DNA of 64,000 nucleotides from Flavobacterium sp. TR2. Lineage in GTDB: Bacteria > Bacteroidota > Bacteroidia > Flavobacteriales > Flavobacteriaceae. The notes beneath the pieces were generated by a model. That model was not told where the DNA came from. It worked only from the letters and a program-made list of their open reading frames with translations, and ran no database searches. Where the stretch lies: the NCBI RefSeq assembly GCF_025252405.1, contig NZ_CP104307.1:3410001-3474000 (forward strand), given 5' to 3'. Below are positions 1-64,000 of the stretch, in pieces. The translations under genes and the position numbers were made by a program. Position 1 is the first letter of the stretch; the number at the start of each line of letters is the position of its first letter.

Positions 1-111
1 GAGCAGCAATTAAAACAAGAAATAAACCAATTTTTAACTTCAGTTGAACGACAATATTTAATATCAAAAAATTACGATAAACCAAAAGAGAAAAAAATCC
101 TATATCCTTAG
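1..111 (+). CDS. 3' end of an unidentified gene (partial)
   Basis: An open frame runs from the first base of the window to a TAG stop at 109-111, giving 36 residues that begin EQQLKQEINQF and end KEKKILYP. The stretch is charged and probably alpha-helical. The start lies outside the window and I do not recognise the family. It could be the tail of a transposase or an unknown gene; nothing in these residues decides it. Confidence 0.45.
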   Translation, partial: EQQLKQEINQFLTSVERQYLISKNYDKPKEKKILYP

Positions 112-257
112 CGGGATTTTGAACCATCGTTCAGCTTCGATTAAATCTCCGATAGCGCCACTTTAAGACTGTTTATTTCAAACAGACTAAGAATTTCTTG
201 TGAAAAATCGAACCGTAAATGTTAGGCTGTAAAGGCTTGAAAAATCTATACATTAGA
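112..257. other. Intergenic stretch with no recognisable feature
   Basis: Between the partial gene and the first RNA-like element I see no convincing open frame or hairpin. It may be the remains of a mobile-element end, but no inverted repeat supports that. Confidence 0.4.
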
Positions 258-550
258 GCGTAAAAAAGAGACAACTAATTGCTAGTTGTCTCCTTAAGTG
301 ATCGACAGGACAAATTTCAACATCATTTTTGGATGATTTGAAGAAATTGGCGTACTATATGTAATGTCTGTCTTCCATTGGCTTTGTAAATTTGGTTTAG
401 ATGTCCTGTTGGGGATTGATGTAAAAAAACATAAAAAACTAAAAAAGTTTATGGCAATAAACTAATATACAATTTTACAAATAATATGGAGGATTTGAAA
501 AGATTTTTATACTTAAGGTAGAGTTGTCTTTCTTTGGCTCTAAGAATTAA
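258..550 (-). ncRNA. RNA-like dispersed repeat, copy 1 (5'-truncated)
   Basis: This stretch is clearly homologous to 3804-4126 and 22563-22882 on the same strand. Read on the minus strand it keeps the GCCAA motifs (one as CGCCAAT), the conserved CAGGACATCTAAACC block and the closing segment that pairs with it. It ends in a hairpin (GAGACAACTA at 268-277 against 283-292) followed by a T-run, a Rho-independent terminator. The promoter-proximal ~40 nt found in the other copies is absent, because homology stops at the stop codon of the cupin gene. It may therefore act only as the 3' UTR and terminator of the cupin operon. The tRNA-like block is present but lacks two bases (298-310). Confidence 0.6.
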
Positions 551-551
551 A

Positions 552-956
552 TTATTCCCTGGTTGCTGAATCGTATTCTTCATCAGTAACTGGGCTAAGC
601 CAAGTGACTTGAGTATCTTCCTTAAAATTAGTGATTGCAACATGAACCATTTTGGTCTCTGCGCTCGCGCCATGCCAATGTTCTACATTTTCGGGAATAT
701 TCACAACGTCACCTTTTTGAATTATTTGAGCAGGTTTGTCCTTTTCTTGATAAAGTCCTTGGCCTTCAATGACCAATAAAACCTGACCTTTTGGATGCGT
801 ATGCCAGTTTGTTCTCGCGCCAGGCTCGAAAGTTACGCTGCCTGCTGAGAATTCATTGTTTGCATCTCTTGCAATTAAGGGCTTTAAAAAAGCATTGCCT
901 GTAAACCAATCTTTAGGAAGCGGTTCTCCTTTTGGAAATATTTCTGTTGAATTCAT
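552..956 (-). CDS. Cupin-domain protein, probably detached from its lipoprotein signal
   Basis: A 134-aa single-domain cupin. The first metal-binding motif is visible as WHTHPKGQ (H52, H54, Q58) and the second as VEHWHG (H93), so a metal site is likely; Q58 replaces the more usual Glu. The substrate is unknown; relatives include small carboxymuconolactone- or quercetinase-like cupins. It is the last gene of a leftward series behind an acetyltransferase and a hydrolase. Its ATG overlaps the stop codon of a 21-aa lipoprotein signal-peptide frame (953-1018). Inserting one A in the A-run at that junction would fuse the two, so the ancestral protein was probably a cell-envelope lipoprotein. As it stands the product would be cytoplasmic unless slippage occurs. 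Confidence 0.88.
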   Translation of the reverse strand: MNSTEIFPKGEPLPKDWFTGNAFLKPLIARDANNEFSAGSVTFEPGARTNWHTHPKGQVLLVIEGQGLYQEKDKPAQIIQKGDVVNIPENVEHWHGASAETKMVHVAITNFKEDTQVTWLSPVTDEEYDSATRE

Positions 957-1018
957 AATATTTTTTTAGAATTACATGCAGTTAAAATTACTGTGAATAT
1001 AATGATTAATTTTTTCAT
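953..1018 (-). CDS. Short lipoprotein signal-peptide frame upstream of the cupin
   Basis: A 21-codon frame MKKLIIIFTVILTACNSKKI ending in TGA, with ATG at 1018 preceded by a purine-rich GAGGAAATAA. It is a textbook Bacteroidota type II signal peptide: Lys-Lys, a hydrophobic core, and lipobox LTAC followed by Asn-Ser. It has no mature part of its own. The stop overlaps the cupin start as ATGA. The frame is shifted from the cupin by one base across a seven-A run, so this is most likely the displaced N-terminus of the cupin rather than a separate gene. Confidence 0.6.
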   Translation of the reverse strand: MKKLIIIFTVILTACNSKKIL

Positions 1019-1058
1019 TTATTTCCTCTTTTTACTATAACTTGCTGATTTTGTTTGG

Positions 1059-1631
1059 TTAAAGGGTTTTGATAGTCTTTGCCGGTATCCCGCCAACGAT
1101 GGTATTATCAGAAACATCTTTTGTAACGACTGCACCAGAAGCTACAATAGAATTTTCTCCAATTGTAACACCTGGAAGAATAGTTGCATTTGCTCCAATC
1201 CATACATTTTTTTTGATGTGCACAAGACCGGGTACAAGTGAATGTCTATTTTCAGGTTCTGAAGGATGTGCTTCTGATAGCAGACTTACGTTTGGCGCTA
1301 TTAAAACATTGTCTTCAATAATGATTCCTCCCAAATCCAAAAGGGTACAATTGAAATTGATAAAAACGTTTTTTCCTATTTTGATGTTTTTTCCGTAATT
1401 AATGTAAGAAGGCGTAAATACAGAGGTGCTTTCGTCAATAATACTTCCTGTAATCTCACTTAATAGAGCTCTGATTTCAGAAGGATCACTAGAGTTGTTC
1501 ATCTTCACCAGCAACTGTTTTGTTGCATAAGAAGATTCTTGAAGGCGTTGAGCTTGTGGATCCTTTGGCGTTATTGTTTCGCCTTTTAGAAGCCTCTCAA
1601 AAATATCTTCTGTAATTTCGTTTGAATTCAT
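1059..1631 (-). CDS. Hexapeptide-repeat O-acetyltransferase (maltose acetyltransferase/NodL type)
   Basis: 190 aa. The N-terminal helical region (about 1-60) resembles the maltose-acetyltransferase leader. From residue 75 there are left-handed beta-helix hexapeptide repeats (IGKNVFI, IEDNVLI, IKKNVWI, IGENSIV) and the family's active-site His in SEAHP. The C-terminal GGIPAKTIK is the usual end of the fold. Expected activity is acetyl-CoA-dependent acetylation of a sugar or other small hydroxyl substrate in the cytoplasm. It lies 10 bp downstream of the hydrolase and 40 bp upstream of the cupin signal frame, so the three are probably co-transcribed. The exact acceptor cannot be inferred. Confidence 0.9.
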   Translation of the reverse strand: MNSNEITEDIFERLLKGETITPKDPQAQRLQESSYATKQLLVKMNNSSDPSEIRALLSEITGSIIDESTSVFTPSYINYGKNIKIGKNVFINFNCTLLDLGGIIIEDNVLIAPNVSLLSEAHPSEPENRHSLVPGLVHIKKNVWIGANATILPGVTIGENSIVASGAVVTKDVSDNTIVGGIPAKTIKTL

Positions 1632-1641
1632 GAATAAAAAA

Positions 1642-2694
1642 TTATTTTAAATTATCTAGAAAGAAAGACTGTAGTTTTTCAAACGGAATTTTATCCAATC
1701 GGTCATACAAATCAACGTGTACGGCATTTGGTATAATCATTAATTCTTTAGGTTCGGCTGCTGCCTTAAAAATATCCTCGCTAAAATATCTCGAATGTGC
1801 ATTTTCTCCCGCGATAATCAATATAGGTCTTGGGCTGATTTCTTTAATGTAAGATAGAATGGGCATATTCATCAAAGAAAATCCATTTGTCACAGTCCAA
1901 GCTCCATTTGAATTAATTGAACGTGTATGAAACCCTCTAGGCGTTTTATAATAGTCAAAATAGCCTTTAATAAATTCAGGCTCATCACCATTTAGCTTGT
2001 CTGGGTTTGGACATTGTCCGTATGCTGGTTTTCCATTTTCAGCATCTGTCCAACGTTGCTGGCTTATTTTTTCCAAAGTTTTAGTGCGTTCTTCTAAGGT
2101 AACCTTGTCATAATATCCTTTTGATGCTGCGCGCGGTATATCATACATGCTTGTTGTAACAACAGCTTTTATACGTTTATCGACAGTTGCTGCATTTAAA
2201 GCAAAACCTCCAAATCCGCAGATGCCTATAATTCCGATTTTTTCTCTATTAATGTTTTTTTGAAGACCTAAAAAGTCAACTGCAGCACTAAAATCTTCCG
2301 TATTGATATCAGATGATGCTAAATTACGAGGTTCGCCACTGCTTTCTCCCGTATAAGACGGATCAAAAGCCAATGCAGCAAATCCGCGTTCCGCCATTTG
2401 ATTGGCGTATAAACCTGATGATTGTTCTTTAACTGCCCCAAAAGGACCGCTAATTGCTATTGCAGCAAGCAATGCTTTGTCTGAGTTTTTTGGAAGATAA
2501 AGATCACCTGAAAGAGTAATGCCGTAACGATTCTTAAAAGTTACTTTTTGTCGGATTACTTTATCGCTTAATTTAAATGTATAATGTTCTTCTGTCGTAT
2601 TCATTTTCTTTTTATTTTGAATTGATTCTTTGTTTTGTGAAAAAGCTTGTCCGATAACTAAAAGAGACATAGCCGCTAATGCTGTTATTTTCAT
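1642..2694 (-). CDS. Secreted alpha/beta hydrolase with a Cys nucleophile (dienelactone hydrolase/YcjY-like)
   Basis: 350 aa. Residues 1-19 form a signal peptide ending QAFSQ. The nucleophile elbow reads GICGFGG with Cys159 in place of the common Ser, as in dienelactone hydrolases; a downstream His (VHVDLYD, near H326) can complete the triad. The N-terminal strand region (KNRYGITLSGDLYLP) and the DPSYTGES segment match YcjY-type hydrolases. A second Met at residue 31 would give a cytoplasmic form, but the first start gives a clean signal peptide. A -7 element TAATTTTG lies at 2723-2730 and a possible AraC operator just above it, so the neighbouring AraC protein probably controls it. Substrate unknown. 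Confidence 0.87.
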   Translation of the reverse strand: MKITALAAMSLLVIGQAFSQNKESIQNKKKMNTTEEHYTFKLSDKVIRQKVTFKNRYGITLSGDLYLPKNSDKALLAAIAISGPFGAVKEQSSGLYANQMAERGFAALAFDPSYTGESSGEPRNLASSDINTEDFSAAVDFLGLQKNINREKIGIIGICGFGGFALNAATVDKRIKAVVTTSMYDIPRAASKGYYDKVTLEERTKTLEKISQQRWTDAENGKPAYGQCPNPDKLNGDEPEFIKGYFDYYKTPRGFHTRSINSNGAWTVTNGFSLMNMPILSYIKEISPRPILIIAGENAHSRYFSEDIFKAAAEPKELMIIPNAVHVDLYDRLDKIPFEKLQSFFLDNLK

Positions 2695-2722
2695 CTGTTT
2701 AAAGTGTTTTAGATTACAGCTG

Positions 2723-2730
2723 CAAAATTA
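2723..2730 (-). promoter_or_regulatory. -7 promoter element of the hydrolase operon
   Basis: On the minus strand the sequence is TAATTTTG, a perfect match to the Bacteroidota -7 consensus TAnnTTTG, 29 bp above the hydrolase ATG. No good -33 TTG is seen at the right distance, which suits an activator-dependent promoter. It overlaps the T-rich tail of the terminator hairpin behind the araC gene. Confidence 0.55.
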
Positions 2731-2755
2731 AAACGGCACCATCAGGCGCCGTTAA
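2726..2755 (-). terminator. Rho-independent terminator after the araC-type gene
   Basis: On the minus strand an AACGGCGCC arm, a four-base loop, a GGTGCCGTT arm and a TTTAATTTT tail form a GC-rich hairpin with a T-rich tail 28-57 bp after the regulator stop. It separates the regulator transcript from the hydrolase operon. Confidence 0.7.
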
Positions 2756-2789
2756 AGAATATCAAACCAAAAATTAAGAATATCAAACC
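2756..2789 (-). promoter_or_regulatory. Direct repeat spaced 21 bp, candidate AraC operator
   Basis: The 13-mer AGAATATCAAACC occurs at 2756-2768 and again at 2777-2789, exactly two helical turns apart. Tandem half-sites about 21 bp apart are the typical layout of AraC-family operators. The pair sits 30-60 bp upstream of the hydrolase -7 element, a normal activator position. The distal half overlaps the stop codon of the araC gene itself. Confidence 0.5.
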
Positions 2790-3661
2790 TCGATTTTTCT
2801 ATGTGACTTTGGATTAGTTCCTGTATGTTTTTTAAAAAAGTTGTTAAAATAGGTTGGGTACTCAAATCCGAGTGCATATGCAATTTCTGCAATATTCCAG
2901 TCTGTATGCTGCAAGAGTGCTTTTGCTTCTGTCGCAATTCTTTCTGTTATGTGTGATGTGGTTGATTTGCCAGTGATTTCTTTAACCGCTCGGTTTAAAT
3001 AGTTCACATGAATGTTTAAGTTTTGTGCATAATCTTTCGCTGTTGTCATACGAAGCGGGCTGTCAGCACTTTCTATAGGAAATTGTCTTTCTAAGAGCTC
3101 AAGAAATACAGAAGCAATTCTTGATGTCCCGCTTCTGCTTTCATTATTATTTTCGGAAGGTTGCAATTTCAAAGATTCATGGATGATTAAATGTATGTAA
3201 CTGCGTATGAGTTCATCTTTATAGGTATAATCGCTTTTTTGTTCTTCAATCATTTTTTGAAAAAGAGTATTAAGAAACAATCTCTGTTCTTCTGAAATGC
3301 GAAGAACAGGTGTTCCTCCAATTTTAAAAAAAGGCGATTGATGAAGACTTTCGGAACGTTCGGACTGTTTTAAAAATTCCTCAGAAAATAAAATCGTGTA
3401 ACCAGTGTATGTTGTAGAAATTGTTTCCCATGAATAGGGTATATGCGGATTGCCGAAAAACAATATAGTTCCCTGCTGATCAAAGCTTTTATCAGCATAA
3501 TGAATTTTACTGTGCCCCGTAGTCAGACATATTTTAAAGAAATCTTTTCTGCTGTAAATACGGGTCGCATTACTGTCATCTTCTATTTGAAAAGCTTTGA
3601 AACCTTTTAGCTTAAGCTCATTGTTAAACTCAGAAACACTGCGAACTGTTTTTTCTTCCAT
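2783..3661 (-). CDS. AraC-family transcriptional regulator
   Basis: 292 aa. The N-terminal half (about 20-160) is a cupin-like sensing region; the C-terminal ~100 residues hold the two AraC helix-turn-helices, the second being WNIAEIAYALGFEYPTYFNN followed by FKKHTGTNPKSHR. The start at 3661 is supported by a perfect -7 element TAACTTTG (3666-3673) directly upstream, giving a very short leader. It is followed by the hydrolase-acetyltransferase-cupin series in the same direction and is their likely regulator. The effector is unknown; such regulators in Flavobacterium often sit beside redox or small-molecule enzymes. Confidence 0.92.
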   Translation of the reverse strand: MEEKTVRSVSEFNNELKLKGFKAFQIEDDSNATRIYSRKDFFKICLTTGHSKIHYADKSFDQQGTILFFGNPHIPYSWETISTTYTGYTILFSEEFLKQSERSESLHQSPFFKIGGTPVLRISEEQRLFLNTLFQKMIEEQKSDYTYKDELIRSYIHLIIHESLKLQPSENNNESRSGTSRIASVFLELLERQFPIESADSPLRMTTAKDYAQNLNIHVNYLNRAVKEITGKSTTSHITERIATEAKALLQHTDWNIAEIAYALGFEYPTYFNNFFKKHTGTNPKSHRKIEV

Positions 3662-3665
3662 GATG

Positions 3666-3673
3666 CAAAGTTA
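3666..3673 (-). promoter_or_regulatory. -7 promoter element of the araC-type gene
   Basis: TAACTTTG on the minus strand matches TAnnTTTG perfectly and ends four bases before the start codon, so the transcript would be nearly leaderless. Confidence 0.5.
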
Positions 3674-3803
3674 ATAAAATCAAATCTAATTAATAGAAAT
3701 GTGGTATCAACGAAGTGGGAATTATATCCGTTCCTAATATTTGGAAAATTCCTTGCAGTTATGAAATGAGAAATTAATTTGTGTTAGAAGTAATAGCAAG
3801 AAG

Positions 3804-4126
3804 TATAAAAAAATGGCGCCAATTCTCTTCAATTGGCGCCATTTGGCTTTGTGACCTCGACAGGACAAATTACAACATCTTTTTTGGATGATTTGAAGAG
3901 ATTGGCTTACTATATTTAGTGAATGTCTTTGATTGGCTTTGTGAATTTGGTTTAGATGTCCTGTTGGGGAATGATGCAAAAAAAATATAAAAAGCTTAAT
4001 CGTTTATTCCATTAAAGTAATATATAATTCTACAAATATTTTGGAGTATATGAAAAGAATGTTATAGTTAGTGTTCAATTGTCTTTATTTGGCTATATGA
4101 ATTACTTCATGCGATTTAGGTTTTTC
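3804..4126 (-). ncRNA. RNA-like dispersed repeat, copy 2 (complete; candidate small RNA gene)
   Basis: Read on the minus strand this is a self-contained transcription unit. A -7 element TACATTTG lies at 4131-4138, no open frame follows, and a perfect 14-bp terminator stem (AAATGGCGCCAATT, 3811-3824 with 3831-3844) is followed by seven T. Four GCCAA motifs (ATAGCCAAAT, AAAGCCAATC, TAAGCCAATC, AAAGCCAAAT) occur in likely single-stranded parts. A 10-bp pairing joins the CAACAGGACA block to TGTCCTGTCG and encloses about 90 nt. TCCTGTCGAGGTCAC (3851-3865, minus strand) is identical to the 3' end of the tRNA-Arg at 28263. Two further copies lie at 258-550 and 22563-22882. I recognise no known RNA family. 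Confidence 0.65.
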
Positions 4127-4395
4127 GCACAAATGTAATGCCTTTGACACTTATAATTCGTTGCTGTAATATTTAGAATAAAACTTAGAATTTCCAAAAA
4201 AATTAAAGAACCGTGTTAACTTTTTGCGGTAAAAAAAATTACTAGTTCCAATAATGATTCAGGTCATTTTTGAGATTGATGTACATCATTTTTTCCCCCC
4301 TATTCTTTAATCAATTTTGTTTTATCACAAACAGGAGGTTTGCTGTAGAGGTTTGATCTGCAGCACTGAATTAATTTTTTAAACTAAAAAGCGCC
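4127..4395. other. Intergenic region upstream of the BON pair
   Basis: It holds the outward promoter of RNA-like copy 2 on the left (-7 element TACATTTG on the minus strand at 4131-4138) and the double palindromic operator and promoter of the first BON gene on the right (4255-4319). No open frame is seen. Confidence 0.6.
4255..4319 (+). promoter_or_regulatory. Tandem FNR-type operator and -7 element of the BON operon
   Basis: Two TGA-N6-TCA palindromes, TGATTCAGGTCA (4255-4266) and TGATGTACATCA (4277-4288, a perfect palindrome), have centres exactly 22 bp apart. The -7-like CAATTTTG at 4312-4319 is centred exactly 33 bp after the proximal operator. This puts the operator near -41 of the expected start site, as in class II Crp/FNR promoters. 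The same geometry recurs at six other promoters of the island. Confidence 0.75.
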
Positions 4396-5055
4396 ATGAA
4401 AAAGAATAATGACATTTTAAGAAAAGAAGTAAAAGAAGCCCTAAAATGGGAGCCTATTTTACATAGTACTGAAATTGATGTGCATGTCAACGAAGGTGCA
4501 GTTGATCTGGGAGGGACTGTAGATACCTATGCTCAGAAAAAGGAAGCGGAACATGTTGTTAAAAAAATTCCAGGGGTTAGGGATGTGGTTAATAATGTAA
4601 AAGTTGATTTGTTTACATCAGATATTAGAAGTGACAAGGAAATAACAGATTTAGTCATTAAAACCCTGAAGGAAAACTGGGCAGTCCCAAACCATAGATT
4701 GACAATTACGGTCAAAGACGGCTGGGTTACTCTTAAAGGAATACTGCATTGGAATTTCCAAAGAAAGGCAGCTGATGAAGCAATCCGCTATCTTAATGGA
4801 GTGAGGGGCGTTATTGATGAGATCAAAATAGAAGCTGAGATCAAAAATGAAATTGAGAAAGAAATTGTTGAAAAGGCGCTGCGGCACAGCTGGCTCTTAG
4901 ATGTCGATAATATCAAAGTCAGAGTAGATGGGAAAACAATCTTTTTGAGCGGAAATGTCGATTCGCTTTTCGAAAAAGAAGAAGCAGAGAGAATTGCCTG
5001 GAATACGCCCGGTGTCTGCTTTGTGGATAATGAGCTTTTGGTGGAGTTTAACTGA
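4396..5055 (+). CDS. Triple BON-domain stress protein (OsmY-like), paralogue 1
   Basis: 219 aa made of three BON domains (about 5-72, 78-146, 150-219), each with the glycine-containing pattern such as VDLGGTVDTYAQKKEAEHVVKKIPGV. No signal peptide is visible, unlike E. coli OsmY, so the protein is probably cytoplasmic. BON domains are thought to bind phospholipid or membranes during osmotic and other stress. The gene begins the first rightward unit of the island, 24 bp ahead of a second BON gene, behind a double FNR-type operator. A third paralogue is at 9761-10429. Confidence 0.93.
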   Translation: MKKNNDILRKEVKEALKWEPILHSTEIDVHVNEGAVDLGGTVDTYAQKKEAEHVVKKIPGVRDVVNNVKVDLFTSDIRSDKEITDLVIKTLKENWAVPNHRLTITVKDGWVTLKGILHWNFQRKAADEAIRYLNGVRGVIDEIKIEAEIKNEIEKEIVEKALRHSWLLDVDNIKVRVDGKTIFLSGNVDSLFEKEEAERIAWNTPGVCFVDNELLVEFN

Positions 5056-5079
5056 AATGGATAATCAAAATATAAAGTT

Positions 5080-5751
5080 ATGAAAAACAATGAAGCATTA
5101 CAGCAGGAAATACAGGAAGCAATGAAGTTCGAACCAATGCTTCATGCCGCCGAAATTGGTGTCGCTGTCAAAGAAGGCATTGTTACCCTTAACGGGACTG
5201 TAGATAACCTGATAAAGAAAACCGAGGCATTGCATGCTGCAAAAAAAATCAAAGGAGTGGCAGCAATTGTAGATGAAATTGAAGTGAAGCTTGACAATTC
5301 TCTGGTTGTTTCCGATCAGGATATTGCAGCAAAAATTGTAAAAAAGCTGAAAGAAAATCTAGTTGTCCCGCAAAATACAATTAGCCTTACCGTCGAGAAC
5401 GGAAATGTAACAGCAGAAGGAATTGTGCCTTGGAACTTTCAAAGAGAGACTGCTCTGGATATTATTAGAAACCAAGCAGGAGTAAGAGATGTTACAAATA
5501 ATATAAAATTAAAAAGGGAGCTTTATGATCAGGCTGAGAAGGAGATACTGGAAAAAGCGCTTCGCAGACATTGGGCTTTTGATATGGATGAAATAGACAT
5601 TCAGGTTGCTGGAGCAACCGTTCAGCTTTCAGGTACGGTGGGTTCCATTTTTCAAAAGGAAGAAGCTGAAAGGATTGCTTATAAGACTCCTGGAGTAATA
5701 AAAGTTGTAAATCATTTGAAAGTAAATTTGGAACAGCCTTATTTATGTTAG
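5080..5751 (+). CDS. Triple BON-domain stress protein, paralogue 2
   Basis: 223 aa with the same three-BON layout as its upstream neighbour, for example ALHAAKKIKGVAAIVDEIEV in domain 1 and AERIAYKTPGVIKVVNHLKV in domain 3. It follows paralogue 1 by 24 bp and is probably a tandem duplicate in one operon. No signal peptide. It is followed after 57 bp by the LOG gene, which may be part of the same transcript since I see no terminator between them. Confidence 0.93.
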   Translation: MKNNEALQQEIQEAMKFEPMLHAAEIGVAVKEGIVTLNGTVDNLIKKTEALHAAKKIKGVAAIVDEIEVKLDNSLVVSDQDIAAKIVKKLKENLVVPQNTISLTVENGNVTAEGIVPWNFQRETALDIIRNQAGVRDVTNNIKLKRELYDQAEKEILEKALRRHWAFDMDEIDIQVAGATVQLSGTVGSIFQKEEAERIAYKTPGVIKVVNHLKVNLEQPYLC

Positions 5752-5808
5752 AATCGAAAAGACTTTAACAAGACAGCCAAATAATCTTCATAATTTAAAT
5801 TAAAGATT

Positions 5809-6504
5809 ATGATCAATCAAAAAGAAAAGGCGGAAATTAAGTTTTTGGAAGGCCCACAGTCAAGATTAACGGAGCTGAAATTTATTGTTTCAACTTTGCT
5901 GGAACTGGTAAGATGTTTTAGCAAGCTTCGTTCAATTGGCCCCTGCATCACTTTTTTCGGATCGGCACGTTTTAGAGAAGGCCATCCTTACTACGAATTT
6001 GCCAGAGAGGCGGCTGGCGAGTATGCCAAACTTGGATTTACCATTATGACCGGCGGCGGTCCGGGTTTAATGGAAGCCGCAAATCGTGGAGCCAGAGAAG
6101 CTGGCGGAAAATCCGTTGGATGCAACATTAAGCTTCCCATTGATCAGAGCCCAAATTCTTACCTTGATAAATGGGTAGAGGCAAAGCATTTTTTTGTACG
6201 CAAGATACTTTTGGTCAAGTATTCCTTTGCCTTTATTGTAATGCCGGGAGGTATTGGGACTCTAGATGAATTTTTTGAATCCTTGACACTAATTCAGACA
6301 GGCAAAATCAGAAATTTTCCCATCATCATATTCAATACCCAATACCATAAGCAGCTAGTTGAGCACATCAATTCATTGAAAGAAAAGGGAACTATAAATG
6401 AAGCTGACTTAAAGCTTTTTATTGTAACGGACGATATTGAGCAGGCAAGACTTTTTATTATTGAAGATAGCATCAAGCGCTACGGACTTAAACCAAAATT
6501 TTAG
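5809..6504 (+). CDS. LOG-family Rossmann-fold protein (nucleoside 5'-monophosphate phosphoribohydrolase)
   Basis: 231 aa. Family signatures are clear: GGGPGLMEAANRGAREAGG near residue 85 and MPGGIGTLDEFFE near 145, the PGGxGTxxE motif of LOG/TIGR00730 proteins. LOG enzymes split nucleoside monophosphates such as cytokinin riboside 5'-monophosphate or AMP into base and ribose 5-phosphate. In bacteria outside plant associations the substrate is often AMP or unknown. The N-terminal ~35 residues extend beyond the core. It lies in the stress island behind the BON genes, ends close to a convergent lipoprotein gene, and acts in the cytoplasm. Confidence 0.92.
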   Translation: MINQKEKAEIKFLEGPQSRLTELKFIVSTLLELVRCFSKLRSIGPCITFFGSARFREGHPYYEFAREAAGEYAKLGFTIMTGGGPGLMEAANRGAREAGGKSVGCNIKLPIDQSPNSYLDKWVEAKHFFVRKILLVKYSFAFIVMPGGIGTLDEFFESLTLIQTGKIRNFPIIIFNTQYHKQLVEHINSLKEKGTINEADLKLFIVTDDIEQARLFIIEDSIKRYGLKPKF

Positions 6505-6556
6505 GTTAATAGCCAGGAATGTTTCAGTACGTTATAACTTCGGCATATTAGAAAAA

Positions 6557-7195
6557 TTATTTCTTCAGATTTTTGATCACTTTTTTTGCAAACATATCCT
6601 GTATTATCAGTCTCCCATATTGATGCGCAAGACTTGAAATACTTAAAGGATTAAAGGATTCTGTACGAACAGAATAGACCAGGTTTTGATCAGGCACACT
6701 ATATAAATTGCTTTCCCAAAAATATGAGGTATCATTTATATAATAGCCTTCGTCATAAATTTTACTATAAATAGCTGCATAGTATGGATAAAAACGGTTG
6801 TAACTGTATTGATCTGCAATGCCATACATAGTGGCAGGGACATGATATTTTTCTTTGTCACGGCTAAGCAGGACAATAGTCAACACCGCATCTGCACCAG
6901 CCTGCTGCAGTTTTTTTAAGATCAGTTTTTCATCCGTGATATTAGAAGCGCTTAAATCAAAAAGATCAGTAGAGCACATGGCATTATACCCCAGATTGCA
7001 TAAATCATCGGCTAAATGATTTTCCATTTTTTTCTGCAGCTCATAATCCGATTCTTTTGCCAAAGCAGCCACTATAATTTTTTCTTTTTCAAGGTTTACC
7101 TTCTTTGGTGATACATAAGAGCTAGTGATCCTGCTGCTTGAACACTGAATCAATATAAGGGAGGAAAATGCAATAATGTATGGAGCTGCTTTCAT
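6557..7195 (-). CDS. Lipoprotein of unknown function, candidate FNR-type regulon member
   Basis: 212 aa with the start placed at the internal Met at 7195. This gives a proper lipoprotein signal MKAAPYIIAFSSLILIQCSS with the lipidated Cys at residue 18. A start at 7273 would add 26 residues and run over the promoter and operator (7220-7262), so it is rejected. The mature part has alpha/beta character (EKIIVAALAKES, GADAVLTIVLLSR) and resembles periplasmic nucleotide-like stress lipoproteins, but I assign no family. It is convergent with the LOG gene. A single TGA-N6-TCA operator sits 56 bp above the start. Confidence 0.8.
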   Translation of the reverse strand: MKAAPYIIAFSSLILIQCSSSRITSSYVSPKKVNLEKEKIIVAALAKESDYELQKKMENHLADDLCNLGYNAMCSTDLFDLSASNITDEKLILKKLQQAGADAVLTIVLLSRDKEKYHVPATMYGIADQYSYNRFYPYYAAIYSKIYDEGYYINDTSYFWESNLYSVPDQNLVYSVRTESFNPLSISSLAHQYGRLIIQDMFAKKVIKNLKK

Positions 7196-7219
7196 AAGAA
7201 TGAATATTAAAATACAAAG

Positions 7220-7262
7220 TAAAGTTATTGATATCCCAAAAAATGAAATATGACCCAGATCA
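7220..7262 (-). promoter_or_regulatory. FNR-type operator and -7 element of the lipoprotein gene
   Basis: The operator TGACCCAGATCA is at 7251-7262 and the -7-like TAACTTTA (minus strand) at 7220-7227. Their centres are exactly 33 bp apart, the spacing shared by all the operators of this island. Only one palindrome is present here. Confidence 0.68.
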
Positions 7263-7445
7263 TTTTTAAGCATCCATTTCTTTTAATCTGCTTGAAGTTA
7301 AAAAGGCTTTTTGATATTGGTTATCAGCCTGCAGCAGCATATCGCATTACCAGCTGTTGTTTAGTCCTCAATGGATCTAGAACAACGTTTTGGGAAAAAT
7401 AATAAATGATTAAAAAATAAATCCAACATTTTAAATCAATAAAGT

Positions 7446-7886
7446 ATGAAAACAAAATTGAGCATAATGGGATTGATAGCAGCACTGATGTATTGCTGTC
7501 AGGAAAAAATAGATATAAATTCTGCCGAAGATGAAATCAGTGAGGATTCGATTCAGACAGCGAGTATTGAACAGCAGACCCTTAGAAAATGGTTTTCCTT
7601 CAATAGAGAAGCTGACAGTTTAATTTCAGCGGCAGAAACAGCTATTGAATTTGAGACTGATCACCATGAGATGATCGGGAAGACTAAAAATAATGTTTTA
7701 ATTGCTAGCTACCATCTGGGAGAATTCAAGAAGAAAGTTAAGTATATAAAAGAGTATGCGGCCAATACGGATCATTTTGACAAAGGCGTACACCATACAT
7801 TAGACTCTTTAAGGGTTGATTATCTCAATGAAAAAATAAAACTCGAAGCAGCTCTGTGCGAATTTAATACTTATGAAGTGCCGTAA
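7446..7886 (+). CDS. Small lipoprotein, paralogue of the one at 21769
   Basis: 146 aa. The signal MKTKLSIMGLIAALMYCC gives a lipidated Cys at 17 or 18. The mature part is helical with two conserved blocks shared with 21769-22209: a TLRKWFSFNREADSLI-like block near residue 50 and the C-terminal TLDSLRVDYLNEKIKLEAAL. No family is recognised. The two copies sit near the two ends of the island. A terminator follows at 7944-7980. Confidence 0.82.
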   Translation: MKTKLSIMGLIAALMYCCQEKIDINSAEDEISEDSIQTASIEQQTLRKWFSFNREADSLISAAETAIEFETDHHEMIGKTKNNVLIASYHLGEFKKKVKYIKEYAANTDHFDKGVHHTLDSLRVDYLNEKIKLEAALCEFNTYEVP

Positions 7887-7943
7887 AATTTGATAACGGC
7901 CAGCCTTAACCAATTAAAATTTAGGAATAACTAATTCCCAAAA

Positions 7944-7980
7944 AGAAGCAGGCCATCAATACTAATGGTCTGCTTTTTTT
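7944..7980. terminator. Bidirectional terminator between the lipoprotein and the Usp gene
   Basis: AGCAGGCCAT and ATGGTCTGCT form a 10-bp stem with one G-T pair around an eight-base loop, followed by seven T on the plus strand and preceded by an A-run for the minus strand. It serves the convergent ends of the lipoprotein gene (7886) and the Usp gene (7979). Confidence 0.8.
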
Positions 7981-8812
7981 ATTCTTTTCTGTAAACAAGC
8001 ATTGGCGTCCTGGTATCAAATCCTTTTTCGGCTGTTTTAACAGATTGCAGGAGCTGTTCAAACCAAGTGCGGTCTTCTTTTGCAAACATAACGACGATAG
8101 AAGGTTTGGTGCTTATGATATCAATTTGAAGATTCCTGAATAAAGATTTTTCTGGAGAAAGTTTTTTAAAATTAAAACTGATTTTATCGTTCTGAAATTT
8201 GTGCTCAATGTCATGCAGTTTATTTTTGATCTCCTGTTCATTGGTAAAATAATCATAGTGATAGACAGAGATTTCGGCGTCAAATAATGCTCCAAACTTC
8301 TTAACCAGATGAATTTCATGAGAAAAATTCTCCACATCCGAAGGGTAGAGGATCGATTTTAAAGGTTTGACGCGGTAATGTCGGGGCACTACAAAAATTG
8401 GAACCGGCGATTCACTTAAAATTCTTGATGCATGGCTGCCCAGCAGTTTATTGATTAATCCGCCCCCACGGGTGCCAATACATATGTAATCTGCTTTAAC
8501 CTTCACGGCGCATTCTATTATTGCGGTGCTGATATCAAGTCTGTTTTCGACGATAAAGTTTATTTTTTCCGGAATTTTTCCGGTTTGTCTATATAGCGTG
8601 TTTACAAATTTCACAAGTTCTTTTTGCTGTATTTTAGTGTCGGCCGCAGGTATATCAACAAATGTTGCCCCAGCAAACGGATCTATTATATAGGCGGAAT
8701 CCACATGGTAAAAAAACAGTTCGCAAGGAGTCTGAGACGCAAGCTGTATGGCAAAACGCAAGGCTGTCTTTGAATTAATGGATAAGTCTGTTGTCACAAG
8801 TATTTTTTTCAT
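7979..8812 (-). CDS. Universal stress protein (tandem UspA)
   Basis: 277 aa, start at 8812 (MKKILVTTDLSIN); a longer frame from 8872 only adds 20 residues that overlap the upstream gene. The first Usp domain (about 1-143) carries the ATP-binding pattern G-2x-G-9x-G-S as GTRGGGLINKLLGSHAS (G113, G116, G126, S127). The second, degenerate domain (about 150-277) lacks it. Usp proteins bind ATP and help survival in growth arrest, low oxygen and other stresses. It is the last gene of a leftward run that starts at the YflT-type gene at 10993. Confidence 0.92.
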   Translation of the reverse strand: MKKILVTTDLSINSKTALRFAIQLASQTPCELFFYHVDSAYIIDPFAGATFVDIPAADTKIQQKELVKFVNTLYRQTGKIPEKINFIVENRLDISTAIIECAVKVKADYICIGTRGGGLINKLLGSHASRILSESPVPIFVVPRHYRVKPLKSILYPSDVENFSHEIHLVKKFGALFDAEISVYHYDYFTNEQEIKNKLHDIEHKFQNDKISFNFKKLSPEKSLFRNLQIDIISTKPSIVVMFAKEDRTWFEQLLQSVKTAEKGFDTRTPMLVYRKE

Positions 8813-8864
8813 GGCTATAAAATTTAAGATAAAAAAAGTAAGTGAGTTGGCAAAAGACAGGTAA

Positions 8865-9356
8865 TTAGTCAACTGTGTTTTGCGAATGAAATTTCATTTC
8901 GTTTACATAGATTTCATTTTTTTTCCATTCTTTGGTGTTGATAGCTGCTGTATCTATATCGGTAATCCAGTCAAAGGCAGGAAATAATCTAGTGCGGTTT
9001 ACGATCCGTTTTTTGTATCCAAAAGAAAAACGATCGCCTCTCATTTGGAATTCTATAGTTTTTCTGGGAGCGTTTATGTTCTGATACAGAATGTTTTGTG
9101 TTTTCCAATCTCCGCTCCATGTCAGGAATGCGTTAATAAAACATAACACTCCGACAATAAATACAGTGGAAAATATTGATATTGAAGTTTTTAGCTTACC
9201 CAAAAAACGACCTATTATAAAAACCAAAGAAAGAGCAGAGGCATAAAAAATAATAAAATGCACAATTGAATTATTGATGTATAGTTCAGTATAGCGGTTT
9301 AATAGTATCAAAGCGCTCGTACTTAAGAAAATAATATAAATTATGGCTTTTTTCAT
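8865..9356 (-). CDS. Unknown membrane protein in the stress island
   Basis: 163 aa with three hydrophobic segments (about 3-20, 31-50, 57-78) followed by a soluble C-terminal half rich in Arg/Lys and aromatic residues. I do not recognise the family. It lies 52 bp upstream of the Usp gene and 48 bp behind a 53-aa membrane protein, all leftward, which suggests a shared transcript and a membrane role in the same response. Confidence 0.72.
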   Translation of the reverse strand: MKKAIIYIIFLSTSALILLNRYTELYINNSIVHFIIFYASALSLVFIIGRFLGKLKTSISIFSTVFIVGVLCFINAFLTWSGDWKTQNILYQNINAPRKTIEFQMRGDRFSFGYKKRIVNRTRLFPAFDWITDIDTAAINTKEWKKNEIYVNEMKFHSQNTVD

Positions 9357-9404
9357 GTATTTAATATTTTAATTTGTAATAAGCGGCTCTGCTAATTAAT
9401 TTTG

Positions 9405-9566
9405 TTATAAATCATGAACTTCTGATTCCTCTTCGTAAGGATATAAGGGCCTGTTTAAATCTTCTTCGTACTTTTTTTTGTCTTTTGCGTTTTGGATGAA
9501 CACAAAAATCAGGACTGCTAATACTATCAATACTGAGAAGGTTAAAATAATCCAGCTTGGTTCCAT
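9405..9566 (-). CDS. 53-aa single-span membrane protein
   Basis: A short frame beginning MEPSWIILTFSVLIVLAVLI and ending EEESEVHDL. It has one transmembrane helix (about 5-24), a Lys-rich stretch NAKDKKK just inside, and a very acidic C-terminus. The composition (N-out hydrophobic helix, positive then acidic tail) looks like a genuine small membrane protein, in topology reminiscent of CcoS-type assembly factors, but without sequence evidence for that role. It sits between the BON gene and the three-span membrane gene, in the same direction. Confidence 0.68.
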   Translation of the reverse strand: MEPSWIILTFSVLIVLAVLIFVFIQNAKDKKKYEEDLNRPLYPYEEESEVHDL

Positions 9567-9628
9567 GTCATTAGAATTTTAAATTTTATTATTTCTCAGA
9601 TATGATTCAATCCAATATTGCAGGTGTC

Positions 9629-9671
9629 AAAATTTGCAGAGCCGAAAAAAAACTACTTCTGATTGAGATTA
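9629..9671 (-). promoter_or_regulatory. Weak candidate FNR-type site above the small membrane gene
   Basis: TGATTGAGATTA (9660-9671) differs from TGA-N6-TCA at one position, and CAAATTTT on the minus strand (9629-9636) is centred exactly 33 bp away, the spacing seen at the strong sites. Both parts are weaker than at the other promoters, so this may be chance or a low-affinity internal promoter. Confidence 0.3.
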
Positions 9672-9760
9672 CGTTTTTATCGATTTTCTTTTGGATCAGA
9701 TTTTTCAGAATTGTTTTGCGGTACTTTAACTGTTATAATTACAATAAGATTTTTCTCTGA

Positions 9761-10429
9761 CTAGATAACAGTTGCATATTTTTGCTCCACAACTAGCTGG
9801 TTGTCAACTGACCAGACACCAGGTGTTTTCCAAGCAGTCTTTTCGGCGAGGTCTTTCTGATACAATGACGAAACGGCACCTGTTAAAATAACTTTTGTGC
9901 CATCTACACGAACCAGGATTTCTTGGGAATGAAGTGTCCAGTTGCTTTTTAAAGCCCTTTCAACATCTTTTTTCTCAATTTGATCCTGTATTTCAGATTT
10001 GATTTTGATCTGATTATTAATTCCTTTGACTCCCGGCAGATAGGCAATTGCTTTTTCGGCTGCTTCTTTTTGATAGTTCCAAGTGAGATGTCCTTCAAGA
10101 GTAATCCATCCGTCTTCTACTTTTACCTTTAATTTTTCGTTTGGAACTGACCAGCAGTCGATTAAGGCTTTAATCACATCATTAGCGATATCGGTGTCCG
10201 ATTTCTGGCTGTTGGAATATCTTACATTAATTTCTTCAACAATTGCTTTCACGCCATCTACATTTTTAGCGGCATTTTCCGCTTCGATTTTCTTGAAATA
10301 AGCATCAACCGTTCCCATAAGCGTTACAATGCCATCTTTTGCTGTTACCCCAATTTCCGCAGCATGAAGCTGCGGTTCCCATTTGATGGCATTCTGCACA
10401 TCTCTCTGCAATTCTTCATTTGTTTTCAT
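9761..10429 (-). CDS. Triple BON-domain stress protein, paralogue 3
   Basis: 222 aa with three BON domains like the pair at 4396-5751; for example MGTVDAYFKKIEAENAAKNV in domain 1 and AEKTAWKTPGVWSVDNQLVV in domain 3. No signal peptide. It lies 51 bp downstream of the YflT-type gene in the same direction, so it is probably expressed from the promoter at 11069-11133. Confidence 0.93.
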   Translation of the reverse strand: MKTNEELQRDVQNAIKWEPQLHAAEIGVTAKDGIVTLMGTVDAYFKKIEAENAAKNVDGVKAIVEEINVRYSNSQKSDTDIANDVIKALIDCWSVPNEKLKVKVEDGWITLEGHLTWNYQKEAAEKAIAYLPGVKGINNQIKIKSEIQDQIEKKDVERALKSNWTLHSQEILVRVDGTKVILTGAVSSLYQKDLAEKTAWKTPGVWSVDNQLVVEQKYATVI

Positions 10430-10480
10430 TTTATTCCTATTTACTTTAGTTAATTAATAAAGTTCCTTGATCTGTTGTAA

Positions 10481-10993
10481 TCAATTTTCCAGCAGTACCT
10501 GATTTTCTTTCTCAGAAAGAGAATTCTCTTTAGGAATATGCACATGGAGAACTGACTGCATTTTTTCAATGTTAGCGGCAGATTCTTCTGCGCAAAGCAT
10601 AAACTTATGAGCTCTGATTTCTGTTTTGTATTCAATGGTCTTGTCTTTTGAAAACGAGATGATAATCAGTGGAATCGCGGCCGAAATTAATACAGCGATA
10701 CAGGCATAGATTATTGGCATTTTTACCATAGGCAGGCTTGCTCCCAGATTAAAGAAGAACAATGTGCCAAATATGACTGAAGTCAGTCCGACTGCAAACA
10801 GCCCTATGGAGCTCCATTTTTCCATTTGGTCATAAATACTGTAGTATCCCATGACATTCTGCTCGGTATAGCAGTCTGTTCCAATCAGTGATAATTTTGT
10901 AATATCGTATCCGTGTTTTTTAAGCTTTATAATGGCATCCTCAGCCTGCTGCTGGGTTTGAAAATGCGCTACAAACAATTTATGATTTTTCAT
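10481..10993 (-). CDS. General stress protein with YflT/17M-like domain and two membrane spans
   Basis: 170 aa. Residues 1-45 match the YflT (general stress protein 17M) ferredoxin-like domain, with QQAEDAIIKLKKHGYDITKL. Two hydrophobic hairpin segments follow (about 62-82 and 92-113), then a C-terminal part with EIRAHKFMLCAEESAANIEK that looks like a second copy of the fold. Such proteins occur in stress clusters of many phyla; biochemical function is unknown. It is the first gene of the leftward YflT-BON unit behind a tandem FNR-type operator. Confidence 0.85.
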   Translation of the reverse strand: MKNHKLFVAHFQTQQQAEDAIIKLKKHGYDITKLSLIGTDCYTEQNVMGYYSIYDQMEKWSSIGLFAVGLTSVIFGTLFFFNLGASLPMVKMPIIYACIAVLISAAIPLIIISFSKDKTIEYKTEIRAHKFMLCAEESAANIEKMQSVLHVHIPKENSLSEKENQVLLEN

Positions 10994-11068
10994 GGCCCTG
11001 TAATTTGATGATTAATTTTTTGATTCGGAAGATAAAATTTCGAGCTTTTTTCAATTAGTTTCATCTGG

Positions 11069-11133
11069 TAAAATTGCTTTAAAACTTAAAAAAAAGAAAT
11101 GACATTAATCATTATTAAAAATGATCTTGGTCA
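11069..11133 (-). promoter_or_regulatory. Tandem FNR-type operator and -7 element of the YflT-BON operon
   Basis: Palindromes TGACATTAATCA (11100-11111) and TGATCTTGGTCA (11122-11133) have centres 22 bp apart. The minus-strand CAATTTTA at 11069-11076 is centred exactly 33 bp beyond the proximal one. The arrangement matches that in front of the first BON gene and of hsp20. Confidence 0.72.
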
Positions 11134-11163
11134 GGTTGAATTATTAGGAGAATTGTTGTAATG

Positions 11164-11206
11164 TGATGATTGTCATGTAGTTTTTGCTGGATTATAGCTA
11201 ATTTAG
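11164..11206 (+). promoter_or_regulatory. FNR-type operator and -7 element of the OsmC-ATPase operon
   Basis: TGATGATTGTCA at 11164-11175, with TAATTTAG (one mismatch to TAnnTTTG) at 11199-11206; centres are exactly 33 bp apart. The divergent intergenic region therefore holds three palindromes, two for the leftward and one for the rightward promoter. Confidence 0.72.
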
Positions 11207-11283
11207 TAGCATGATTATATTCTGTGAAACAATCTAATCTATTAAAGTATAGTTGAATTAATTTAATCATCTTAAAAGCTGCT

Positions 11284-11721
11284 ATGGAAACTTCAGAGGA
11301 ATATCAAGTAGATCTTTACTGGAAAGAGGATCAAAATGCAGAGGTGAGTTCAATGCTTTTCAGCGATAAAATTGAGACAGCAGAACGATGGTGCCTCAGT
11401 CATTCTAAAAATGGCAAATGGACGGCAGAGCATCTTTTCATTGCTTCTATTTTAAGTTCATACATGACAGCATATTTAAGAACTGCTAAAAATAAAGGGA
11501 TTGATTATAAAGGTTTCAAAAGCACCGGCCGAGCATCTTTTACGATTTCAGACGAGGTTTCCGAAATAACAGATGTCCTGATAAGGCCGACGGTCGAAAT
11601 CATTAAAAGCAGCCAAATCAATAAAGCATTAAAAATTTTCTCATTGTGCAGAGAGCACAGTCTGGTGCTGAAAGCTTTAAAGATCAGGATACATATATTC
11701 CCTTCTGTTGTTTTGGGATAG
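11284..11721 (+). CDS. OsmC/Ohr-like protein lacking the first catalytic Cys
   Basis: 145 aa with the OsmC fold pattern: an N-terminal strand region, the central helix AEHLFIASILSSYMTAYL and the C-terminal helix with IFSLCREHS. OsmC/Ohr enzymes reduce organic hydroperoxides with two Cys. Here the position of the peroxidatic Cys in the central helix is Ser (about S59), while the second Cys is kept (C122). The protein may thus not be a standard peroxidase. The gene is followed after 84 bp by a P-type ATPase and is preceded by an FNR-type operator. Confidence 0.8.
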   Translation: METSEEYQVDLYWKEDQNAEVSSMLFSDKIETAERWCLSHSKNGKWTAEHLFIASILSSYMTAYLRTAKNKGIDYKGFKSTGRASFTISDEVSEITDVLIRPTVEIIKSSQINKALKIFSLCREHSLVLKALKIRIHIFPSVVLG

Positions 11722-11805
11722 GACCAGGTATGCCACATTGCATGGCTATAAAGACAGCGCGCAGATCTTTTTAAGTATTTGCTTTAATCTTAATTAATAA
11801 TTTTT

Positions 11806-14304
11806 ATGGATTTGAAAGAGAAGGAATTGACAGGGTTAAGTCTTGAAGAAGTTGCTGAGAGCAGAAAAAGGCATGGTCTGAACAAACTTGATTATAAGAA
11901 ACAGAACAAAGTTTATTTGTTTTTAAAAAGTATTTTTTCAGAACCGATGATTATTTTACTGCTTGTGGCCTCTGGAATCTATTACACCAATCAGCAGTAT
12001 AGTGATGCCATCTTCCTTTCGGTTTCCATCTTGCTTATTGCAGGAATATCGATTTATCAGGATAAAAGAAGCCGAAATGCCTTAAGAAAACTTCAAGAAT
12101 TTACACAACCGTCATATAAGGTTGTTCGTCAGGGAGAGCAGCAAAGGATACCTGTACAGGATATTGTTCTTGGGGATTTAATTATTATTGAAGAAGGAAG
12201 TTTAGTTCCGGCTGACGGTACTATAATGCGTTCAAATGATTTTTCTGTCGACGAATCTATATTAACGGGCGAATCTCTGGCTGTTTTCAAGAACTCGCAA
12301 ACAGATGACAATAAAGTATTTTCAGGAACCATAGTGGTAAGCGGACTGGCATTTGTAAAAGTAACAAATATTGGTCTCCAGACCAGATTAGGCCGAATAG
12401 GATCAAGCATTGAAACTATAAAAGAGGAAAAAACGCCTCTTGAAGCGCAGATTGGCAGTTTTGTAAAAAAGATGGTTCTTGTGGGAGCCATTGTATTTAT
12501 TTTGGTATGGATACTTAATTATTCAAAAATAGGCAGTCTAGAAAAAAGCTTATTGATGTCGCTTACTTTGGCGATGAGCATACTACCTGAGGAAATTCCG
12601 GTAGCTTTTACAGCTTTTATGGCGTTGGGAGCACAAAGAATGATGAAAAAAGGCATAGTGGTTAAACAAATGAAGACCGTTGAAACCCTCGGAAGTGCGA
12701 CAGTTATCTGTACAGACAAAACAGGGACAATCACCCAGAATAAAATGGAGCTTGCAAAGCTGTATCTCCCCTCTGGGGCAGAGATAACAGCGGAGGCTTT
12801 TTCAGAAACAGAAGCTTCGCGCAGCCTCATAAGAAATGCAATGTGGGCAAGCGAGCCCATTGCATTTGACCCGATGGAGGCCGCACTTCATAATGCATAT
12901 AAAAAAAGCACGGATCAAGATTGGCGGGCGGATTTTAAAATGGTCCATGAATATCCTTTGTCGGGCACTCCGCCAATGATGACCCATGTTTTTGAAAATA
13001 ATTCAGGCACCAGGATCATTGCGGCTAAAGGTGCGCCTGAAGGGATTTTGGGAGTCTGTAGCCTTTCATCACAGGAATACAAAAGAATTGTTGCAGCGCT
13101 TGATAAACTGACACTAAAAGGCTACAGAGTGCTTGGTGTCGCCAAGGGCGATCTGCAGGGATCTGATTATCCGGCAAATCAGCAGGAAATTTCATTTGCC
13201 TTCAAAGGCCTGATTGCTTTTTACGATCCTCCAAAAGATAATATTCGAGAAGTGCTTAAATCCTTTTATGATGCAGGCATTTCAGTCAAAATCATTACCG
13301 GGGACAATGCTGGAACGACAGCATCAATTGCGAAGCAAATCGAATTTAGGGGTTATGAAAAATCCATTACCGGTAAAGAACTTATGGAAATGAGCGATTC
13401 AGAGCTTCAAAGCAACGTTATGGATATTAATGTTTTCAGCCGGATGTTTCCAGATGCCAAATTACGTATTGTCAACGCTTTGAAAGCAAACGGACAGATT
13501 GTTGCAATGACCGGAGATGGCGTTAATGATGGACCGTCGCTCAAAGCGGCTCATATTGGGATTGCAATGGGGAAAAAAGGCACAGCCATAGCAAAAGAAG
13601 CTGCTTCCCTTATACTTGCTGAAGACGACCTTTCAAAAATGACAGAAGCTGTAGCAATGGGACGAAAAATTTATGTCAATCTAAAAAAAGCGATACGTTA
13701 TATCATATCGATACATATCCCTATTATAATGATTGTTTTTGTTCCGCTTGCTCTGGGATGGATCTATCCCAATATCTTAAATCCTATACACGTCATTCTG
13801 CTTGAACTCGTAATGGGGCCCACCTGTTCCATTTTATATGAAAACGAACCTGCTGAGGATAACATTATGCTAGAAAAGCCACGCTCGCCAAGAACAACTT
13901 TTTTTAAAGGCAAAGAGATTATAGGCAGTCTTATTCAGGGAATGATGATAACTGTGGGCGTACTGTTGATCTATCAATTGTCTGTAAAAATGAGTTTAGG
14001 TGAAAAATGTACCAGAAGCATGGTTTTTCTGGTTTTAATTACAGCCAATATCCTGCTCACCCTTGTCAACAGATCTTTTCAGCATTCATTATTTACCACA
14101 CTGAAGTATAAAAATCCGCTGGTGCCCGTTATAAGTGGCATAACAATATTGCTTGTCGTCCTGCTATTTACAATACCATTTTTGCGCTCTCTTTTTGATT
14201 TTGAAGTCATTTCATTTTTTCATGCTGGACTCTGCTTTGCTGTTGGAGCCTTGTCTGTTTTATGGTTTGAGGGAGTGAAGTATTTTAAAAACAGATTCAG
14301 TTAA
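11806..14304 (+). CDS. Cation-translocating P-type ATPase (P2 type)
   Basis: 832 aa, full length. Motifs in order: actuator LTGES (154-157), membrane motif SILPEEIPV (about 259-266) at the PEGLP position, phosphorylation site CTDKTGTIT (D304), and hinge MTGDGVNDGPSLKAAHIGIA. About ten membrane spans; the N-terminal cation-ATPase domain is at 8-60 (LSLEEVAESRKRHGLN). The PEEIPV variant and layout fit Ca2+ or related cation pumps of the P2 class, but the ion cannot be fixed from sequence. It follows the OsmC-like gene and shares its promoter. Its stop overlaps the end of the convergent nuclease gene by 4 bp. Confidence 0.94.
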   Translation: MDLKEKELTGLSLEEVAESRKRHGLNKLDYKKQNKVYLFLKSIFSEPMIILLLVASGIYYTNQQYSDAIFLSVSILLIAGISIYQDKRSRNALRKLQEFTQPSYKVVRQGEQQRIPVQDIVLGDLIIIEEGSLVPADGTIMRSNDFSVDESILTGESLAVFKNSQTDDNKVFSGTIVVSGLAFVKVTNIGLQTRLGRIGSSIETIKEEKTPLEAQIGSFVKKMVLVGAIVFILVWILNYSKIGSLEKSLLMSLTLAMSILPEEIPVAFTAFMALGAQRMMKKGIVVKQMKTVETLGSATVICTDKTGTITQNKMELAKLYLPSGAEITAEAFSETEASRSLIRNAMWASEPIAFDPMEAALHNAYKKSTDQDWRADFKMVHEYPLSGTPPMMTHVFENNSGTRIIAAKGAPEGILGVCSLSSQEYKRIVAALDKLTLKGYRVLGVAKGDLQGSDYPANQQEISFAFKGLIAFYDPPKDNIREVLKSFYDAGISVKIITGDNAGTTASIAKQIEFRGYEKSITGKELMEMSDSELQSNVMDINVFSRMFPDAKLRIVNALKANGQIVAMTGDGVNDGPSLKAAHIGIAMGKKGTAIAKEAASLILAEDDLSKMTEAVAMGRKIYVNLKKAIRYIISIHIPIIMIVFVPLALGWIYPNILNPIHVILLELVMGPTCSILYENEPAEDNIMLEKPRSPRTTFFKGKEIIGSLIQGMMITVGVLLIYQLSVKMSLGEKCTRSMVFLVLITANILLTLVNRSFQHSLFTTLKYKNPLVPVISGITILLVVLLFTIPFLRSLFDFEVISFFHAGLCFAVGALSVLWFEGVKYFKNRFS

Positions 14305-15656
14305 ATTTCTACTTCAGTCCCCATTAAAGCAACCCTGCATTTATATCCATATTGTTCTTTAATTTTAATGCGCAGTTCATCTGCAGGCTGGTTTTCGCCA
14401 TGAACCAAATAAATGCACTTGGGAGGACTTCTTAGATCTGACAGCCAGTTTACAAGACCTTTTTGGTCTGCATGAGCCGATAAGCCTTCTATCTGTACGA
14501 TTTTGGCTTTGACTGAATAATAATTTCCATATATTTTGATTTCATCAGCTCCATCGAGAAGCTTTCTTCCACGAGTGCCTTCGGCCTGATAACCAACAAT
14601 TATAACAGTGTTTTTCCCGATGCCTAGATAATGTTCAAAGTAGGACAATACACGCCCGCCTGTAGCCATACCGCTTGCCGCTAAGACAACTTTTGGCGAT
14701 GGATCTTCAATAATACGCATGGTCTGTTCAAATTCAGAAATTATCCTGAACATACCGCACATCTGATGGCAGTCGTCAGCAGACAGCTTGTGCCATTTCA
14801 GGTTTTCTAAAAAAATATTCAATACACTTGCGCCCATGGGAGTATCAAGTATATAGGGTACATTTGGAATACGCCCTTCTTTTTTAAGTTCCCATAGCAG
14901 ATACATAATAGACTGGGCTCTTTCTACTGCAAATCCAGGGATGATGACGGTTCCGTTGTCTTTTATGGTCTCATTGATGTATTTTTCCAGTTCTGTCTTT
15001 GGGTCGATAGCTGGATGAATACGATTGCCATAGGTACTTTCCAAAAGGAGATAATCACCTTGAACGGGCTTTTGCGGGGCATACATCAAAACATCATCAT
15101 CGCGGCCAATATCGCCGGAGAAGACCAATGTCTTGCCTTCCAATTTTACGCTTATGCTGCAGGCGCCTATTATATGTCCGGCATTGGAAAAAACAGCATC
15201 TATTTCATTGGTTATAACTATGGATTTATTGGGATGGACGACTTTAAAGAGCGGAAAAACTGACGCTGCCTGCTGCAAGGTGTAGAGCGGTTCTGCGGGA
15301 TTATGTTTTGAATAATGCTCCCTGTTGGCCCTTTCAGCTTCTTCCTGCTGTATTTTGGCGCTGTCCAGAAGTACAAGCTCTGTAACTGCCTTAGTGGGAG
15401 CGGTGCAATAGATTTTTCCTTTAAATCCTTGATCAACAAGCCTCGGTAGCCAGCCGCAATGATCCAGATGGCCATGGGTGAGCAACACGATGTCGATAGT
15501 AGAAGCAGGAACGGGCAGAGGCTCCCAATTGAGTTTACGAAGCGCTTTGAGGCCCTGAAAAAGACCGCAGTCAACCAAAATTCGTGTACCATTACTTTCT
15601 ATGAGGGTTTTTGAACCTGTCACGGTTCCTGCACCTCCTATAAATTTTATTTTCAT
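14301..15656 (-). CDS. MBL-fold beta-CASP exoribonuclease
   Basis: 451 aa. The metallo-beta-lactamase motif THGHLDH (H61, H63, D65, H66) is followed by FSGDIG, the beta-CASP domain and the C-terminal LSAHADQKGLVNWL and YLVHGE motifs of the CPSF73/Ysh1-type RNA nuclease family. Expected to process or degrade RNA in the cytoplasm. Its start is one base after the stop of the ATP-cone nuclease gene, so the two are an operon. Genes of this type recur in low-oxygen stress clusters of other bacteria, which fits the context here. Confidence 0.93.
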   Translation of the reverse strand: MKIKFIGGAGTVTGSKTLIESNGTRILVDCGLFQGLKALRKLNWEPLPVPASTIDIVLLTHGHLDHCGWLPRLVDQGFKGKIYCTAPTKAVTELVLLDSAKIQQEEAERANREHYSKHNPAEPLYTLQQAASVFPLFKVVHPNKSIVITNEIDAVFSNAGHIIGACSISVKLEGKTLVFSGDIGRDDDVLMYAPQKPVQGDYLLLESTYGNRIHPAIDPKTELEKYINETIKDNGTVIIPGFAVERAQSIMYLLWELKKEGRIPNVPYILDTPMGASVLNIFLENLKWHKLSADDCHQMCGMFRIISEFEQTMRIIEDPSPKVVLAASGMATGGRVLSYFEHYLGIGKNTVIIVGYQAEGTRGRKLLDGADEIKIYGNYYSVKAKIVQIEGLSAHADQKGLVNWLSDLRSPPKCIYLVHGENQPADELRIKIKEQYGYKCRVALMGTEVEI

Positions 15657-15657
15657 T

Positions 15658-16488
15658 TTATATAAATTTACAAATTTGTGAAGCCTCTTTTAATACATTT
15701 CTAATTCGGTTTTCGCTCAGTCCGATTTTTGAAAGACTCTTTGAATCATTTAAAACATCCTTGACCAACAGCTGGTTCAGAATCAGCAGTTTTTCTTTTT
15801 CAACCAGTGAAAGGGTTGTCAGGCAGGTTATCGGATAAAGCATTCCTTTGTCAATTTTGTTTTTAATTCCGTTGTCTTTGGGAAAGTCCCAGCTCAAAAG
15901 ACAGATGCCCGAGCATAGTGCAAAAGTTTCGGCATCTTTTGTAAAACGGTTATTGGTTACCAACAGGCAGGAGGTAAAAGTTTCCCTGCCCGAGAAGATA
16001 GTATGCTGAAGTGCTTTAAGATCATTGAAACGTGAGAGAATATACATGGGAACCTTCACATCGGAGGCACTCTCCCTGCTGCTGTGGAATTTGCATTCAG
16101 CCATCCAGACCGTATTGTTTTTTTTAAGTGCAATGTCCACCTCATGCGATACGCATTTGCCCTGAAGGGTCAGGTTTGTTTTGGCGTCATAGCCTTCTGC
16201 CTGATATAATCTGGAAATGAATTTTTCAAAGAAAAAGCCATCGGGGCCAAGAAGCTGGAGGGCATGACGAAGGTTGTAGCGTGCCGCATGGCCGCTTGAG
16301 GCTTTTTTTAAGATTGCAAAAGCCAGTTTGTATATTTCATTTGTACTGACGCCCTCATACAGCTGATTTTCGATACTCTGTAAAGTCTGTTCTATAAGTT
16401 CTGGGCTGGCGCCGGATTTTTGAAGCGAACGCTTTAATTTTTGTTTGTCGAATGGAACAACATGTCCTGAGTGTTTTATAACTTTCAT
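15658..16488 (-). CDS. ATP-cone fused to Mrr-like restriction endonuclease domain
   Basis: 276 aa, start placed at ATG 16488 (MKVIKHSGHVVPFD); a TTG start at 16509 would add seven residues. Residues 1-90 are an ATP-cone, the nucleotide-sensing domain of ribonucleotide reductase and NrdR, with FDKQKLKRSLQKSGA. Residues 95-200 look like a PD-(D/E)xK nuclease: SHEVDIAL then MAECKFH. The C-terminal ~70 residues are helical, perhaps a helix-hairpin-helix (LSKIGLSENRIRNVLKEA). The combination implies a nuclease gated by ATP/dATP. It is transcribed together with the RNase downstream. No methylase is present, so it is not a classical restriction system. Confidence 0.85.
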   Translation of the reverse strand: MKVIKHSGHVVPFDKQKLKRSLQKSGASPELIEQTLQSIENQLYEGVSTNEIYKLAFAILKKASSGHAARYNLRHALQLLGPDGFFFEKFISRLYQAEGYDAKTNLTLQGKCVSHEVDIALKKNNTVWMAECKFHSSRESASDVKVPMYILSRFNDLKALQHTIFSGRETFTSCLLVTNNRFTKDAETFALCSGICLLSWDFPKDNGIKNKIDKGMLYPITCLTTLSLVEKEKLLILNQLLVKDVLNDSKSLSKIGLSENRIRNVLKEASQICKFI

Positions 16489-16525
16489 AACAGGCGGTTT
16501 GGTTCTCAATGGGCTTGATGCAAAA

Positions 16526-16556
16526 ATCGGGATGGTATGTGGATCATCCCGATTCA
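16526..16556 (-). terminator. Rho-independent terminator after hsp20
   Basis: A perfect 10-bp inverted repeat AATCGGGATG/CATCCCGATT with a loop of about 11 nt is followed on the minus strand by five T. It lies just after the hsp20 stop and separates that gene from the nuclease operon. Confidence 0.82.
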
Positions 16557-16559
16557 GAG

Positions 16560-17012
16560 TCAGTTAATTGCAATTTGCTGCACCGGTTTTTCGGGACTGC
16601 TTTTCTTTTTAGGAAGGGTCAGTTTTAGGACCCCGTTATTATATTTAGCATCGATTTTATCTTCTGCTATATTTTCAGGCAGTACAAAAGAGCGGCTGAA
16701 AGAGGTAAAGGAAAATTCTTTTTTTCTGAAATTTTTATCTTCCTGTTCAGATTCCTCTTCTTTCTGGGCACTGATGTTCAAAACGCCATTTTTTATTTCG
16801 GCCTTAAAGTCTTTGCTTGCAAGACCCGGCGCAGCAATCTCAATTTCAAAATCAGCATTGTTCTCGATGATGTTTGCCTGAGGGATCGATGACCCATTTT
16901 GATTTGCAAAGGCAAAAAAAGATGGAATATCAAGAAAACGATCGGTAAAAAAATCTTCAAAAATGCCCAGACCATTGCTGTTTTTCTTCTTTGTTGGAAC
17001 AAGTGTTGTCAT
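16560..17012 (-). CDS. Small heat-shock protein Hsp20 (alpha-crystallin family)
   Basis: 150 aa. An N-terminal flexible region (1-40) precedes the alpha-crystallin domain (about 45-140), with ENNADFEIEIAAPGL at its start and the strand NGVLKLTLPKK near its end. It should act as an ATP-independent holdase that keeps unfolding proteins soluble. It stands alone with its own terminator and a tandem FNR-type operator 43-107 bp upstream, so it is probably induced by the adjacent kinase/regulator pair as well as perhaps by heat. Confidence 0.95.
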   Translation of the reverse strand: MTTLVPTKKKNSNGLGIFEDFFTDRFLDIPSFFAFANQNGSSIPQANIIENNADFEIEIAAPGLASKDFKAEIKNGVLNISAQKEEESEQEDKNFRKKEFSFTSFSRSFVLPENIAEDKIDAKYNNGVLKLTLPKKKSSPEKPVQQIAIN

Positions 17013-17054
17013 GGTGTAAAAAAATTTAAGTTAAACATTCTGAAATGAATTACT

Positions 17055-17119
17055 CAAAAATACAAAGTATTGGCAGTCTGAAGAATGAGGAAAATCACTG
17101 CATTAAATGATCCCGATCA
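17055..17119 (-). promoter_or_regulatory. Tandem FNR-type operator and -7 element of hsp20
   Basis: TGAGGAAAATCA (17086-17097) and TGATCCCGATCA (17108-17119) are centred 22 bp apart. The -7 element TATTTTTG (minus strand, 17055-17062, perfect TAnnTTTG) is centred exactly 33 bp beyond the proximal operator. This is the clearest instance because both the -7 element and the distal operator are near ideal. Confidence 0.78.
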
Positions 17120-17129
17120 TAATTGAAAC

Positions 17130-18179
17130 TCAGTTTTTGATTTTGCTGAGTTTTTCCAGATTAAGAATACGGATTGTGCCTGAAGTTTTTTCAATTAATC
17201 CCTCTTCCTTAAAATCACTTAAAGTTCGGCTTACCGTTTCAGGAGAGGTCCCTGAGAAAGCGGCCAGATCATCTCGGCTGAATTTGATTGTAGAGCCATC
17301 ATTACCGTGCTGCTGCAATAATTGGACTATCGCTTGCGCAATTCTTTTTCTGACCGACATATAGGCAATCTGCAGCAGGCGGGATTCCTTGTCCTTCATA
17401 TCATTGGAAAGGATCTTGATAAATTTAGTGCCTACATCCGGATAGAGAAACAGCAGCTTGTCGAGCTGTTCAATAGGAAGAAAGCTGAGTTCTGTTTCCT
17501 CCAGGGTGATTGTAGTGTCCTTATACGTATCATTTGAAAATAATACACTGATGTCCAGATAATCATTTTCTTTATAAATGCCAGTAATAAGCTCACGTCC
17601 TTCTTCTGTAAGCTTCACCGTTTTAACTTTTCCGCTTATGATGTAATATATGCCTGTAACACGATCACCTTCATAATGTATATACTGGTTTTTTTTATAC
17701 TTTCTGGAACTCCTTTCAAGCATAATTTCCTTAAGTTTAGAGAGTCCGTCTTCTTTTGAAATTATTGCATCGAGGTTCTCAGGGGTCTGTCCGAAAAATA
17801 GCTGGTATGCCTCTTTCTTTTTGAGCCGGGCTTCTATTGCTTTGAGAAGTTCCAGATCGTCGAAGGGTTTGGTAAGGTAGTCGTCAACGCCAAATTCCAT
17901 ACCTTTTCGAAGGTCGGCCCTTTCTGCTTTAGCGGTTAAAAAGATGATAGGAATTGCTAATGTCTGTGGATTTTTATGCAGAATGTGCACTACGCCGTAA
18001 CCATCTAGTTCTGGCATCATGATATCACATAAGACTATATCAGGAATGGTTTTGAGGGCCAATTCAACTCCTTTTTTTCCATTTTCAGCTGAAAAAACCT
18101 CATATCCTGAAAGTTCCAGTATTTCGACAACATTTTCTCTAATATTGTCATTGTCTTCAATAATAAGCACTTTATTCAT
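17130..18179 (-). CDS. Response regulator with receiver fused to a Crp/Fnr DNA-binding module
   Basis: 349 aa. Residues 1-120 are a receiver domain with phospho-acceptor D52 (LCDIMMPELDG) and the conserved YLTKPF. Residues about 155-260 are a cyclic-nucleotide-type beta-roll (IYYIISGKVK). The rest is a Crp helix-turn-helix with recognition helix SPETVSRTL. The E314-x-x-S317-R318 pattern is that of E. coli FNR, which reads TGAT half-sites. No FNR-type Fe-S Cys cluster is seen, so phosphorylation probably replaces oxygen sensing in this protein. It acts as FixJ and FixK in one chain. The start overlaps the kinase stop by 4 bp. Candidate targets are the TGA-N6-TCA sites across the island. Confidence 0.93.
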   Translation of the reverse strand: MNKVLIIEDNDNIRENVVEILELSGYEVFSAENGKKGVELALKTIPDIVLCDIMMPELDGYGVVHILHKNPQTLAIPIIFLTAKAERADLRKGMEFGVDDYLTKPFDDLELLKAIEARLKKKEAYQLFFGQTPENLDAIISKEDGLSKLKEIMLERSSRKYKKNQYIHYEGDRVTGIYYIISGKVKTVKLTEEGRELITGIYKENDYLDISVLFSNDTYKDTTITLEETELSFLPIEQLDKLLFLYPDVGTKFIKILSNDMKDKESRLLQIAYMSVRKRIAQAIVQLLQQHGNDGSTIKFSRDDLAAFSGTSPETVSRTLSDFKEEGLIEKTSGTIRILNLEKLSKIKN

Positions 18180-19363
18180 AAACGTGGCAGTTCAATGGTA
18201 AACAAGGTTCCTTTATCAATGGCACTTTTAAAAGATATTGAGCCATTCATAATTTTTACGTAACGAGAAACTATATGCAGTCCTAAACCGGTGCCGGGAA
18301 TATTTCCTGTGTTGTGGGCTCTGAAAAAGGCTTCAAACAAATGTTCATGATCTTCTTGTGGTATGCCGATGCCGTTATCTTTAACATTGATGGTTATCTT
18401 ATTTTTGTCAATGGTCGTCCAGATTTCAATTTCTGTTTCCTCGCCTGAATATTTTATAGCATTGGAGACCAGATTGATGATGCAGTTTTTAAGAAGGTTC
18501 TTATCGAGTTTTACAAGCGTGATTTCGTTATTAGGTCTGCTAAGTATTTTCTGTTTCTTTTTGGTAAGAAGCTTGAGTTCTCCCAATAATTCTTTAATAA
18601 AGACCTGAATATCGAAACACGAAATCTGCAATGTTATTTTATTGGCTTCTGCTTTTTCAAGAAGAAGAAAATCATCCAGTATAACAGTCAGATTGGCAAC
18701 TGCACTTTTGATTTTCAGCAGATGGGCGTCAATCTTTGGGCTGTCCAGTCCTTCGGCATAGCGCTGCATCAATGAGGAGGAAAGCTGGATGGTGCTCAAT
18801 GGAGTCCTAAATTCATGTGAGGCCATTGATAAAAGCCTGCTTTTTATCTGATGCAGTTCTTTTTCTTTCTCCAGAGTAGTGCTTACTTCTTCTTTGGCAT
18901 TTGTTAGAGCCTCTATAGTTTCGTTCAATGTGATGGTGCGGTCCTTTACAAGCTCTTCCAGATGCTGCGTGTACTGCATCAGACGGTTTTCTGCTTCTTT
19001 CTGATGGCTTAGATCATGTATAAAACCTGCAAAAATTCTAGTGTCCTCAAATTTGACTTCACTCACTCCAAGTCGGAAAGGAAATATATTGCCGTCTTTT
19101 TTTCGTCCAAGGACATCTCTTCCATGACCAATAATATGTGGTACTCCCGAAGACTTGTAGCTTTCCAGATAAGAATCATGCTTCTCACGGTCTGGTGAAG
19201 GCATTAGAATGGAGATGTTTTTTCCGATAACATCTTCAGGTTCATATAAAAAAAGCCGGCATGCTGAAGGATTTATCGACTCCACAATACCGTTATCATT
19301 AATTGTAATGATCCCGTCGATTGCATTTTCAATTATAGCATTTAAAAGCGCCTGGTTTTTCAT
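18176..19363 (-). CDS. FixL-like haem-PAS sensor histidine kinase
   Basis: 395 aa, no membrane span. Residues 1-125 form one PAS domain closely matching the oxygen-sensing PAS of FixL: ILMPSPDREKHDSYL contains H62 at the position of the haem ligand (His200 of Bradyrhizobium FixL), and PHIIGHGR keeps the equivalents of His214 and Arg220 (H76, R82). The Arg206 equivalent is Ser. Then come a coiled coil (130-175), the H-box SHEFRTPLS with H183, and an ATPase domain with NLVSNAIKYS, DNGIGIP and GTGLGLHIV. It should phosphorylate the regulator whose gene overlaps its end. Haem oxygen sensing is inferred from these residues, not shown. Confidence 0.92.
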   Translation of the reverse strand: MKNQALLNAIIENAIDGIITINDNGIVESINPSACRLFLYEPEDVIGKNISILMPSPDREKHDSYLESYKSSGVPHIIGHGRDVLGRKKDGNIFPFRLGVSEVKFEDTRIFAGFIHDLSHQKEAENRLMQYTQHLEELVKDRTITLNETIEALTNAKEEVSTTLEKEKELHQIKSRLLSMASHEFRTPLSTIQLSSSLMQRYAEGLDSPKIDAHLLKIKSAVANLTVILDDFLLLEKAEANKITLQISCFDIQVFIKELLGELKLLTKKKQKILSRPNNEITLVKLDKNLLKNCIINLVSNAIKYSGEETEIEIWTTIDKNKITINVKDNGIGIPQEDHEHLFEAFFRAHNTGNIPGTGLGLHIVSRYVKIMNGSISFKSAIDKGTLFTIELPRL

Positions 19364-19621
19364 TTGCCATTGGAATTACACACTAACAAATATCGTCAAA
19401 TGTTTTTGAAAATCAATGATGTAAGCTCTGAAAATATTAGAAAATGCTAGCTTTTTTTTGGGGAATTTTTGCGCGTTTTTTAAAGTCGATTCTCCACTGT
19501 CGGGCAAGTTTATTACGTCATCCTGAAATAGGGTAAATGTATATCTTTTATAAGGCAGTAAAAAGATGAATATTTTTCTATACAGAATAAATGAAGTAAA
19601 TGCAAGGGGACAGCATGAGTA
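19364..19621. other. Intergenic region between the kinase and the PEP-synthase-like gene
   Basis: No open frame, tRNA or FNR-type palindrome is visible. The kinase therefore does not appear to be under the same operator as its putative regulon, at least not within this interval. Confidence 0.4.
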
Positions 19622-20611
19622 CTAAATAATGTAGAGTTCACCGCTTAGGCCGTCTTTTGCCCACTCGAAATCAACGGGTCTTTGATAATAGTCTTCGATT
19701 ATGACAGCCCATCTTGCCAGATACTCAATTTCTTGGTCTTCCAATACAAATCTTTCGGTACATTTTCTTGGCGTTATTTTCATTACAGTAGAGTTGATGC
19801 CAGAAGCATTTTCATTAGATACTAGGATTTTGCTTTTACTGCCAAGTTTTTTTTGCAGTATCGCTATCTTATTGTTTTTAAGAGAATTTTTAAGTACAAT
19901 AAATTCATCAGGAGCAACTGTTCCTTCTGTTATAGTTTCACCTAATCCCCATGTTCCGGCAATGTGCACCATTCCAGGTAAGGCTGACTCGGATTCAAGT
20001 GTAAAACCAGTTCCAGAGCAGCCAAGATCAGAGCGCACCATTTTCTGTATTCCGACAGAAAGAAATACTTTGTTGTGATCAAAACATTTATTCTGTCTGT
20101 GTTTAATTGCCCTATCTGTATAGAGCGAGGCAAAGCAGCACTTTACGGCATATACCAATGGAACAATGCCTTTTATGTTGAGAAAGGAATCATGGAGTCC
20201 GGAAAAATTGTCTGTAAAGTTGTTTTCTGCCGAAGGACTGCTTCTTACGACCACCACAATCTCTCTTTTTTTATTATTCGACAAGCAATTGTAAGCAGTT
20301 GCTATGCTTGTTTCAAGATCCAGCGGAAATCTGCCCTCAAGGATCAGCTTACGTGCTTTAGACCCTATTTCGGTTAAATTGGAAAATTCAGCAGTTTCCA
20401 ATTTGGACATAAGTTCCTGTAGCGGGCTGCGGAGCTTATTATATTCTATAAAGTACTTATATGCTTTTGCTGTAATTGCAAATCCATTCGGAATCCGTAC
20501 CCCTTTAGAAGCAAGGTTATTGTACATCTCTCCCAAAGTGGCATTTTTTCGTCCAACTTTATTTATATTATAAATGCCTATTTCGTTAAATTTTAAAATC
20601 AGTTCTTCCAT
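19622..20611 (-). CDS. Stand-alone PEP synthase/PPDK N-terminal ATP-binding domain
   Basis: 329 aa, against about 790 for complete PEP synthase. It covers only the ATP-grasp domain, with VVVRSSPSAEN (the RSS loop), GTWGLGETITEG and DFEWAKDGLSGELYI. It stops precisely where the full enzyme continues into the phospho-His domain, and the downstream sequence has no continuation. It cannot make PEP alone; it may phosphorylate a partner carried elsewhere or have become regulatory. Similar truncated proteins are annotated in stress clusters of other phyla. It has its own FNR-type operator 76 bp upstream. Confidence 0.85.
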   Translation of the reverse strand: MEELILKFNEIGIYNINKVGRKNATLGEMYNNLASKGVRIPNGFAITAKAYKYFIEYNKLRSPLQELMSKLETAEFSNLTEIGSKARKLILEGRFPLDLETSIATAYNCLSNNKKREIVVVVRSSPSAENNFTDNFSGLHDSFLNIKGIVPLVYAVKCCFASLYTDRAIKHRQNKCFDHNKVFLSVGIQKMVRSDLGCSGTGFTLESESALPGMVHIAGTWGLGETITEGTVAPDEFIVLKNSLKNNKIAILQKKLGSKSKILVSNENASGINSTVMKITPRKCTERFVLEDQEIEYLARWAVIIEDYYQRPVDFEWAKDGLSGELYII

Positions 20612-20655
20612 TTTTTTGTCGAATCAATCTGCAACTTGTGTTGGTTATAATGATC

Positions 20656-20698
20656 TAAAAGTATGACATTACAGCCCAGCCTAAAATGATATGGATCA
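20656..20698 (-). promoter_or_regulatory. FNR-type operator and -7 element of the PEP-synthase-like gene
   Basis: TGATATGGATCA at 20687-20698, with TACTTTTA on the minus strand at 20656-20663 (one mismatch to TAnnTTTG). Centres are exactly 33 bp apart. Confidence 0.7.
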
Positions 20699-20739
20699 TA
20701 GTCCTAATTTATACGTTATGTTACGAGAATTCAGTTTTG

Positions 20740-20782
20740 TGATGAAGGTCATTTTTGCGTACTGGTTTATTGATGAAATTTG
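20740..20782 (+). promoter_or_regulatory. FNR-type operator and -7 element of dinD
   Basis: TGATGAAGGTCA at 20740-20751, with GAAATTTG (one mismatch to TAnnTTTG) at 20775-20782; centres exactly 33 bp apart. It forms a divergent pair with the promoter at 20656-20698. Confidence 0.66.
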
Positions 20783-20851
20783 CTGTATGCGTTAATGCCA
20801 AGTAAGGTATTAGCCGTTTCTATTTTATTGCAGATGTTATTCTAGAGTATC

Positions 20852-21706
20852 ATGAAAACAAAAAAAACACCAAAAAGAAGTATGTCAGTTTTTGACAAAA
20901 TGCGCAGATTTGATAGAGAAGGCAACGAGTTTTGGAGTTCAAAGGAACTTGCAGTCCAGTTAGGTTATGCTGATTTTAAATTATTCTTGCCTGTTATTAA
21001 AAAAGCTGAAACAGCCTGCAGGAATGCGGGACAAAAGCAGGAGCATCATTTTAAGGAAATTGCAGTTAAAAAAACACAGAAAAATGGCGCTTTTGAATGT
21101 GAGGACATAAATCTGTCTCGATACGCATGCTATCTTGTAATACAAAATTCAAATCCTGCATTAAAGCCTGTAGCGATAGCACAGACTTATCTGGCAACGC
21201 AGACCCGATTTGCCGAAATCAGTGCATTACAAAGACAAAATAGTTTAAAAATTGTAAAGAAGAGAAGGGTTTTCCTTCGAAATGAACTCTCTAAATATAA
21301 CCTTCAGCTTGCAGGAGCAGCACGCCAAGCAGGCATCATAAAACCAAAAGATTATGCATTATTTCAAAATCATGGATATAGAGGGCTTTATGGAGGGCTC
21401 GATGTAAAAGCAATTCGCGAACTAAGAGAACTTGATCCTGATGAGAATATTCTGGATCATATGGACAGCGCTGAGCTGGCAGTGAATTTATTGCGAGTAA
21501 AACAAACTGCTGAATTGCTCAATAATGATAAAGCCAATGATAATGTTGATGCTAATAGCATCCATTTTGCAGTAGGATCAAAAATACGTCGAGCAATTGA
21601 AAAGACGCGAGAAACTTTGCCAGAGAATCTTCCGGTAATAGAAAAAGTTATATTGCCAAAGGTAAAAGGAAAAGAATTGACTTCTAAAAAGAGCACTAAA
21701 AAATGA
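20852..21706 (+). CDS. dinD: DinD-family DNA-damage-inducible protein
   Basis: 284 aa. It matches E. coli DinD along most of its length: LSRYACYLVIQN, QTYLATQTR, LFQNHGYRGLYGGLD and ILDHMDSAELAVNLLR are near-identical blocks. The N-terminal part is the BRO-like domain. In E. coli DinD interferes with RecA filaments and is LexA-regulated; here the upstream region shows an FNR-type operator and no obvious LexA box. The C-terminus is a Lys-rich tail. It is followed after 62 bp by a small lipoprotein gene in the same direction. Confidence 0.92.
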   Translation: MKTKKTPKRSMSVFDKMRRFDREGNEFWSSKELAVQLGYADFKLFLPVIKKAETACRNAGQKQEHHFKEIAVKKTQKNGAFECEDINLSRYACYLVIQNSNPALKPVAIAQTYLATQTRFAEISALQRQNSLKIVKKRRVFLRNELSKYNLQLAGAARQAGIIKPKDYALFQNHGYRGLYGGLDVKAIRELRELDPDENILDHMDSAELAVNLLRVKQTAELLNNDKANDNVDANSIHFAVGSKIRRAIEKTRETLPENLPVIEKVILPKVKGKELTSKKSTKK

Positions 21707-21768
21707 AAGTTTTTCCGATTTGAAATTACTTATTTTTATTTAGGGATTAGGCAAAAGATAAGCAAGAC

Positions 21769-22209
21769 ATGAAAACAAGGATTACATTATTTGTATTAGG
21801 TGCGGCTCTATTTCACTGCTGTCAGAAAAAGGATTGGACAGATTCAAACGAAAACAGCATTGATTCCAGCTTAGTCCGCTTTTCAAACATTGATGACAAG
21901 ACAGTAAAAAAATGGCTTTTATTGGATAAGCAGTCAGACAGCATAATGAAGTCGGCAAAGTTAATAATTGATCAACAGAATGACCAGATAGAATTTCACC
22001 CGCAAGATGAACGCCAGTACATAGGCAGCTGTATTGATGAAACCCAGCAGCACCTTGATCGTTTTAAAAATAAAGTACAAAACATACGCATTTTTGTATC
22101 TCATATAGAAGATTTTGATCCTGCTTTAGAGCATACTCTTGACTCTTTAAAACAAGATTGTATAGAGGAGAAATTAATGCTGGACCATTCATTAAGCAAA
22201 TTAAGATAA
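21769..22209 (+). CDS. Small lipoprotein, paralogue of the one at 7446
   Basis: 146 aa. The signal MKTRITLFVLGAALFHCC has its lipidated Cys near residue 17; the helical mature part shares the KKWLLLDKQSDSIM and TLDSLKQDCIEEKLMLDHSL blocks with its paralogue of identical length. Function unknown. It is the last gene of the stress island before the third RNA-like element and probably shares the dinD transcript. Confidence 0.82.
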   Translation: MKTRITLFVLGAALFHCCQKKDWTDSNENSIDSSLVRFSNIDDKTVKKWLLLDKQSDSIMKSAKLIIDQQNDQIEFHPQDERQYIGSCIDETQQHLDRFKNKVQNIRIFVSHIEDFDPALEHTLDSLKQDCIEEKLMLDHSLSKLR

Positions 22210-22562
22210 TATAAATCGCTTTATAAGATGGAAATGAAATTAACCACTTTTTTGCTTCACTTAAGTGACAATTATATAATTATGATAAGCGCTAAATTCA
22301 GATCATCATGAAATATTATATCTTTTAAAATGGGATTTCGTATTCTGAAATTGAACAATATTTAGAAAATAAGATATTATAAATTCATGTTTTTTTTTTT
22401 CATTCTAGGGGCATGAGGTTTGTTAAGTTATCGATTGCTAAATTTATCATTTCTGTTGTTTATCGTATAAAATATACGGAATGATGCAGCTGACGATTTT
22501 CTTTAGTATTATTTGAAAGTGAAAGCAAAAATGATATATAGCTATTGCATTTAGTAGAACTA
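22210..22562. other. Intergenic stretch of 350 bp with no gene seen
   Basis: AT-rich; I find only very short frames and a small CGTATA...TATACG inverted repeat near 22464. Nothing supports a gene. Confidence 0.4.
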
Positions 22563-22882
22563 ATAAAAAAATGGTGCCAATTGTCTTCAATTGGCGCCAT
22601 TTGGCTTTGTGACCTCGACGGGACAAATTACAACGTCATTTTTGGATGATTTGAAGAAATTGGCTTACTAAATGTAGGGTCTGTCTTTCATTGGCTTTAT
22701 AATTTTGGTATAGATGTCCTGAGTAGGATTGACGCAAAAATTGTGAAAACTCAATTGATTCATGGCATTAAACTGATATATAAATTTATAAATATTATGG
22801 AGCATTTGAAAAGATTGTTATAGTTAAGGCAGGATTGTCTTTCTTTGGCTCTATGAATTACTTTTATGCAATTTAGGTTTTG
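22563..22882 (-). ncRNA. RNA-like dispersed repeat, copy 3 (complete; candidate small RNA gene)
   Basis: Homologous to 3804-4126 over its whole length. On the minus strand the -7 element TACTTTTG is at 22888-22895, overlapping the region just after the stop of the membrane-protein gene. There are four GCCAA motifs (AGAGCCAAAG, AAAGCCAATG, TAAGCCAATT, AAAGCCAAAT) and a 14-bp terminator stem (22569-22582 with 22589-22602, one G-T pair) with a seven-T tail. The tRNA-Arg-like block at 22609-22623 differs at one position. Sequence differences outside the motifs indicate an old duplication under constraint in the motifs and the stem. Confidence 0.65.
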
Positions 22883-22906
22883 TGGCACAAAAGTAATCCC
22901 TTTCAT

Positions 22907-23479
22907 TTAGCAGCATTGCATTTTATTACTTATACGATTCCAAATAAAGCGGGATTTAGAATTGATTAATAAAATATGAAGTAATGCAATGATTATGGCA
23001 CCAGGTAAAAGATTTATGACAATTGTATAAAATAATTCATAGTTATGATATTCAGTTATATTAGGCATGATCGTTATGCCATCATTTTTATACTTTAATT
23101 TCAGTGATAAAAACACTGCTATAGATGCAAAATGAAATCCGTTGACAAAAAGGTGCAGAATGTATTCCCATCGAGGAAGCCCTCCTATAAATTCCCTGCT
23201 GTCTTTTTCAATGTATGCGTCTACGGCAAGTACTAAAAGGTCGAGAATCACAACTGCTAAACCTATTATAAATTTGATCTGGCAGTCCTGATTAAGGAAT
23301 AAGAAATATAGAATCGCTGGAAAGAAAACTGCTCTTAATGTGTGCGTAAGATGTTCTGTTCGGCTTTCGGGGTGATCGTGGAGTCTATATTTGAAGATAT
23401 GGAGGTAGAACCCGTCATATACTGCAAGGATGGAGAAAAGGATAAGTAAAATTGTGGTAATGATAATTGCTGTTTCCAT
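22907..23479 (-). CDS. Unknown five-span membrane protein
   Basis: 190 aa with about five hydrophobic segments (3-22, 50-64, 68-87, 108-127, 150-170), and a His/Arg-rich loop YRLHDHPESRTEHLTHTLR after the first span. I recognise no named family. It starts 6 bp after the Crp/Fnr gene and is the last gene of the long leftward unit that begins with arsR. Its stop abuts the promoter of RNA-like copy 3. Confidence 0.78.
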   Translation of the reverse strand: METAIIITTILLILFSILAVYDGFYLHIFKYRLHDHPESRTEHLTHTLRAVFFPAILYFLFLNQDCQIKFIIGLAVVILDLLVLAVDAYIEKDSREFIGGLPRWEYILHLFVNGFHFASIAVFLSLKLKYKNDGITIMPNITEYHNYELFYTIVINLLPGAIIIALLHILLINSKSRFIWNRISNKMQCC

Positions 23480-23485
23480 TTATTT

Positions 23486-24124
23486 TTAATTTAATAGAAA
23501 GCAAAAATAGGAAGCCGTCCGTAATGGATGAAAGGACAAATGTCCTCGAATTTGCTGGGTGATTTCTTTTCTTATGCGGCTTAAAGTCCTGCGTGTTATT
23601 CCAAGATAGCTTGCAATGTCATATACTGAAGCCTTGTTTACAACAGCAGGCTGTTCTTTAAGCATACGAATGTATTTTTCCTTTGCGTTTTCATTGCATA
23701 AGACACTGGCATACTGCTCCATCACCATATACTGCCGTTCGGCAATTGTCCTTCCTATATTCTGCCAGAGAGTACTCTTCTGATAGAGAATTTGGAGTTC
23801 AGTGTAACTGATTGTTATAAGTTCGGTATCTTCTACAGCCTGAATGGAAAGTTCCGAAGGCTGCTGGGAGATAAAGCTTTTATATGAAGCTGTGAGATTA
23901 TTTTCAGTGCAGAAGCAGGAAGTCACTTCTTCGGATTTTTCATTTACATAGTAAGTTCTGAGCAGCCCTTTTTTAATAAAAGCGGCTTCATGTGAGGTTT
24001 TCCCGATTTCTGCAAAATAACTGTTTCGGGATAATGTCCTTGTTTTGAAATACGGACTGTAATTTTCAAACTCCTGATCGCTGAGAGGCACGATGCTCTT
24101 TAAAAACAATTTAAAACTTTCCAT
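23486..24124 (-). CDS. Crp/Fnr-family transcriptional regulator
   Basis: 212 aa. The cyclic-nucleotide-type beta-roll is at about 25-120 (IKKGLLRTYYVN) and the helix-turn-helix VYDIASYLGITRRTLSRIRK at about 167-186. Bacteroidota have many of these with no known ligand. The recognition helix has R-T-L-S-R and lacks the Glu found in the FNR-type helix of the stress regulator at 17130, so it should read a different site. It is coupled to the membrane-protein gene downstream. Confidence 0.9.
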   Translation of the reverse strand: MESFKLFLKSIVPLSDQEFENYSPYFKTRTLSRNSYFAEIGKTSHEAAFIKKGLLRTYYVNEKSEEVTSCFCTENNLTASYKSFISQQPSELSIQAVEDTELITISYTELQILYQKSTLWQNIGRTIAERQYMVMEQYASVLCNENAKEKYIRMLKEQPAVVNKASVYDIASYLGITRRTLSRIRKEITQQIRGHLSFHPLRTASYFCFLLN

Positions 24125-24132
24125 AGCAGGTT

Positions 24133-24895
24133 TTATTTCGATACTTTAATATGCTTTTCTAAGCATAAACGCGTAAACGTCAGGAAGAGGACTTTTTCAA
24201 TAGCGCGGGCTGCTTTTTCAATATCACAAGGAACTCTTATGAATTCCACTTTTATACCGTCTTTTTTGGAAAGATTGCTGCTTTTTTCAATGGTTATGAC
24301 CGCATAACAGCTGTCTGGATTTCTATCTTTTGGTTTTCCAACTGCCCCTGCATTAATGGCATGAAAATAACTGCCTTTTTTATTGGGATTTTCTAGTATT
24401 CGATGATACGGCAGATGAGAATGTCCGCAGATGAGAATGTCCGCAGATAAGAATGTCTGTATTGGAATCAAGAAAGATGTCAGTGAAATCTTTCTCATTT
24501 TTGTCCTCAAGCAGATATTCCCTGTTGCTGTAAGGATTCCCATGAACCATCAAAATCTTTATAAGTTTGTTGGCTGTCTGGTATTCAAGTTTAATATGGG
24601 CAGGAAGAGCAGAAAGATATTTTATCTGCTCTTTACCCACAATCTGATATGCGTAGCTTTCAATGTCATTTGAACCGTCATTGTTTATTTCGACAGCTTT
24701 GACATCGTGATTTCCTGCAAGGGTAGGGATATGCTTTTTACGGATCTCGTTGATCATCGCATTGGGGCATAAATTGTAGCCTACTAAATCTCCTAGGCAG
24801 TAAACAGCATCAATATTCTGCTCTTCAATACTTTTTAGGGTCTGCTCCAATGCGGGGAAGTTTGCATGTATCTCCGATATTATTGCAATTCTCAT
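24133..24895 (-). pseudogene. Metallophosphoesterase disrupted by a 16-bp tandem duplication
   Basis: The first part (24895-24380) encodes a YfcE/MJ0936-type phosphodiesterase: DxH replaced by SEIHANF, then CLGDLVGY, AGNHD and ICGHSH. The second part (from about 24543 down to 24133, other frame) supplies the missing end, LPYHRILENPNKKG, then NAGAVGKPKDRN. The break is at a perfect 16-bp direct repeat (24411-24426 and 24427-24442). Deleting one unit joins the two frames into one normal ~250-aa protein. A third, imperfect unit (24443-24458) encodes ILICGHSH itself, so the gene carries a built-in slippage site. It lies 5 bp after the ACR3 gene. As sequenced it gives a 171-aa truncated product. 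Confidence 0.88.
24411..24458. repeat. Tandem 16-bp repeat inside the phosphoesterase gene
   Basis: Two perfect units GCAGATGAGAATGTCC (24411-24426, 24427-24442) and a third with two changes (24443-24458). Because 16 is not a multiple of three, each gain or loss shifts the reading frame. Confidence 0.93.
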
Positions 24896-24900
24896 TTTGT

Positions 24901-25986
24901 TTAAGCAGTTTCTGCAGATATCTGTTTTGTGAAATACTTTTTTCTGAACCAGAATGCAAGGTTTACCAGTGCTATAAGAGCAGGCACTTCTACCAATGGA
25001 CCTATAACACCTGCAAAAGCCTGGCCGCTGTTTATGCCGAATACCCCGATTGCCACGGCAATGGCAAGCTCGAAATTATTTCCAGTAGCTGTAAACGCAA
25101 TAGATGTAGCCTTTGAATAGTCAGCCCCAAAATATTTTCCTGTAAAAAAGCTGATGACAAACATCAAAGTAAAATAAATCACAAGCGGTATAGCAATACG
25201 AACAACGTCCATTGGGATTTGAACAATCAGTTCTCCTTTCAGGCTGAACATTACAATGATTGTAAAGAGCAGTGAAATAAGAGTAATCGGCGAGATAAAC
25301 GGCACATACTTAGTTTCGAACCACTTAGAACCTTTTAATACTATCAAAGTATAACGGCTTATGATTCCAAGAGCAAAAGGAATACCTAGATAGATACCGA
25401 CGCTCTCAGCAATCTGTCCAATGCTGATATTTACTTCAAAACCATCATATCCAAAATAGGGAGGTAGAATGGTTATAAAAATGTAAGCGTATACACTGTA
25501 AAGCAGCACCTGAAAAATGCTGTTTAGGGCAATAAGTCCTGCTGCATATTCACGGTTTCCGTCTGCCAGATCGTTCCATACCACAACCATGGCGATGCAG
25601 CGTGCCAGACCGATCAGGATCACTCCGATCATATATTCAGGATATCCATTCAAAAATAGCAACGCAAGCAAAAACATTATAATAGGGCCTACAATCCAGT
25701 TCAGCAGTAAAGAGGCGCCCAAGACTTTAGTGTTCTTGAAAACCTGTCCCATCTGTTCGTATTTTACTTTTGCCAGGGGCGGATACATCATAAGGATAAG
25801 CCCTATTGCCAATGGAATGTTTGTTGTTCCGCTGGAGAAAGAATTGATGAAATCTCCGCTGGAAGGAATAAAGTATCCGATAGCCACGCCAATAGCCATG
25901 GCAAGGAAAATCCAGAGGGTCAAGAAGCGGTCAAGGAAGCCTAGTTTTTTGCGTCCGACCACTGGTGCACAGTTATTTGCTGACAT
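24901..25986 (-). CDS. acr3: ACR3-family arsenite efflux permease
   Basis: 361 aa with ten membrane spans. The ACR3 signature Cys lies in the fourth span ([18 protein letters not shown]130), and a second conserved segment [19 protein letters not shown] is present near the C-terminus. It exports arsenite, and in some relatives antimonite, driven by the proton gradient. The gene begins 1 bp after the phosphatase gene of the same operon. The order ArsR, acetyltransferase, DUF6428, reductase, ACR3 is typical of Bacteroidota arsenic operons. Confidence 0.95.
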
Positions 25987-25987
25987 T

Positions 25988-26602
25988 TTATTTTTTTATT
26001 TGTGAGAATACATAAAACATTTCAGTTCCTATCTGCAGGCTGCGCTCCAAATAAGTTTCTTTCTGCTGAGGCGTTCCGTCAGAGATTTTTGGATCTTCAA
26101 AAGTAATCGGGATTCTTTTCTCAGCGCCTGCTATAAACGGGCATCCGCCGTCGGCCTGCGAGCAGGTCATTATTGCGACGAATCCGCTTTCAGGATTGAA
26201 ATCATCATCATAGGGCTTTGAAAAACCGATAACAGGAAGTTCATCAGCTGAATATTTTATGGAATAAATAGGGTTTGATCCCTCTGAAAGGGTTTTGATG
26301 TTGAATCCTGAATCCTTCAAAGTCTCCGCTGCCATTGGGAAAAGGGCGGTAGCCTCGGTTCCTCCTGAATAGCATGAAACGTTTTTGATGCCGTAATAGG
26401 CGGCCGCAGTCTGCGCCCAAACCTGCGATAAGTGGCTTCTTCTGGAATTGTGCGTGCAGATTAGGTTTAATCTGGTTTCCAGCTTACTGTGAACTTTAGT
26501 CTGAATGAAGTCGATTAATGGCTGCAGGACTGCTTTGCGATCTTCGGAGATCTGCTTAAAATCAAATGATTTAACGGTATTCTCAATTTGTGGGTATAAC
26601 AT
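25988..26602 (-). CDS. Arsenate reductase-like low-molecular-weight phosphatase
   Basis: 204 aa. The phosphatase loop CTHNSRR (C49 to R55) sits after a ~45-residue N-terminal helix; further Cys at SCYSGG and in [10 protein letters not shown] could provide the disulfide cascade. The Bacteroidota variant of ArsC-type reductase is longer than the usual 130-140 aa enzyme and matches this size. It converts arsenate to arsenite for export by ACR3. Physiological electron donor is probably thioredoxin. Confidence 0.88.
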
Positions 26603-26629
26603 AGTTTTTTGGCTGTTATGGTTTATTGA

Positions 26630-27103
26630 TTAGCAGCATCCTCCGCCAGGAGTGCATGAATTAGCATTGTCTGCATTTAACTGAGATAATTTTACTTTAG
26701 GCTTGTCTGATGGGATTCCGCACTGCTCTTGAGCAAGGCAGGCTGTCTGTTTATTAAGCAGAGTGAAGTTTTTGCCGTTAAAATCCAAATCGTATTTCCC
26801 TATAGTATTGTTTTGGTACTCCACTTCAATTTCATTGTCTTCAATTCCCAATACTTTCTCCGAAAGTTCGATGATGTGGATCAGTTTCTGAGGTTTAAGC
26901 CTATGCTCATAATCATTGGCATCCCAAAGCTGGAAGTTTACAACAGTTTCTTTTCTTACTGTTCCACCGCAGTCAATGAAGTTTTTGGTAACCAAGCCTA
27001 CTTCCGTTACATGAAAGTATTCTGGTACAAATGTGCCATTTGGCAACTCAAAATTCACAGCCTCAACTGTTTTAAGCAATTCTTTAATTTCTGAAAGTTT
27101 CAT
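26630..27103 (-). CDS. DUF6428 family protein of arsenic operons
   Basis: 157 aa. The family is regularly found between arsR and the reductase in Bacteroidota. The C-terminal region is Cys-rich (TACLAQEQCG and a final SCTPGGGCC), which suggests binding of arsenite or another thiophilic metal. The N-terminal part KLSEIKELLKTVEAVNFELP is conserved in the family. Function not established. Confidence 0.85.
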   Translation of the reverse strand: MKLSEIKELLKTVEAVNFELPNGTFVPEYFHVTEVGLVTKNFIDCGGTVRKETVVNFQLWDANDYEHRLKPQKLIHIIELSEKVLGIEDNEIEVEYQNNTIGKYDLDFNGKNFTLLNKQTACLAQEQCGIPSDKPKVKLSQLNADNANSCTPGGGCC

Positions 27104-27135
27104 AATTTTTTATATTTAGTTAAACTATATTTTTA

Positions 27136-27621
27136 TTAAATAATAATAGAGCTTCTTCTTTCAAGAAGTACAGTATCTCTCCAGATACCATTCTGTTTTC
27201 CAATTTTTTCCCTTATTCCAAGTGTCCTGAAGCCTGCTTTTTCATGGATGCGAAGACTTGCAGTATTCTCAGGAAAAATCCCTGCCTGAAGTGTCCATAT
27301 TCCTTCTTTTTCGCTCTGTCGGACAAGTTCATTTAAAAGGGCAAGTCCGATTCCTTTTCCAGAATGTGCAGGATCGACATATACGCTTACTTCTGCAACT
27401 CCTGCATAAACGCAGCGTGAAGAAATAGGGGTAAGGGCAGCCCATCCGATTATTTTACGATCTTCTTCCATTACAATTCGGCAAGACTTAAGATGTGACT
27501 GATCCCAATCTTCCCATGATGGTGCGTTGGTCTGAAAAGTGGCATTGCCAGTATCCATTCCTTGTTGGTATATTTTTTTTACTTGATCCCAGTCTTCGGC
27601 TAAAAGATTTCTTATTTCCAT
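27136..27621 (-). CDS. arsN1: GNAT acetyltransferase, ArsN1-like
   Basis: 161 aa, start at 27621 (MEIRNLLAEDWDQVKKIY); a longer frame from 27681 would overlap arsR. The acetyl-CoA site reads VYVDPAHSGKGIGLALL, and the overall sequence is like phosphinothricin acetyltransferase. ArsN1 proteins acetylate arsinothricin, an organoarsenical antibiotic, so this would widen the operon to an organic arsenical. Assignment rests on similarity and on position beside arsR; other small amino-acid analogues are possible substrates. Confidence 0.8.
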   Translation of the reverse strand: MEIRNLLAEDWDQVKKIYQQGMDTGNATFQTNAPSWEDWDQSHLKSCRIVMEEDRKIIGWAALTPISSRCVYAGVAEVSVYVDPAHSGKGIGLALLNELVRQSEKEGIWTLQAGIFPENTASLRIHEKAGFRTLGIREKIGKQNGIWRDTVLLERRSSIII

Positions 27622-27631
27622 ATTTCTTAAA

Positions 27632-27964
27632 TTAGCAGCATTCGTTTCTTTTTTTGGCAAGATGATTTGATATATGCTCAAAGAATCCTTTTATCTTTTC
27701 GAGTCCAGGTTCGTTGATGCAGTAGCAAATTGAATTTCCTTCGATACTTCCTTTAATCAGCCCTGCATTTTTTAATTCTTTAAGATGCTGCGAAACCGTA
27801 GGTTGCGAGAGTGGAAGTTCGTTTACAATATCTCCGCAGATGCAGGCATCTACTTTTAATAAATATTCCATAATAGCGATACGCGCAGGATGCCCTAACG
27901 CTTTGGCTAAAACAGCCAGCTCATTCTGGCTTTCTGTAAAGTGATCTGTTTTTGTTGCTCCCAT
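27632..27964 (-). CDS. arsR: ArsR/SmtB-family arsenic repressor
   Basis: 110 aa, start at 27964 (MGATKTDHFTESQNEL). The winged-helix is clear: LSQPTVSQHLKELKNAGLI. Metalloid-binding Cys pairs are visible at VDACICGDIV (C41, C43) and at the C-terminal ECC. It represses the operon until arsenite is bound. An ATATTGCAATAT palindrome at 27977-27988 just above the start is a likely operator for autoregulation. Confidence 0.92.
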   Translation of the reverse strand: MGATKTDHFTESQNELAVLAKALGHPARIAIMEYLLKVDACICGDIVNELPLSQPTVSQHLKELKNAGLIKGSIEGNSICYCINEPGLEKIKGFFEHISNHLAKKRNECC

Positions 27965-27976
27965 CGTTTTATATTT

Positions 27977-27988
27977 ATATTGCAATAT
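27977..27988. promoter_or_regulatory. Palindrome, candidate ArsR operator
   Basis: ATATTGCAATAT is a perfect 12-bp palindrome, 12 bp upstream of the arsR start. On the minus strand it overlaps the -7-like TAATATTG, so repressor binding would block the promoter. Confidence 0.5.
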
Positions 27989-28223
27989 TACGATATAAAG
28001 TTCAATAGACAATGATTTTATGTTTTTATTTTTAATTTGTTTAATTACTTTGAGAGTGATTTAATTTGAAAAGTCTCTTAAAATATTGTTAAGGCAGTAT
28101 TCTGGTCTTTGTGTTTGCTGGGTAACTGAGTGGTTTGAATCCTGAATAGTTAACTTGACAGGATTTACAAACCATCTATTTTTTCAAGTAAAAGCTGGTT
28201 AAATGGTGTGTAAAAGGCATAAA

Positions 28224-28256
28224 AAAAACGCTAAATCCGAAAATTTAACGTTTCTT
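28224..28256 (-). terminator. Rho-independent terminator of the tRNA-Arg transcript
   Basis: On the minus strand an AACGTTAAATT arm, a short loop and ATTTAGCGTT form a hairpin followed by a run of eight T, immediately downstream of the tRNA. Confidence 0.75.
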
Positions 28257-28262
28257 TGAGAG

Positions 28263-28336
28263 TGACCTCGACAGGATTCAAACCTGTAACCTTCTGAGCC
28301 GTAATCAGATGCGCTATTCAGTTGCGCCACGAGGCC
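28263..28336 (-). tRNA. tRNA-Arg (anticodon ACG)
   Basis: 74 nt on the minus strand, beginning GGCCTCG and ending CGAGGTCA. The acceptor stem pairs (one G-T), the anticodon stem is TCTGA/TCAGA around loop TTACGGC, giving anticodon ACG, and the T-arm loop is TTTGAAT. CCA is not encoded. It lies at the border between accessory DNA on the left and ordinary genes on the right. Its terminal TCCTGTCGAGGTCAC recurs in the RNA-like elements. Confidence 0.95.
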
Positions 28337-28392
28337 TTTTTATTATCAATTAGCTATTTTTTTGTAGCTTTGTTGATTGCTTATTGCGGGTG

Positions 28393-28422
28393 CAAAGATA
28401 GACATAAATGTGAGATATACAA
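28393..28422 (-). promoter_or_regulatory. Promoter of the tRNA-Arg gene
   Basis: On the minus strand TTG (28420-28422), 19 bp, then TATCTTTG (28393-28400): a perfect Bacteroidota -33/-7 pair. It shows the consensus against which the activator-dependent promoters of the island are weaker. Confidence 0.8.
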
Positions 28423-28450
28423 GCGAAAAATAACAGAAAAATAAAAAAAA

Positions 28451-28963
28451 ATGAAGATTGAAAATTATATACGTGATATTCAGGGATTTCCAAAAGAAGG
28501 AATTTTGTTTAAAGATATCACACCTTTGCTAATTAACCCTGAAGCGCGAACAAATTGCTTAAGAATTTTGGTAAACTCTTTAGAAAATCAAAAAATAGAC
28601 AAAGTTGCGGGTGCCGAATCGCGTGGTTTTTTCTTTGGTATGCTGCTTGCTCAGGAATTGAATGCTGGATTTGTTCCAGTAAGGAAGCCAAAAAAGCTTC
28701 CGTTTGAGACGATTTCAGCTTCTTATGAGTTAGAATATGGAGTTGATAGTCTCGAAATGCATACTGATGCCATTAAAAAAGGAGATCGCGTTTTAATTCA
28801 CGATGATGTTTTGGCTACAGGAGGAACCGCAAAAGCAGTTTGTGAATTGGTTGAGAAACTTGGGGGCGAAATCGTACAATGCAATTTCTTGATGGAACTG
28901 ACTTTTCTTAACGGAAGAGAAAAAATTAAGAAATATCCCGTTTTTGCAGCTTTAACCTATTAA
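28451..28963 (+). CDS. apt: Adenine phosphoribosyltransferase
   Basis: 170 aa, full length. It begins with IQGFPKEGILFKDITPLL and contains AGAESRGFFFG and the PRPP-binding loop VLIHDDVLATGGTAKA. The enzyme salvages adenine with PRPP to AMP in the cytoplasm. It is monocistronic and converges with the response-regulator gene, overlapping its end by 4 bp. A -7 element TAGCTTTG lies at 28365-28372. Confidence 0.97.
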   Translation: MKIENYIRDIQGFPKEGILFKDITPLLINPEARTNCLRILVNSLENQKIDKVAGAESRGFFFGMLLAQELNAGFVPVRKPKKLPFETISASYELEYGVDSLEMHTDAIKKGDRVLIHDDVLATGGTAKAVCELVEKLGGEIVQCNFLMELTFLNGREKIKKYPVFAALTY

Positions 28964-29610
28964 ACAAAAACAATTTTATGCTTAATGGCATAAAGCACCA
29001 ATCCGATTCGGGTTTTTATTTCGAGTTTATCAAAAAGCGATTCTCTATAGCCGTCAATGGTCTTTGGGCTCAAACACATTTCAGACGCGATTTCCTTATA
29101 CGTCATTTCGGTGCAGGCGTGTTTGATAAAAACAATTTCTTTTTCTTTTAAGCTGATCTTTTTGTTATCGCTATTGACTTTATTGATCAGCATTCCAGAA
29201 ACTAGTTCGGTAAAATAAAAGCCCTTTTCTACAACGCATTCAATCGCCTCTTTAAAAATTTCAGGCGAAGTGTCTTTCAGCAGATAACCTTTTGCTCCGT
29301 TTGTAATCATTTTAATGATAATTTCTTCATCATCATTCACAGACAAAGCAATTACTTTTAAATCAGGCCTATTGTCTTTAAGCCATTTCATGGTGCTTAA
29401 TCCGTCGAGGACAGGCATATTTACATCCAATAAAATTAAATCAACATCAACAGAGTTATGCTCTTCGAGATAGTCTATAAATACTTTCCCGTTTTCAAAA
29501 CGTTCTATAACATCATAATCGCCAAAACTTTTAATCAGCAGTTCTAGAGACTGGGAAAAAAGCAAATGGTCGTCTACAATTAGTATCTTTTTTTTAGAAT
29601 TAGTCTTCAT
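28960..29610 (-). CDS. LuxR/NarL-type response regulator
   Basis: 216 aa. The receiver has D62 (LLDVNMPVLDG) and the C-terminal HTH ends MTYKEIASEMCLSPKTIDGY. It pairs with the HisKA_3 kinase whose gene overlaps its start by 11 bp. It is the last gene in a four-gene leftward set, divergent from a three-gene operon of large unknown proteins and a muramidase, which it may control. Confidence 0.93.
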   Translation of the reverse strand: MKTNSKKKILIVDDHLLFSQSLELLIKSFGDYDVIERFENGKVFIDYLEEHNSVDVDLILLDVNMPVLDGLSTMKWLKDNRPDLKVIALSVNDDEEIIIKMITNGAKGYLLKDTSPEIFKEAIECVVEKGFYFTELVSGMLINKVNSDNKKISLKEKEIVFIKHACTEMTYKEIASEMCLSPKTIDGYRESLFDKLEIKTRIGLVLYAIKHKIVFV

Positions 29611-30382
29611 GGTCTTGGGTTAAAGGATATTCGATGGTTACACTGGTTCCAGTATTGTCTGAGTTTAAGATTAGATGAGCGCCAATGAGTTTGGCTCTTA
29701 ATTTCATATTGTTTAATCCGATTCCTGAATTTGACTTTTTGATGTCGTATCCGATTCCGAAGTCTTTTAATTTTAAAATAAAAAGAGAATCGGTCGTTTC
29801 AATATGAACATCAAACAAATCGCTTCTGGAATGTTTTAAGCTGTTGTGAAGCGCTTCTTGGAAAATTCTGTAAATAATGAGTTCGTGCTCTTCACTTATT
29901 GCTGGAACAGTTCCAATTTGATTAAAATTGAATTTGATCTTTTTCAGTTTCTTAATTCGTTCCAAATCCTGTTGAATAGCTTCGAGAAAGTTATTTTGAA
30001 GAAGATTGTCCTTGTTTATAATCCGCGAGAGGATTCTTAGTTCATCTAAAGATTTTGCGAGAACAGCTTTTAAATCTTTGAGTTCATTAATTTGTACATT
30101 TTTACTGCTGATGCAAATATTAAGCTGCATTATGGCAACCGAAATAATCTGTCCGATATTGTCGTGCAGCTCTTTGCTGATTTCAGATAGAGTCTGGTCT
30201 TTTATTTCAATCCTAGTTTTTACCAATTCGGACTGGAAATACAAATCGGCTTCCATTTTTTCTACTAAAAACTTGTTTCTTTTCTTCAAGAAATAGAAGA
30301 AAATGACAAGTACAATAACGACTAAGGTAAAGAAGACAATACCTAAGGAAATAACTAATAGTTGTATTTCTTTTCGCTCCAT
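29600..30382 (-). CDS. Sensor histidine kinase, HisKA_3/NarX type
   Basis: 260 aa. One N-terminal membrane span (about 8-31), a coiled stretch, and the HisKA_3 phospho-acceptor ELHDNIGQ (H73), then HATPase with DFGIGYD and SNSGIGLNNMK. There is no extracellular sensor domain, so the signal probably enters through the membrane or a partner protein. Its start overlaps the end of a membrane-protein gene by 28 bp, and that protein is a plausible sensing partner. Confidence 0.92.
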   Translation of the reverse strand: MERKEIQLLVISLGIVFFTLVVIVLVIFFYFLKKRNKFLVEKMEADLYFQSELVKTRIEIKDQTLSEISKELHDNIGQIISVAIMQLNICISSKNVQINELKDLKAVLAKSLDELRILSRIINKDNLLQNNFLEAIQQDLERIKKLKKIKFNFNQIGTVPAISEEHELIIYRIFQEALHNSLKHSRSDLFDVHIETTDSLFILKLKDFGIGYDIKKSNSGIGLNNMKLRAKLIGAHLILNSDNTGTSVTIEYPLTQDHED

Positions 30383-31002
30383 ATAAATCCTATTATAAAA
30401 CAGCTATGCGCCAGTAAATTTAAAATAAACACGACGAGGCTAAAGATAGAATCGTCTTGCTTGATTAGAAACCAATTGATAGCCAGCATAAAAGGTGTAA
30501 AAGGAACATGAAAAACAAGTATTCCGAGAATGTACCAGAAAAAGACCGATTTTTTTAAATTCAGTATTTTTTCCGAATTGAAAATCTCAATCAGATACAG
30601 GCAGGATAATATCAAAACTAATAGTACACCAATTGCAAAACTATAGGTAAAAGAACGGTTTATGTCTTCTTTGAAATATAAAATATTTAAGAAAAAGGAA
30701 ACGATAAACAGCATTAAAAAAAGTACAGCCGAAATTCTGTGATCTTTTTTGGTAAGCAGGGCTCTTAGAAGTAAAATATAGGCAGAGAGGCTGGCAAACA
30801 TATAGAAATTGTACACATAAAAATTCAATAAACCCGTCCATTGGGTGAAATAATAGCCTACAATTTCGATTACAATAGAAAACCAGATTAAAATTACTAA
30901 AAATTTAGCTTTATTGCCAGGAAGTTTTGGCAGTGCAAACAAACCAATCGTTCCTGACAATAAAGCCATATAGATGATATAAGATCTTAGAAATTCGAAC
31001 AT
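30355..31002 (-). CDS. Unknown seven-span membrane protein beside the kinase
   Basis: 215 aa with about seven evenly spaced hydrophobic segments and no soluble domain. Family not recognised; the topology recalls the 7TM sensor modules that accompany short kinases. It overlaps the kinase gene by 28 bp and follows the 141-aa gene by 5 bp. Confidence 0.8.
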   Translation of the reverse strand: MFEFLRSYIIYMALLSGTIGLFALPKLPGNKAKFLVILIWFSIVIEIVGYYFTQWTGLLNFYVYNFYMFASLSAYILLLRALLTKKDHRISAVLFLMLFIVSFFLNILYFKEDINRSFTYSFAIGVLLVLILSCLYLIEIFNSEKILNLKKSVFFWYILGILVFHVPFTPFMLAINWFLIKQDDSIFSLVVFILNLLAHSCFIIGFIWSEKKYNY

Positions 31003-31007
31003 ATTTT

Positions 31008-31433
31008 TTAGTATAATAAGCTAGGCGGTCTTCCTATGTTTCCGTAATTCATCGGTTCAATGCTTTGTATGTCTGAAGAAGCTTCTTGCATCATGGCAAA
31101 ACTCTGTACTTTTGCGCTATCTGCTGCTTTTTTGCCTGTAGGAACAAGAAATAAGGTAGTTAATCCAGCTTTTTCTCCGTGTTTTTCATCATTTGGATAA
31201 ACTCCAAAATAAAAACGGATTCCATCTACGTTATAACCATCTTTTGCGCCATTGGTTTTGATATAATGGATATAGTTTTCCAATTCTTCCAAAGAATACC
31301 AAATTGCATTGGCATCTTCTTTTTCGTCTTTTAGCGCTCTTAGAGAAGCTCTTTTATTGTTGTAGTTCACATTTAATTGTCTGGCAAATTCTTTAGTGAT
31401 CAACTGACTCGGTTTTGCGGGTGGATTTTTCAT
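31008..31433 (-). CDS. Unknown 141-aa soluble protein heading the kinase operon
   Basis: No signal peptide or membrane span. Features are a central AIWYSLEELENYIHYIKTNG and GIRFYFGVYPNDEKHGEKAGLTTLFLVP, then a glycine/proline-rich end NYGNIGRPPSLLY. Family not recognised. It has a good promoter (31494-31524) and is divergent from the 671-aa gene, so it probably belongs to that module. Confidence 0.75.
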   Translation of the reverse strand: MKNPPAKPSQLITKEFARQLNVNYNNKRASLRALKDEKEDANAIWYSLEELENYIHYIKTNGAKDGYNVDGIRFYFGVYPNDEKHGEKAGLTTLFLVPTGKKAADSAKVQSFAMMQEASSDIQSIEPMNYGNIGRPPSLLY

Positions 31434-31493
31434 GTTTTTTATTTATTAATTGGTTAAAGGTTTAGCTAACAGCTTTTTGAGTTGTTTACAGGG

Positions 31494-31524
31494 CAAAATT
31501 ATCTGAAACAAAAAATTTCGGCAA
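31494..31524 (-). promoter_or_regulatory. Promoter of the kinase operon
   Basis: On the minus strand TTG (31522-31524), 20 bp, then TAATTTTG (31494-31501), close to the Bacteroidota consensus, 61 bp above the 141-aa gene. Confidence 0.65.
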
Positions 31525-31690
31525 GGGGAAATATACCCTTTTTTGTTTAGGTAAAATTATTTAAAAAAATGGGTTAAAGTGCTGTTACATAATATTTTAT
31601 AAAAATAGAATTTTACATCGTCAGTTTTGAGCTAAAAAACAGGCAATCATAAATGTAACCTATTAAGTAATCAATTAAATTTTTTAAATT

Positions 31691-33706
31691 ATGTCACAAC
31701 CAACACCTCTAGGCTATCCTCACGCAGGAGCCGGAACAGTAGAAATTCTTTTAGAAAAAGAAGATGGAGCAGATTTCGCAGTGCTTTTTTCACCAGATCC
31801 TAATAATATTTTATTACGCGATGCCGGTCTGCCAATGCAGTTTTATTATTATCCAAAAGCGCCACGTCTAGCTAAACACCCAGATGGAAGATTTAAATTT
31901 GCTATGCAGGTTTTTAAATCAGAAGGAGATTCTTCGACCGTAATTGGTGCCGAAGGATTAGAAGAAGAAGCAGGAGCATACACTACTTTAACTAGTACAA
32001 TTGATCTGCCAGAAGCATTGCTGAAAAAAGCAATCGACAAGTTAAAAACAACATTGCATACCAATTACAATAACCAGAGACAATCAAAACTTTTTGGGTT
32101 ATTTTCTTATCTGAAAGGTGTCGATCGCGATTTTAACGAAACTAATGTTAGGCCTATTCAATTAACAGAAAATACAATAACAATGCACGTTGTGGGCGAA
32201 AAATCTCCAAACAACCCTTTTGGAGGCGCAAATCCTTGGACGTTCAACATTCAAGGAGAAGGAGCGGGAACTACATTTGGACTTGGAGACAACGCGCTTT
32301 CTGTGCTTATGGGACGCAACAGTGCTTCATTGGTCAAAAATGCATTAGAAGCTGGATCTAACAATCTGGTAGTCGAAAATAACATAAAATACAAAGGCTA
32401 TATGCCTACAACGACTATCAAAACTACAGTTGATGTGAAAAAAGTGCATACCTATTTTTCGGCAAAAGCCAATGTAAGCTGGTCGTTTGTCGATGTAAAT
32501 TGGGAAAGTGAATACGAAAAAATCCTAACTCAAGGAGGCATCGTAAGCGAAATCATTACAGACAACCAGTTTTCTAACGAAGAAAGAAAAAAAGTTGAGG
32601 AAGCGCTATTTACCAAACAGAGAGAATTTGCTTTTCAAATGGTGCAGAAACAGATTTTTGATGCTCCAGAAAAACAATTTACGCCAGCATCAACTCCAGA
32701 AAAGCCAGGAGGATTTTTTAGAATTCTTTTCGGCGGCGGAAGCGTAGGCGTGAGTTTAAAACATGGAAGCCAAATTAGAGAAGTGAAATTTGCAGACGAA
32801 ATAAAATTCTCAGCCATCGAAGTTTTAGATTCAAAAATCAGCGGAAATCTAACGCCTTTGACTTTAAAATCTGGTGCCGATGCAAAAGCTGATTTGAAAA
32901 ATTACATTACTGAAATTCAATTAGACGAAGATTTTTCAAAAGTACAAGTAATTGCGTCTTTAAATGGAGGTTTAATTAAGCTGGATAAAGACAGTGATAT
33001 TGTGAATGATAATCCGGTAAGTCAAGTTTCTATTGAAGTGGGATATCCAGATTCAAAAGGCAAAATAATCTGGAAAAGTTCTGGCAGAATGATTGCTCCT
33101 GAAGGAACTCCGTATGTTAAAAATACTAGCAAATCAGGTAAAGAAATCGATGCGATTTTCCCTGCGACATGGAATGATAAATCGAAAGAAAAAAATGCTT
33201 TTGTATTTGATTTCGTAAAAAACAACGGTTCTTCTAAAGTTAAAGTAAGACAGGAAGTAATGTACGAAAAAGACAAGAGAATCAAATTGAAAGACACTGT
33301 TAGAGAGTATGAATTTGAAGGAACCAAAATATTTGTGCCGCTTCCAATTCAGAACATGATCAATTATACGTTGTCAACAGAAGAGCTATATGATTGCGAT
33401 ACGCTCGAAGTGACTTTAAAAGCAGATAAAATGTCTTCTAAAAAGTACAAATTTACAGTTGATAATTTTGAAGATGCCATTCCGTACAGAGCTTGGTATG
33501 AAGCAGATTATACAGTTAAACCGACTGAATACAAAGTAAAATATACTTGCAGCGGTAAAATAGGCAAAAAGTCTAAAAAAGTTTCTGTTTCAACAGATTA
33601 CATCAAGCTGGATTATCAGGAAGGCGATGTTTTATTTGAAATTCCAACAGGAACAGCAGCTCAAAATGCCGATATCGAGAAAATCAGAGCTCCATTTATG
33701 GAATAA
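31691..33706 (+). CDS. Large unknown protein (671 aa) of the divergent operon
   Basis: No signal peptide and no membrane span. The N-terminal third resembles a beta-rich domain with VEILLEKEDGADFAVLFSPD and a Pro-containing YYYPKAPRLAKHPDGRFKF. The middle has charged helices (ERKKVEEALFTKQREFAFQM), and the C-terminal ~250 residues again look like beta-sandwich repeats. I do not recognise the family. It shares an operon position with an equally large unknown protein and a muramidase, which suggests an envelope-targeting or injection-type system, but nothing proves that. Confidence 0.8.
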   Translation: MSQPTPLGYPHAGAGTVEILLEKEDGADFAVLFSPDPNNILLRDAGLPMQFYYYPKAPRLAKHPDGRFKFAMQVFKSEGDSSTVIGAEGLEEEAGAYTTLTSTIDLPEALLKKAIDKLKTTLHTNYNNQRQSKLFGLFSYLKGVDRDFNETNVRPIQLTENTITMHVVGEKSPNNPFGGANPWTFNIQGEGAGTTFGLGDNALSVLMGRNSASLVKNALEAGSNNLVVENNIKYKGYMPTTTIKTTVDVKKVHTYFSAKANVSWSFVDVNWESEYEKILTQGGIVSEIITDNQFSNEERKKVEEALFTKQREFAFQMVQKQIFDAPEKQFTPASTPEKPGGFFRILFGGGSVGVSLKHGSQIREVKFADEIKFSAIEVLDSKISGNLTPLTLKSGADAKADLKNYITEIQLDEDFSKVQVIASLNGGLIKLDKDSDIVNDNPVSQVSIEVGYPDSKGKIIWKSSGRMIAPEGTPYVKNTSKSGKEIDAIFPATWNDKSKEKNAFVFDFVKNNGSSKVKVRQEVMYEKDKRIKLKDTVREYEFEGTKIFVPLPIQNMINYTLSTEELYDCDTLEVTLKADKMSSKKYKFTVDNFEDAIPYRAWYEADYTVKPTEYKVKYTCSGKIGKKSKKVSVSTDYIKLDYQEGDVLFEIPTGTAAQNADIEKIRAPFME

Positions 33707-33725
33707 TTTTTTTGAGACATTTTGC

Positions 33726-33752
33726 AAAAGGGACGTAATGTCCCTTTTGTTT
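33726..33752 (+). terminator. Terminator-like hairpin between the 671-aa and 714-aa genes
   Basis: AAAAGGGAC, a five-base loop, then GTCCCTTTT followed by a T-rich tail. A perfect 9-bp stem. It should cut expression of the second and third genes relative to the first. Confidence 0.75.
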
Positions 33753-33783
33753 CTTAACTCATTAACCATTAAACCTAAACACC

Positions 33784-35928
33784 ATGCCAGATTTAAATAC
33801 ATTTAAGCTTGACGGAACCAAATTGGTTCCCATAAACCGATTCAATCTCGAGCCTGCCAAACCCAGTACGGCATTTACGGCAGCAGTTGCAAAAGAACCT
33901 GAATTTAAAGTAATCGAACACCCGATCATTCATTCGATAGATATTAAGCCAATTTTAATTTTTCCAATTTCGGAAAGCTATTTTCCGCTGATAGAAGGAG
34001 ATAAAGAGGTTACGGAGAACGATTCCTTTAAGGACTATTTTAAAAATGAAATTACCCTATTTTTTCCTCAAGTAGAAGTAGAACCAAACAATGGAACTTT
34101 ATTTTACTATGAAGAAGTCCCAGGGAAATCTGCAGATGATAGCGGATTTATGGGAAGGGTTACTTTGAAGTACAGCATTAAAAACAGACCGTTGCAAGCC
34201 GATCAGAGAAGTATTGCTTTAAATTTGAGACAGGCTGTTTTAAATTTAAAAGTAAAAAATGATATTGTTAGGGTAAACGGAACCGTAAATACGGCGACTC
34301 AGGAAATTCAATTTGACTTAATTGATGAAGCTGTAAAAATTGCGTACGCCAATTTGATTTCAAAAATAGATAATTTAATGTGCAATGTCGATTTGTTTTT
34401 TGATTTTAAAGGATATTCTAAAGTAAAGCGCAATTTTTTGTTTGCAAAAGATATAGCGATTTTAAGAAGCCCTATTATCACCAAAACAGATTTGTCGGCC
34501 AAAACCGCCCTGCAGCCAAAAGCAACGCTTATATCGAGTCCGTTGATGGTGAAAACGGCAAGAACGGGAACTGTCGCGCCAAAAATGGTCATTTCGGGAA
34601 TCAGAAGAGATAATGACATTGAAGGCGAAGTTCAAGAAGAATACGTAAAAAGCACTTTTTTGCTTAAAATCAATAAAACGGTAAATTATCCGCGTTTGCC
34701 TAATGTGGCGACAACTCTCTATCAAAATAGCGACGGGCCTTTCTCTAACAATCCGTTCAATTTAAATGAAGATTTTTCGGAGTTTAAGCAAATATTTGTT
34801 TCGGGATACAATTTTAATATACTCTCGATATACAAATCAATGGTTCAGCCCAATACATTTTTGCTTGTTTCCAAAATTTACAGTCTCTCGAAAGATTTAA
34901 ATAGTATGAAGCCTTGCGTTACAACCATTTTCCATGCGTACGAGGAAGGCGCAGGAACTGCAGAAGAAATTTCTACCATCAGCTTCAACTTTGCAGTTCG
35001 CCCCAATCTGTCCGATTTTGATCTGGCTAAATTGAAAATAGCTTTACTCCAAAACAACTTTATAGACGGAGATCCAGCCGATTATTTTGATAAAGTGCAA
35101 TTTTTGTTTCCAAATGATATGGGAGCCGAATTTGAAGTGAATGGAAATTATTTTCTTCAGAAAGCACAAGTGACAGCCGATGGCAAGCACTATATTTTTG
35201 ACCTCTCCACCGAAAATCTATCTGAAGCCAGTATTTTGATTAATGCTTTAAATAACACGATTACGCAGTATGCAAATATCAATTTTAAGTATAAAGAAAT
35301 AAAAGACACCAGTGTGATCGAACTCAATCTTGAGCAGACCATTGGCGAAGTTTTGGGTGCTTTGGTAGATAATCCGACAAAGAAAATTCAAATCAGCAAC
35401 CAGTCTATTTCAAATTGCAAGTTGAATTCCATTTTGCTGCTTTACAATCAAAACTCAACCTATTTAAACAGTGCTTTCTTTAAAAATTATCCGCAGCTAA
35501 TAAGCAACGACATTAAATTTTTAGATTTCTCCGCACTCAATCCAAGTTCTTCTGGGGAGCTGAAAAATGTGTTTTTTGATTTTGAAAACATTGAAAATAT
35601 CACTTCTGAATTTAGCCAGATTGTTTCGCAATCAACATCTTACAATCGGTATGTTCAAGTACAGATTAAAAGCCAAGCTGCCGCAACAAGCAGGATTACA
35701 ATTGAATTGACAGTTCAGGAAACAGGAAGCAAATTTGCTGTCGAGCGTTTAAAATCTGAGTTTTCGATCCCAATATTGTTCAACTTTATCGTAAAAAATA
35801 CAGCGAACAATAATACGCTCATTTCATACAAAGTCAATTATTTTGATAAAAATGATAATCTGACGAGTTCTAAAAATGATGTCTTTGATTTCTCCAAAAC
35901 ATCAATTATCACCATAAATAAAAAATGA
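33784..35928 (+). CDS. Large unknown protein (714 aa) of the divergent operon
   Basis: No signal peptide or membrane span. It is strongly beta-rich throughout with many hydrophobic alternating stretches. The N-terminal region includes DIKPILIFPISESYFPLIEG. No family recognised. The stop overlaps the muramidase start (ATGA), so translation of the two is coupled. Confidence 0.8.
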   Translation: MPDLNTFKLDGTKLVPINRFNLEPAKPSTAFTAAVAKEPEFKVIEHPIIHSIDIKPILIFPISESYFPLIEGDKEVTENDSFKDYFKNEITLFFPQVEVEPNNGTLFYYEEVPGKSADDSGFMGRVTLKYSIKNRPLQADQRSIALNLRQAVLNLKVKNDIVRVNGTVNTATQEIQFDLIDEAVKIAYANLISKIDNLMCNVDLFFDFKGYSKVKRNFLFAKDIAILRSPIITKTDLSAKTALQPKATLISSPLMVKTARTGTVAPKMVISGIRRDNDIEGEVQEEYVKSTFLLKINKTVNYPRLPNVATTLYQNSDGPFSNNPFNLNEDFSEFKQIFVSGYNFNILSIYKSMVQPNTFLLVSKIYSLSKDLNSMKPCVTTIFHAYEEGAGTAEEISTISFNFAVRPNLSDFDLAKLKIALLQNNFIDGDPADYFDKVQFLFPNDMGAEFEVNGNYFLQKAQVTADGKHYIFDLSTENLSEASILINALNNTITQYANINFKYKEIKDTSVIELNLEQTIGEVLGALVDNPTKKIQISNQSISNCKLNSILLLYNQNSTYLNSAFFKNYPQLISNDIKFLDFSALNPSSSGELKNVFFDFENIENITSEFSQIVSQSTSYNRYVQVQIKSQAAATSRITIELTVQETGSKFAVERLKSEFSIPILFNFIVKNTANNNTLISYKVNYFDKNDNLTSSKNDVFDFSKTSIITINKK

Positions 35929-36749
35929 TGAGAACCATAAAAGCTGGCACAAAATCTCCAGAAGTATATTACTTAAATGAGCTTTTGGCCAAGTTGAATT
36001 ACAGCGTGATGGTTACCGATTATTTCGGAACCGAAACGGACAAAGCAATCAAAGATTTTCAGTTAAAAAACAATCTTGTGGTTGATGGAGTGGTGGGGCT
36101 TAAAACATGGTCGGCACTTTTAGAGAAAAATAGCAATGGTTTTTCGGCAAACGGTAAATTATTGTCAGAACAGAATTTAATCGATTTTTCAAACCAGTTT
36201 AATTTAGAACTCGCTGCCGTAAAAGCGGTAAACGAAGTAGAAAGCAACGGAAAAGGTTTTCTAATTGACGGACGTGCGAAGATTTTGTTTGAAGGCCATA
36301 TCTTTTGGAACGAACTGGAGAAACGAAATATCAATCCGAGGGCTTACGTAAATGCCAATACGCAGGATATTTTATTTGAAAATTACACTAAAAAGTATTA
36401 CGTAGGCGGAACTGTTGAATATGTACGTTTGGAAAAGGCAAGAAATCTCGGTTCAGACAAAAAAATAGCTGATGCAGCAAATAGTTCGGCTTCGTGGGGA
36501 CTTTTTCAGATTATGGGTTTTAATGCAATTTCTATCGGATATGGCAGTATTGACGAGTATGTCGAAAAAATGAATCTCAATGAAGGCGAACATCTTAAGG
36601 CTTTCGGAATGTTTCTGGAAAAAAATAATCTCTTAGGGCTTTTACGAAGTAAAAACTGGGCTTCATTTGCTTTAAAATATAACGGGCCAGCTTATAAAAC
36701 CAATAAATATGATGAAAAATTAGCAAGAGTTTATGCGAAGTATGCTTGA
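35925..36749 (+). CDS. N-acetylmuramidase with N-terminal peptidoglycan-binding domain
   Basis: 274 aa. Residues 1-65 are a PG_binding_1 domain (KDFQLKNNLVVDGVVGLKTW). Residues 80-274 match the phage-type N-acetylmuramidase domain (VEYVRLEKAR, SSASWGLFQIMGFNAISIGY). The Glu in VNEVESNGKGF is a likely catalytic residue. It cleaves the glycan backbone of peptidoglycan. There is no signal peptide, so export must come from a dedicated machine, from lysis, or from an unrecognised route. It is the last gene of the operon of the two giant unknown proteins. Confidence 0.9.
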   Translation: MMRTIKAGTKSPEVYYLNELLAKLNYSVMVTDYFGTETDKAIKDFQLKNNLVVDGVVGLKTWSALLEKNSNGFSANGKLLSEQNLIDFSNQFNLELAAVKAVNEVESNGKGFLIDGRAKILFEGHIFWNELEKRNINPRAYVNANTQDILFENYTKKYYVGGTVEYVRLEKARNLGSDKKIADAANSSASWGLFQIMGFNAISIGYGSIDEYVEKMNLNEGEHLKAFGMFLEKNNLLGLLRSKNWASFALKYNGPAYKTNKYDEKLARVYAKYA

Positions 36750-36759
36750 GAGCTTTTTT

Positions 36760-37030
36760 TGTTTCAAGTTTCAAGTTTCAAGTTTCAGGTTTCAAGTTTC
36801 ACGTTTCACGTTTCAAGTTTTTTTTAACCGCAAAGCACGCAAGGTTTTTTTTGCAAACTTGTAGCAGAGCGCAAAAAAGTTCGCAATGCTTCATGAATAA
36901 AAACTTTGCGAATCTTTGCGAAAAATCTTTGCGTTCTTCGCGGTAAAACTATACTCAAAGTTTATCAACTTGAAACATGAAACATGAAACATGAAACATG
37001 AAACCTGAAACTTGAAACGTGAAACGTGAA
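36760..37030. repeat. Two-tier long inverted repeat with heptad arms
   Basis: The outer arms are tandem heptads: GTTTCAA/GTTTCAC units at about 36761-36820 and TGAAACA/TGAAACT units at about 36972-37032, which can pair. Inside are inner arms beginning ACCGCAAAGCACGCAAG (about 36828-36844) and ending CTTTGCGTTCTTCGCGGT (about 36928-36945). A transcript would fold into one large stem of at least 250 nt. Elements of this type occur in many Flavobacterium intergenic regions. Confidence 0.75.
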
Positions 37031-37079
37031 ACAAAAAAAACAAAACCCGACAAGTTTTTTTTTAAACAAGTCGGGTTTG
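37031..37079 (-). terminator. Rho-independent terminator of pheT
   Basis: AAACCCGACTTGTTT and AAACTTGTCGGGTTT form a 15-bp stem, followed on the minus strand by T-rich sequence. Confidence 0.9.
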
Positions 37080-37102
37080 CATATTTTAGAACTAGAAAGA
37101 AT

Positions 37103-39523
37103 CTATCTCAAACTTGCTCCAAGCTCAGTTTCAAATGTCTGCTGTAATTTAGACATGATTTTATCGATCTGCGCGTCGGTTAATGTTTTGGTATTGTCTT
37201 GAATGGTAAAACTTAAAGCATACGATTTTTTTCCTTCTGGCAATTTGCTGCCTTGGTAAACATCAAATAGATTAACATCTTTTAAAAGCGTTTTCTCTGT
37301 TTGTTTAGCCAAATTGAAGATGCTTTCGTAAGTTGTACTTTGGTCAATTAATAACGCCAAATCTCTGCGAACTTCTGGATATTTAGGAATTTCAGTATAC
37401 TTAATTTTTCCTGTAATGATTTTTAAAACCAAATCCCAGTTGAAATCTGCGTAATAAACATCTTGTTTAATGCCGAAATGCTTTAAAATAGGCTTTTTAA
37501 TAACCCCCATTTCAACCAAAATATCATTATTGTATGTAATTGCCGTTCCTTCAGAATAAATATCAGATTGAACAGGCGCATTTGAAATTTTTTCAATTCC
37601 TAAACGAGACAAAATCGCTTTTACATATCCTTTCAGTAAGAAGAAATCTGTTGTTTTTTGCGGGTTTGTCCAGTTTTCTTTGTTTCTGTTTCCAGAAATC
37701 AATAAAGAAAGATGCTTGTGCTCTTCGTATCCGTTTAAATACTTGTGGTATGTTTTTCCGAATTCAAATAATTTTAAATCTGAATTTTTTCTGTTAATGT
37801 TGTATGAAACCGCTTCTAAGCCAGAAAATAATAAAGATTGGCGAAGTGTTGCTAAATCACTGCTCAACGGATTCAGCATCGATACATTATGCTCTTCTTT
37901 TAATGAAGCAGATAATTTAGCGTAAGCTGCAGTTGTCAATGAATTGGCCATCATTTCGTGGAAGCCTTGAGAATTTAATTGGGAAGCAATCACATTCTGC
38001 ACTTTATAATCTTCTGTTCTTGGCGAATTGGCTACAGTTGCATTAAACTTCTTAGAGAAATTAATGTTGTTATAACCGTAAACTCTCAGAATTTCTTCGA
38101 TTACGTCAATTTCGCGCTGAACGTCTACGCGGTACGCAGGAATAGTTAAGCCTAAACCTGTATCTGAAACACTGTTTACTTTAATATCTAAAGAAACCAA
38201 GATTTTTTTGATCGTATCTTTTGGAATTTCCTGTCCAATAATTTTAGAAACATGGCTGAAGTTCAATAATACAGAGAAATCTTCAACTTTTTTAGGATAA
38301 ACCTCTATGACATCAGAAGTGATTTTTCCGCCAGCAACTTCTTGAATTAAAAGCGCTGCACGTTTCAAAGCATATTCTGTAATCGTTGGGTCGATTCCTC
38401 TTTCAAATCTGAAAGAAGCATCTGTGCTCAATTGGTGTCTTTTTGCTGTTTTACGAATGCTTACCGGGTCAAAATAAGCACTTTCTAAGAAGATAGAAGT
38501 CGTTCCTTCAGAAACTCCAGATTTTTTTCCTCCGAAAACTCCAGCAATGCAAAGCGGACCTTTTTCGTCGCAAATCATTAAATCTTCTTTGTGAAGCGTT
38601 CTTTCAACGTCGTCAAGAGTTACAAATTTAGTTCCTTCAGCAACTGTTTTTACAATCACTTTTCCGTTGATTTTTGCAGCGTCAAAAGCGTGTAAAGGCT
38701 GTCCTAATTCGTGCAGAACATAATTGGTAACGTCAACAATATTATTTTTTGGAGTTAATCCAATTGCTTTTAAACGGTCTTGCAGCCAGCTTGGAGATTC
38801 GTGAACTGAAATTCCAGAAATAGTCACACCGCAATATCTTGGAGCTAAATGAGTATCTTCAACATTTACGTCAATTTTTAGCGTGCGCATATCCACTCTA
38901 AAATTGCTTACAGAAGGCGTAATCAATTCTACGTTTACGCCGCGCTGCAGCATTCCAGCTCTCAAATCGCGTGCAGTTCCAAAATGGCTCATTGCATCGG
39001 CACGGTTTGGCGTCAATCCGATTTCGAAAACCTCATCATTTGCAATTTGGAAAACTTCAGATGCAGGAGTTCCAGGAACTAGATCTTCAGCCAGAACCAT
39101 AATTCCGTCATGGCCTGTTCCTAAACCTAATTCATCTTCAGCACAAATCATTCCGTGGCTTTCCTGTCCGCGGATTTTTCCTTTTTTAATAGTAAATTCA
39201 GCTCCTTCTTTATCATATAGAACCGTTCCAATTGTTGCAACTGGAACTTTTTGGCCCGCAGCAACGTTTGCAGCACCGCAGACAATTTGTACAGGAGCTT
39301 CTAAGCCAACATCAACTGTAGTTACTTTCAATCTATCAGCATCAGGATGTTTTTCGCAAGTCAAAACGTGTCCAACGACAACGCCAGCCAAACCTCCTTT
39401 AATTGATTCGTATTTTTCGACAACTTCTACTTCTAAACCTAAATCTGTTAGCAATTCAGAAGTCTGCTCAGATGTCCAATCTGTTTTAATAAATTGTTTT
39501 AACCAGTTGTAAGATATTTTCAT
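37103..39523 (-). CDS. pheT: Phenylalanine-tRNA ligase beta subunit
   Basis: 806 aa, the normal size. Residues about 40-150 are the tRNA-binding EMAP-type domain (KHPDADRLKV), then the B3/4 and B5 domains, and the C-terminal ferredoxin-like anticodon-binding domain (PEVRRDLALLID). It forms an alpha2-beta2 enzyme with PheS, which is not in the window, and charges tRNA-Phe. A -7 element TATATTTG (minus strand, 39553-39560) lies 30 bp above the start. Confidence 0.97.
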   Translation of the reverse strand: MKISYNWLKQFIKTDWTSEQTSELLTDLGLEVEVVEKYESIKGGLAGVVVGHVLTCEKHPDADRLKVTTVDVGLEAPVQIVCGAANVAAGQKVPVATIGTVLYDKEGAEFTIKKGKIRGQESHGMICAEDELGLGTGHDGIMVLAEDLVPGTPASEVFQIANDEVFEIGLTPNRADAMSHFGTARDLRAGMLQRGVNVELITPSVSNFRVDMRTLKIDVNVEDTHLAPRYCGVTISGISVHESPSWLQDRLKAIGLTPKNNIVDVTNYVLHELGQPLHAFDAAKINGKVIVKTVAEGTKFVTLDDVERTLHKEDLMICDEKGPLCIAGVFGGKKSGVSEGTTSIFLESAYFDPVSIRKTAKRHQLSTDASFRFERGIDPTITEYALKRAALLIQEVAGGKITSDVIEVYPKKVEDFSVLLNFSHVSKIIGQEIPKDTIKKILVSLDIKVNSVSDTGLGLTIPAYRVDVQREIDVIEEILRVYGYNNINFSKKFNATVANSPRTEDYKVQNVIASQLNSQGFHEMMANSLTTAAYAKLSASLKEEHNVSMLNPLSSDLATLRQSLLFSGLEAVSYNINRKNSDLKLFEFGKTYHKYLNGYEEHKHLSLLISGNRNKENWTNPQKTTDFFLLKGYVKAILSRLGIEKISNAPVQSDIYSEGTAITYNNDILVEMGVIKKPILKHFGIKQDVYYADFNWDLVLKIITGKIKYTEIPKYPEVRRDLALLIDQSTTYESIFNLAKQTEKTLLKDVNLFDVYQGSKLPEGKKSYALSFTIQDNTKTLTDAQIDKIMSKLQQTFETELGASLR

Positions 39524-39796
39524 TGTAATGATTTAATTCTTGAATAAGGTTACAAATATAAGGATTGCGCTTTGGAGTAAGAAAAAATTAAGCGGTTTTT
39601 TCGACTTGTTTTTTATTGGTGAGAAAATGCTATGCTTTAAGCTTTTGATAATTTACGCATACGTTTTTTAGCAAATGAATGATTGAGAAGGCTAAAAAAA
39701 AGGAATGTGTAATTTTTGTGCTACAAGATGAATGAAAAATGCTATTCTGTTTCTTTTTATGAAACTAAATTTGGAGTAAATCAAAAAAAGAAAATT
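39524..39796. other. Divergent intergenic region of pheT and the aldehyde dehydrogenase
   Basis: It holds the -7 element of pheT at 39553-39560 and a rightward TAATTTTTG at about 39711, one base longer than the consensus. Nothing else is seen. Confidence 0.45.
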
Positions 39797-41302
39797 ATGA
39801 GCACCTCAGTAAAAAGACCTGAATTTAAGGCAAAGTATGATAATTATATTGGTGGAAAATTTACAGCACCAATTACAGGAGAATACTTTGATGTAGTTTC
39901 TCCAATTGATGGCAAAGTATTTACAAAGGCGGCACATTCTGGAAAAGAAGATTTAGAATTGGCAGTAGATACAGCCTATGAAGCGTTTAAGACATGGGGG
40001 AAAACTTCTGTAACAGAAAGAAGCATTTTACTAAATAAGATTGCACAGAAAATTGAAGACAATTTAGAATACATTGCAGCAGTAGAAACAGTAGACAACG
40101 GAAAACCTATTCGCGAAACTCTTGCTGCCGATATTCCGCTGGCTATTGACCATTTTAGATATTTTGCAGGCGTAATACGTGCAGAAGAAAGCGCCATTTC
40201 TGAACTAGATTCGCAGACCGTTTCCATAGCGTTAAGCGAACCTCTTGGTGTTGTGGCACAAATTATTCCGTGGAATTTCCCGATTTTAATGGCAGTTTGG
40301 AAAATTGCTCCAGCACTTGCGGCAGGAAACACAATTGTTTTAAAACCGGCAGAAAGCACGCCAATTTCTATTATGGTTTTAATGGAATTAATTGGCGATA
40401 TTCTGCCTCCTGGAGTTTTAAATATTGTAAACGGTTTCGGTGCCGAATTAGGACGTCCGTTAGTGACCAATAAAAAAGTGTCAAAAGCTGCATTTACAGG
40501 TTCTACCACAACAGGACGTTTGGTGATGCAGTATGCAACAGAAAACATTATTCCGGTAACTTTAGAATTAGGCGGAAAATCACCGAATATTTTCTTCCCG
40601 TCAGTGGCAGATCACGACGATGATTTCTTTGATAAAGCGGTTGAAGGCGCTGTTTTATTTGCTTTAAATCAAGGCGAAATCTGTACTTGTCCTTCTAGAT
40701 TATTAATTCATGAGGATATTTACGACAAATTTATTGCAAAAGTGATCGAAAGAACTGAAGCGATTATAGCTGGAAATCCGTTGGATAAAGCTACAATGAT
40801 TGGTGCTCAGACTTCGATTGTTCAGAAAGAAAAGATTATGTCCTACATTAAATTAGGAAAAGAAGAAGGTGCAGAATTGTTGACCGGAGGTGACGAAAAT
40901 AAATTGGGAGGCGAACTAGAAGGCGGTTATTACATCAAGCCAACGCTGTTTAAAGGTCATAACAAAATGCGCATTTTTCAAGAAGAGATTTTCGGGCCTG
41001 TTCTGGCGGTTACGACTTTCAAAACCACCGAAGAAGCTATTGAAATTGCAAATGACACCATGTACGGGTTAGGCGCAGGGGTATGGACACGCGATGCGCA
41101 CGAAATTTATCAGGTTCCAAGAGCTATTCAGTCAGGACGTGTATGGATCAATCAGTATCATTCTTATCCGGCAGGCGCTCCGTTTGGAGGTTACAAGCAA
41201 TCTGGAATTGGCCGTGAAAACCATAAAATGATGTTGAGCCAATACCGTCAGACCAAAAATATGCTGATTTCTTACGACAAAAAGAAATTAGGATTCTTCT
41301 AA
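39797..41302 (+). CDS. NAD(P)-dependent aldehyde dehydrogenase
   Basis: 501 aa, start at 39797 ([14 protein letters not shown]). Catalytic Cys296 sits in [11 protein letters not shown] and the general base Glu257 in TLELGGKSP; the coenzyme motif FTGSTTTG is present. The GEICTC form is typical of the acetaldehyde-type dehydrogenases (AldB/ExaC-like). With the alcohol dehydrogenase 62 bp downstream and DUF779, it likely oxidises short-chain alcohols to acids via aldehydes. Confidence 0.94.
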
Positions 41303-41312
41303 GAGAATATAA

Positions 41313-41350
41313 ACTTGAGAGTAAAAAGCCAATCGGTTTTTTACTCTCTT
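41313..41350 (+). terminator. Terminator-like hairpin between the two dehydrogenase genes
   Basis: GAGAGTAAAAAGCC and GGTTTTTTACTCTC can pair almost completely. It may attenuate expression of the alcohol dehydrogenase relative to the aldehyde dehydrogenase. Confidence 0.55.
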
Positions 41351-41364
41351 AAAACCATAGAATT

Positions 41365-42399
41365 ATGCTTCCAAAAACAATGAAAGCTGCGGTCGTTAGA
41401 GAATTCGGATCTCTTTTAAAAATTGAAGAGGTCGAAGTCAAACGCCCAGGTAGAAATGAAATTCTTGTAAAAGTAATTGCAAGCGGAGTGTGCCACACCG
41501 ATTTACACGCTGTAGAAGGCGATTGGCCAGTTAAACCCAAAATGCCATTGATTCCGGGTCACGAAGCTGTTGGCTACGTGGCTGCAGTGGGACAGGACGT
41601 AAAGAATGTAAAAGAAGGCGATGCCGTTGGCGTGCCCTGGCTGTATAGCGCCTGCGGTGGCTGCGATCATTGCATTACAGGTTGGGAAACTTTATGCGAA
41701 AGCCAGCAGAACGGCGGTTATAGTGTAGACGGCGGATTTGCAGAATTTGTTATTGCAGATGCTCGATACGTTGGAATTTTGCCTTCAAATGTAAATTTTA
41801 TTGAAATGGCTCCTATTTTATGCGCTGGCGTTACAGTTTACAAAGGATTGAAAGAAACAGAAGTGAAACCTGGCGAATGGGTCGCAATTTCTGGAATTGG
41901 AGGTTTAGGGCACGTTGCTGTGCAATATGCAAAAGCTATGGGAATGAATGTTGCAGCTATAGATGTTGGAGACGACAAACTGGAACTGGCAAAAAAATTA
42001 GGCGCCGATTTGGTCGTTAATGCTAAAAATCAAAATCCTGGAGAATTCTTAAAGAAAGAAGTCGGTGGAATGCATGGGGCATTGGTTACCGCAGTTTCTC
42101 CAATAGCTTTCAAACAAGGGCTTGAAACGTTGAGAAGAAAAGGTACAATGGCATTAAACGGACTTCCTCCAGGCAATTTTGATTTGTCTATTTTCGATAC
42201 CGTCTTAAACAGAATCACTATTAGGGGGTCGATAGTTGGAACGAGAAAAGACATGAAGGAAGCGATTGAATTTGCTGTTGATGGAAAAGTCAAAGCGACA
42301 GTGATGCCTTCAAAATTGGAAGACATCAATACTGTTTTTGACAAAATGAAAAAAGGACAGATAGAAGGCAGAATTGTGCTAGACATAGCGCAATCATAA
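41365..42399 (+). CDS. adhP: Zinc-dependent alcohol dehydrogenase
   Basis: 344 aa. Catalytic zinc ligands C43 (SGVCHTDLH) and H66-E67 (PGHEAVG) are visible. The structural zinc Cys are in SACGGCDHC and LCES. The nucleotide motif [14 protein letters not shown] follows. Matches AdhP in length and motifs; it interconverts primary alcohols such as ethanol with aldehydes, using NAD. Adjacent to the aldehyde dehydrogenase. Confidence 0.95.
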
Positions 42400-42414
42400 A
42401 TAGTTGGTTATGTG

Positions 42415-42456
42415 AAAGCAGTAAATTTCGTAATTGAATTTACTGCTTTTTTAATT
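42415..42456 (+). terminator. Rho-independent terminator after adhP
   Basis: AAAGCAGTAAATT and AATTTACTGCTTT form a 13-bp stem followed by a T-rich tail. It lies 10 bp before the DUF779 start, so that gene may depend on read-through. Confidence 0.85.
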
Positions 42457-42465
42457 TTAAAAGTT

Positions 42466-42837
42466 ATGATTAAACGAATTGATGCCACAGAAAAAGCAGT
42501 AGAACTGATAAAGATTCTAAAAGAAAAACACGGTGATCTGATGTTTTACCAAGCAGGCGGATGCTGCGAAGGCACTCAGCCGCAATGCTTTGAAAAAGGC
42601 GGTTATTACCAGCGTTCGGGAGATATCTGCATTGGTACAGTTGAAGATGTTGAATTTTGGGTAGACAAAGATTTATTCGAATATTGGAAACACGCCCATT
42701 TTACTTTGACTGTAATCGATGCATTCGGAGTAGGAGGTTTTTCGTTGGAAACGCCACTAAAGAAAACTTTTCAAATAGAATACCGCATTTTTACCCCAGA
42801 AGAAGAGAAGAATTTGGAACCGATAACTTTTTTTTAG
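42466..42837 (+). CDS. DUF779 family protein
   Basis: 123 aa, start ATG 42466; a GTG start at 42412 would run through the terminator and is rejected. The family motif YQAGGCCEGTQPQCFEKGGY is Cys-rich and probably binds metal. DUF779 genes commonly sit beside aldehyde dehydrogenases as here. Function not established. Confidence 0.88.
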   Translation: MIKRIDATEKAVELIKILKEKHGDLMFYQAGGCCEGTQPQCFEKGGYYQRSGDICIGTVEDVEFWVDKDLFEYWKHAHFTLTVIDAFGVGGFSLETPLKKTFQIEYRIFTPEEEKNLEPITFF

Positions 42838-43234
42838 GTTCAAAGAGGCAAAGTTGCAAAGGGTCAAAGGTTTTTAAACTTTGTGCCTCTGAACCTTTGC
42901 AACTTTGCGCCTAAATTTATATAAAGTGACAAAGGATCAAAGGTTTTAAGACTCTGTACCTATGTATCTTTGCCTCTTTGAGCCTAATTTAAATAAAGTA
43001 ACAATTTGCAAAGTATCAAAGGTTTTTAAACTTTGTGCCTCTGAACCTTTGCAACTTTGCGCCTAAATTTATATAAAGTAACAAAGGACCAAAGGTTTTA
43101 TGACTCTGTACCTATGTGCCTTTGCCTCTTTGAGCCTAATTTGCATAAAGTAACAAATTTGCAAAGGGTCAAAGGTTTTTAAACTTTGTGCCTCTGAACC
43201 TTTGCAACTTTGCACCTAATTTATATAAAGTAAC
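42838..43234. repeat. Tandem array of palindromic units carrying copies of the araC 3' end
   Basis: Five alternating units, A-B-A-B-A, with A units about 152-153 bp apart. A units contain TTTTTAAACTTTGTGCCTCT (at about 42871, 43023, 43176) and the CAAAGG/CCTTTG inverted parts; B units are diverged versions. Every unit ends in a sequence like AATTTATATAAAGTAAC, which at the last unit is the coding end of the adjacent araC gene (43216 onward). The array therefore grew by duplication of a segment that included the last codons and stop of that gene. Confidence 0.88.
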
Positions 43235-44139
43235 TGATACTGTTTTGGAGTAATTCCTTCATGCTTTTTAAATAATCTAATAAAGTAATTTGCATCTTCA
43301 AAACCAGCTAAATAACAGACTTCGTTGATTTGGAGCGTTGGATTCTTCAATAGATTTTTGGCACATTTTATTTTTTCATTCAAAATATATTCAATCGGAC
43401 TCATTCCGAGCTCGCGCTTAAAGAAACGATAGAAAGAAGTGGTGCTCATACAGGCTTTTTCGCTCAGCGATTTTAAGCTTATATTTTCCTTTAAGTTTTG
43501 TTTGATGTACTCTGTAACTTCCTTAATCGGATTGTTTGCGTCTAGAAATTGCCCCTGATCTAGAGATTTTACCGTCTGTGTCTGGATAATTCGGATCAAT
43601 AATTCTTTTAAAGTCAAATCGGCAAAAATATCTTTGGCGACAGAAGTGCTCATGCATTCTTTGATGAGCTTATTGATTGTCGCGGCCATTTCTACATTAT
43701 TGTAAAAGAAATAATTCTGATAGTTTAACTGCCAGTACATATTGCTTCCTTCTTTTGGATATTGCTCGTTTAAGAAATTTAAGATTTCGGCAATTTTATC
43801 CTGATCTATCGCCAATGCCAAACACTGCGTCGGATTGTTTTTTGAAGCTTCAGGAAAATCAATTTTCATTTCTACATTTGAAGGCACGATAACCGTTTCG
43901 CCCGGAAGGTAAACAAATTCAGGATCATCAAAAAGATGCATGATTTTTTTGCCTCTAAGCATACTGGTTACCACCAAGTCATTAAATTTTAACGGAACTT
44001 TCTGAGTCGATTCGTAGGTTTCAAATAGATTTAATTCACAATGATTCAAATTGTAAATAGTTCTGTTTTCTACAAGAGTCTTTAATGATTTCTCTTGCGA
44101 TAATTGAAGCGGATTGACTAAAAATCGTTGATTGTTCAT
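43216..44139 (-). CDS. AraC-family regulator of the alcohol/aldehyde dehydrogenase genes
   Basis: 307 aa. An AraC_binding-type N-terminal domain (about 20-180) and the C-terminal double HTH (LSEKACMSTTSFYRFFKREL; INEVCYLAGFEDANYF). This combination next to aldehyde dehydrogenase, alcohol dehydrogenase and DUF779 recurs in bacteria, which makes control of those genes likely. It is convergent with them across the repeat array. The final codons are duplicated in the array. Confidence 0.92.
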   Translation of the reverse strand: MNNQRFLVNPLQLSQEKSLKTLVENRTIYNLNHCELNLFETYESTQKVPLKFNDLVVTSMLRGKKIMHLFDDPEFVYLPGETVIVPSNVEMKIDFPEASKNNPTQCLALAIDQDKIAEILNFLNEQYPKEGSNMYWQLNYQNYFFYNNVEMAATINKLIKECMSTSVAKDIFADLTLKELLIRIIQTQTVKSLDQGQFLDANNPIKEVTEYIKQNLKENISLKSLSEKACMSTTSFYRFFKRELGMSPIEYILNEKIKCAKNLLKNPTLQINEVCYLAGFEDANYFIRLFKKHEGITPKQYQLLYIN

Positions 44140-44212
44140 TAAATTTAATTTTTGGGTGAAGACTTTAAATTTAATGAAAATAAGTTTAGAAAGAAGCAGA
44201 TTTAACGTTTTA

Positions 44213-45076
44213 TTAAATCAGTTCTTCAACGTGTTTTTTGATGTTTTCGGAGATTTTTCTCGTTGGAAGATCATTTTCATCATCTCCAAACGGATCTTCA
44301 ATTTCTTCGGCAATAAGCTCTAAACTGGCTAAGACATAAAATATAAAAACCACTACCGGCGCAACCAGATAACCAAGACTTACAGAATATCCAAACGGAA
44401 GCGTCATGGTGTAAAAGAAAATGAATTTCTTTATAAAAGCACTGTAAGAGTAGGGAATAGGCGTGTTTTTGATACGCTCGCACGCTCCGCATATATCGGT
44501 AAAAGCAACCAATTCGTCATTTAGAGTAATGAGCTGTTCTCCGGTTATTTTTCCTGCATCATACAAATCATTGATTTTATGATACATGATTCTTTTCAGC
44601 TGGTTTGGTTTGTGTTTGTGATGGTCAATTTCTAAATCAACATCTTCAAAAAGTTGTTTGCTGGTGTCTTCATCTTTTAAATGTTTATGAAGAATGTCGG
44701 CATACATGGGAATGTATTTTCTAAAAAACTTTCTATCATTCTCATCTTTTAAAATGGCTGATAGTTTTATGGCAAAATTACGGCTGTTGTTTACAAGACT
44801 ACCCCAAAGTTTACGGCCTTCCCACCATCTGTCATAAGCCGTATTTGTTCTAAAAACCAGCAAAAGCGAAATGACAAAGCCAAGCATTCCGTGCATGATT
44901 GGAATGTTGTGGATGTAATCGTTTTTGGTTACTTTGAAATAATGAAGCTCAAGATAACATACGATTGCAGAATATATTCCAATTGCAATCATAATCGTAA
45001 ACAGTTTTCGGACTGTATCTGATTTATGGAAATGAAAGATAAATGTAAACCAGTCTTTGGTATTGTATGTGATCAT
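44213..45076 (-). CDS. Bestrophin-family ion channel
   Basis: 287 aa. The family pattern is clear: an N-terminal span followed by VFRTNTAYDRWWEGRKLWGS, later LPFGYSVSLGYLVAP, and the conserved DPFGDDENDLP acidic motif near the C-terminus. Bacterial bestrophins form pentameric channels for cations or anions. It stands alone, leftward, upstream of the araC-type gene by 73 bp, with no visible functional link. Confidence 0.93.
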   Translation of the reverse strand: MITYNTKDWFTFIFHFHKSDTVRKLFTIMIAIGIYSAIVCYLELHYFKVTKNDYIHNIPIMHGMLGFVISLLLVFRTNTAYDRWWEGRKLWGSLVNNSRNFAIKLSAILKDENDRKFFRKYIPMYADILHKHLKDEDTSKQLFEDVDLEIDHHKHKPNQLKRIMYHKINDLYDAGKITGEQLITLNDELVAFTDICGACERIKNTPIPYSYSAFIKKFIFFYTMTLPFGYSVSLGYLVAPVVVFIFYVLASLELIAEEIEDPFGDDENDLPTRKISENIKKHVEELI

Positions 45077-45231
45077 TGAAGCGTCTTTTGAAACAAATTT
45101 AAATTAAAAATAATGTATTGAACGTAAAGTGGAAAGAAATATTTCAGTTCGTTGCTGTATTCTTTACTATTAAAAAGATGCTTCGCGGACAACTATGTGT
45201 ATGTTTATGTAGATGAAAGTCTTCGTGAAAT

Positions 45232-45291
45232 TTTAAAAAAAAATCTGCTGGATCTGCGAGAAAATAAAAAGACTCGCAGATTTAGCAGATT
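45232..45291 (-). terminator. Rho-independent terminator of the RND efflux operon
   Basis: On the minus strand AATCTGCT-(2)-ATCTGCGAG and CTCGCAGAT-(2)-AGCAGATT form a long two-part stem followed by nine T. It lies about 30 bp after the TolC-type gene. Confidence 0.88.
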
Positions 45292-45319
45292 CAACAGATG
45301 TTATGCGGTTGCAGGAAAG

Positions 45320-46630
45320 TTAAAAATTGATATTTCCTGCCAATTCTTTTAAAGCGATTTCAGATAATTTTGCCTCATATTGCGCGTTGCTGTAACGTAC
45401 TTTTGCATTCACATAATTCAGCTGAGCCGTTCTAAAATCAAGCGTTGTAATGGTTCCGATTTTAAATTTATCTAATGTGATTTCTAAATTCTGCCGAGCA
45501 ATATTTTCATTGTTTTCTTCTAAATCAATGAGTTCTAAGTTTGTCAGATAGGTCTGGAAAGCCGTGCTCAATTGCGTATTTAAAAGCGTATTTTGCTGTT
45601 CTATTGCAAGCTGAGAATTTTCGATCTGCAATTTGGCCACTTTCTCATTGCGATGCTGATTAAAACCGTCAAATATATTCATAGAAGCATTAAAACCGTA
45701 ATTTAAACCTCTATTGGAAGTTTCGCTCGTAAAACCTAAACTCGATTGGCTTTCAGAAAAATTATAACCTGAAGTTAGTCTTAATGTCGGATAACGATCG
45801 GCTTTAACTTGTTTTAATTGCAATTCGGCAATGCGTTTGCTGATGATCTGAGCTTCTAAACCTGGATTTTGTTTCTGAGCTAAGTCCATTAGATCTGCTA
45901 AAACTAATTTATTGTCAACCTTTACTTGGTCTGTAACTTTGAAATCAATTTTTGGGTCGCGTGCCAAATGCTGGTTCAGTAAGATTTTGCCATTGGCATA
46001 CGCTTCTTTTTGTCTCAATAATGCAACTTGATCAGAGTTTAAATCAACCTGTGCATTTAAAACCTCCAGTTTTGAAGCTTTCCCAATGCTGAAACGGTTT
46101 TTAGCCAAAGTCAAACGCTGGTTTGAAATTACAATTGTGGTGTCTAGAGCTGCCAATTGCTGTTGCATCTGAACTAAATCGTAATAAGCCGAATTGACCT
46201 GAGCAATTTTGACTAAAATGGTTCTTTTAAGTTCAGCGTCACCCAATTTTTGAAGTTCTTTCAATTGATCTAGTTTGGCAAACATTTTCATTCCGTCAAA
46301 AACAGTCCATCCTATACTGACGCCATACGTCAAACTGTTGTTTTTGGCATTATTCAATGAGGTCGATGTGCCGTCTTGTCGCACTTGAGTAGAATTGGTA
46401 ACGCTGTTGTTGTCGGTAATATTTGCTGTTGCTGTCGGAAGCATTCCTGCATTTCCAACTGTCGCGTTTGTTTCGTTTATTTTAGAATTGTTTTTAGCAA
46501 TTTTAATTTCAAAATTATTTTCCAAAGCTATGGTCATAGCTTGTTCAATGGTAAGAACTTCCTGTGCCTTTGCCTGAATAATGCAAAAGAAGAGGATGAG
46601 TGCTGTACAATATATTTTTTTGATATTCAT
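45320..46630 (-). CDS. TolC-family outer-membrane efflux protein
   Basis: 436 aa, start at 46630 to give signal peptide MNIKKIYCTALILFFCIIQA; an upstream start at 46705 would add 25 residues overlapping the RND gene. Two TolC repeats (about 30-220 and 240-430) with heptad-rich helices. It forms the outer-membrane channel of the efflux pump. It is the third gene of the operon. Confidence 0.93.
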   Translation of the reverse strand: MNIKKIYCTALILFFCIIQAKAQEVLTIEQAMTIALENNFEIKIAKNNSKINETNATVGNAGMLPTATANITDNNSVTNSTQVRQDGTSTSLNNAKNNSLTYGVSIGWTVFDGMKMFAKLDQLKELQKLGDAELKRTILVKIAQVNSAYYDLVQMQQQLAALDTTIVISNQRLTLAKNRFSIGKASKLEVLNAQVDLNSDQVALLRQKEAYANGKILLNQHLARDPKIDFKVTDQVKVDNKLVLADLMDLAQKQNPGLEAQIISKRIAELQLKQVKADRYPTLRLTSGYNFSESQSSLGFTSETSNRGLNYGFNASMNIFDGFNQHRNEKVAKLQIENSQLAIEQQNTLLNTQLSTAFQTYLTNLELIDLEENNENIARQNLEITLDKFKIGTITTLDFRTAQLNYVNAKVRYSNAQYEAKLSEIALKELAGNINF

Positions 46631-46664
46631 ATTTATTTTCTTTAACCCAAAATCAAGTTTTGGC

Positions 46665-49600
46665 TTATTTGATGCTTTCTCTTTCGTATTCGTCAATATG
46701 GTCAAACTCCGGATAATGTTTTCTGGCTTTAGACCACATTAGATAAATGGCAGGAATTACAAAAAGCGTTAAGGCTAATGAAAAAATGGTTCCTCCCACA
46801 ATTACAACCCCCATGCCAATTCTGCTGGTTGATGCCGCTCCAAGTGACAATGCAATCGGAAGCGCTCCTAAGGCAATGGCTAAGCTCGTCATCAAAATTG
46901 GACGCAAACGTGCTTCTGAAGCTTCTAAAATAGCCTCTAATTTTGGTTTGCCCTGTTCTCGCAGCTGATTGGCAAATTCTACAATCAAAATACCGTTTTT
47001 GGTTACCAGACCAATAAGCATTACCGTACCAATCTGACTGAAAATATTCCAGGTCTGGTTGAATAGCCACAATGAGAATAAAGCCCCCGCTACCGCCATC
47101 GGAACTGTCAAAATGATGATAAACGGATCTATAAAACTTTCAAACTGCGCTGCAAGAATTAAGAAAATAAGCAATAAAGCCAATCCGAATGCGAAAGAAG
47201 TGTTGGAACTACTTTCTACGAAATCTCGAGATTCTCCAGCTAAATCGGTAGTAAAGCTTTCATCCAAAACTTTCGCTTTAATTCGGTCCATTTCTACAAT
47301 ACCGTCTCCCATACTTTTTCCTGGCGCCAAACCAGCAGAAACAGTTGCCGACATATACCTGTTGTTATGGAACAATTGCGGCGGATTACTTTGTTCGTAA
47401 ACCTTCACAACGTTATCCATCTGAATTAATTGGCCATTTTTGCTTTTTACAAAAATAGAGGTCAAATCCAACGGCTTAGATCTGTCTTTTTGGTCAAACT
47501 GTCCAATTACCTGATATTGTTTTCCGTTTTTAATGAAATACCCAAAACGCTGTCCGCTTAAAGAAAGCTGTAATGTCTGCGCAATGTCAAGAATAGAAAT
47601 TCCTAAACTTTCTGCCTTTGCTCGGTCAATGGAAACGTTGATTTCGGGCTTGTTAAATTTCAAATTTACATCTGTTGTCGAAAATACATCGCTTTTATTC
47701 ACCTCATTCATAAAAAGAGGAATTTTTTCTCTCAATTTATCAAAATTAGGAGCTTGGATGATGTACTGGATCGGTAAGCCTCCACGTCTGTTAACCGCGA
47801 TAGTAGGCTGTTGGATTACAGCAGTTTTAGCATCAGGATACTGTTTGGTCCATTTGGTCAGTTTGTCTGCAATCTCTTTTTGAGATACGGTTCTTTCGTC
47901 TGGTTCTTTTAATGAAAGCCTTATAAAACCTGTATTAGTTGCCGAAGCTCCAAAACCAGGCGCAGTAATTACTAGGCTTACTTTTTTTTCAGGAATTGAA
48001 TCATCAACCAGTTTTGAAATTTCCTGCATGAAACGGTCTGTGTATTCGTATGAAGATCCCTCAGGCGTTGTCATACGCATCGTTACCGAACTTCTGTCGT
48101 CATAAGGCGCTGTTTCTTTTGGAAGAATGGTAAAGAATAAGTAAATCAGTCCGAAACAAGCAATAAGAATAGGGAAGCTGATCCATTTTCTTTCCATGAA
48201 TTTTGAAAGCGCCTCAGCATAACTGCTGTTCATTTTTTCAAAGAAAGGTTCTGTTTTAATGTAAAATTTCGATTTTTTCTGTTCTCCGCCTTTCATCAAA
48301 TAAGCGTTCAGCATTGGCGTTAAAGTCAAAGAAACGAAAGCCGAAATTAATACCGCGGCACCAATTACAACTCCAAATTCCCTAAAGAGCCTTCCCACGA
48401 AACCTTCCAAGAAAATTACGGGCAAAAATACCGCCGCCAAGGTTACCGAAATCGAAATTACGGCATAAAAAATTTCGTTAGAACCTTTTATCGCAGCTTC
48501 GATTGGAGACATTCCTTCTTCTACTTTTTTGAAGATATTTTCGGTTACAACAATTCCGTCATCTACCACAAGTCCCGTTGCGAGTACAATTGCTAATAAA
48601 GTCAGTACGTTGATTGAGAATCCAAATAGCCACATGATGAAAAATGTTGCAATTAAGGATACTGGAATATCAATTAAAGGTCTGAAAGCAATGGCCCAAT
48701 CTCTAAAAAATAAGTAGATAATGATGATTACCAGTATCACCGAGATTCCTAATGTTTCTGCAACCTCCAATACTGATTTCTTTACGAAAATCGTATTGTC
48801 AAGCGCAATGTTTAGTTTAATATCTTTTGGAAGATCCTTTTTTAAGGCTTCGTACTTTTTGTAAAATTCGGCTGAAATATCAAGGTAATTTGCTCCTGGC
48901 ATTGGCACAATTGCCAAACCAATCATTGGCAGACCAGACTGGCTTAATTTGGTTTCAATATTTTCTGGGCCTAATTCTGCACCTCCAACATCGCTTAAAC
49001 GAACAATTTTGTCTCCATCGGTTCTAATGATGATGTTGTTGAATTCTTCTGCTTTAGAAAGATTTCCAATTGTTTTTACCGTAAGTTCCGTGTTGTTACC
49101 TGTAAGTTTTCCTGATGGTAGTTCCACATTTTGCGCGTTTAATGCGGTACGCACATCGGCTACCGTACAGCCGTAAGCGGTAAGTTTTGCAGGGTCAATC
49201 CATAAACGCATGGCGTAGCGCTTCTGTCCCCAGATTTGCACGCCACTCACTCCCGGAATGGTTTCTAAACGCTGGGAGATAACATTTTCTGCATAATCGC
49301 TTAATTCTAAAGAGTTTCTCGAATCACTTTGAACAGTCATCGAAATAATTGCGTCACTATCAGCATCTGCTTTAGATACAACAGGCGGCGCATCAATATC
49401 TTGTGGAAGATTTCTAATGGCTTGCGAAACTTTGTCACGGACGTCGTTTGCGGCTTCTTCTAAATCTTTATCTAGGTTAAACTCGATTGTGATATTGCTG
49501 CTTCCTTGGTTGCTGGATGATGTGATATTTCTAATTCCGTCGATTGCATTTACCGCTTTTTCGAGCGGTTCTGTAATTTGCGATTCAATAATATCGGCAT

Positions 49601-49763
49601 TGGCTCCCGTATAATTGGTGCGAATGGATACCTGCGCTGGGTCAATAGAAGGGAACTCTCTGACGCCTAGAAAAGTATAGCCAATAAAACCGAATAATAT
49701 AATTAATAAATTCAGTACTATTGTTAAAACGGGTCTTCTTATACTTGTAGTTGATAAACTCAT
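46665..49763 (-). CDS. RND-family efflux permease (HAE-1 type)
   Basis: 1032 aa, twelve spans. Characteristic are the N-terminal IRRPVLTIVLNLLII and FPSIDPAQVSI, the membrane motif VVDDGIVVTENIFKK in span 4, and two large periplasmic loops. Asp-Asp in VVDDG is part of the proton relay. It exports drugs or other hydrophobic compounds with the adaptor and TolC proteins. Confidence 0.96.
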   Translation of the reverse strand: MSLSTTSIRRPVLTIVLNLLIILFGFIGYTFLGVREFPSIDPAQVSIRTNYTGANADIIESQITEPLEKAVNAIDGIRNITSSSNQGSSNITIEFNLDKDLEEAANDVRDKVSQAIRNLPQDIDAPPVVSKADADSDAIISMTVQSDSRNSLELSDYAENVISQRLETIPGVSGVQIWGQKRYAMRLWIDPAKLTAYGCTVADVRTALNAQNVELPSGKLTGNNTELTVKTIGNLSKAEEFNNIIIRTDGDKIVRLSDVGGAELGPENIETKLSQSGLPMIGLAIVPMPGANYLDISAEFYKKYEALKKDLPKDIKLNIALDNTIFVKKSVLEVAETLGISVILVIIIIYLFFRDWAIAFRPLIDIPVSLIATFFIMWLFGFSINVLTLLAIVLATGLVVDDGIVVTENIFKKVEEGMSPIEAAIKGSNEIFYAVISISVTLAAVFLPVIFLEGFVGRLFREFGVVIGAAVLISAFVSLTLTPMLNAYLMKGGEQKKSKFYIKTEPFFEKMNSSYAEALSKFMERKWISFPILIACFGLIYLFFTILPKETAPYDDRSSVTMRMTTPEGSSYEYTDRFMQEISKLVDDSIPEKKVSLVITAPGFGASATNTGFIRLSLKEPDERTVSQKEIADKLTKWTKQYPDAKTAVIQQPTIAVNRRGGLPIQYIIQAPNFDKLREKIPLFMNEVNKSDVFSTTDVNLKFNKPEINVSIDRAKAESLGISILDIAQTLQLSLSGQRFGYFIKNGKQYQVIGQFDQKDRSKPLDLTSIFVKSKNGQLIQMDNVVKVYEQSNPPQLFHNNRYMSATVSAGLAPGKSMGDGIVEMDRIKAKVLDESFTTDLAGESRDFVESSSNTSFAFGLALLLIFLILAAQFESFIDPFIIILTVPMAVAGALFSLWLFNQTWNIFSQIGTVMLIGLVTKNGILIVEFANQLREQGKPKLEAILEASEARLRPILMTSLAIALGALPIALSLGAASTSRIGMGVVIVGGTIFSLALTLFVIPAIYLMWSKARKHYPEFDHIDEYERESIK

Positions 49764-49884
49764 TTGTGATTTTATATTTTAGATTTCAGACCTCAGATTT
49801 CTGATTTATTGCTAAATCACACTGTTTTCTTCCATCTATATTCAAGTCTTGCGACTTTTGACTTTAAGACTTTGGGCTTTAGAA

Positions 49885-50943
49885 TTATTTTACTTTAACT
49901 TTAATAGGAGCTTCGTCTTTTAAGGACATCACACCGCTTGTGATTAAAGTGTCTCCAGGCTTTAATCCTGCTAAAATTAAAATAGACGAATCTGTTCTTG
50001 TTGTGGCGTCAACCATTACTTCTTTTGCCTGCCCGTTGTTGGCGATATATACTTTTTTACCATCTTGAATAGGCACAATAGCTTGAGAGGGAACGACTAT
50101 AGCATCTTTAATGATATTTAAAGGCAATTTTATATCGGCAAAAGTTCCAGGGAAAAGTTTTCCGTCTGCATTATCAGCAAGTGCGCGAATCTGAAGCGTA
50201 CGTGTTGCAACAGCTACTTCTGGTTCTATGGCATAAATTTTAGCATTATAGGTTTTGTCTGAGCCAGAAACTTTAAAATCGATTACAGATCCCGATTTTA
50301 CTTCTGCAGCATATTTTTCCGGAATTGAAAAAGTAATTTTTAATTTGTTTGTATTTACCAATTTTGCTACCAAAACAGTTGGAGTGATATAAGTTCCCGG
50401 AGAAATATTGCGCAAACCGATTTTTCCTGAAAATGGTGCTCTAACAGAAGTTTTAGAAATCTGTGCTCTGATTAATTGAGACTGAGCCTGTGCAGAGGCA
50501 AGATCGGCTTTTGCAACATCTGCTTCTTCTTGGCTGATAGCCTCTTTCTGCAGCAGTAATTTGGCTCTTCTTTCGTTCTCAGCTGCCAAACCTTCTCTGG
50601 TTACAGCTTGTCTTAATTGCGCTTTTAATTCAATATCATTTACTTTAAGAAGCACTTGCCCTTTTGTGACATTGGTGCCTTCGTTAAAAAATATTCCTTC
50701 AACAATTCCAGAAACCTCACTATGTATTTCTACTTGTTCGTTTGCTTCAATAGAGCCGGACAATGCTAAATTATTGTCAAAAGTGGCCGTTTTTATTACA
50801 AGTCCGTTAACAGTTGTTGGGGATTTTTTGTCATTAAACTTTTTGGAGTCATCGTTTTTGCTCTTATTAGATACGATCCTGTAGGTGATAAATCCTCCAA
50901 TTGTAATAATTAAAAGGGTGTAAATGAGGTGTTTTACTTTCAT
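49885..50943 (-). CDS. RND efflux periplasmic adaptor (membrane-fusion protein)
   Basis: 352 aa. An N-terminal anchor (6-23), the barrel-sandwich lipoyl halves (SGIVEGIFFNEGTNVTKGQV; VRAPFSGKIGLRNISPG) around a short hairpin, then the beta-barrel. It is the first gene of the operon. A -7 element TAAATTTG lies at 50993-51000 (minus strand). No repressor gene is adjacent in the window. Confidence 0.95.
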   Translation of the reverse strand: MKVKHLIYTLLIITIGGFITYRIVSNKSKNDDSKKFNDKKSPTTVNGLVIKTATFDNNLALSGSIEANEQVEIHSEVSGIVEGIFFNEGTNVTKGQVLLKVNDIELKAQLRQAVTREGLAAENERRAKLLLQKEAISQEEADVAKADLASAQAQSQLIRAQISKTSVRAPFSGKIGLRNISPGTYITPTVLVAKLVNTNKLKITFSIPEKYAAEVKSGSVIDFKVSGSDKTYNAKIYAIEPEVAVATRTLQIRALADNADGKLFPGTFADIKLPLNIIKDAIVVPSQAIVPIQDGKKVYIANNGQAKEVMVDATTRTDSSILILAGLKPGDTLITSGVMSLKDEAPIKVKVK

Positions 50944-51420
50944 AAAATTGAGGTGAATATAGATTTTTGGTTTCTGTTTTTAGGTAAGCTTACAAATTTA
51001 ACTTTTTGATATGAAATCGAAAGCTGTTAGCTTTTATTTAACATTTGTATGTACAAAGGTTTGCATTTAGACTGCAGGCGGAGAAAAAGGTTTAATTAAA
51101 TATTAATTTTTTTGAAGAAAATAAATAGAACTTCATCAAAAGTGAGCTTCGGTAAGTTGTGCAAAGGCAGGCTATTTCTGCAATGAAAGAATTTTTTGGC
51201 AATTTGTCTGATTTTTTTTGCACTTTATCGATTTTATTTGTAACATTGATATGTTAAACAAAATGAAAAAGTTTAATGCATTATCTAACGATTGAGTTCG
51301 GGTTTTGTGTTAAAATACGTATGTAGAAGTTGTTTTTTTTTGGTTTTAGTTAGATATAATGAATAATTATATTAACAAGTGTTTATTCTTTATTGTTGAA
51401 TAATATAAAAAAAATAATGT
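50944..51420. other. Divergent intergenic region of the efflux operon and the thioredoxin-like gene
   Basis: Leftward: -7 element TAAATTTG at 50993-51000. Further right there is only AT-rich sequence and a small TTGTATGTACAA-like palindrome near 51047. No gene. Confidence 0.45.
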
Positions 51421-52020
51421 ATGAAGAAAAAATTACTTCTAAGTTTATGGTTTACACTTTTACTTCTATCGATTGGCTACTTGTTTTGGCAGAATGAATT
51501 TAAATACAGTCTTCCAACTCCAATTCCTAAGAATTATCACGCTATTGCAATGGGATCAAAAATAGAACTGGGTCCGTGCTGTGCCTTTGATAATAAGCCT
51601 ATTTTTATTCATTTTTTTAATCCCGAATGCCCATGTTCGCGATTTAATGTGCCTCATGTAAGCGATTTGATAAAAAAATATGGTGATCAGATCAATTTTA
51701 AAATTGTGGTGTTAAACAAACAGAAGAAATTTACGATTGATGAAATCCAGCAAAAGTTTGACGCTGAAATTCCAGTTTATTTTGATGAAACAATTGCTAA
51801 AAAATGTGGCGTTATTTCGACACCTCAAGCTGTTTTGCTAGATCAGTCGCATAATTTGTATTTCAGAGGCAATTACAATAAGTCGAGATATTGCACAGAT
51901 GCGCAAAGCAATTATGCCCAAATGGCGATTGATTCTCTTCTGAGACGAAAAGTCACCCCATCTTTTAACGCTTTAGCTCTTAGAGCGTACGGATGTTCAT
52001 TACCAAAATGCACTAAATAA
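51421..52020 (+). CDS. Membrane-anchored thioredoxin-like protein
   Basis: 199 aa. One N-terminal span (4-22), then a thioredoxin-fold region with FIHFFNPECPCSRFNVPH (a C-x-C site) and cis-Pro segment GVISTPQAVLLD. Extra Cys pairs occur at GPCCAF and near the C-terminus. It should face the periplasm. Predicted to take part in thiol exchange or peroxide reduction. It is followed 29 bp later by a sensor-like membrane protein. Confidence 0.85.
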   Translation: MKKKLLLSLWFTLLLLSIGYLFWQNEFKYSLPTPIPKNYHAIAMGSKIELGPCCAFDNKPIFIHFFNPECPCSRFNVPHVSDLIKKYGDQINFKIVVLNKQKKFTIDEIQQKFDAEIPVYFDETIAKKCGVISTPQAVLLDQSHNLYFRGNYNKSRYCTDAQSNYAQMAIDSLLRRKVTPSFNALALRAYGCSLPKCTK

Positions 52021-52049
52021 CTATTTCCAAAACCCAAAAACTAAAACCT

Positions 52050-52904
52050 ATGAGAACAAAAGCTAGCTTAAACGAACAAGATTATCTGCACAGTTTTATG
52101 TCTACAATGACGCAAAAATCAGATACGATTATTAATTATGTACTTGCAGTATATTTTCTTCTGGGTATCGGACTGTCTTTTAAATACGATACTTTTGAAA
52201 TTGGCGTTGGCGTGGGAACATTAAACCTTTTGCTTTATTATTCGGCCAAATTTTTCATGAAAAATTCTAAATTTTACCAGTACGTCTTATCAGTTGTTCT
52301 GGCTATTTTTATGGCGCAGTACATTTATCAGATGCACGGTATGTTCGAAATGCATTTTACGGTATTTATTGCCAGCACCATTTTGATCATTTATCAGAAC
52401 TGGAGGCTCCAAATTCCGCTTACCTTGCTGGTTGTACTGCATCATGCGGGATTGGCTTATCTGCAAAACTATATTTATAATGATGCAAATGGACTTCAGG
52501 TTTATTTTTCTCAAGTAAATTTTGATCTAGAGACTTTAATTATCCATACCGTTTTGGCAGCTGTAGTATTTTTTATGAATGGCTACTGGGCTTACTATTT
52601 CAAAGAACATAGCGAGAACCATATCTCCAAAATTTCAGATGAATATGAATTGGAAAACATGAAATTGGCTTCTGCAAAATACAGCTCTATGTCGGCAACA
52701 AAAGATTACAATGATTTTATCCACAGAACTACTTTAGATTTAAAACTGCCCGTAAATTCTGTTTTAAAACTTATTGATGTTTCAAAAGGGCATACCGACA
52801 ATGATAAATTGCTGAGCTATCTCGAAATGATGAGAGAAAGCGCCAAAAAAATTGATGATTTGGTTAATGATATTCACGTAAAATCTACAAATAGCAGGAG
52901 TTAG
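52050..52904 (+). CDS. Five-span sensor-like membrane protein with kinase-type dimerisation remnant
   Basis: 284 aa. Five membrane spans (about 25-185) contain the histidine-rich segments MHGMFEMHF and VVLHHAGLAY that mark a 5TM sensor module of some chemoreceptors and diguanylate cyclases. The C-terminal ~75 residues resemble a HisKA helical hairpin (DFIHRTTLDLKLPVNSVLKL), but no ATPase domain follows. It may sense and relay through another kinase, or be a decayed kinase. Adjacent to the Aer-type PAS gene. Confidence 0.75.
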   Translation: MRTKASLNEQDYLHSFMSTMTQKSDTIINYVLAVYFLLGIGLSFKYDTFEIGVGVGTLNLLLYYSAKFFMKNSKFYQYVLSVVLAIFMAQYIYQMHGMFEMHFTVFIASTILIIYQNWRLQIPLTLLVVLHHAGLAYLQNYIYNDANGLQVYFSQVNFDLETLIIHTVLAAVVFFMNGYWAYYFKEHSENHISKISDEYELENMKLASAKYSSMSATKDYNDFIHRTTLDLKLPVNSVLKLIDVSKGHTDNDKLLSYLEMMRESAKKIDDLVNDIHVKSTNSRS

Positions 52905-52997
52905 AATTTAGATTTCAGGTTAAATCAAATTGAAAAAGGTTTAAGGATTCATTTTATATGCTTAATTGAAATGTAAATTAATTTAAATGTAAAATTT

Positions 52998-53600
52998 ATG
53001 GATACCAGATTGCACCGTCCGACACCTTCTGATAGAGAAGTGGACTGGAATAAGAATAAAGTACTGCTAAGTAAAACTGATAAAAAAGGAACCATTTTAT
53101 ATGCCAACGAAGACTTTATAGATGTTTCTGGTTATGATGAATTTGAGCTTGTCGGCCAGCCGCATAATGTAATCCGTCATCCGGATATGCCTAAGGTTAT
53201 TTTTAAATTCTTATGGGATAGCATTAAATCTAGCGAAAACATTCATGTTATCATCAAGAATATGGCCAAAACAGGACGCTATTACTGGGTTGTAACCGAT
53301 TTTAAAATTGTTGCAGACACAGATGACGAGATCGTAGGCTTCTTTTGTACCCGAAAATCGGTTCCAAATGATATTATCGTAAAATTTATAGAGCCTTTGT
53401 ACAAGAAACTTTTGCAGATTGAAGAAACCAGCGGTATGCACGCTTCTGAAGAATATCTGGTAGGGTTTCTGGAAGAGAGAAAGAAAACGTACATGGAATA
53501 TATAGATCATTTGATTGCAACTGGCAAGGACGATAAAAATAAAATAAGCAAAGGCTTATTCAGCGGTCTTTTTGAAAAGAAAAGCGACGCAAAAAAATAA
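52998..53600 (+). CDS. Aer-type PAS-domain protein
   Basis: 200 aa. Residues 20-140 are a PAS domain with the Aer pattern: GYDEFELVGQPHNVIRHPDMP and FLWDSIK followed by RYYWVVTDFKIV. This class usually binds FAD and senses redox state. There is no output domain; the remainder (about 140-200) is helical. It stands 93 bp after the 5TM protein, so the pair could form a split redox receptor. Confidence 0.85.
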   Translation: MDTRLHRPTPSDREVDWNKNKVLLSKTDKKGTILYANEDFIDVSGYDEFELVGQPHNVIRHPDMPKVIFKFLWDSIKSSENIHVIIKNMAKTGRYYWVVTDFKIVADTDDEIVGFFCTRKSVPNDIIVKFIEPLYKKLLQIEETSGMHASEEYLVGFLEERKKTYMEYIDHLIATGKDDKNKISKGLFSGLFEKKSDAKK

Positions 53601-53709
53601 CAATGGGCTATATACTTCATTGTGTCTAATAAAAATATTCACCCCTTTAAATTTGTTCCCCCAGCAAAACTAAATCACATGAATATTAGAGTCCAATGAA
53701 GTATTTTTT

Positions 53710-53796
53710 TAGGTTCAAAGCTCCAAAGGAGCAAAGGCTCAAAGGTTTTGCTTTAAGTTCAAACCTTTGAGCCTTTGTGTCTTTGCAGCTTTGCTA
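53710..53796. repeat. Palindromic repeat of the CAAAGGTTCAAAG type
   Basis: GGTTCAAAGCTCCAAAGG and the opposing CCTTTGAGCC... ending GCAGCTTTGC form an imperfect hairpin of about 85 bp. It belongs to the same sequence family as the array at 42838-43234. Confidence 0.65.
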
Positions 53797-53797
53797 C

Positions 53798-55906
53798 TTA
53801 ACTAATATAATTCCAAATATTCTTCTTCTTGGTCAATTCAATAAAAATCGCTCTCAAAATGGCGTTTTCGGGTTTTTGAAGAGCAGAATCCTCTTTTAAA
53901 ATCTTCATGGCATAATTTCGCGCTAAAGACAAAATTTCTCTATCTTTTACAATATCAGCAATTTGAAGGTTTAATACGCCGCTTTGCTGTGTTCCCATCA
54001 TATCGCCAGGACCGCGAAGTTTTAAATCTACTTCGGCAATTTCAAAACCGTCATTGGTCTGAACCATGGTTTCCATTCGGGTTTTGCTGTCAGAACTTAA
54101 TTTATGTCCCGTCATTAGGATGCAATAACTTTGTTCTGCGCCACGGCCTACGCGTCCGCGCAGCTGGTGCAATTGTGAAAGCCCAAATCTTTCGGCACTT
54201 TCAATAATCATTACACTGGCATTTGGCACATTTACCCCAACTTCAATAACTGTTGTAGCCACCATTATATTAGTTTTTCCATCGGAGAAACGTTTCATTT
54301 CAGCATCTTTGTCAGCAGGCTTCATTTTACCGTGAAGTATCGAAATCGAATACTGCGGAAGCGGAAAATCACGAGAAATGCTTTCGTAACCGTCCATCAA
54401 ATCCTTATAATCCATTTTTTCAGATTCTTGAATCAGCGGATATACAATGTAGATCTGTCTTCCTTTTGCGATTTCGTCACGAAGAAACTTCCAGACCTTC
54501 AAACGATTCGTATCATAGCGATGCACCGTCTGAATTGGTTTTCTTCCCGGAGGCAATTCATCAATAACCGAAATATCCAAATCGCCATACAGGCTCATCG
54601 CCAATGTTCGCGGGATAGGAGTGGCGGTCATTACCAAAACGTGTGGCGGAATATCATTTTTTTTCCACAGTTTAGATCTTTGCTCTACGCCAAAACGATG
54701 CTGCTCATCAATTACAGCCAAACCTAAGTTTTGAAACTGAACTTTATCTTCCAGTAAAGCATGGGTTCCAATCAGAATTTTAAGCTCTCCGCTTTCTAAT
54801 TCTTCATGAATAATTTTTCTTTCAGAAGTTTTGGTAGAGCCAGTCAATATTCGAATATTGATATTTAGCGTTTTAGCAAATTCAGACAAACCAAGAAAAT
54901 GCTGATTTGCCAAGATTTCTGTAGGCGCCATCAAGCAAGCCTGAAAACCGTTATCAATAGCCAAAAGCATACTCATAAAAGCCACGATTGTTTTTCCAGA
55001 ACCCACATCGCCCTGAAGCAGACGGTTCATTTGGGCGTTGCTTCCCATATCAGTTCTGATTTCTTTGATTACTCTTTTTTGAGCATTCGTTAAATCAAAC
55101 GGAAGGTGATTTTTATAAAATGCATTAAAAAGTTCGCCCACTTTATCAAATGGATGTCCTTTTATTTTATGTTTTCGAATAAGATTTTTAGTAATTAGCT
55201 GGAGCTGAATAAAGAACAATTCTTCAAATTTCAATCTGAATTGCGCTTTCGATAAAATTTCAGCACTTTTAGGAAAATGAATATTGAATAGCGCGGCACG
55301 TTTCGGAATCAGTTTTAGCTCTTCGATTAAAAACGGAGGAAAAGTTTCCGTAAACAGCGCTTGTGTTTCCAGAAAAAGCTGTTCCATCAATTTATTGATC
55401 GTACGGTTCGAAATGCCTTTATTAGCTAAAGCTTCTGTCGATGGATAAACGGGCTGCATAGCCGAACGCAAGCTTCTTTCATGTTCGCTTAACAATTCAA
55501 TTTCAGGATGCGCCATACTGAATTGGCTTCCGTAAAGAGAGCATTTTCCAAAAATTACCAAGGGCTCATTCAGCTTTAAACTTTCGCGAATCCATTTGTG
55601 GCCCTGAAACCAGTTTAAGTCCATTTGCCCAGTGTCGTCAACAAAACTCGCGACAAGACGTTTTTTGTTTTTAGCAAACTCAACCGTTTTAATGTTGATT
55701 ATTTTTCCAATAATTTGGACTTCAGACCCCGTATTCTGCAGTTCGTTAATCTTATAATAACGTGTTCTGTCAATATATCGATTCGGAAAAAGATTGACTA
55801 AATCTCCATATTTATGAATGCCCAATTCCTTGCGAAGCAGCTGGCCACGACTCGGACCAACACCTTTTAAGTATTCAATTGGAGTTTCAAGAAGATTATT
55901 AGACAT
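53798..55906 (-). CDS. recG: ATP-dependent DNA helicase RecG
   Basis: 702 aa, full length. Wedge/OB domain at about 1-200, Walker A LLQGDVGSGKTIVAF, DEQH box VIDEQHRFGVEQR, and the TRG/motif VI region HQLRGRVGRG. It remodels stalled replication forks. A long terminator-like hairpin lies immediately upstream of the start. Confidence 0.97.
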   Translation of the reverse strand: MSNNLLETPIEYLKGVGPSRGQLLRKELGIHKYGDLVNLFPNRYIDRTRYYKINELQNTGSEVQIIGKIINIKTVEFAKNKKRLVASFVDDTGQMDLNWFQGHKWIRESLKLNEPLVIFGKCSLYGSQFSMAHPEIELLSEHERSLRSAMQPVYPSTEALANKGISNRTINKLMEQLFLETQALFTETFPPFLIEELKLIPKRAALFNIHFPKSAEILSKAQFRLKFEELFFIQLQLITKNLIRKHKIKGHPFDKVGELFNAFYKNHLPFDLTNAQKRVIKEIRTDMGSNAQMNRLLQGDVGSGKTIVAFMSMLLAIDNGFQACLMAPTEILANQHFLGLSEFAKTLNINIRILTGSTKTSERKIIHEELESGELKILIGTHALLEDKVQFQNLGLAVIDEQHRFGVEQRSKLWKKNDIPPHVLVMTATPIPRTLAMSLYGDLDISVIDELPPGRKPIQTVHRYDTNRLKVWKFLRDEIAKGRQIYIVYPLIQESEKMDYKDLMDGYESISRDFPLPQYSISILHGKMKPADKDAEMKRFSDGKTNIMVATTVIEVGVNVPNASVMIIESAERFGLSQLHQLRGRVGRGAEQSYCILMTGHKLSSDSKTRMETMVQTNDGFEIAEVDLKLRGPGDMMGTQQSGVLNLQIADIVKDREILSLARNYAMKILKEDSALQKPENAILRAIFIELTKKKNIWNYIS

Positions 55907-55923
55907 TCGACGATTAGATTAAT

Positions 55924-55992
55924 AAAAGAGCCAAGAAGAAAGAAAAAAGTCCAGTTTATTCAATATTTCTTTCTTCTCGGCTCTTTTTTTCT
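55924..55992 (-). terminator. Long hairpin directly upstream of recG
   Basis: AAAAGAGCCAAGAAGAAAGA and its complement TCTTTCTTCTCGGCTCTTTT pair over about 20 bp with a ~20-nt loop; both strands end in T-rich sequence. There is no gene on either side whose end it would serve, since recG and 56149 diverge. It may be an attenuator in the recG leader or a remnant. Confidence 0.55.
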
Positions 55993-56148
55993 TTAGAAAG
56001 CGAAGATAGATTTTAATTGGGAATTTTGAAAATGATTTGCTGTTTTCAAGTGATTGAATATTAACTTATCATTAAATCCTAGTTTGTAGACGCAACTATT
56101 TTAAGAAAGTAAAATCTTAATAATAGTTAACCATCAAAAACTTTAATA

Positions 56149-56580
56149 ATGAAAAAAATTGGACTTTTAATTGCGGTAATTTTTTCGCTTGTATCTTGCT
56201 CTAACGATGACAATGACAATAAACCAGCCGAAAGTTATCACGGAAAATGGATTCTTACTAAAATGGGCAGCGGTAATCCCGCTGTAAATTCGATTGATGT
56301 TTTAGAATGGGAGGAATCGTATACTTTCAATTCTAATAATACATTCTCCAAAACAAGAAAGAAAGAAGGCAAAACGATTACTGTTTCTGGAACTTATTCT
56401 GTAGTCAAAACAGCTGACCAAATTCGATTTGAGTTAGTTTATACTAAAGAAAGCGATATAGTTAGCAGCTGTACATCAAAGACAAAAGAAAGTTTATATA
56501 TCATTAATAGTATTGGGAATTTGTATGGAACGTGGAGTATATGCGATGGACCTATACTGGTCTATGAGAAAAAGAAATAA
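56149..56580 (+). CDS. Lipocalin-like lipoprotein
   Basis: 143 aa. The signal MKKIGLLIAVIFSLVSC gives lipidated Cys17, followed by an acidic linker SNDDNDNKPAES. The mature part (YHGKWILTKMG...TFSKTRKKEGKTITVSGTYSV) matches the small lipocalin-like lipoproteins common in Bacteroidota. Ligand unknown. A terminator follows at 56612-56644. Confidence 0.85.
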   Translation: MKKIGLLIAVIFSLVSCSNDDNDNKPAESYHGKWILTKMGSGNPAVNSIDVLEWEESYTFNSNNTFSKTRKKEGKTITVSGTYSVVKTADQIRFELVYTKESDIVSSCTSKTKESLYIINSIGNLYGTWSICDGPILVYEKKK

Positions 56581-56611
56581 TTTTTGAATGCTTACTAATT
56601 CAGATTTTTTT

Positions 56612-56644
56612 AAACTCCGTTTCTGACGGAGTTTTTTATTTTAC
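56612..56644 (+). terminator. Rho-independent terminator after the lipocalin-like gene
   Basis: AAACTCCGT and ACGGAGTTT form a 9-bp stem around five bases, followed by TTTATTTT. Confidence 0.88.
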
Positions 56645-56713
56645 CGCCACTATTTTATTAAATAAAGATAATTGCTAGATTTGTTAGACTATTTAAGATA
56701 TAAGCCCCCAATT

Positions 56714-58486
56714 ATGATTAAAGAAGAGAATATTCCTTTTGAAACAATGGTGTTTTCGGGTGTTACATTCAAAGTGATTAACCGACAGCAAGCCCACGAT
56801 ATTATTGGCGATCTTACCGATTTCAACAATCAGAAAATCTATAATGTTTTTGAAAACACTTGGCGATTTCCAGATTACGAAGAAAATCCGATATTTCTGT
56901 TAGCCGAAAATGATGTCGAAATGGATTTGTTTGAAATGGATTTCAGCACAGAAGAACATCCCGATATTTTTATTTTAGGTTTTATTTTTAAAGGAAATCT
57001 AACCGTTACAAAACTGATCAGTTCTTACGATACAGACAATTCTCCTGCGCTGATTGTGTTAGGAAAAACGACGACAGTAAATATCAATTTGTTCGGGAGT
57101 GTGCATTATTTGGGCGGAGGTTTGCAATGCGACACGCTCGCGGGCGAGTATAATCATGGAGAACTTTTTGTAAAAGGCGATCTTACGGCGTGGCTGATTT
57201 ATAGCGATGATATGCTGTTTCATTTTGAGCGTTTTACAGACGTTCAGGCCATTATAAGCGCCAACAGACCCGATATTTTGATCTGCAGTAATGTTCAAGA
57301 TACTGATGGGGCTATCATAACGGTTGAGAATTATCTGCCTTCAACCCACAAATTGTCTGATATTGTAGAAGATTCTTTTATCGAAAATTCAGATTACAAT
57401 GAAGAAATATTAGGCAATAATTATCTGGAAATATTTAAAGAAGGCCTTTCAATTTTAGATTACGATAAAAAAAATAAATACTTGTATGCTGATTTTCGCA
57501 ATCAGTTTATCAATATGGTCGAAGTTCTGTCTGAAACTGAAGAACAGAAAGAAAACGGAAAAATCGTTAGACATATTTCTGGAACCACGTACTTGTTTAT
57601 TCCTTTTGATTATGAAGGAAAAAAATACAGCCAGATTTCAGAAGAGATTTCGAATGGTTTTGGCATCAGAATGCGTGCTTTATGGTGCCATGAAGACCAG
57701 GAAATTATGCTTATTCTGGAATATCTTGACGAAAACGGTGACCCAAAATACCAATGGATGAACGACGAGAATGCCCCGGGAATTGAGCTTTTCTGCGTGA
57801 AAAATGCTGTCATGAAAACTTTTGAAATATTGACGGCTGAAGTTGTTGAGGAGGATGACGAAGAGGAGGAGACAGAATATTCAGATTACAGCAATAGATT
57901 TTCGTTGGAGGAATTTGCCGCTCAATTTGGCGATTACAATTTGCCAGACGATTTAGTAAAACTGTATGGATTTGAGCAGGAATATGGAGTTGAAACGTAT
58001 TCGGAATGTTTTGGACTTACAATAAATGAGGATAAAACGGGCATAAAAACATGGTCTGAAGAAGAGGAATTCTATAATAGTTTTATCGAATTTGCTGGTG
58101 CAAACGGCTCAGGAAGTTCGTATGCATACTGGATTGTGGATAAAGATTTGAATAATTGCCCGATCGTTGTTTTTGGAGATGAAGGCGGAGTTCACGTTGT
58201 AGCAGAAAACACTCAAAAATTAATTCATCTTCTGACTTTTGATACGGAAATCTCTGTTGATTTTGATAAAGCTTATTTTTATAAAGATGATGAATACTAT
58301 GAAGAGAGCGAAAATATCGAAGAGTTTCACGAATGGGTAAAAAAAGAATTTAATTTGGATGCGATAGAATCTGAAGAAGAAGCAGATGAAATTGTAGCAG
58401 AAGCGCAAAAAAAATACAAGCAGAAATTCAATGATTTCTTAGTAAAATTTGGCATTGAAATTAGTGAGGAAGATGATGATGAATAG
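56714..58486 (+). CDS. Large protein with C-terminal SMI1/KNR4-like domain
   Basis: 590 aa, start ATG 56714; a TTG start at 56672 is less likely. The N-terminal ~190 residues have a beta-helix-like rhythm (GNLTVTKLI, LGKTTTVNI, FGSVHYLGG, ELFVKGDLTAW). After an acidic linker (EEDDEEEETEYSD, about 392-404) a SMI1-type domain follows (LPDDLVKLYGFEQEYG ... VVFGDEGGVHVVAENT). SMI1 proteins are often immunity proteins of polymorphic toxins, but no toxin gene is adjacent here. The C-terminus is acidic. Confidence 0.75.
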   Translation: MIKEENIPFETMVFSGVTFKVINRQQAHDIIGDLTDFNNQKIYNVFENTWRFPDYEENPIFLLAENDVEMDLFEMDFSTEEHPDIFILGFIFKGNLTVTKLISSYDTDNSPALIVLGKTTTVNINLFGSVHYLGGGLQCDTLAGEYNHGELFVKGDLTAWLIYSDDMLFHFERFTDVQAIISANRPDILICSNVQDTDGAIITVENYLPSTHKLSDIVEDSFIENSDYNEEILGNNYLEIFKEGLSILDYDKKNKYLYADFRNQFINMVEVLSETEEQKENGKIVRHISGTTYLFIPFDYEGKKYSQISEEISNGFGIRMRALWCHEDQEIMLILEYLDENGDPKYQWMNDENAPGIELFCVKNAVMKTFEILTAEVVEEDDEEEETEYSDYSNRFSLEEFAAQFGDYNLPDDLVKLYGFEQEYGVETYSECFGLTINEDKTGIKTWSEEEEFYNSFIEFAGANGSGSSYAYWIVDKDLNNCPIVVFGDEGGVHVVAENTQKLIHLLTFDTEISVDFDKAYFYKDDEYYEESENIEEFHEWVKKEFNLDAIESEEEADEIVAEAQKKYKQKFNDFLVKFGIEISEEDDDE

Positions 58487-58494
58487 CAGTTTTT

Positions 58495-58502
58495 TATCTT
58501 TG
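58495..58502 (+). promoter_or_regulatory. -7 element of the DUF1697 gene
   Basis: TATCTTTG, a perfect TAnnTTTG, 16 bp before the start. Confidence 0.55.
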
Positions 58503-58518
58503 CATTAAAATTAGAAAA

Positions 58519-59058
58519 ATGAAAACACATTTAGCACTTTTACGCGGAATCAACGTTTCTGGCCATAATATGATGAAAATGGAAGCTTTGAAAGCGATGC
58601 TTGAAAATCTTGGCTTTCACAATGTGCGCACATATCTGCAATCTGGAAATGTTTTTGTAGACAGCGAAGAAGAAGCCTCAAAAGTTGGTTTTATGATCAA
58701 ACAGGAAATCTTTAAAGTTTTCGGGCACGAAGTTCCTGTTGTTATGATCACAAAAGAAAACTTAGAATCGTGTTTTGCAAATAATCTGTTCTTGAAAGAG
58801 AAAGACATTGACATGAAAAAACTTTATGTGGCTTTCGTTTCGATGGCTCTAAAAAAAGAAAGCATAAACGATTTGAAAATAAGTCAGTTTAAGCCAGACG
58901 AAGCAAGTATTGACGAAAACAGGATTTTTATTAAATATGCTGTTGGTGCAGGAAAGACGCGCTTTGATCAAAAATACATCGAGAAAAAATTAAATGTAAC
59001 CGCAACAATTCGAAACTGGAATACGGTTACGAACTTGCTTAAAATGTATAATGAATAA
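58519..59058 (+). CDS. DUF1697 family protein
   Basis: 179 aa. The family signature ALLRGINVSGHNMMKMEALK and TYLQSGNVFVDS are present at the N-terminus, and NWNTVTNLL at the C-terminus. Cytoplasmic, function unknown. The last base of its stop overlaps the start of the next gene (TAATG). Confidence 0.93.
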   Translation: MKTHLALLRGINVSGHNMMKMEALKAMLENLGFHNVRTYLQSGNVFVDSEEEASKVGFMIKQEIFKVFGHEVPVVMITKENLESCFANNLFLKEKDIDMKKLYVAFVSMALKKESINDLKISQFKPDEASIDENRIFIKYAVGAGKTRFDQKYIEKKLNVTATIRNWNTVTNLLKMYNE

Positions 59059-59459
59059 TGAAAAAATATTTTTGTGTAATCTTCTTTTTGGGACTAAGCA
59101 TTAGTTCTGGAGCATTTGCTCAAACCTCAAAAACAGTTTCGGAAGATTTCAATTCTTTTTTTGCGAAATTTAATTCAGATCCGAAATTTCAAATTAGCAG
59201 AGTGATTTTTCCTTTAAAATACAAAATGAACAATGATGATTTTGAGTTAACGGATTATACCATGACTAAAGAGAAGTATAGAACACTTCATTTGAACAAT
59301 AAAGCTGATGAGAAACATTTGAAAAGAACACTGTCGGTAAAGAAAAGCAAAGCCACTCTCGAGCAGCGCGGACTTGACAATGGCATTTACGTTGATTATA
59401 TCTTTGAATTGAAAGACAACCAGTGGTTTCTGAAAACTTGGGTTGACCAATCTACTTAA
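59058..59459 (+). CDS. Secreted hypothetical protein
   Basis: 133 aa. Signal peptide MKKYFCVIFFLGLSISSGAFA, cleavage near AFAQ. The mature part resembles DUF4348-type Bacteroidota proteins (FNSFFAKFNSDPKFQISRVIFPL), known only as secreted hypotheticals. It is translationally coupled to the DUF1697 gene. Confidence 0.78.
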   Translation: MKKYFCVIFFLGLSISSGAFAQTSKTVSEDFNSFFAKFNSDPKFQISRVIFPLKYKMNNDDFELTDYTMTKEKYRTLHLNNKADEKHLKRTLSVKKSKATLEQRGLDNGIYVDYIFELKDNQWFLKTWVDQST

Positions 59460-59462
59460 CGG

Positions 59463-59966
59463 TTAATCTCGAATCCATTTTTGCATAGCTGGAAAAGGCA
59501 ATTTTTGTTCTTTTTCAGCTTTTTCATTTCCAAGACACAATCCCATCCATTCTAAAAGCGGGAGCCCCATATAATTTCCTGAAGTGAAGTTTGAAATAAA
59601 CCATTCAGAATTGCCTTTATAGCCATTTGAGTGAAATACAAAATCAGCAGGAAGCTGTAAATGATGTAACGCCGCATACGACCATAAAAGCGCAGCAATT
59701 TCGTCGCCCTGAGTTGGCCAGTCTTTAGAAATTTCAGCCGTGCCTACTAATTTTCTTTCAGCCGAAACCGTTACGGCAAGATGCCCGGCTTCATGTAAAA
59801 TATCTCCCGGATATAGCAGTTTATTGTAATCGATATAAATGCAGTCGGGGCCTAAATCTAAACCAGGCAAAAAAGTTTCTCCAAGCTCTTTTTCAAGAAT
59901 AGCGATGCCAATTTCTTCCAAAAAGAATATTACTTTTTTTACTTCTTCATTTTCTTTTAAATCCAT
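59463..59966 (-). CDS. Hypothetical protein with HExxH zinc-protease-like motif
   Basis: 167 aa. The motif LHEAGHLAVT (H58-E59, H62) lies in a helix and matches the zinc site of metallopeptidases. The rest includes GDEIAALLWSYAALHHLQLP and NEKAEKEQKLPFPAMQKW. No signal peptide. Family not recognised; whether it is an active peptidase is open. It is coupled to the lipoprotein gene upstream by a 1-bp gap. Confidence 0.78.
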   Translation of the reverse strand: MDLKENEEVKKVIFFLEEIGIAILEKELGETFLPGLDLGPDCIYIDYNKLLYPGDILHEAGHLAVTVSAERKLVGTAEISKDWPTQGDEIAALLWSYAALHHLQLPADFVFHSNGYKGNSEWFISNFTSGNYMGLPLLEWMGLCLGNEKAEKEQKLPFPAMQKWIRD

Positions 59967-59967
59967 G

Positions 59968-60348
59968 TCAATTTGTTTTTAAAATGCTTTTCTTGATGTA
60001 AATCGTATCTGCATGATGCAAAGCCCCTTTTTTCATTCCACCGCCAAAAGGCTGCATAAATCGAAGGCTTTCTGTTTCGTATCCTTCCTTTTGTATCGGT
60101 TCGTTTACCGATAAAGTGGGAGCTTCGAAACCAAAAAATGTAAATTGGCGATACCTTTTTTCTTTTAATGAAAAATAGCCGTTAGACAGGCTTAAAGTCT
60201 CTCCAACTGTACAGTTTCCAATAGGCTGTTTTGTTTCTGCATCATAAATATATCCCGTAATCTGTGGCCTCTTGCATCGGTTGACCAGACAGCTTTGCAG
60301 AGAAAAAGAAACAAACGTTAGTAAAAAGAGTTTCAAAAAGAGCTTCAT
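59968..60348 (-). CDS. Lipoprotein with carboxypeptidase-regulatory-like domain
   Basis: 126 aa. Signal MKLFLKLFLLTFVSFSLQSC with lipidated Cys20. The mature part opens ITGYIYDAETKQPIGNCTV, the usual start of a carboxypeptidase D regulatory-like beta-sandwich in Bacteroidota surface proteins. It directly follows the PP-loop gene (stop and start abut). Confidence 0.8.
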   Translation of the reverse strand: MKLFLKLFLLTFVSFSLQSCLVNRCKRPQITGYIYDAETKQPIGNCTVGETLSLSNGYFSLKEKRYRQFTFFGFEAPTLSVNEPIQKEGYETESLRFMQPFGGGMKKGALHHADTIYIKKSILKTN

Positions 60349-61092
60349 TTATTTTTTTATTAAATCGCAATACCAAAATCCAAAATCGAAAGCAGTTTCA
60401 TCATTTGTATCGCAAGCCGTTTCTGATGAATCTTGTTTTTCAGGCTTTTCATATTTTCGATAAACAATTTCGCCAATTTCAAAATCAATAGGTTTTGAGA
60501 AAATTGGGCCATCAAAAGTAAACGTATGGAATTCGCCATTTTCTCCGCAGACATCGACATTTTCAGGCAAATCATTGATGAAATCCTGATCGATTATTCT
60601 GCCGACAAAACTTTTGTCCAAATACTTTTCGTTTACGCAAACCACGATCGTTTTGAACCCCAAAGAAATAAATTCTTGTATCAAATCTTGAGTCGGAATT
60701 TTCCAAATCGGAAAAACGCCTGTAAATCCAATTTTAGCCAATTGCTTTTCTCTGTATTGGCGTAAATCCTCCAAAAAAATATCTCCAAAAATAGAATGTG
60801 TTATGCCGTTTTGCTTTAGTTCTGCCAAAGTTTCCGTCATCACTTTTTCGTAGACTTCCATTGTTGGCATTTCGGGCACCTCAAGAATTTTTAAAGGAAT
60901 TCCGATGCTTTGCGCTTGCGCGTGCAGTAGCTCCACACGAATCCCGTGCATAGAAATGCGCTGGTATTGCTGGCTTACGCTAGTCAGCAAACACTCAATT
61001 TTAAAATCAGTATTTTGTAACGTTTTGTATAAGGCAAGAGCAGAATCTTTTCCGCTGCTCCAGTTAAATAAGGCTATTTGTGGTTCTGGCAC
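60349..61092 (-). CDS. PP-loop ATPase, diphthine-ammonia-ligase-like
   Basis: 247 aa. The P-loop reads FNWSSGKDSALALYK, then MHGIRVELLHAQAQSIGIPL, typical of the DUF71/Dph6 family. In eukaryotes the family makes diphthamide; bacteria lack diphthamide, so the bacterial role is different and not known. The C-terminal ~45 residues extend beyond the core. Confidence 0.88.
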   Translation of the reverse strand: MPEPQIALFNWSSGKDSALALYKTLQNTDFKIECLLTSVSQQYQRISMHGIRVELLHAQAQSIGIPLKILEVPEMPTMEVYEKVMTETLAELKQNGITHSIFGDIFLEDLRQYREKQLAKIGFTGVFPIWKIPTQDLIQEFISLGFKTIVVCVNEKYLDKSFVGRIIDQDFINDLPENVDVCGENGEFHTFTFDGPIFSKPIDFEIGEIVYRKYEKPEKQDSSETACDTNDETAFDFGFWYCDLIKK

Positions 61093-61153
61093 GATTTGGA
61101 ATTTTAATATTGTAAACTTACAAATTTCATTCTATTTGTAAAGGAAACCTTTG

Positions 61154-61161
61154 TAACTTTG
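61154..61161 (+). promoter_or_regulatory. -7 element of the M1 peptidase gene
   Basis: TAACTTTG, a perfect TAnnTTTG, 25 bp before the start. Confidence 0.5.
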
Positions 61162-61186
61162 GGATTTCGCCTTCAAAATTGTTTCA

Positions 61187-63247
61187 ATGAAATACATTTT
61201 TCTCTTATTTACCAGTTTTCTATTTGCGCAGCAAACACAATACGTTGATTTTAAATCGGTTTCAGTGCAATTGTCTGTAAATCCAAAAGACAAATTGATT
61301 TCTGGAACTGTCGACTATCAATTTGAGGTCTTAAAAGATACTGATACTATTTCGCTAGACGCTAAAAACATGAGTTTTTCGAATGTGAAAATCAATGATA
61401 ATGAAATCATTTTTGTAAATACTAACAAAGAATTAAAATTGGTTTTTCCTTTTAAAAAAGGGCAGAATCATTTGACATTCGATTATACGGCAAAACCAAA
61501 ACAGGCTCTTTATTTTGTTGATATGGGCAATGACGAAGTGCAAATTTGGACGCAAGGACAGGGCAGATATACCAGCAATTGGTTTCCGAGTTTTGATGAT
61601 GTGAATGAAAAATTGATTTTCAATTTAGCTATTTCTTATGATAAAGAGTATCAGGTAATCTCGAACGGAGTTTTAAAAGAAAAAACAGCATACGGAAATC
61701 TGAATAAGTGGCAGTTTCAAATGGAAAAACCAATGAGTTCATATTTGCTGATGCTTGCAATTGGGAAATTTGATAAAAAAGAATTTAAATCTAAGAGCAG
61801 AGTTCCCTTAGAATATTACTACGAACCTAAAGATGCAGATCGTTTTGAGCCTACTTATCGCTATTCAAAACGAATTTTTGATTTTCTTGAAAAAGAAATC
61901 GGCGTGAAGTATCCTTGGAAAATAAATAGACAGATTCCGGTAAGGGACTTTTTGTACGCAGGAATGGAAAATACTACTTCGACACTTTTTGCAACGCGGT
62001 ATGTAGTAGATTCAACAGGTTTTTGCGATCGCAATTACACCAATGTAGACGCGCATGAATTGGCGCATCATTGGTTTGGCGATCTTATTACCGCCGAGAG
62101 CAGCACGCATCACTGGCTTCAGGAAGGATTTGCAACCTATTTTGCTTTGCTGGCAGAAAGAGACATTTACGGAGACGACTATTTCTACTCTAAATTGTAT
62201 GACACAGCACAGCAAATTAAGTTTGCGTCTCGCACAGACACTATTCCTGTTTTAAACGCTAAAGCAAGTTCGCTGACATTTTATGAGAAAGGCGCTTGGG
62301 CATTATTTGTTTTGCATGAAGCAATTGGAGATAAAGCTTTTAAAAAAGCAATTAAAAGTTATCTGAATAAATATGCTTATCAAACCGTAAACACGCAGAA
62401 TTTTTTCGATGAAATAAAAAAAGTTTCAGATTTTGATCTTGATCAATTTCAGAAAACCTGGCTGGAATCGACTGTTTTTGATACGCCAACAGCAAATGCA
62501 TTGTTGAGTAAAAACAATGCGATTCAAAAGCGATTGGAAATCGATAAATTGAAAAAAATGCCTTTTGCAGAGAAGAAAGATATTCTGAAAGCAATTTTAG
62601 AATCTGACGTATATCAGTCTGTAAAAGAAGCGGTTGTCGATCAGTTGGAAAATGAAAAATACGAAGACAAAAAGGAGCTTTTGCTTTTGGCATTGCAAAC
62701 CAATAATGTCAAAGTCCGTCAGAATCTTGCAGGTTCTTTAACCAAAATTCCAGAAGATTTTCGAGCAGATTATGAAACACTTTTGGATGATAAATCATAT
62801 CAGACGCAAGAAATGGCACTTTATTGGCTTTGGAGAAATTTTCCAGACCATAGAACGCAATATTTGGATAAAGCTAAAAATTGGATTGGTTTTAATGATT
62901 ACAATTTAAGGACTTTATGGCTCTCTCTAGCTTTATCGACACCAAATTACACTAATGAAAAAGATGTTTTAGCGAATGAGCTGATTGCATTTTCATCTGC
63001 AAAATACGAAGCCACAACACGACAAAATGCGTTAGAAAAATTGATTGCTTTTAAGATTATCAACGATCAGGTTTTGAGTAATTTAGTCGCTGCTACTACG
63101 CATCATATGTGGCAATTTTCGAAATTTGGAAGAGATACGATAAGGCTATTGTTAAAAAATCCTGAAATGCGTGCTTCTTTTAATAGAATTTTACCTAATT
63201 TGACACCCGATGAGCAGTTCCAATTGAATCGTTTGTTGAAAGAGTAA
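61187..63247 (+). CDS. M1-family metallopeptidase (aminopeptidase)
   Basis: 686 aa with a signal peptide (LLFTSFLFAQQ). The exopeptidase motif is GMENTTST in place of GAMEN. The zinc site is HELAHHWFGD followed 18 residues after the second His by Glu in LQEGF. The C-terminal third is helical. It removes N-terminal amino acids in the periplasm or outside the cell. Confidence 0.95.
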   Translation: MKYIFLLFTSFLFAQQTQYVDFKSVSVQLSVNPKDKLISGTVDYQFEVLKDTDTISLDAKNMSFSNVKINDNEIIFVNTNKELKLVFPFKKGQNHLTFDYTAKPKQALYFVDMGNDEVQIWTQGQGRYTSNWFPSFDDVNEKLIFNLAISYDKEYQVISNGVLKEKTAYGNLNKWQFQMEKPMSSYLLMLAIGKFDKKEFKSKSRVPLEYYYEPKDADRFEPTYRYSKRIFDFLEKEIGVKYPWKINRQIPVRDFLYAGMENTTSTLFATRYVVDSTGFCDRNYTNVDAHELAHHWFGDLITAESSTHHWLQEGFATYFALLAERDIYGDDYFYSKLYDTAQQIKFASRTDTIPVLNAKASSLTFYEKGAWALFVLHEAIGDKAFKKAIKSYLNKYAYQTVNTQNFFDEIKKVSDFDLDQFQKTWLESTVFDTPTANALLSKNNAIQKRLEIDKLKKMPFAEKKDILKAILESDVYQSVKEAVVDQLENEKYEDKKELLLLALQTNNVKVRQNLAGSLTKIPEDFRADYETLLDDKSYQTQEMALYWLWRNFPDHRTQYLDKAKNWIGFNDYNLRTLWLSLALSTPNYTNEKDVLANELIAFSSAKYEATTRQNALEKLIAFKIINDQVLSNLVAATTHHMWQFSKFGRDTIRLLLKNPEMRASFNRILPNLTPDEQFQLNRLLKE

Positions 63248-63270
63248 ATATTAGAGTGCATAGATAAAAA

Positions 63271-63325
63271 AAGCAAGAATTGAGAGTAAAAATCTCTGAA
63301 AATTTCTCTTCTTGCTTCTTTCCTC
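63271..63325 (+). terminator. Terminator-like hairpin after the M1 peptidase gene
   Basis: AAGCAAGAA...TTGAGAG and CTCTTCTTGCTT pair with mismatches; a T-rich tail follows on the plus strand. Confidence 0.6.
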
Positions 63326-63377
63326 TTGTTAAATCTAAAAAAAAATATCCCCAAAAATAAAACCTAGATTATAATTT

Positions 63378-64000
63378 ATGAGAGCATTGGTTATTTCAGG
63401 TGGCGGCAGTAAAGGCGCATTTGCCGGCGGTGTTGCCCAATATTTAATTGAAGAGAAAAAACACGAATACGATCTGTTTTTAGGAACCTCCACAGGAAGT
63501 CTGCTGATTCCGCATTTGGCTCTAGGACACATCAAGAAAATCCATTCTGTTTATACCAATGTAACGATGTCAAGTATTTTTAATATTTGCCCGTTTGTTG
63601 TAAAAACGAAGGATGGAGTTGATATTGTGACTATTAATCACTTTAATGTAATCCGCCAGTTTTTTAAGGGGAAACGCACTTTTGGAGAAAGCAAAGGACT
63701 GAAAAAGTATATTCAGAACAACTTTTCTCTTTCTGATTTCAATAAACTCAAAAAGCTAAAAACTGATGTTATCGTTACAGTGACCAATTTTACTAAAAAC
63801 GAATCTGAATACAAGTCGGTAAAAGACTGCACTTATGAAGAATTTTGTGAATGGTCTTGGATTTCAAGTAATTACGTTCCTTTCATGAGTTTGGTTGAAA
63901 AGAATAATTGCGAGTATGGAGACGGAGGATTCTCTAGTTTAGTGCCAATTCGTGAAGCGATCAATAGAGGAGCTACAGAAATAGATGTAATCGTACTCGA
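63378..64000 (+). CDS. Patatin-like phospholipase (5' part, runs off the window)
   Basis: 207 codons seen. It opens MRALVISGGGSKGAFAGGV, the oxyanion hole; the nucleophile elbow is LGTSTGS and the catalytic Asp is in YGDGGF. Both residues of the Ser-Asp dyad are present. Expected activity is lipid acyl hydrolysis. No signal peptide in this part. Confidence 0.9.
   Translation, partial: MRALVISGGGSKGAFAGGVAQYLIEEKKHEYDLFLGTSTGSLLIPHLALGHIKKIHSVYTNVTMSSIFNICPFVVKTKDGVDIVTINHFNVIRQFFKGKRTFGESKGLKKYIQNNFSLSDFNKLKKLKTDVIVTVTNFTKNESEYKSVKDCTYEEFCEWSWISSNYVPFMSLVEKNNCEYGDGGFSSLVPIREAINRGATEIDVIVL

Follow-up and report, generated by a model that had tools for sequence, protein, structure and literature searches.

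Layout of the locus

The window analysed here, the whole stretch of 64 kb, contains a regulator gene and a FixL-like histidine kinase gene that overlap by 4 nt, together with seven promoters in which a palindrome precedes a -7 octamer. The relevant features are listed below; positions relative to transcription starts are putative.

4255..4266, + strand: upstream palindrome, BON promoter (putative -63.5)
4277..4288, + strand: palindrome, BON promoter (putative -41.5)
4312..4319, + strand: -7 octamer CAATTTTG, BON promoter
4396..5055, + strand: three-BON-domain protein (Pfam scan)
5080-5751, + strand: related BON gene following 4396..5055 (assigned by clustering)
6557..7195, - strand: putative lipoprotein (no Pfam match; start set at an inner ATG)
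7220..7227, - strand: -7 octamer TAACTTTA, putative lipoprotein gene (25 nt before the likely start at 7195)
7251..7262, - strand: palindrome, putative lipoprotein gene (putative -41.5)
9761-10429, - strand: BON gene following 10481..10993 (assigned by clustering)
10481..10993, - strand: membrane protein, YflT in the preliminary description (ActD match below cut-off)
11069..11076, - strand: -7 octamer CAATTTTA, YflT-BON promoter
11100..11111, - strand: palindrome, YflT-BON promoter (putative -41.5)
11122..11133, - strand: upstream palindrome, YflT-BON promoter (putative -63.5)
11164..11175, + strand: palindrome, OsmC-like gene (putative -41.5)
11199..11206, + strand: -7 octamer TAATTTAG, OsmC-like gene
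11284..11721, + strand: OsmC-like protein
11806-14304, + strand: P-type ATPase gene following the OsmC-like gene (DKTGT motif, by eye)
16560..17012, - strand: Hsp20 (domain scan)
17055..17062, - strand: -7 octamer TATTTTTG (6/6), hsp20
17086..17097, - strand: palindrome, hsp20 promoter (putative -41.5)
17108..17119, - strand: upstream palindrome, hsp20 promoter (putative -63.5)
17130..18179, - strand: regulator gene (receiver, cNMP-binding-type and Crp helix-turn-helix domains)
18176..19363, - strand: FixL-like PAS histidine kinase gene
19622..20611, - strand: PPDK_N, ATP-binding part only (domain scan)
20656..20663, - strand: -7 octamer TACTTTTA, PPDK_N gene
20687..20698, - strand: palindrome, PPDK_N gene (putative -41.5)
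20740..20751, + strand: palindrome, Bro-N gene (putative -41.5)
20775..20782, + strand: -7 octamer GAAATTTG, Bro-N gene
20852..21706, + strand: Bro-N domain protein, dinD in the preliminary description (domain scan)

The preliminary description had claimed that seven palindromes lie exactly 33 bp from their octamers, that the BON, YflT-BON and hsp20 promoters carry a second palindrome 22 bp further upstream, and that every octamer except that of hsp20 departs from the consensus. All three claims agree with our measurements. The 12-mer palindromes are centred at 4282.5, 7256.5, 11105.5, 11169.5, 17091.5, 20692.5 and 20745.5, the octamers are in place, and in 7/7 the two centres are 33.0 bp apart, with 23 nt separating the elements; second palindromes start at 4255, 11122 and 17108 (3/7), and the hsp20 octamer matches the consensus at 6/6 positions, the remaining six at 4-5 of 6. 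A fixed distance between palindrome and core promoter element, here 33 bp to the -7 octamer, is characteristic of class II CRP/FNR-type promoters. In published F. psychrophilum work, the octamer occupies -12 to -5 relative to the start sites (PMC9723704), and by this placement the window palindromes would therefore be centred at -41.5 (class II) and -63.5. We considered whether the palindrome at 7251 is spurious because it lies inside a coding region, and rejected this: the inner ORF start is at 7195, and the outer bases of the site are retained in two near relatives (L033 and L034). In four other relatives (53-56% identical) the site is absent within 130 nt.

A receiver-CRP fusion and its FixL-like kinase

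A domain scan of the protein encoded at 17130 identified a receiver domain, a cNMP-binding-type domain and a Crp helix-turn-helix, the last two being the combination that defines the CRP/FNR family. For comparison we assembled 80 loci, picked solely by homologues of this regulator and irrespective of sites. The phospho-acceptor Asp52 of the receiver is present in 80/80, a kinase homologue in 75/80, and the kinase gene lies directly upstream of the regulator in 73/80, so that both a receiver aspartate and a partner kinase, as expected of a response regulator, are found. The closest solved relatives of the kinase PAS domain are FixL heme PAS domains, and the protein combines this PAS with HisKA and HATPase domains as FixL does. 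Its H62 aligns with the FixL heme histidine, and the aligned residue is conserved in 71/75 loci with a kinase match and lacking in 4/75.

FNR binds its Fe-S cluster through cysteines; only one cysteine occurs in the fusion, which therefore lacks a four-cysteine Fe-S motif. FixJ has a LuxR/NarL-type output domain, which in the fusion is CRP-type, and FixK is a stand-alone CRP/FNR protein without the receiver domain that is present in the fusion.

Spacing statistics and comparative signal

For the window as a whole, the count of TGA-N6-TCA shows no enrichment (23 against 26.2 expected). When these 23 sites were taken in both orientations (46), octamers matching at 5/6 or better numbered 6 at 33 bp, against a mean of 0.67 per spacing and 3 at the runner-up; at a 4/6 threshold the 33-bp spacing did not stand out in the window (8, with a best spacing of 10 and a mean of 3.86). 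A genome-wide scan of the kind proposed in the preliminary description, run in the window's own genome with TGATN4RTCA..ANNTTTR over 21 spacings, placed 16/76 matches at 33 bp, 5 inside the window and 11 outside (mean outside 2.95 per other spacing), with Poisson P values of 2.5e-4 outside the window and 6e-10 for the window. This 5.1-Mb genome contains three exact 22-bp pairs, none of them outside the window; with one mismatch tolerated, 9 further places appear, and the total for a reversed control pattern is also 9.

Among the 80 regulator-bearing loci, TGA-N6-TCA heads the ranking of 64 dyads by intergenic enrichment, with a ratio of 7.9 (531/242,577 intergenic vs 321/1,250,368 coding positions) and 2.55 for the next dyad. 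Pairs of palindromes number 87 at a distance of 22 bp and 8 at the next distance, and exact 22-bp tandems number 89 for the TGA dyad and 7 for the next. Octamers of at least 5/6 lie at 33 bp in 127/574 and at 55 bp in 134/574 cases, nearly all other spacings having 0-14 (exceptions 23, 22, 17). The base before TGA is more commonly A or G than T, and the site takes the form TGAY-N4-RTCA. Among the matches listed, the TGA/TCA outer bases and the spacing are retained in relatives while the inner six bases and the leader length vary; this comparison covered up to 30 matches per gene with alignments beginning within 25 residues, and loci chosen for their tandem (L124-L153) were counted apart. A further 20 loci (L191-L210) all come from tandem-bearing genomes, so that their 22-bp pairs are no independent test. 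Another 20 loci were taken from genomes that have the regulator but no exact tandem; in these, octamer peaks recur at 33 bp (16/82) and 55 bp (8/82; median 0), TGA ranks second among dyads (2.5 vs 3.0 for TAA), and there are 2 pairs at 22 bp.

With octamers preselected at 5/6 or better, 6/6 octamers are found in 58/100 promoters with both sites, 11/34 with a decayed 33 site and 8/54 with the 33 site alone. The earlier idea that weak octamers indicate activator dependence thus suits single-site promoters better than tandems, and as a general rule its support is mixed.

Distribution of single and tandem sites

A TGAYN4RTCA site 33 bp from a perfect octamer is present in 194/199 Flavobacterium genomes, and its mean frequency is 6.47 without the regulator (n=169) and 6.47 with it (n=30; P 0.91). 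We therefore rejected the 33-bp pair as a mark of the regulator at 17130 alone. The preliminary description had assigned all seven promoters to a class II regulon of this regulator: the promoter set does share an island with the regulator and its sites are kept in relatives, but the 33-bp spacing as such is regulator-independent. Since genomes free of the regulator share the single-site arrangement, an FNR-like protein could account for the four window promoters that have one site, and the single 33-bp arrangement may in general be that protein's.

The tandem is distributed differently from the single site. It occurs in 15/30 Flavobacterium genomes with the regulator vs 2/169 without (Fisher 1e-12), with 33/39 matches within 20 kb of the regulator gene (counted by eye), and across the class Bacteroidia in 148/192 genomes with the regulator vs 68/203 without a detected one (Fisher 1e-18), where regulators may be missed as the first search step scored 5 candidates per genome. 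The exact tandem is missing in 15/30 regulator-bearing Flavobacterium and 44/192 class genomes. On re-inspection, which also took in 12 regulator-less, tandem-less genomes hand-picked from 135, at least 6 of the 68 had a whole, split or broken fusion; most of the others had a stand-alone CRP-type protein only, which means that another protein may use the tandem. The 22-bp tandem is thus a more specific mark of the regulator than the single 33-bp site, looser in the class than in the genus.

Gene families behind the promoters were counted for 384 promoters, except 28 that had no nearby ORF of 70 aa; the window itself and loci that are near-identical or paralogous are among those counted. They comprise Usp (41), 2-hydroxyacid dehydrogenase (39), the kinase itself (33), COX1/CcoN-like oxidase (19), BON (12), PPDK (11) and hsp20 (8); acetate kinase genes also lie behind such promoters in relatives. 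This gene content, with the FixL-like kinase, supports the low-oxygen role suggested earlier.

Proposed mechanism and alternative readings

We propose that dimers of the receiver-CRP fusion bind the palindromes. A dimer at -41.5 would activate sigma-A polymerase in a class II manner at the TAnnTTTG promoter, and many targets would take up a second dimer on the same face of the helix, centred at -63.5 and thus displaced upstream by 22 bp, roughly two helical turns. The neighbouring FixL-like kinase is probably a heme protein and would be active at low oxygen, phosphorylating the receiver domain, and the targets would be genes for oxygen limitation and survival. Judging from sequence comparison, we consider it likely that fusion and kinase form such a low-oxygen switch acting through the -41.5/-63.5 palindromes. 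We lean, with less assurance, towards a broader statement for the class Bacteroidia: a FixL-type kinase would signal directly to a CRP-type activator through its fused receiver, and phosphorylation would join two dimers side by side on a -41.5/-63.5 pair of rigid spacing. The outcome would be a switch-like regulon for low oxygen and dormancy (a one-protein FixJ/FixK) beside a conventional FNR-like regulon with the same half-sites and other centres.

That the alignments arise by chance in an AT-rich genome could be argued from the unenriched window and from the 4/6 threshold, at which 33 bp is not the top spacing, but dyad ranking, the 33- and 55-bp octamer peaks, the excess of 22-bp tandems and site conservation refute this, and we assign it practically no probability. 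The earlier judgement that the spacing is hardly accidental is thus upheld by both own-genome and comparative statistics. Another reading attributes the sites to an FNR-like protein, with the island as part of a general anaerobic regulon. Such a protein is encoded near ccoN in 179/199 Flavobacterium genomes, including the window's own (C1:2848085), single sites are nearly ubiquitous irrespective of the fusion, and ccoN-like and Usp-like genes outside the window (names by reading) show the same 33-bp arrangement. Single sites are also rarer in genomes that gave no match to the FNR-like protein (2.3, n=20, vs 6.93, n=179), these being raw counts per genome and the 20 genomes averaging only ~2.7 Mb. 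Tandems, however, track the fusion and not this widespread protein, G021 and G190, which belong to the 15 fusion genomes with tandems, have no FNR-like match, and site centres differ, with 41-44% GC in 31 tandem promoters vs 16% in 31 single ones; 3/4 single-site centres in the window have 50-75% GC (by eye). We regard this attribution as quite improbable.

A division of labour, with the fusion at tandems and GC-rich centres, the FNR-like protein at AT-rich centres and some cross-talk, is compatible with the switch proposed above. Identical half-sites and spacing with different centres, and the presence of both proteins in the same genome, speak for it, while the distinction of centres comes from 31 + 31 promoters; we hold it to be about evenly balanced. 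As to the signal, heme PAS domains can accept various ligands, and the kinase might sense NO, CO or redox state instead of oxygen. The window kinase has Ser at the place of FixL Arg206, and in 12/18 other loci the Arg220 place is taken by Met, Leu or Ile; yet the PAS is FixL-type, the window kinase has the Arg220 equivalent, and low-oxygen genes are among the targets, which makes another signal unlikely.

Comparison with known systems

In the titles and abstracts searched, neither a receiver-CRP fusion nor a 22-bp tandem in Bacteroidota was found, and oxygen regulation and activated transcription in this phylum are little mapped in that literature. The present result describes, with exact positions, a promoter architecture that extends over the class, together with a candidate activator and a candidate sensor, both named, and a testable target list. 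It also indicates that in Bacteroidota a regulator should not be assigned from a CRP/FNR-type site at -41.5 alone.

Like the rhizobial FixL-FixJ-FixK cascade, the system has a FixL-type PAS kinase, a CRP/FNR-type activator and oxidase genes as targets; for the activator of the cascade the consensus is quoted as TTGANCNNGATCAANG (PMC4999443). Here, in contrast, receiver and CRP parts are joined in one protein with no separate FixJ step, and sites are TGAY-N4-RTCA with 22-bp tandems and TAnnTTTG promoters; the cascade would be shortened to FixL and one FixJ/FixK-like fusion. E. coli CRP and FNR activate in class II and class I+II tandem fashion, with one dimer at -41.5 and another farther upstream, both on one face of the DNA. 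The predicted arrangement resembles this but differs in its TAnnTTTG promoter, its receiver-bearing activator and a -41.5/-63.5 pair fixed class-wide. With FNR the fusion shares half-sites and promoter position, but it has one cysteine, and sensing would sit in the kinase. Mycobacterial DosR, a NarL-type response regulator served by a heme kinase, controls Hsp20, Usp and P-type ATPase genes; the system described here has the same target types, a response regulator and a predicted heme kinase, whereas DosR recognises other sites through an output domain unrelated to that of the fusion.

Palindromes and promoter octamers at fixed spacings

The preliminary description had listed seven TGA-N6-TCA palindromes placed 33 bp, centre to centre, from a TAnnTTTG-like octamer, and each of these pairs was found in the window exact to the base, as were the three pairs of palindromes 22 bp apart. 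Octamers matching at least 5 of 6 positions lie at the 33-bp spacing in 6 of the 46 site orientations of the window; the runner-up spacing has 3, and the average spacing 0.67. At a threshold of 4/6 this spacing is unexceptional in the window (8; best 10, mean 3.86), and TGA-N6-TCA itself is not enriched there (23 seen, 26.2 expected). Taken alone, the window provides moderate evidence for the 33-bp arrangement. The suggested scan of the whole genome gave 76 matches across 21 spacings; 16 of these lie at 33 bp, 11 of the 16 outside the window. Exact 22-bp pairs occur only three times in this genome, all within the window; allowing one mismatch adds 9 pairs, no excess over the control (9).

We compared 80 loci, 1.49 Mb in all and mostly from Flavobacterium and Mucilaginibacter, each with a homologue of the regulator and picked by protein and not by motif. 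TGA-N6-TCA was the most enriched of the 64 dyads of this shape in their intergenic sequence (ratio 7.9; next 2.55), and intergenic distances between palindromes peaked at 22 bp (87; next 8). Octamers of at least 5/6 peaked at 33 bp (127/574) and 55 bp (134/574), the remaining spacings having 0-14 except for three with 23, 22 and 17. Exact tandems, with palindromes 22 bp apart, numbered 89 for the TGA dyad and 7 for the next one. The consensus is approximately AAAA(g)TGAY-N4-RTCA(y)TTTT-N10-TGA-N6-TCAT-N23-TAnnTTTG, and in 34 of the 134 promoters that carry a 55-bp site the 33-bp site is present only in decayed form. Twenty loci from 20 other families, every one from a genome already known to bear tandems, gave a TGA dyad ratio of 5.9 (2.1 for the next dyad), 29 pairs with the 22-bp distance (5 for the next distance) and octamers at 33 bp in 47/221. 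A harder set comprised 20 loci from regulator-bearing genomes without an exact tandem; here the TGA dyad ranked second (2.5 vs 3.0 for TAA) with two 22-bp pairs, and the octamer peaks at 33 bp (16/82) and 55 bp (8/82) remained (median 0). We conclude that the palindrome-octamer finding is real and belongs to a promoter architecture found across the class.

In F. psychrophilum the sigma-A octamer spans -12 to -5 (PMC9723704). An octamer so placed puts a palindrome 33 bp upstream of its centre at -41.5 and a second one at -63.5, so that the palindromes of this genome would occupy the class II position and -63.5, respectively.

Conservation of the window promoters in relatives

Counts given here leave out the genome itself. 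Among loci picked by the regulator alone, the hsp20 promoter keeps its two palindromes and the spacing in 4/4, each with a 6/6 octamer, and the Bro-N promoter keeps site, spacing and a 5/6 octamer in 7/7; the PPDK_N promoter is kept in 10/11 (octamer 3/6 in the remaining one) and the OsmC promoter in 3/6. In these loci the BON promoter is kept, with a single palindrome, in 2/2 at 52% identity or more, and the 22 less similar BON genes listed keep no site, bar one misplaced. Where identity is at least 60%, the promoter of the membrane protein gene at 10481-10993 is kept in 6/6 (octamer 4/6; second palindrome exact in one); at 39-41% identity it is kept in 1/7 regulator-picked loci. Loci fetched by the tandem add, with partial circularity, hsp20 8/8, BON 4/4, the 10481 gene 1/1 and OsmC 1/1. 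The lipoprotein promoter site is kept in the 2/2 nearest relatives and in 0/4 at 53-56% identity. TGA, TCA and the spacing are the kept elements; the six central bases differ between loci, as does the length from promoter to start codon.

The regulator and the adjoining kinase

17130-18179, regulator: receiver domain, cNMP-binding-type domain and Crp helix-turn-helix (the fusion)
18176-19363, PAS histidine kinase, upstream of the regulator gene and overlapping it; best solved relatives FixL heme PAS domains (E 6e-28)

The three nearest homologues of the regulator are all from Flavobacterium (91-95% identity). Asp52 is kept in 80/80 loci, the sequence of the recognition helix is ETVSR or ETISR in the 70 loci listed out of the 80, and an E..IR helix occurs in many distant members (alignment of 24 fusions). 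The kinase was found in 75 of the 80 loci, with the aligned heme histidine in 71, and lies directly upstream of the regulator in 73; in L106 and L111 the sole kinase match lies elsewhere. In loci L191-L210, 18/20 have a PAS match, mostly at 27-34% identity, and 18/18 of these have the heme histidine. In F. beibuense and F. rakeshii (L042, L043; about 8808-9992), the kinase has Tyr where the others have the heme histidine, and Lys where FixL has Arg220, so that the predicted heme site has been lost naturally.

Which protein owns the sites

The fusion was found in 30 of 199 Flavobacterium genomes, and the tandem with ANNTTT in 17, 15 of them with the fusion; the reversed control matched one genome (by eye). 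In fusion-bearing genomes the fusion gene lies within 20 kb of 33/39 tandem matches (by eye). Across the class, the fusion was found in 192 of 395 genomes, the tandem in 216 and the control in 2 (by eye), the tandem occurring in 148/192 genomes with the fusion vs 68/203 without a detected one (608 vs 154 matches). A full-length fusion was found in one of these 68, and a split, broken or contig-end one in five; most remaining exceptions have a stand-alone CRP-type protein only, as do several of 12 tandem-less genomes searched alongside. Most genomes with tandems but no detected fusion (G225, G266, G346 and others) have such a protein, which matches the CRP part of the fusion. The tandem may be older than the receiver domain, or may survive its loss. 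Tandem-pattern matches on two contigs of one genome (G513, C1 and C3) resemble repeat arrays and not promoters.

Single sites with a perfect octamer are genus-wide (1287 matches in 194/199 Flavobacterium genomes; control about 33 in 30, by eye), and their frequency in these genomes is independent of the fusion. Site centres are 41-44% GC in 31 tandem promoters vs 16% in the first 31 single ones listed (P 5e-5). Two site classes that share half-sites and position are therefore likely. A candidate owner of the single-site class is an FNR-like protein encoded near ccoN:

G000:C1:2848085-2848765, FNR-like protein with N-terminal CxxC, near a ccoN-like gene from C1:2851665 (L119)

Single sites are fewer where this protein was not found, in counts not normalised for genome size. 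The ccoN-like gene promoter has the 33-bp arrangement too. By reading, some single-site promoters (L154-L183) precede hemN-, truncated hemoglobin-, nitrite reductase-, cytochrome c- and nitrate-type-transporter-like genes. All seven window promoters had been assigned to one regulon of the regulator at 17130; the single-site promoters among them may belong either to the fusion or to the FNR-like protein.

Genes behind the promoters

We collected 384 promoters from 101 sources, and the 356 with an ORF form the gene-family counts. The most frequent families are Usp (41) and 2-hydroxyacid dehydrogenase (39, 38 of them tandem), together with the FixL-like kinase (33, 25 tandem) and COX1 (CcoN-like; 19, 6 tandem). 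A 114-aa membrane protein without a Pfam match lies behind promoters in 18 loci (e.g. L050:14171, minus strand). Further families include BON (12), PPDK (11, every one single-site), a Scaffold-domain protein (10), Pyridox_ox_2, the 10481 family and Bro-N (9 each, Bro-N all single-site), hsp20 (8), alcohol dehydrogenase and YceI-like (7 each), P-type ATPase (6), OsmC (all single-site), radical-SAM/hemN-like and acetate kinase (5 each), AcetylCoA_hydro (4) and XFP (2); uncharacterised families are among the rest. YceI, CcoN and hemN names come from reading; of ten family representatives compared with Pfam, one had no match and the radical-SAM one fell below the cut-off. Many of these families have established roles under low oxygen, in fermentation or in survival.

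In the window, the PPDK_N gene (19622-20611) encodes 329 aa vs 802 aa in an L034 relative, with only the ATP-binding part left. Small exported proteins with similar N-termini (7446-7886, without a Pfam match, and 21769-22209) flank the island.

In 32 loci such promoters stand before the kinase gene, which implies positive feedback. In the window, the stretch from the PPDK_N stop to the start of the kinase has no TGA-N6-TCA, and transcription from the PPDK_N promoter may extend into the kinase gene. In the likeliest reading, the FixL-like kinase and the receiver-CRP fusion together drive class II promoters, frequently with a second fusion dimer at -63.5.
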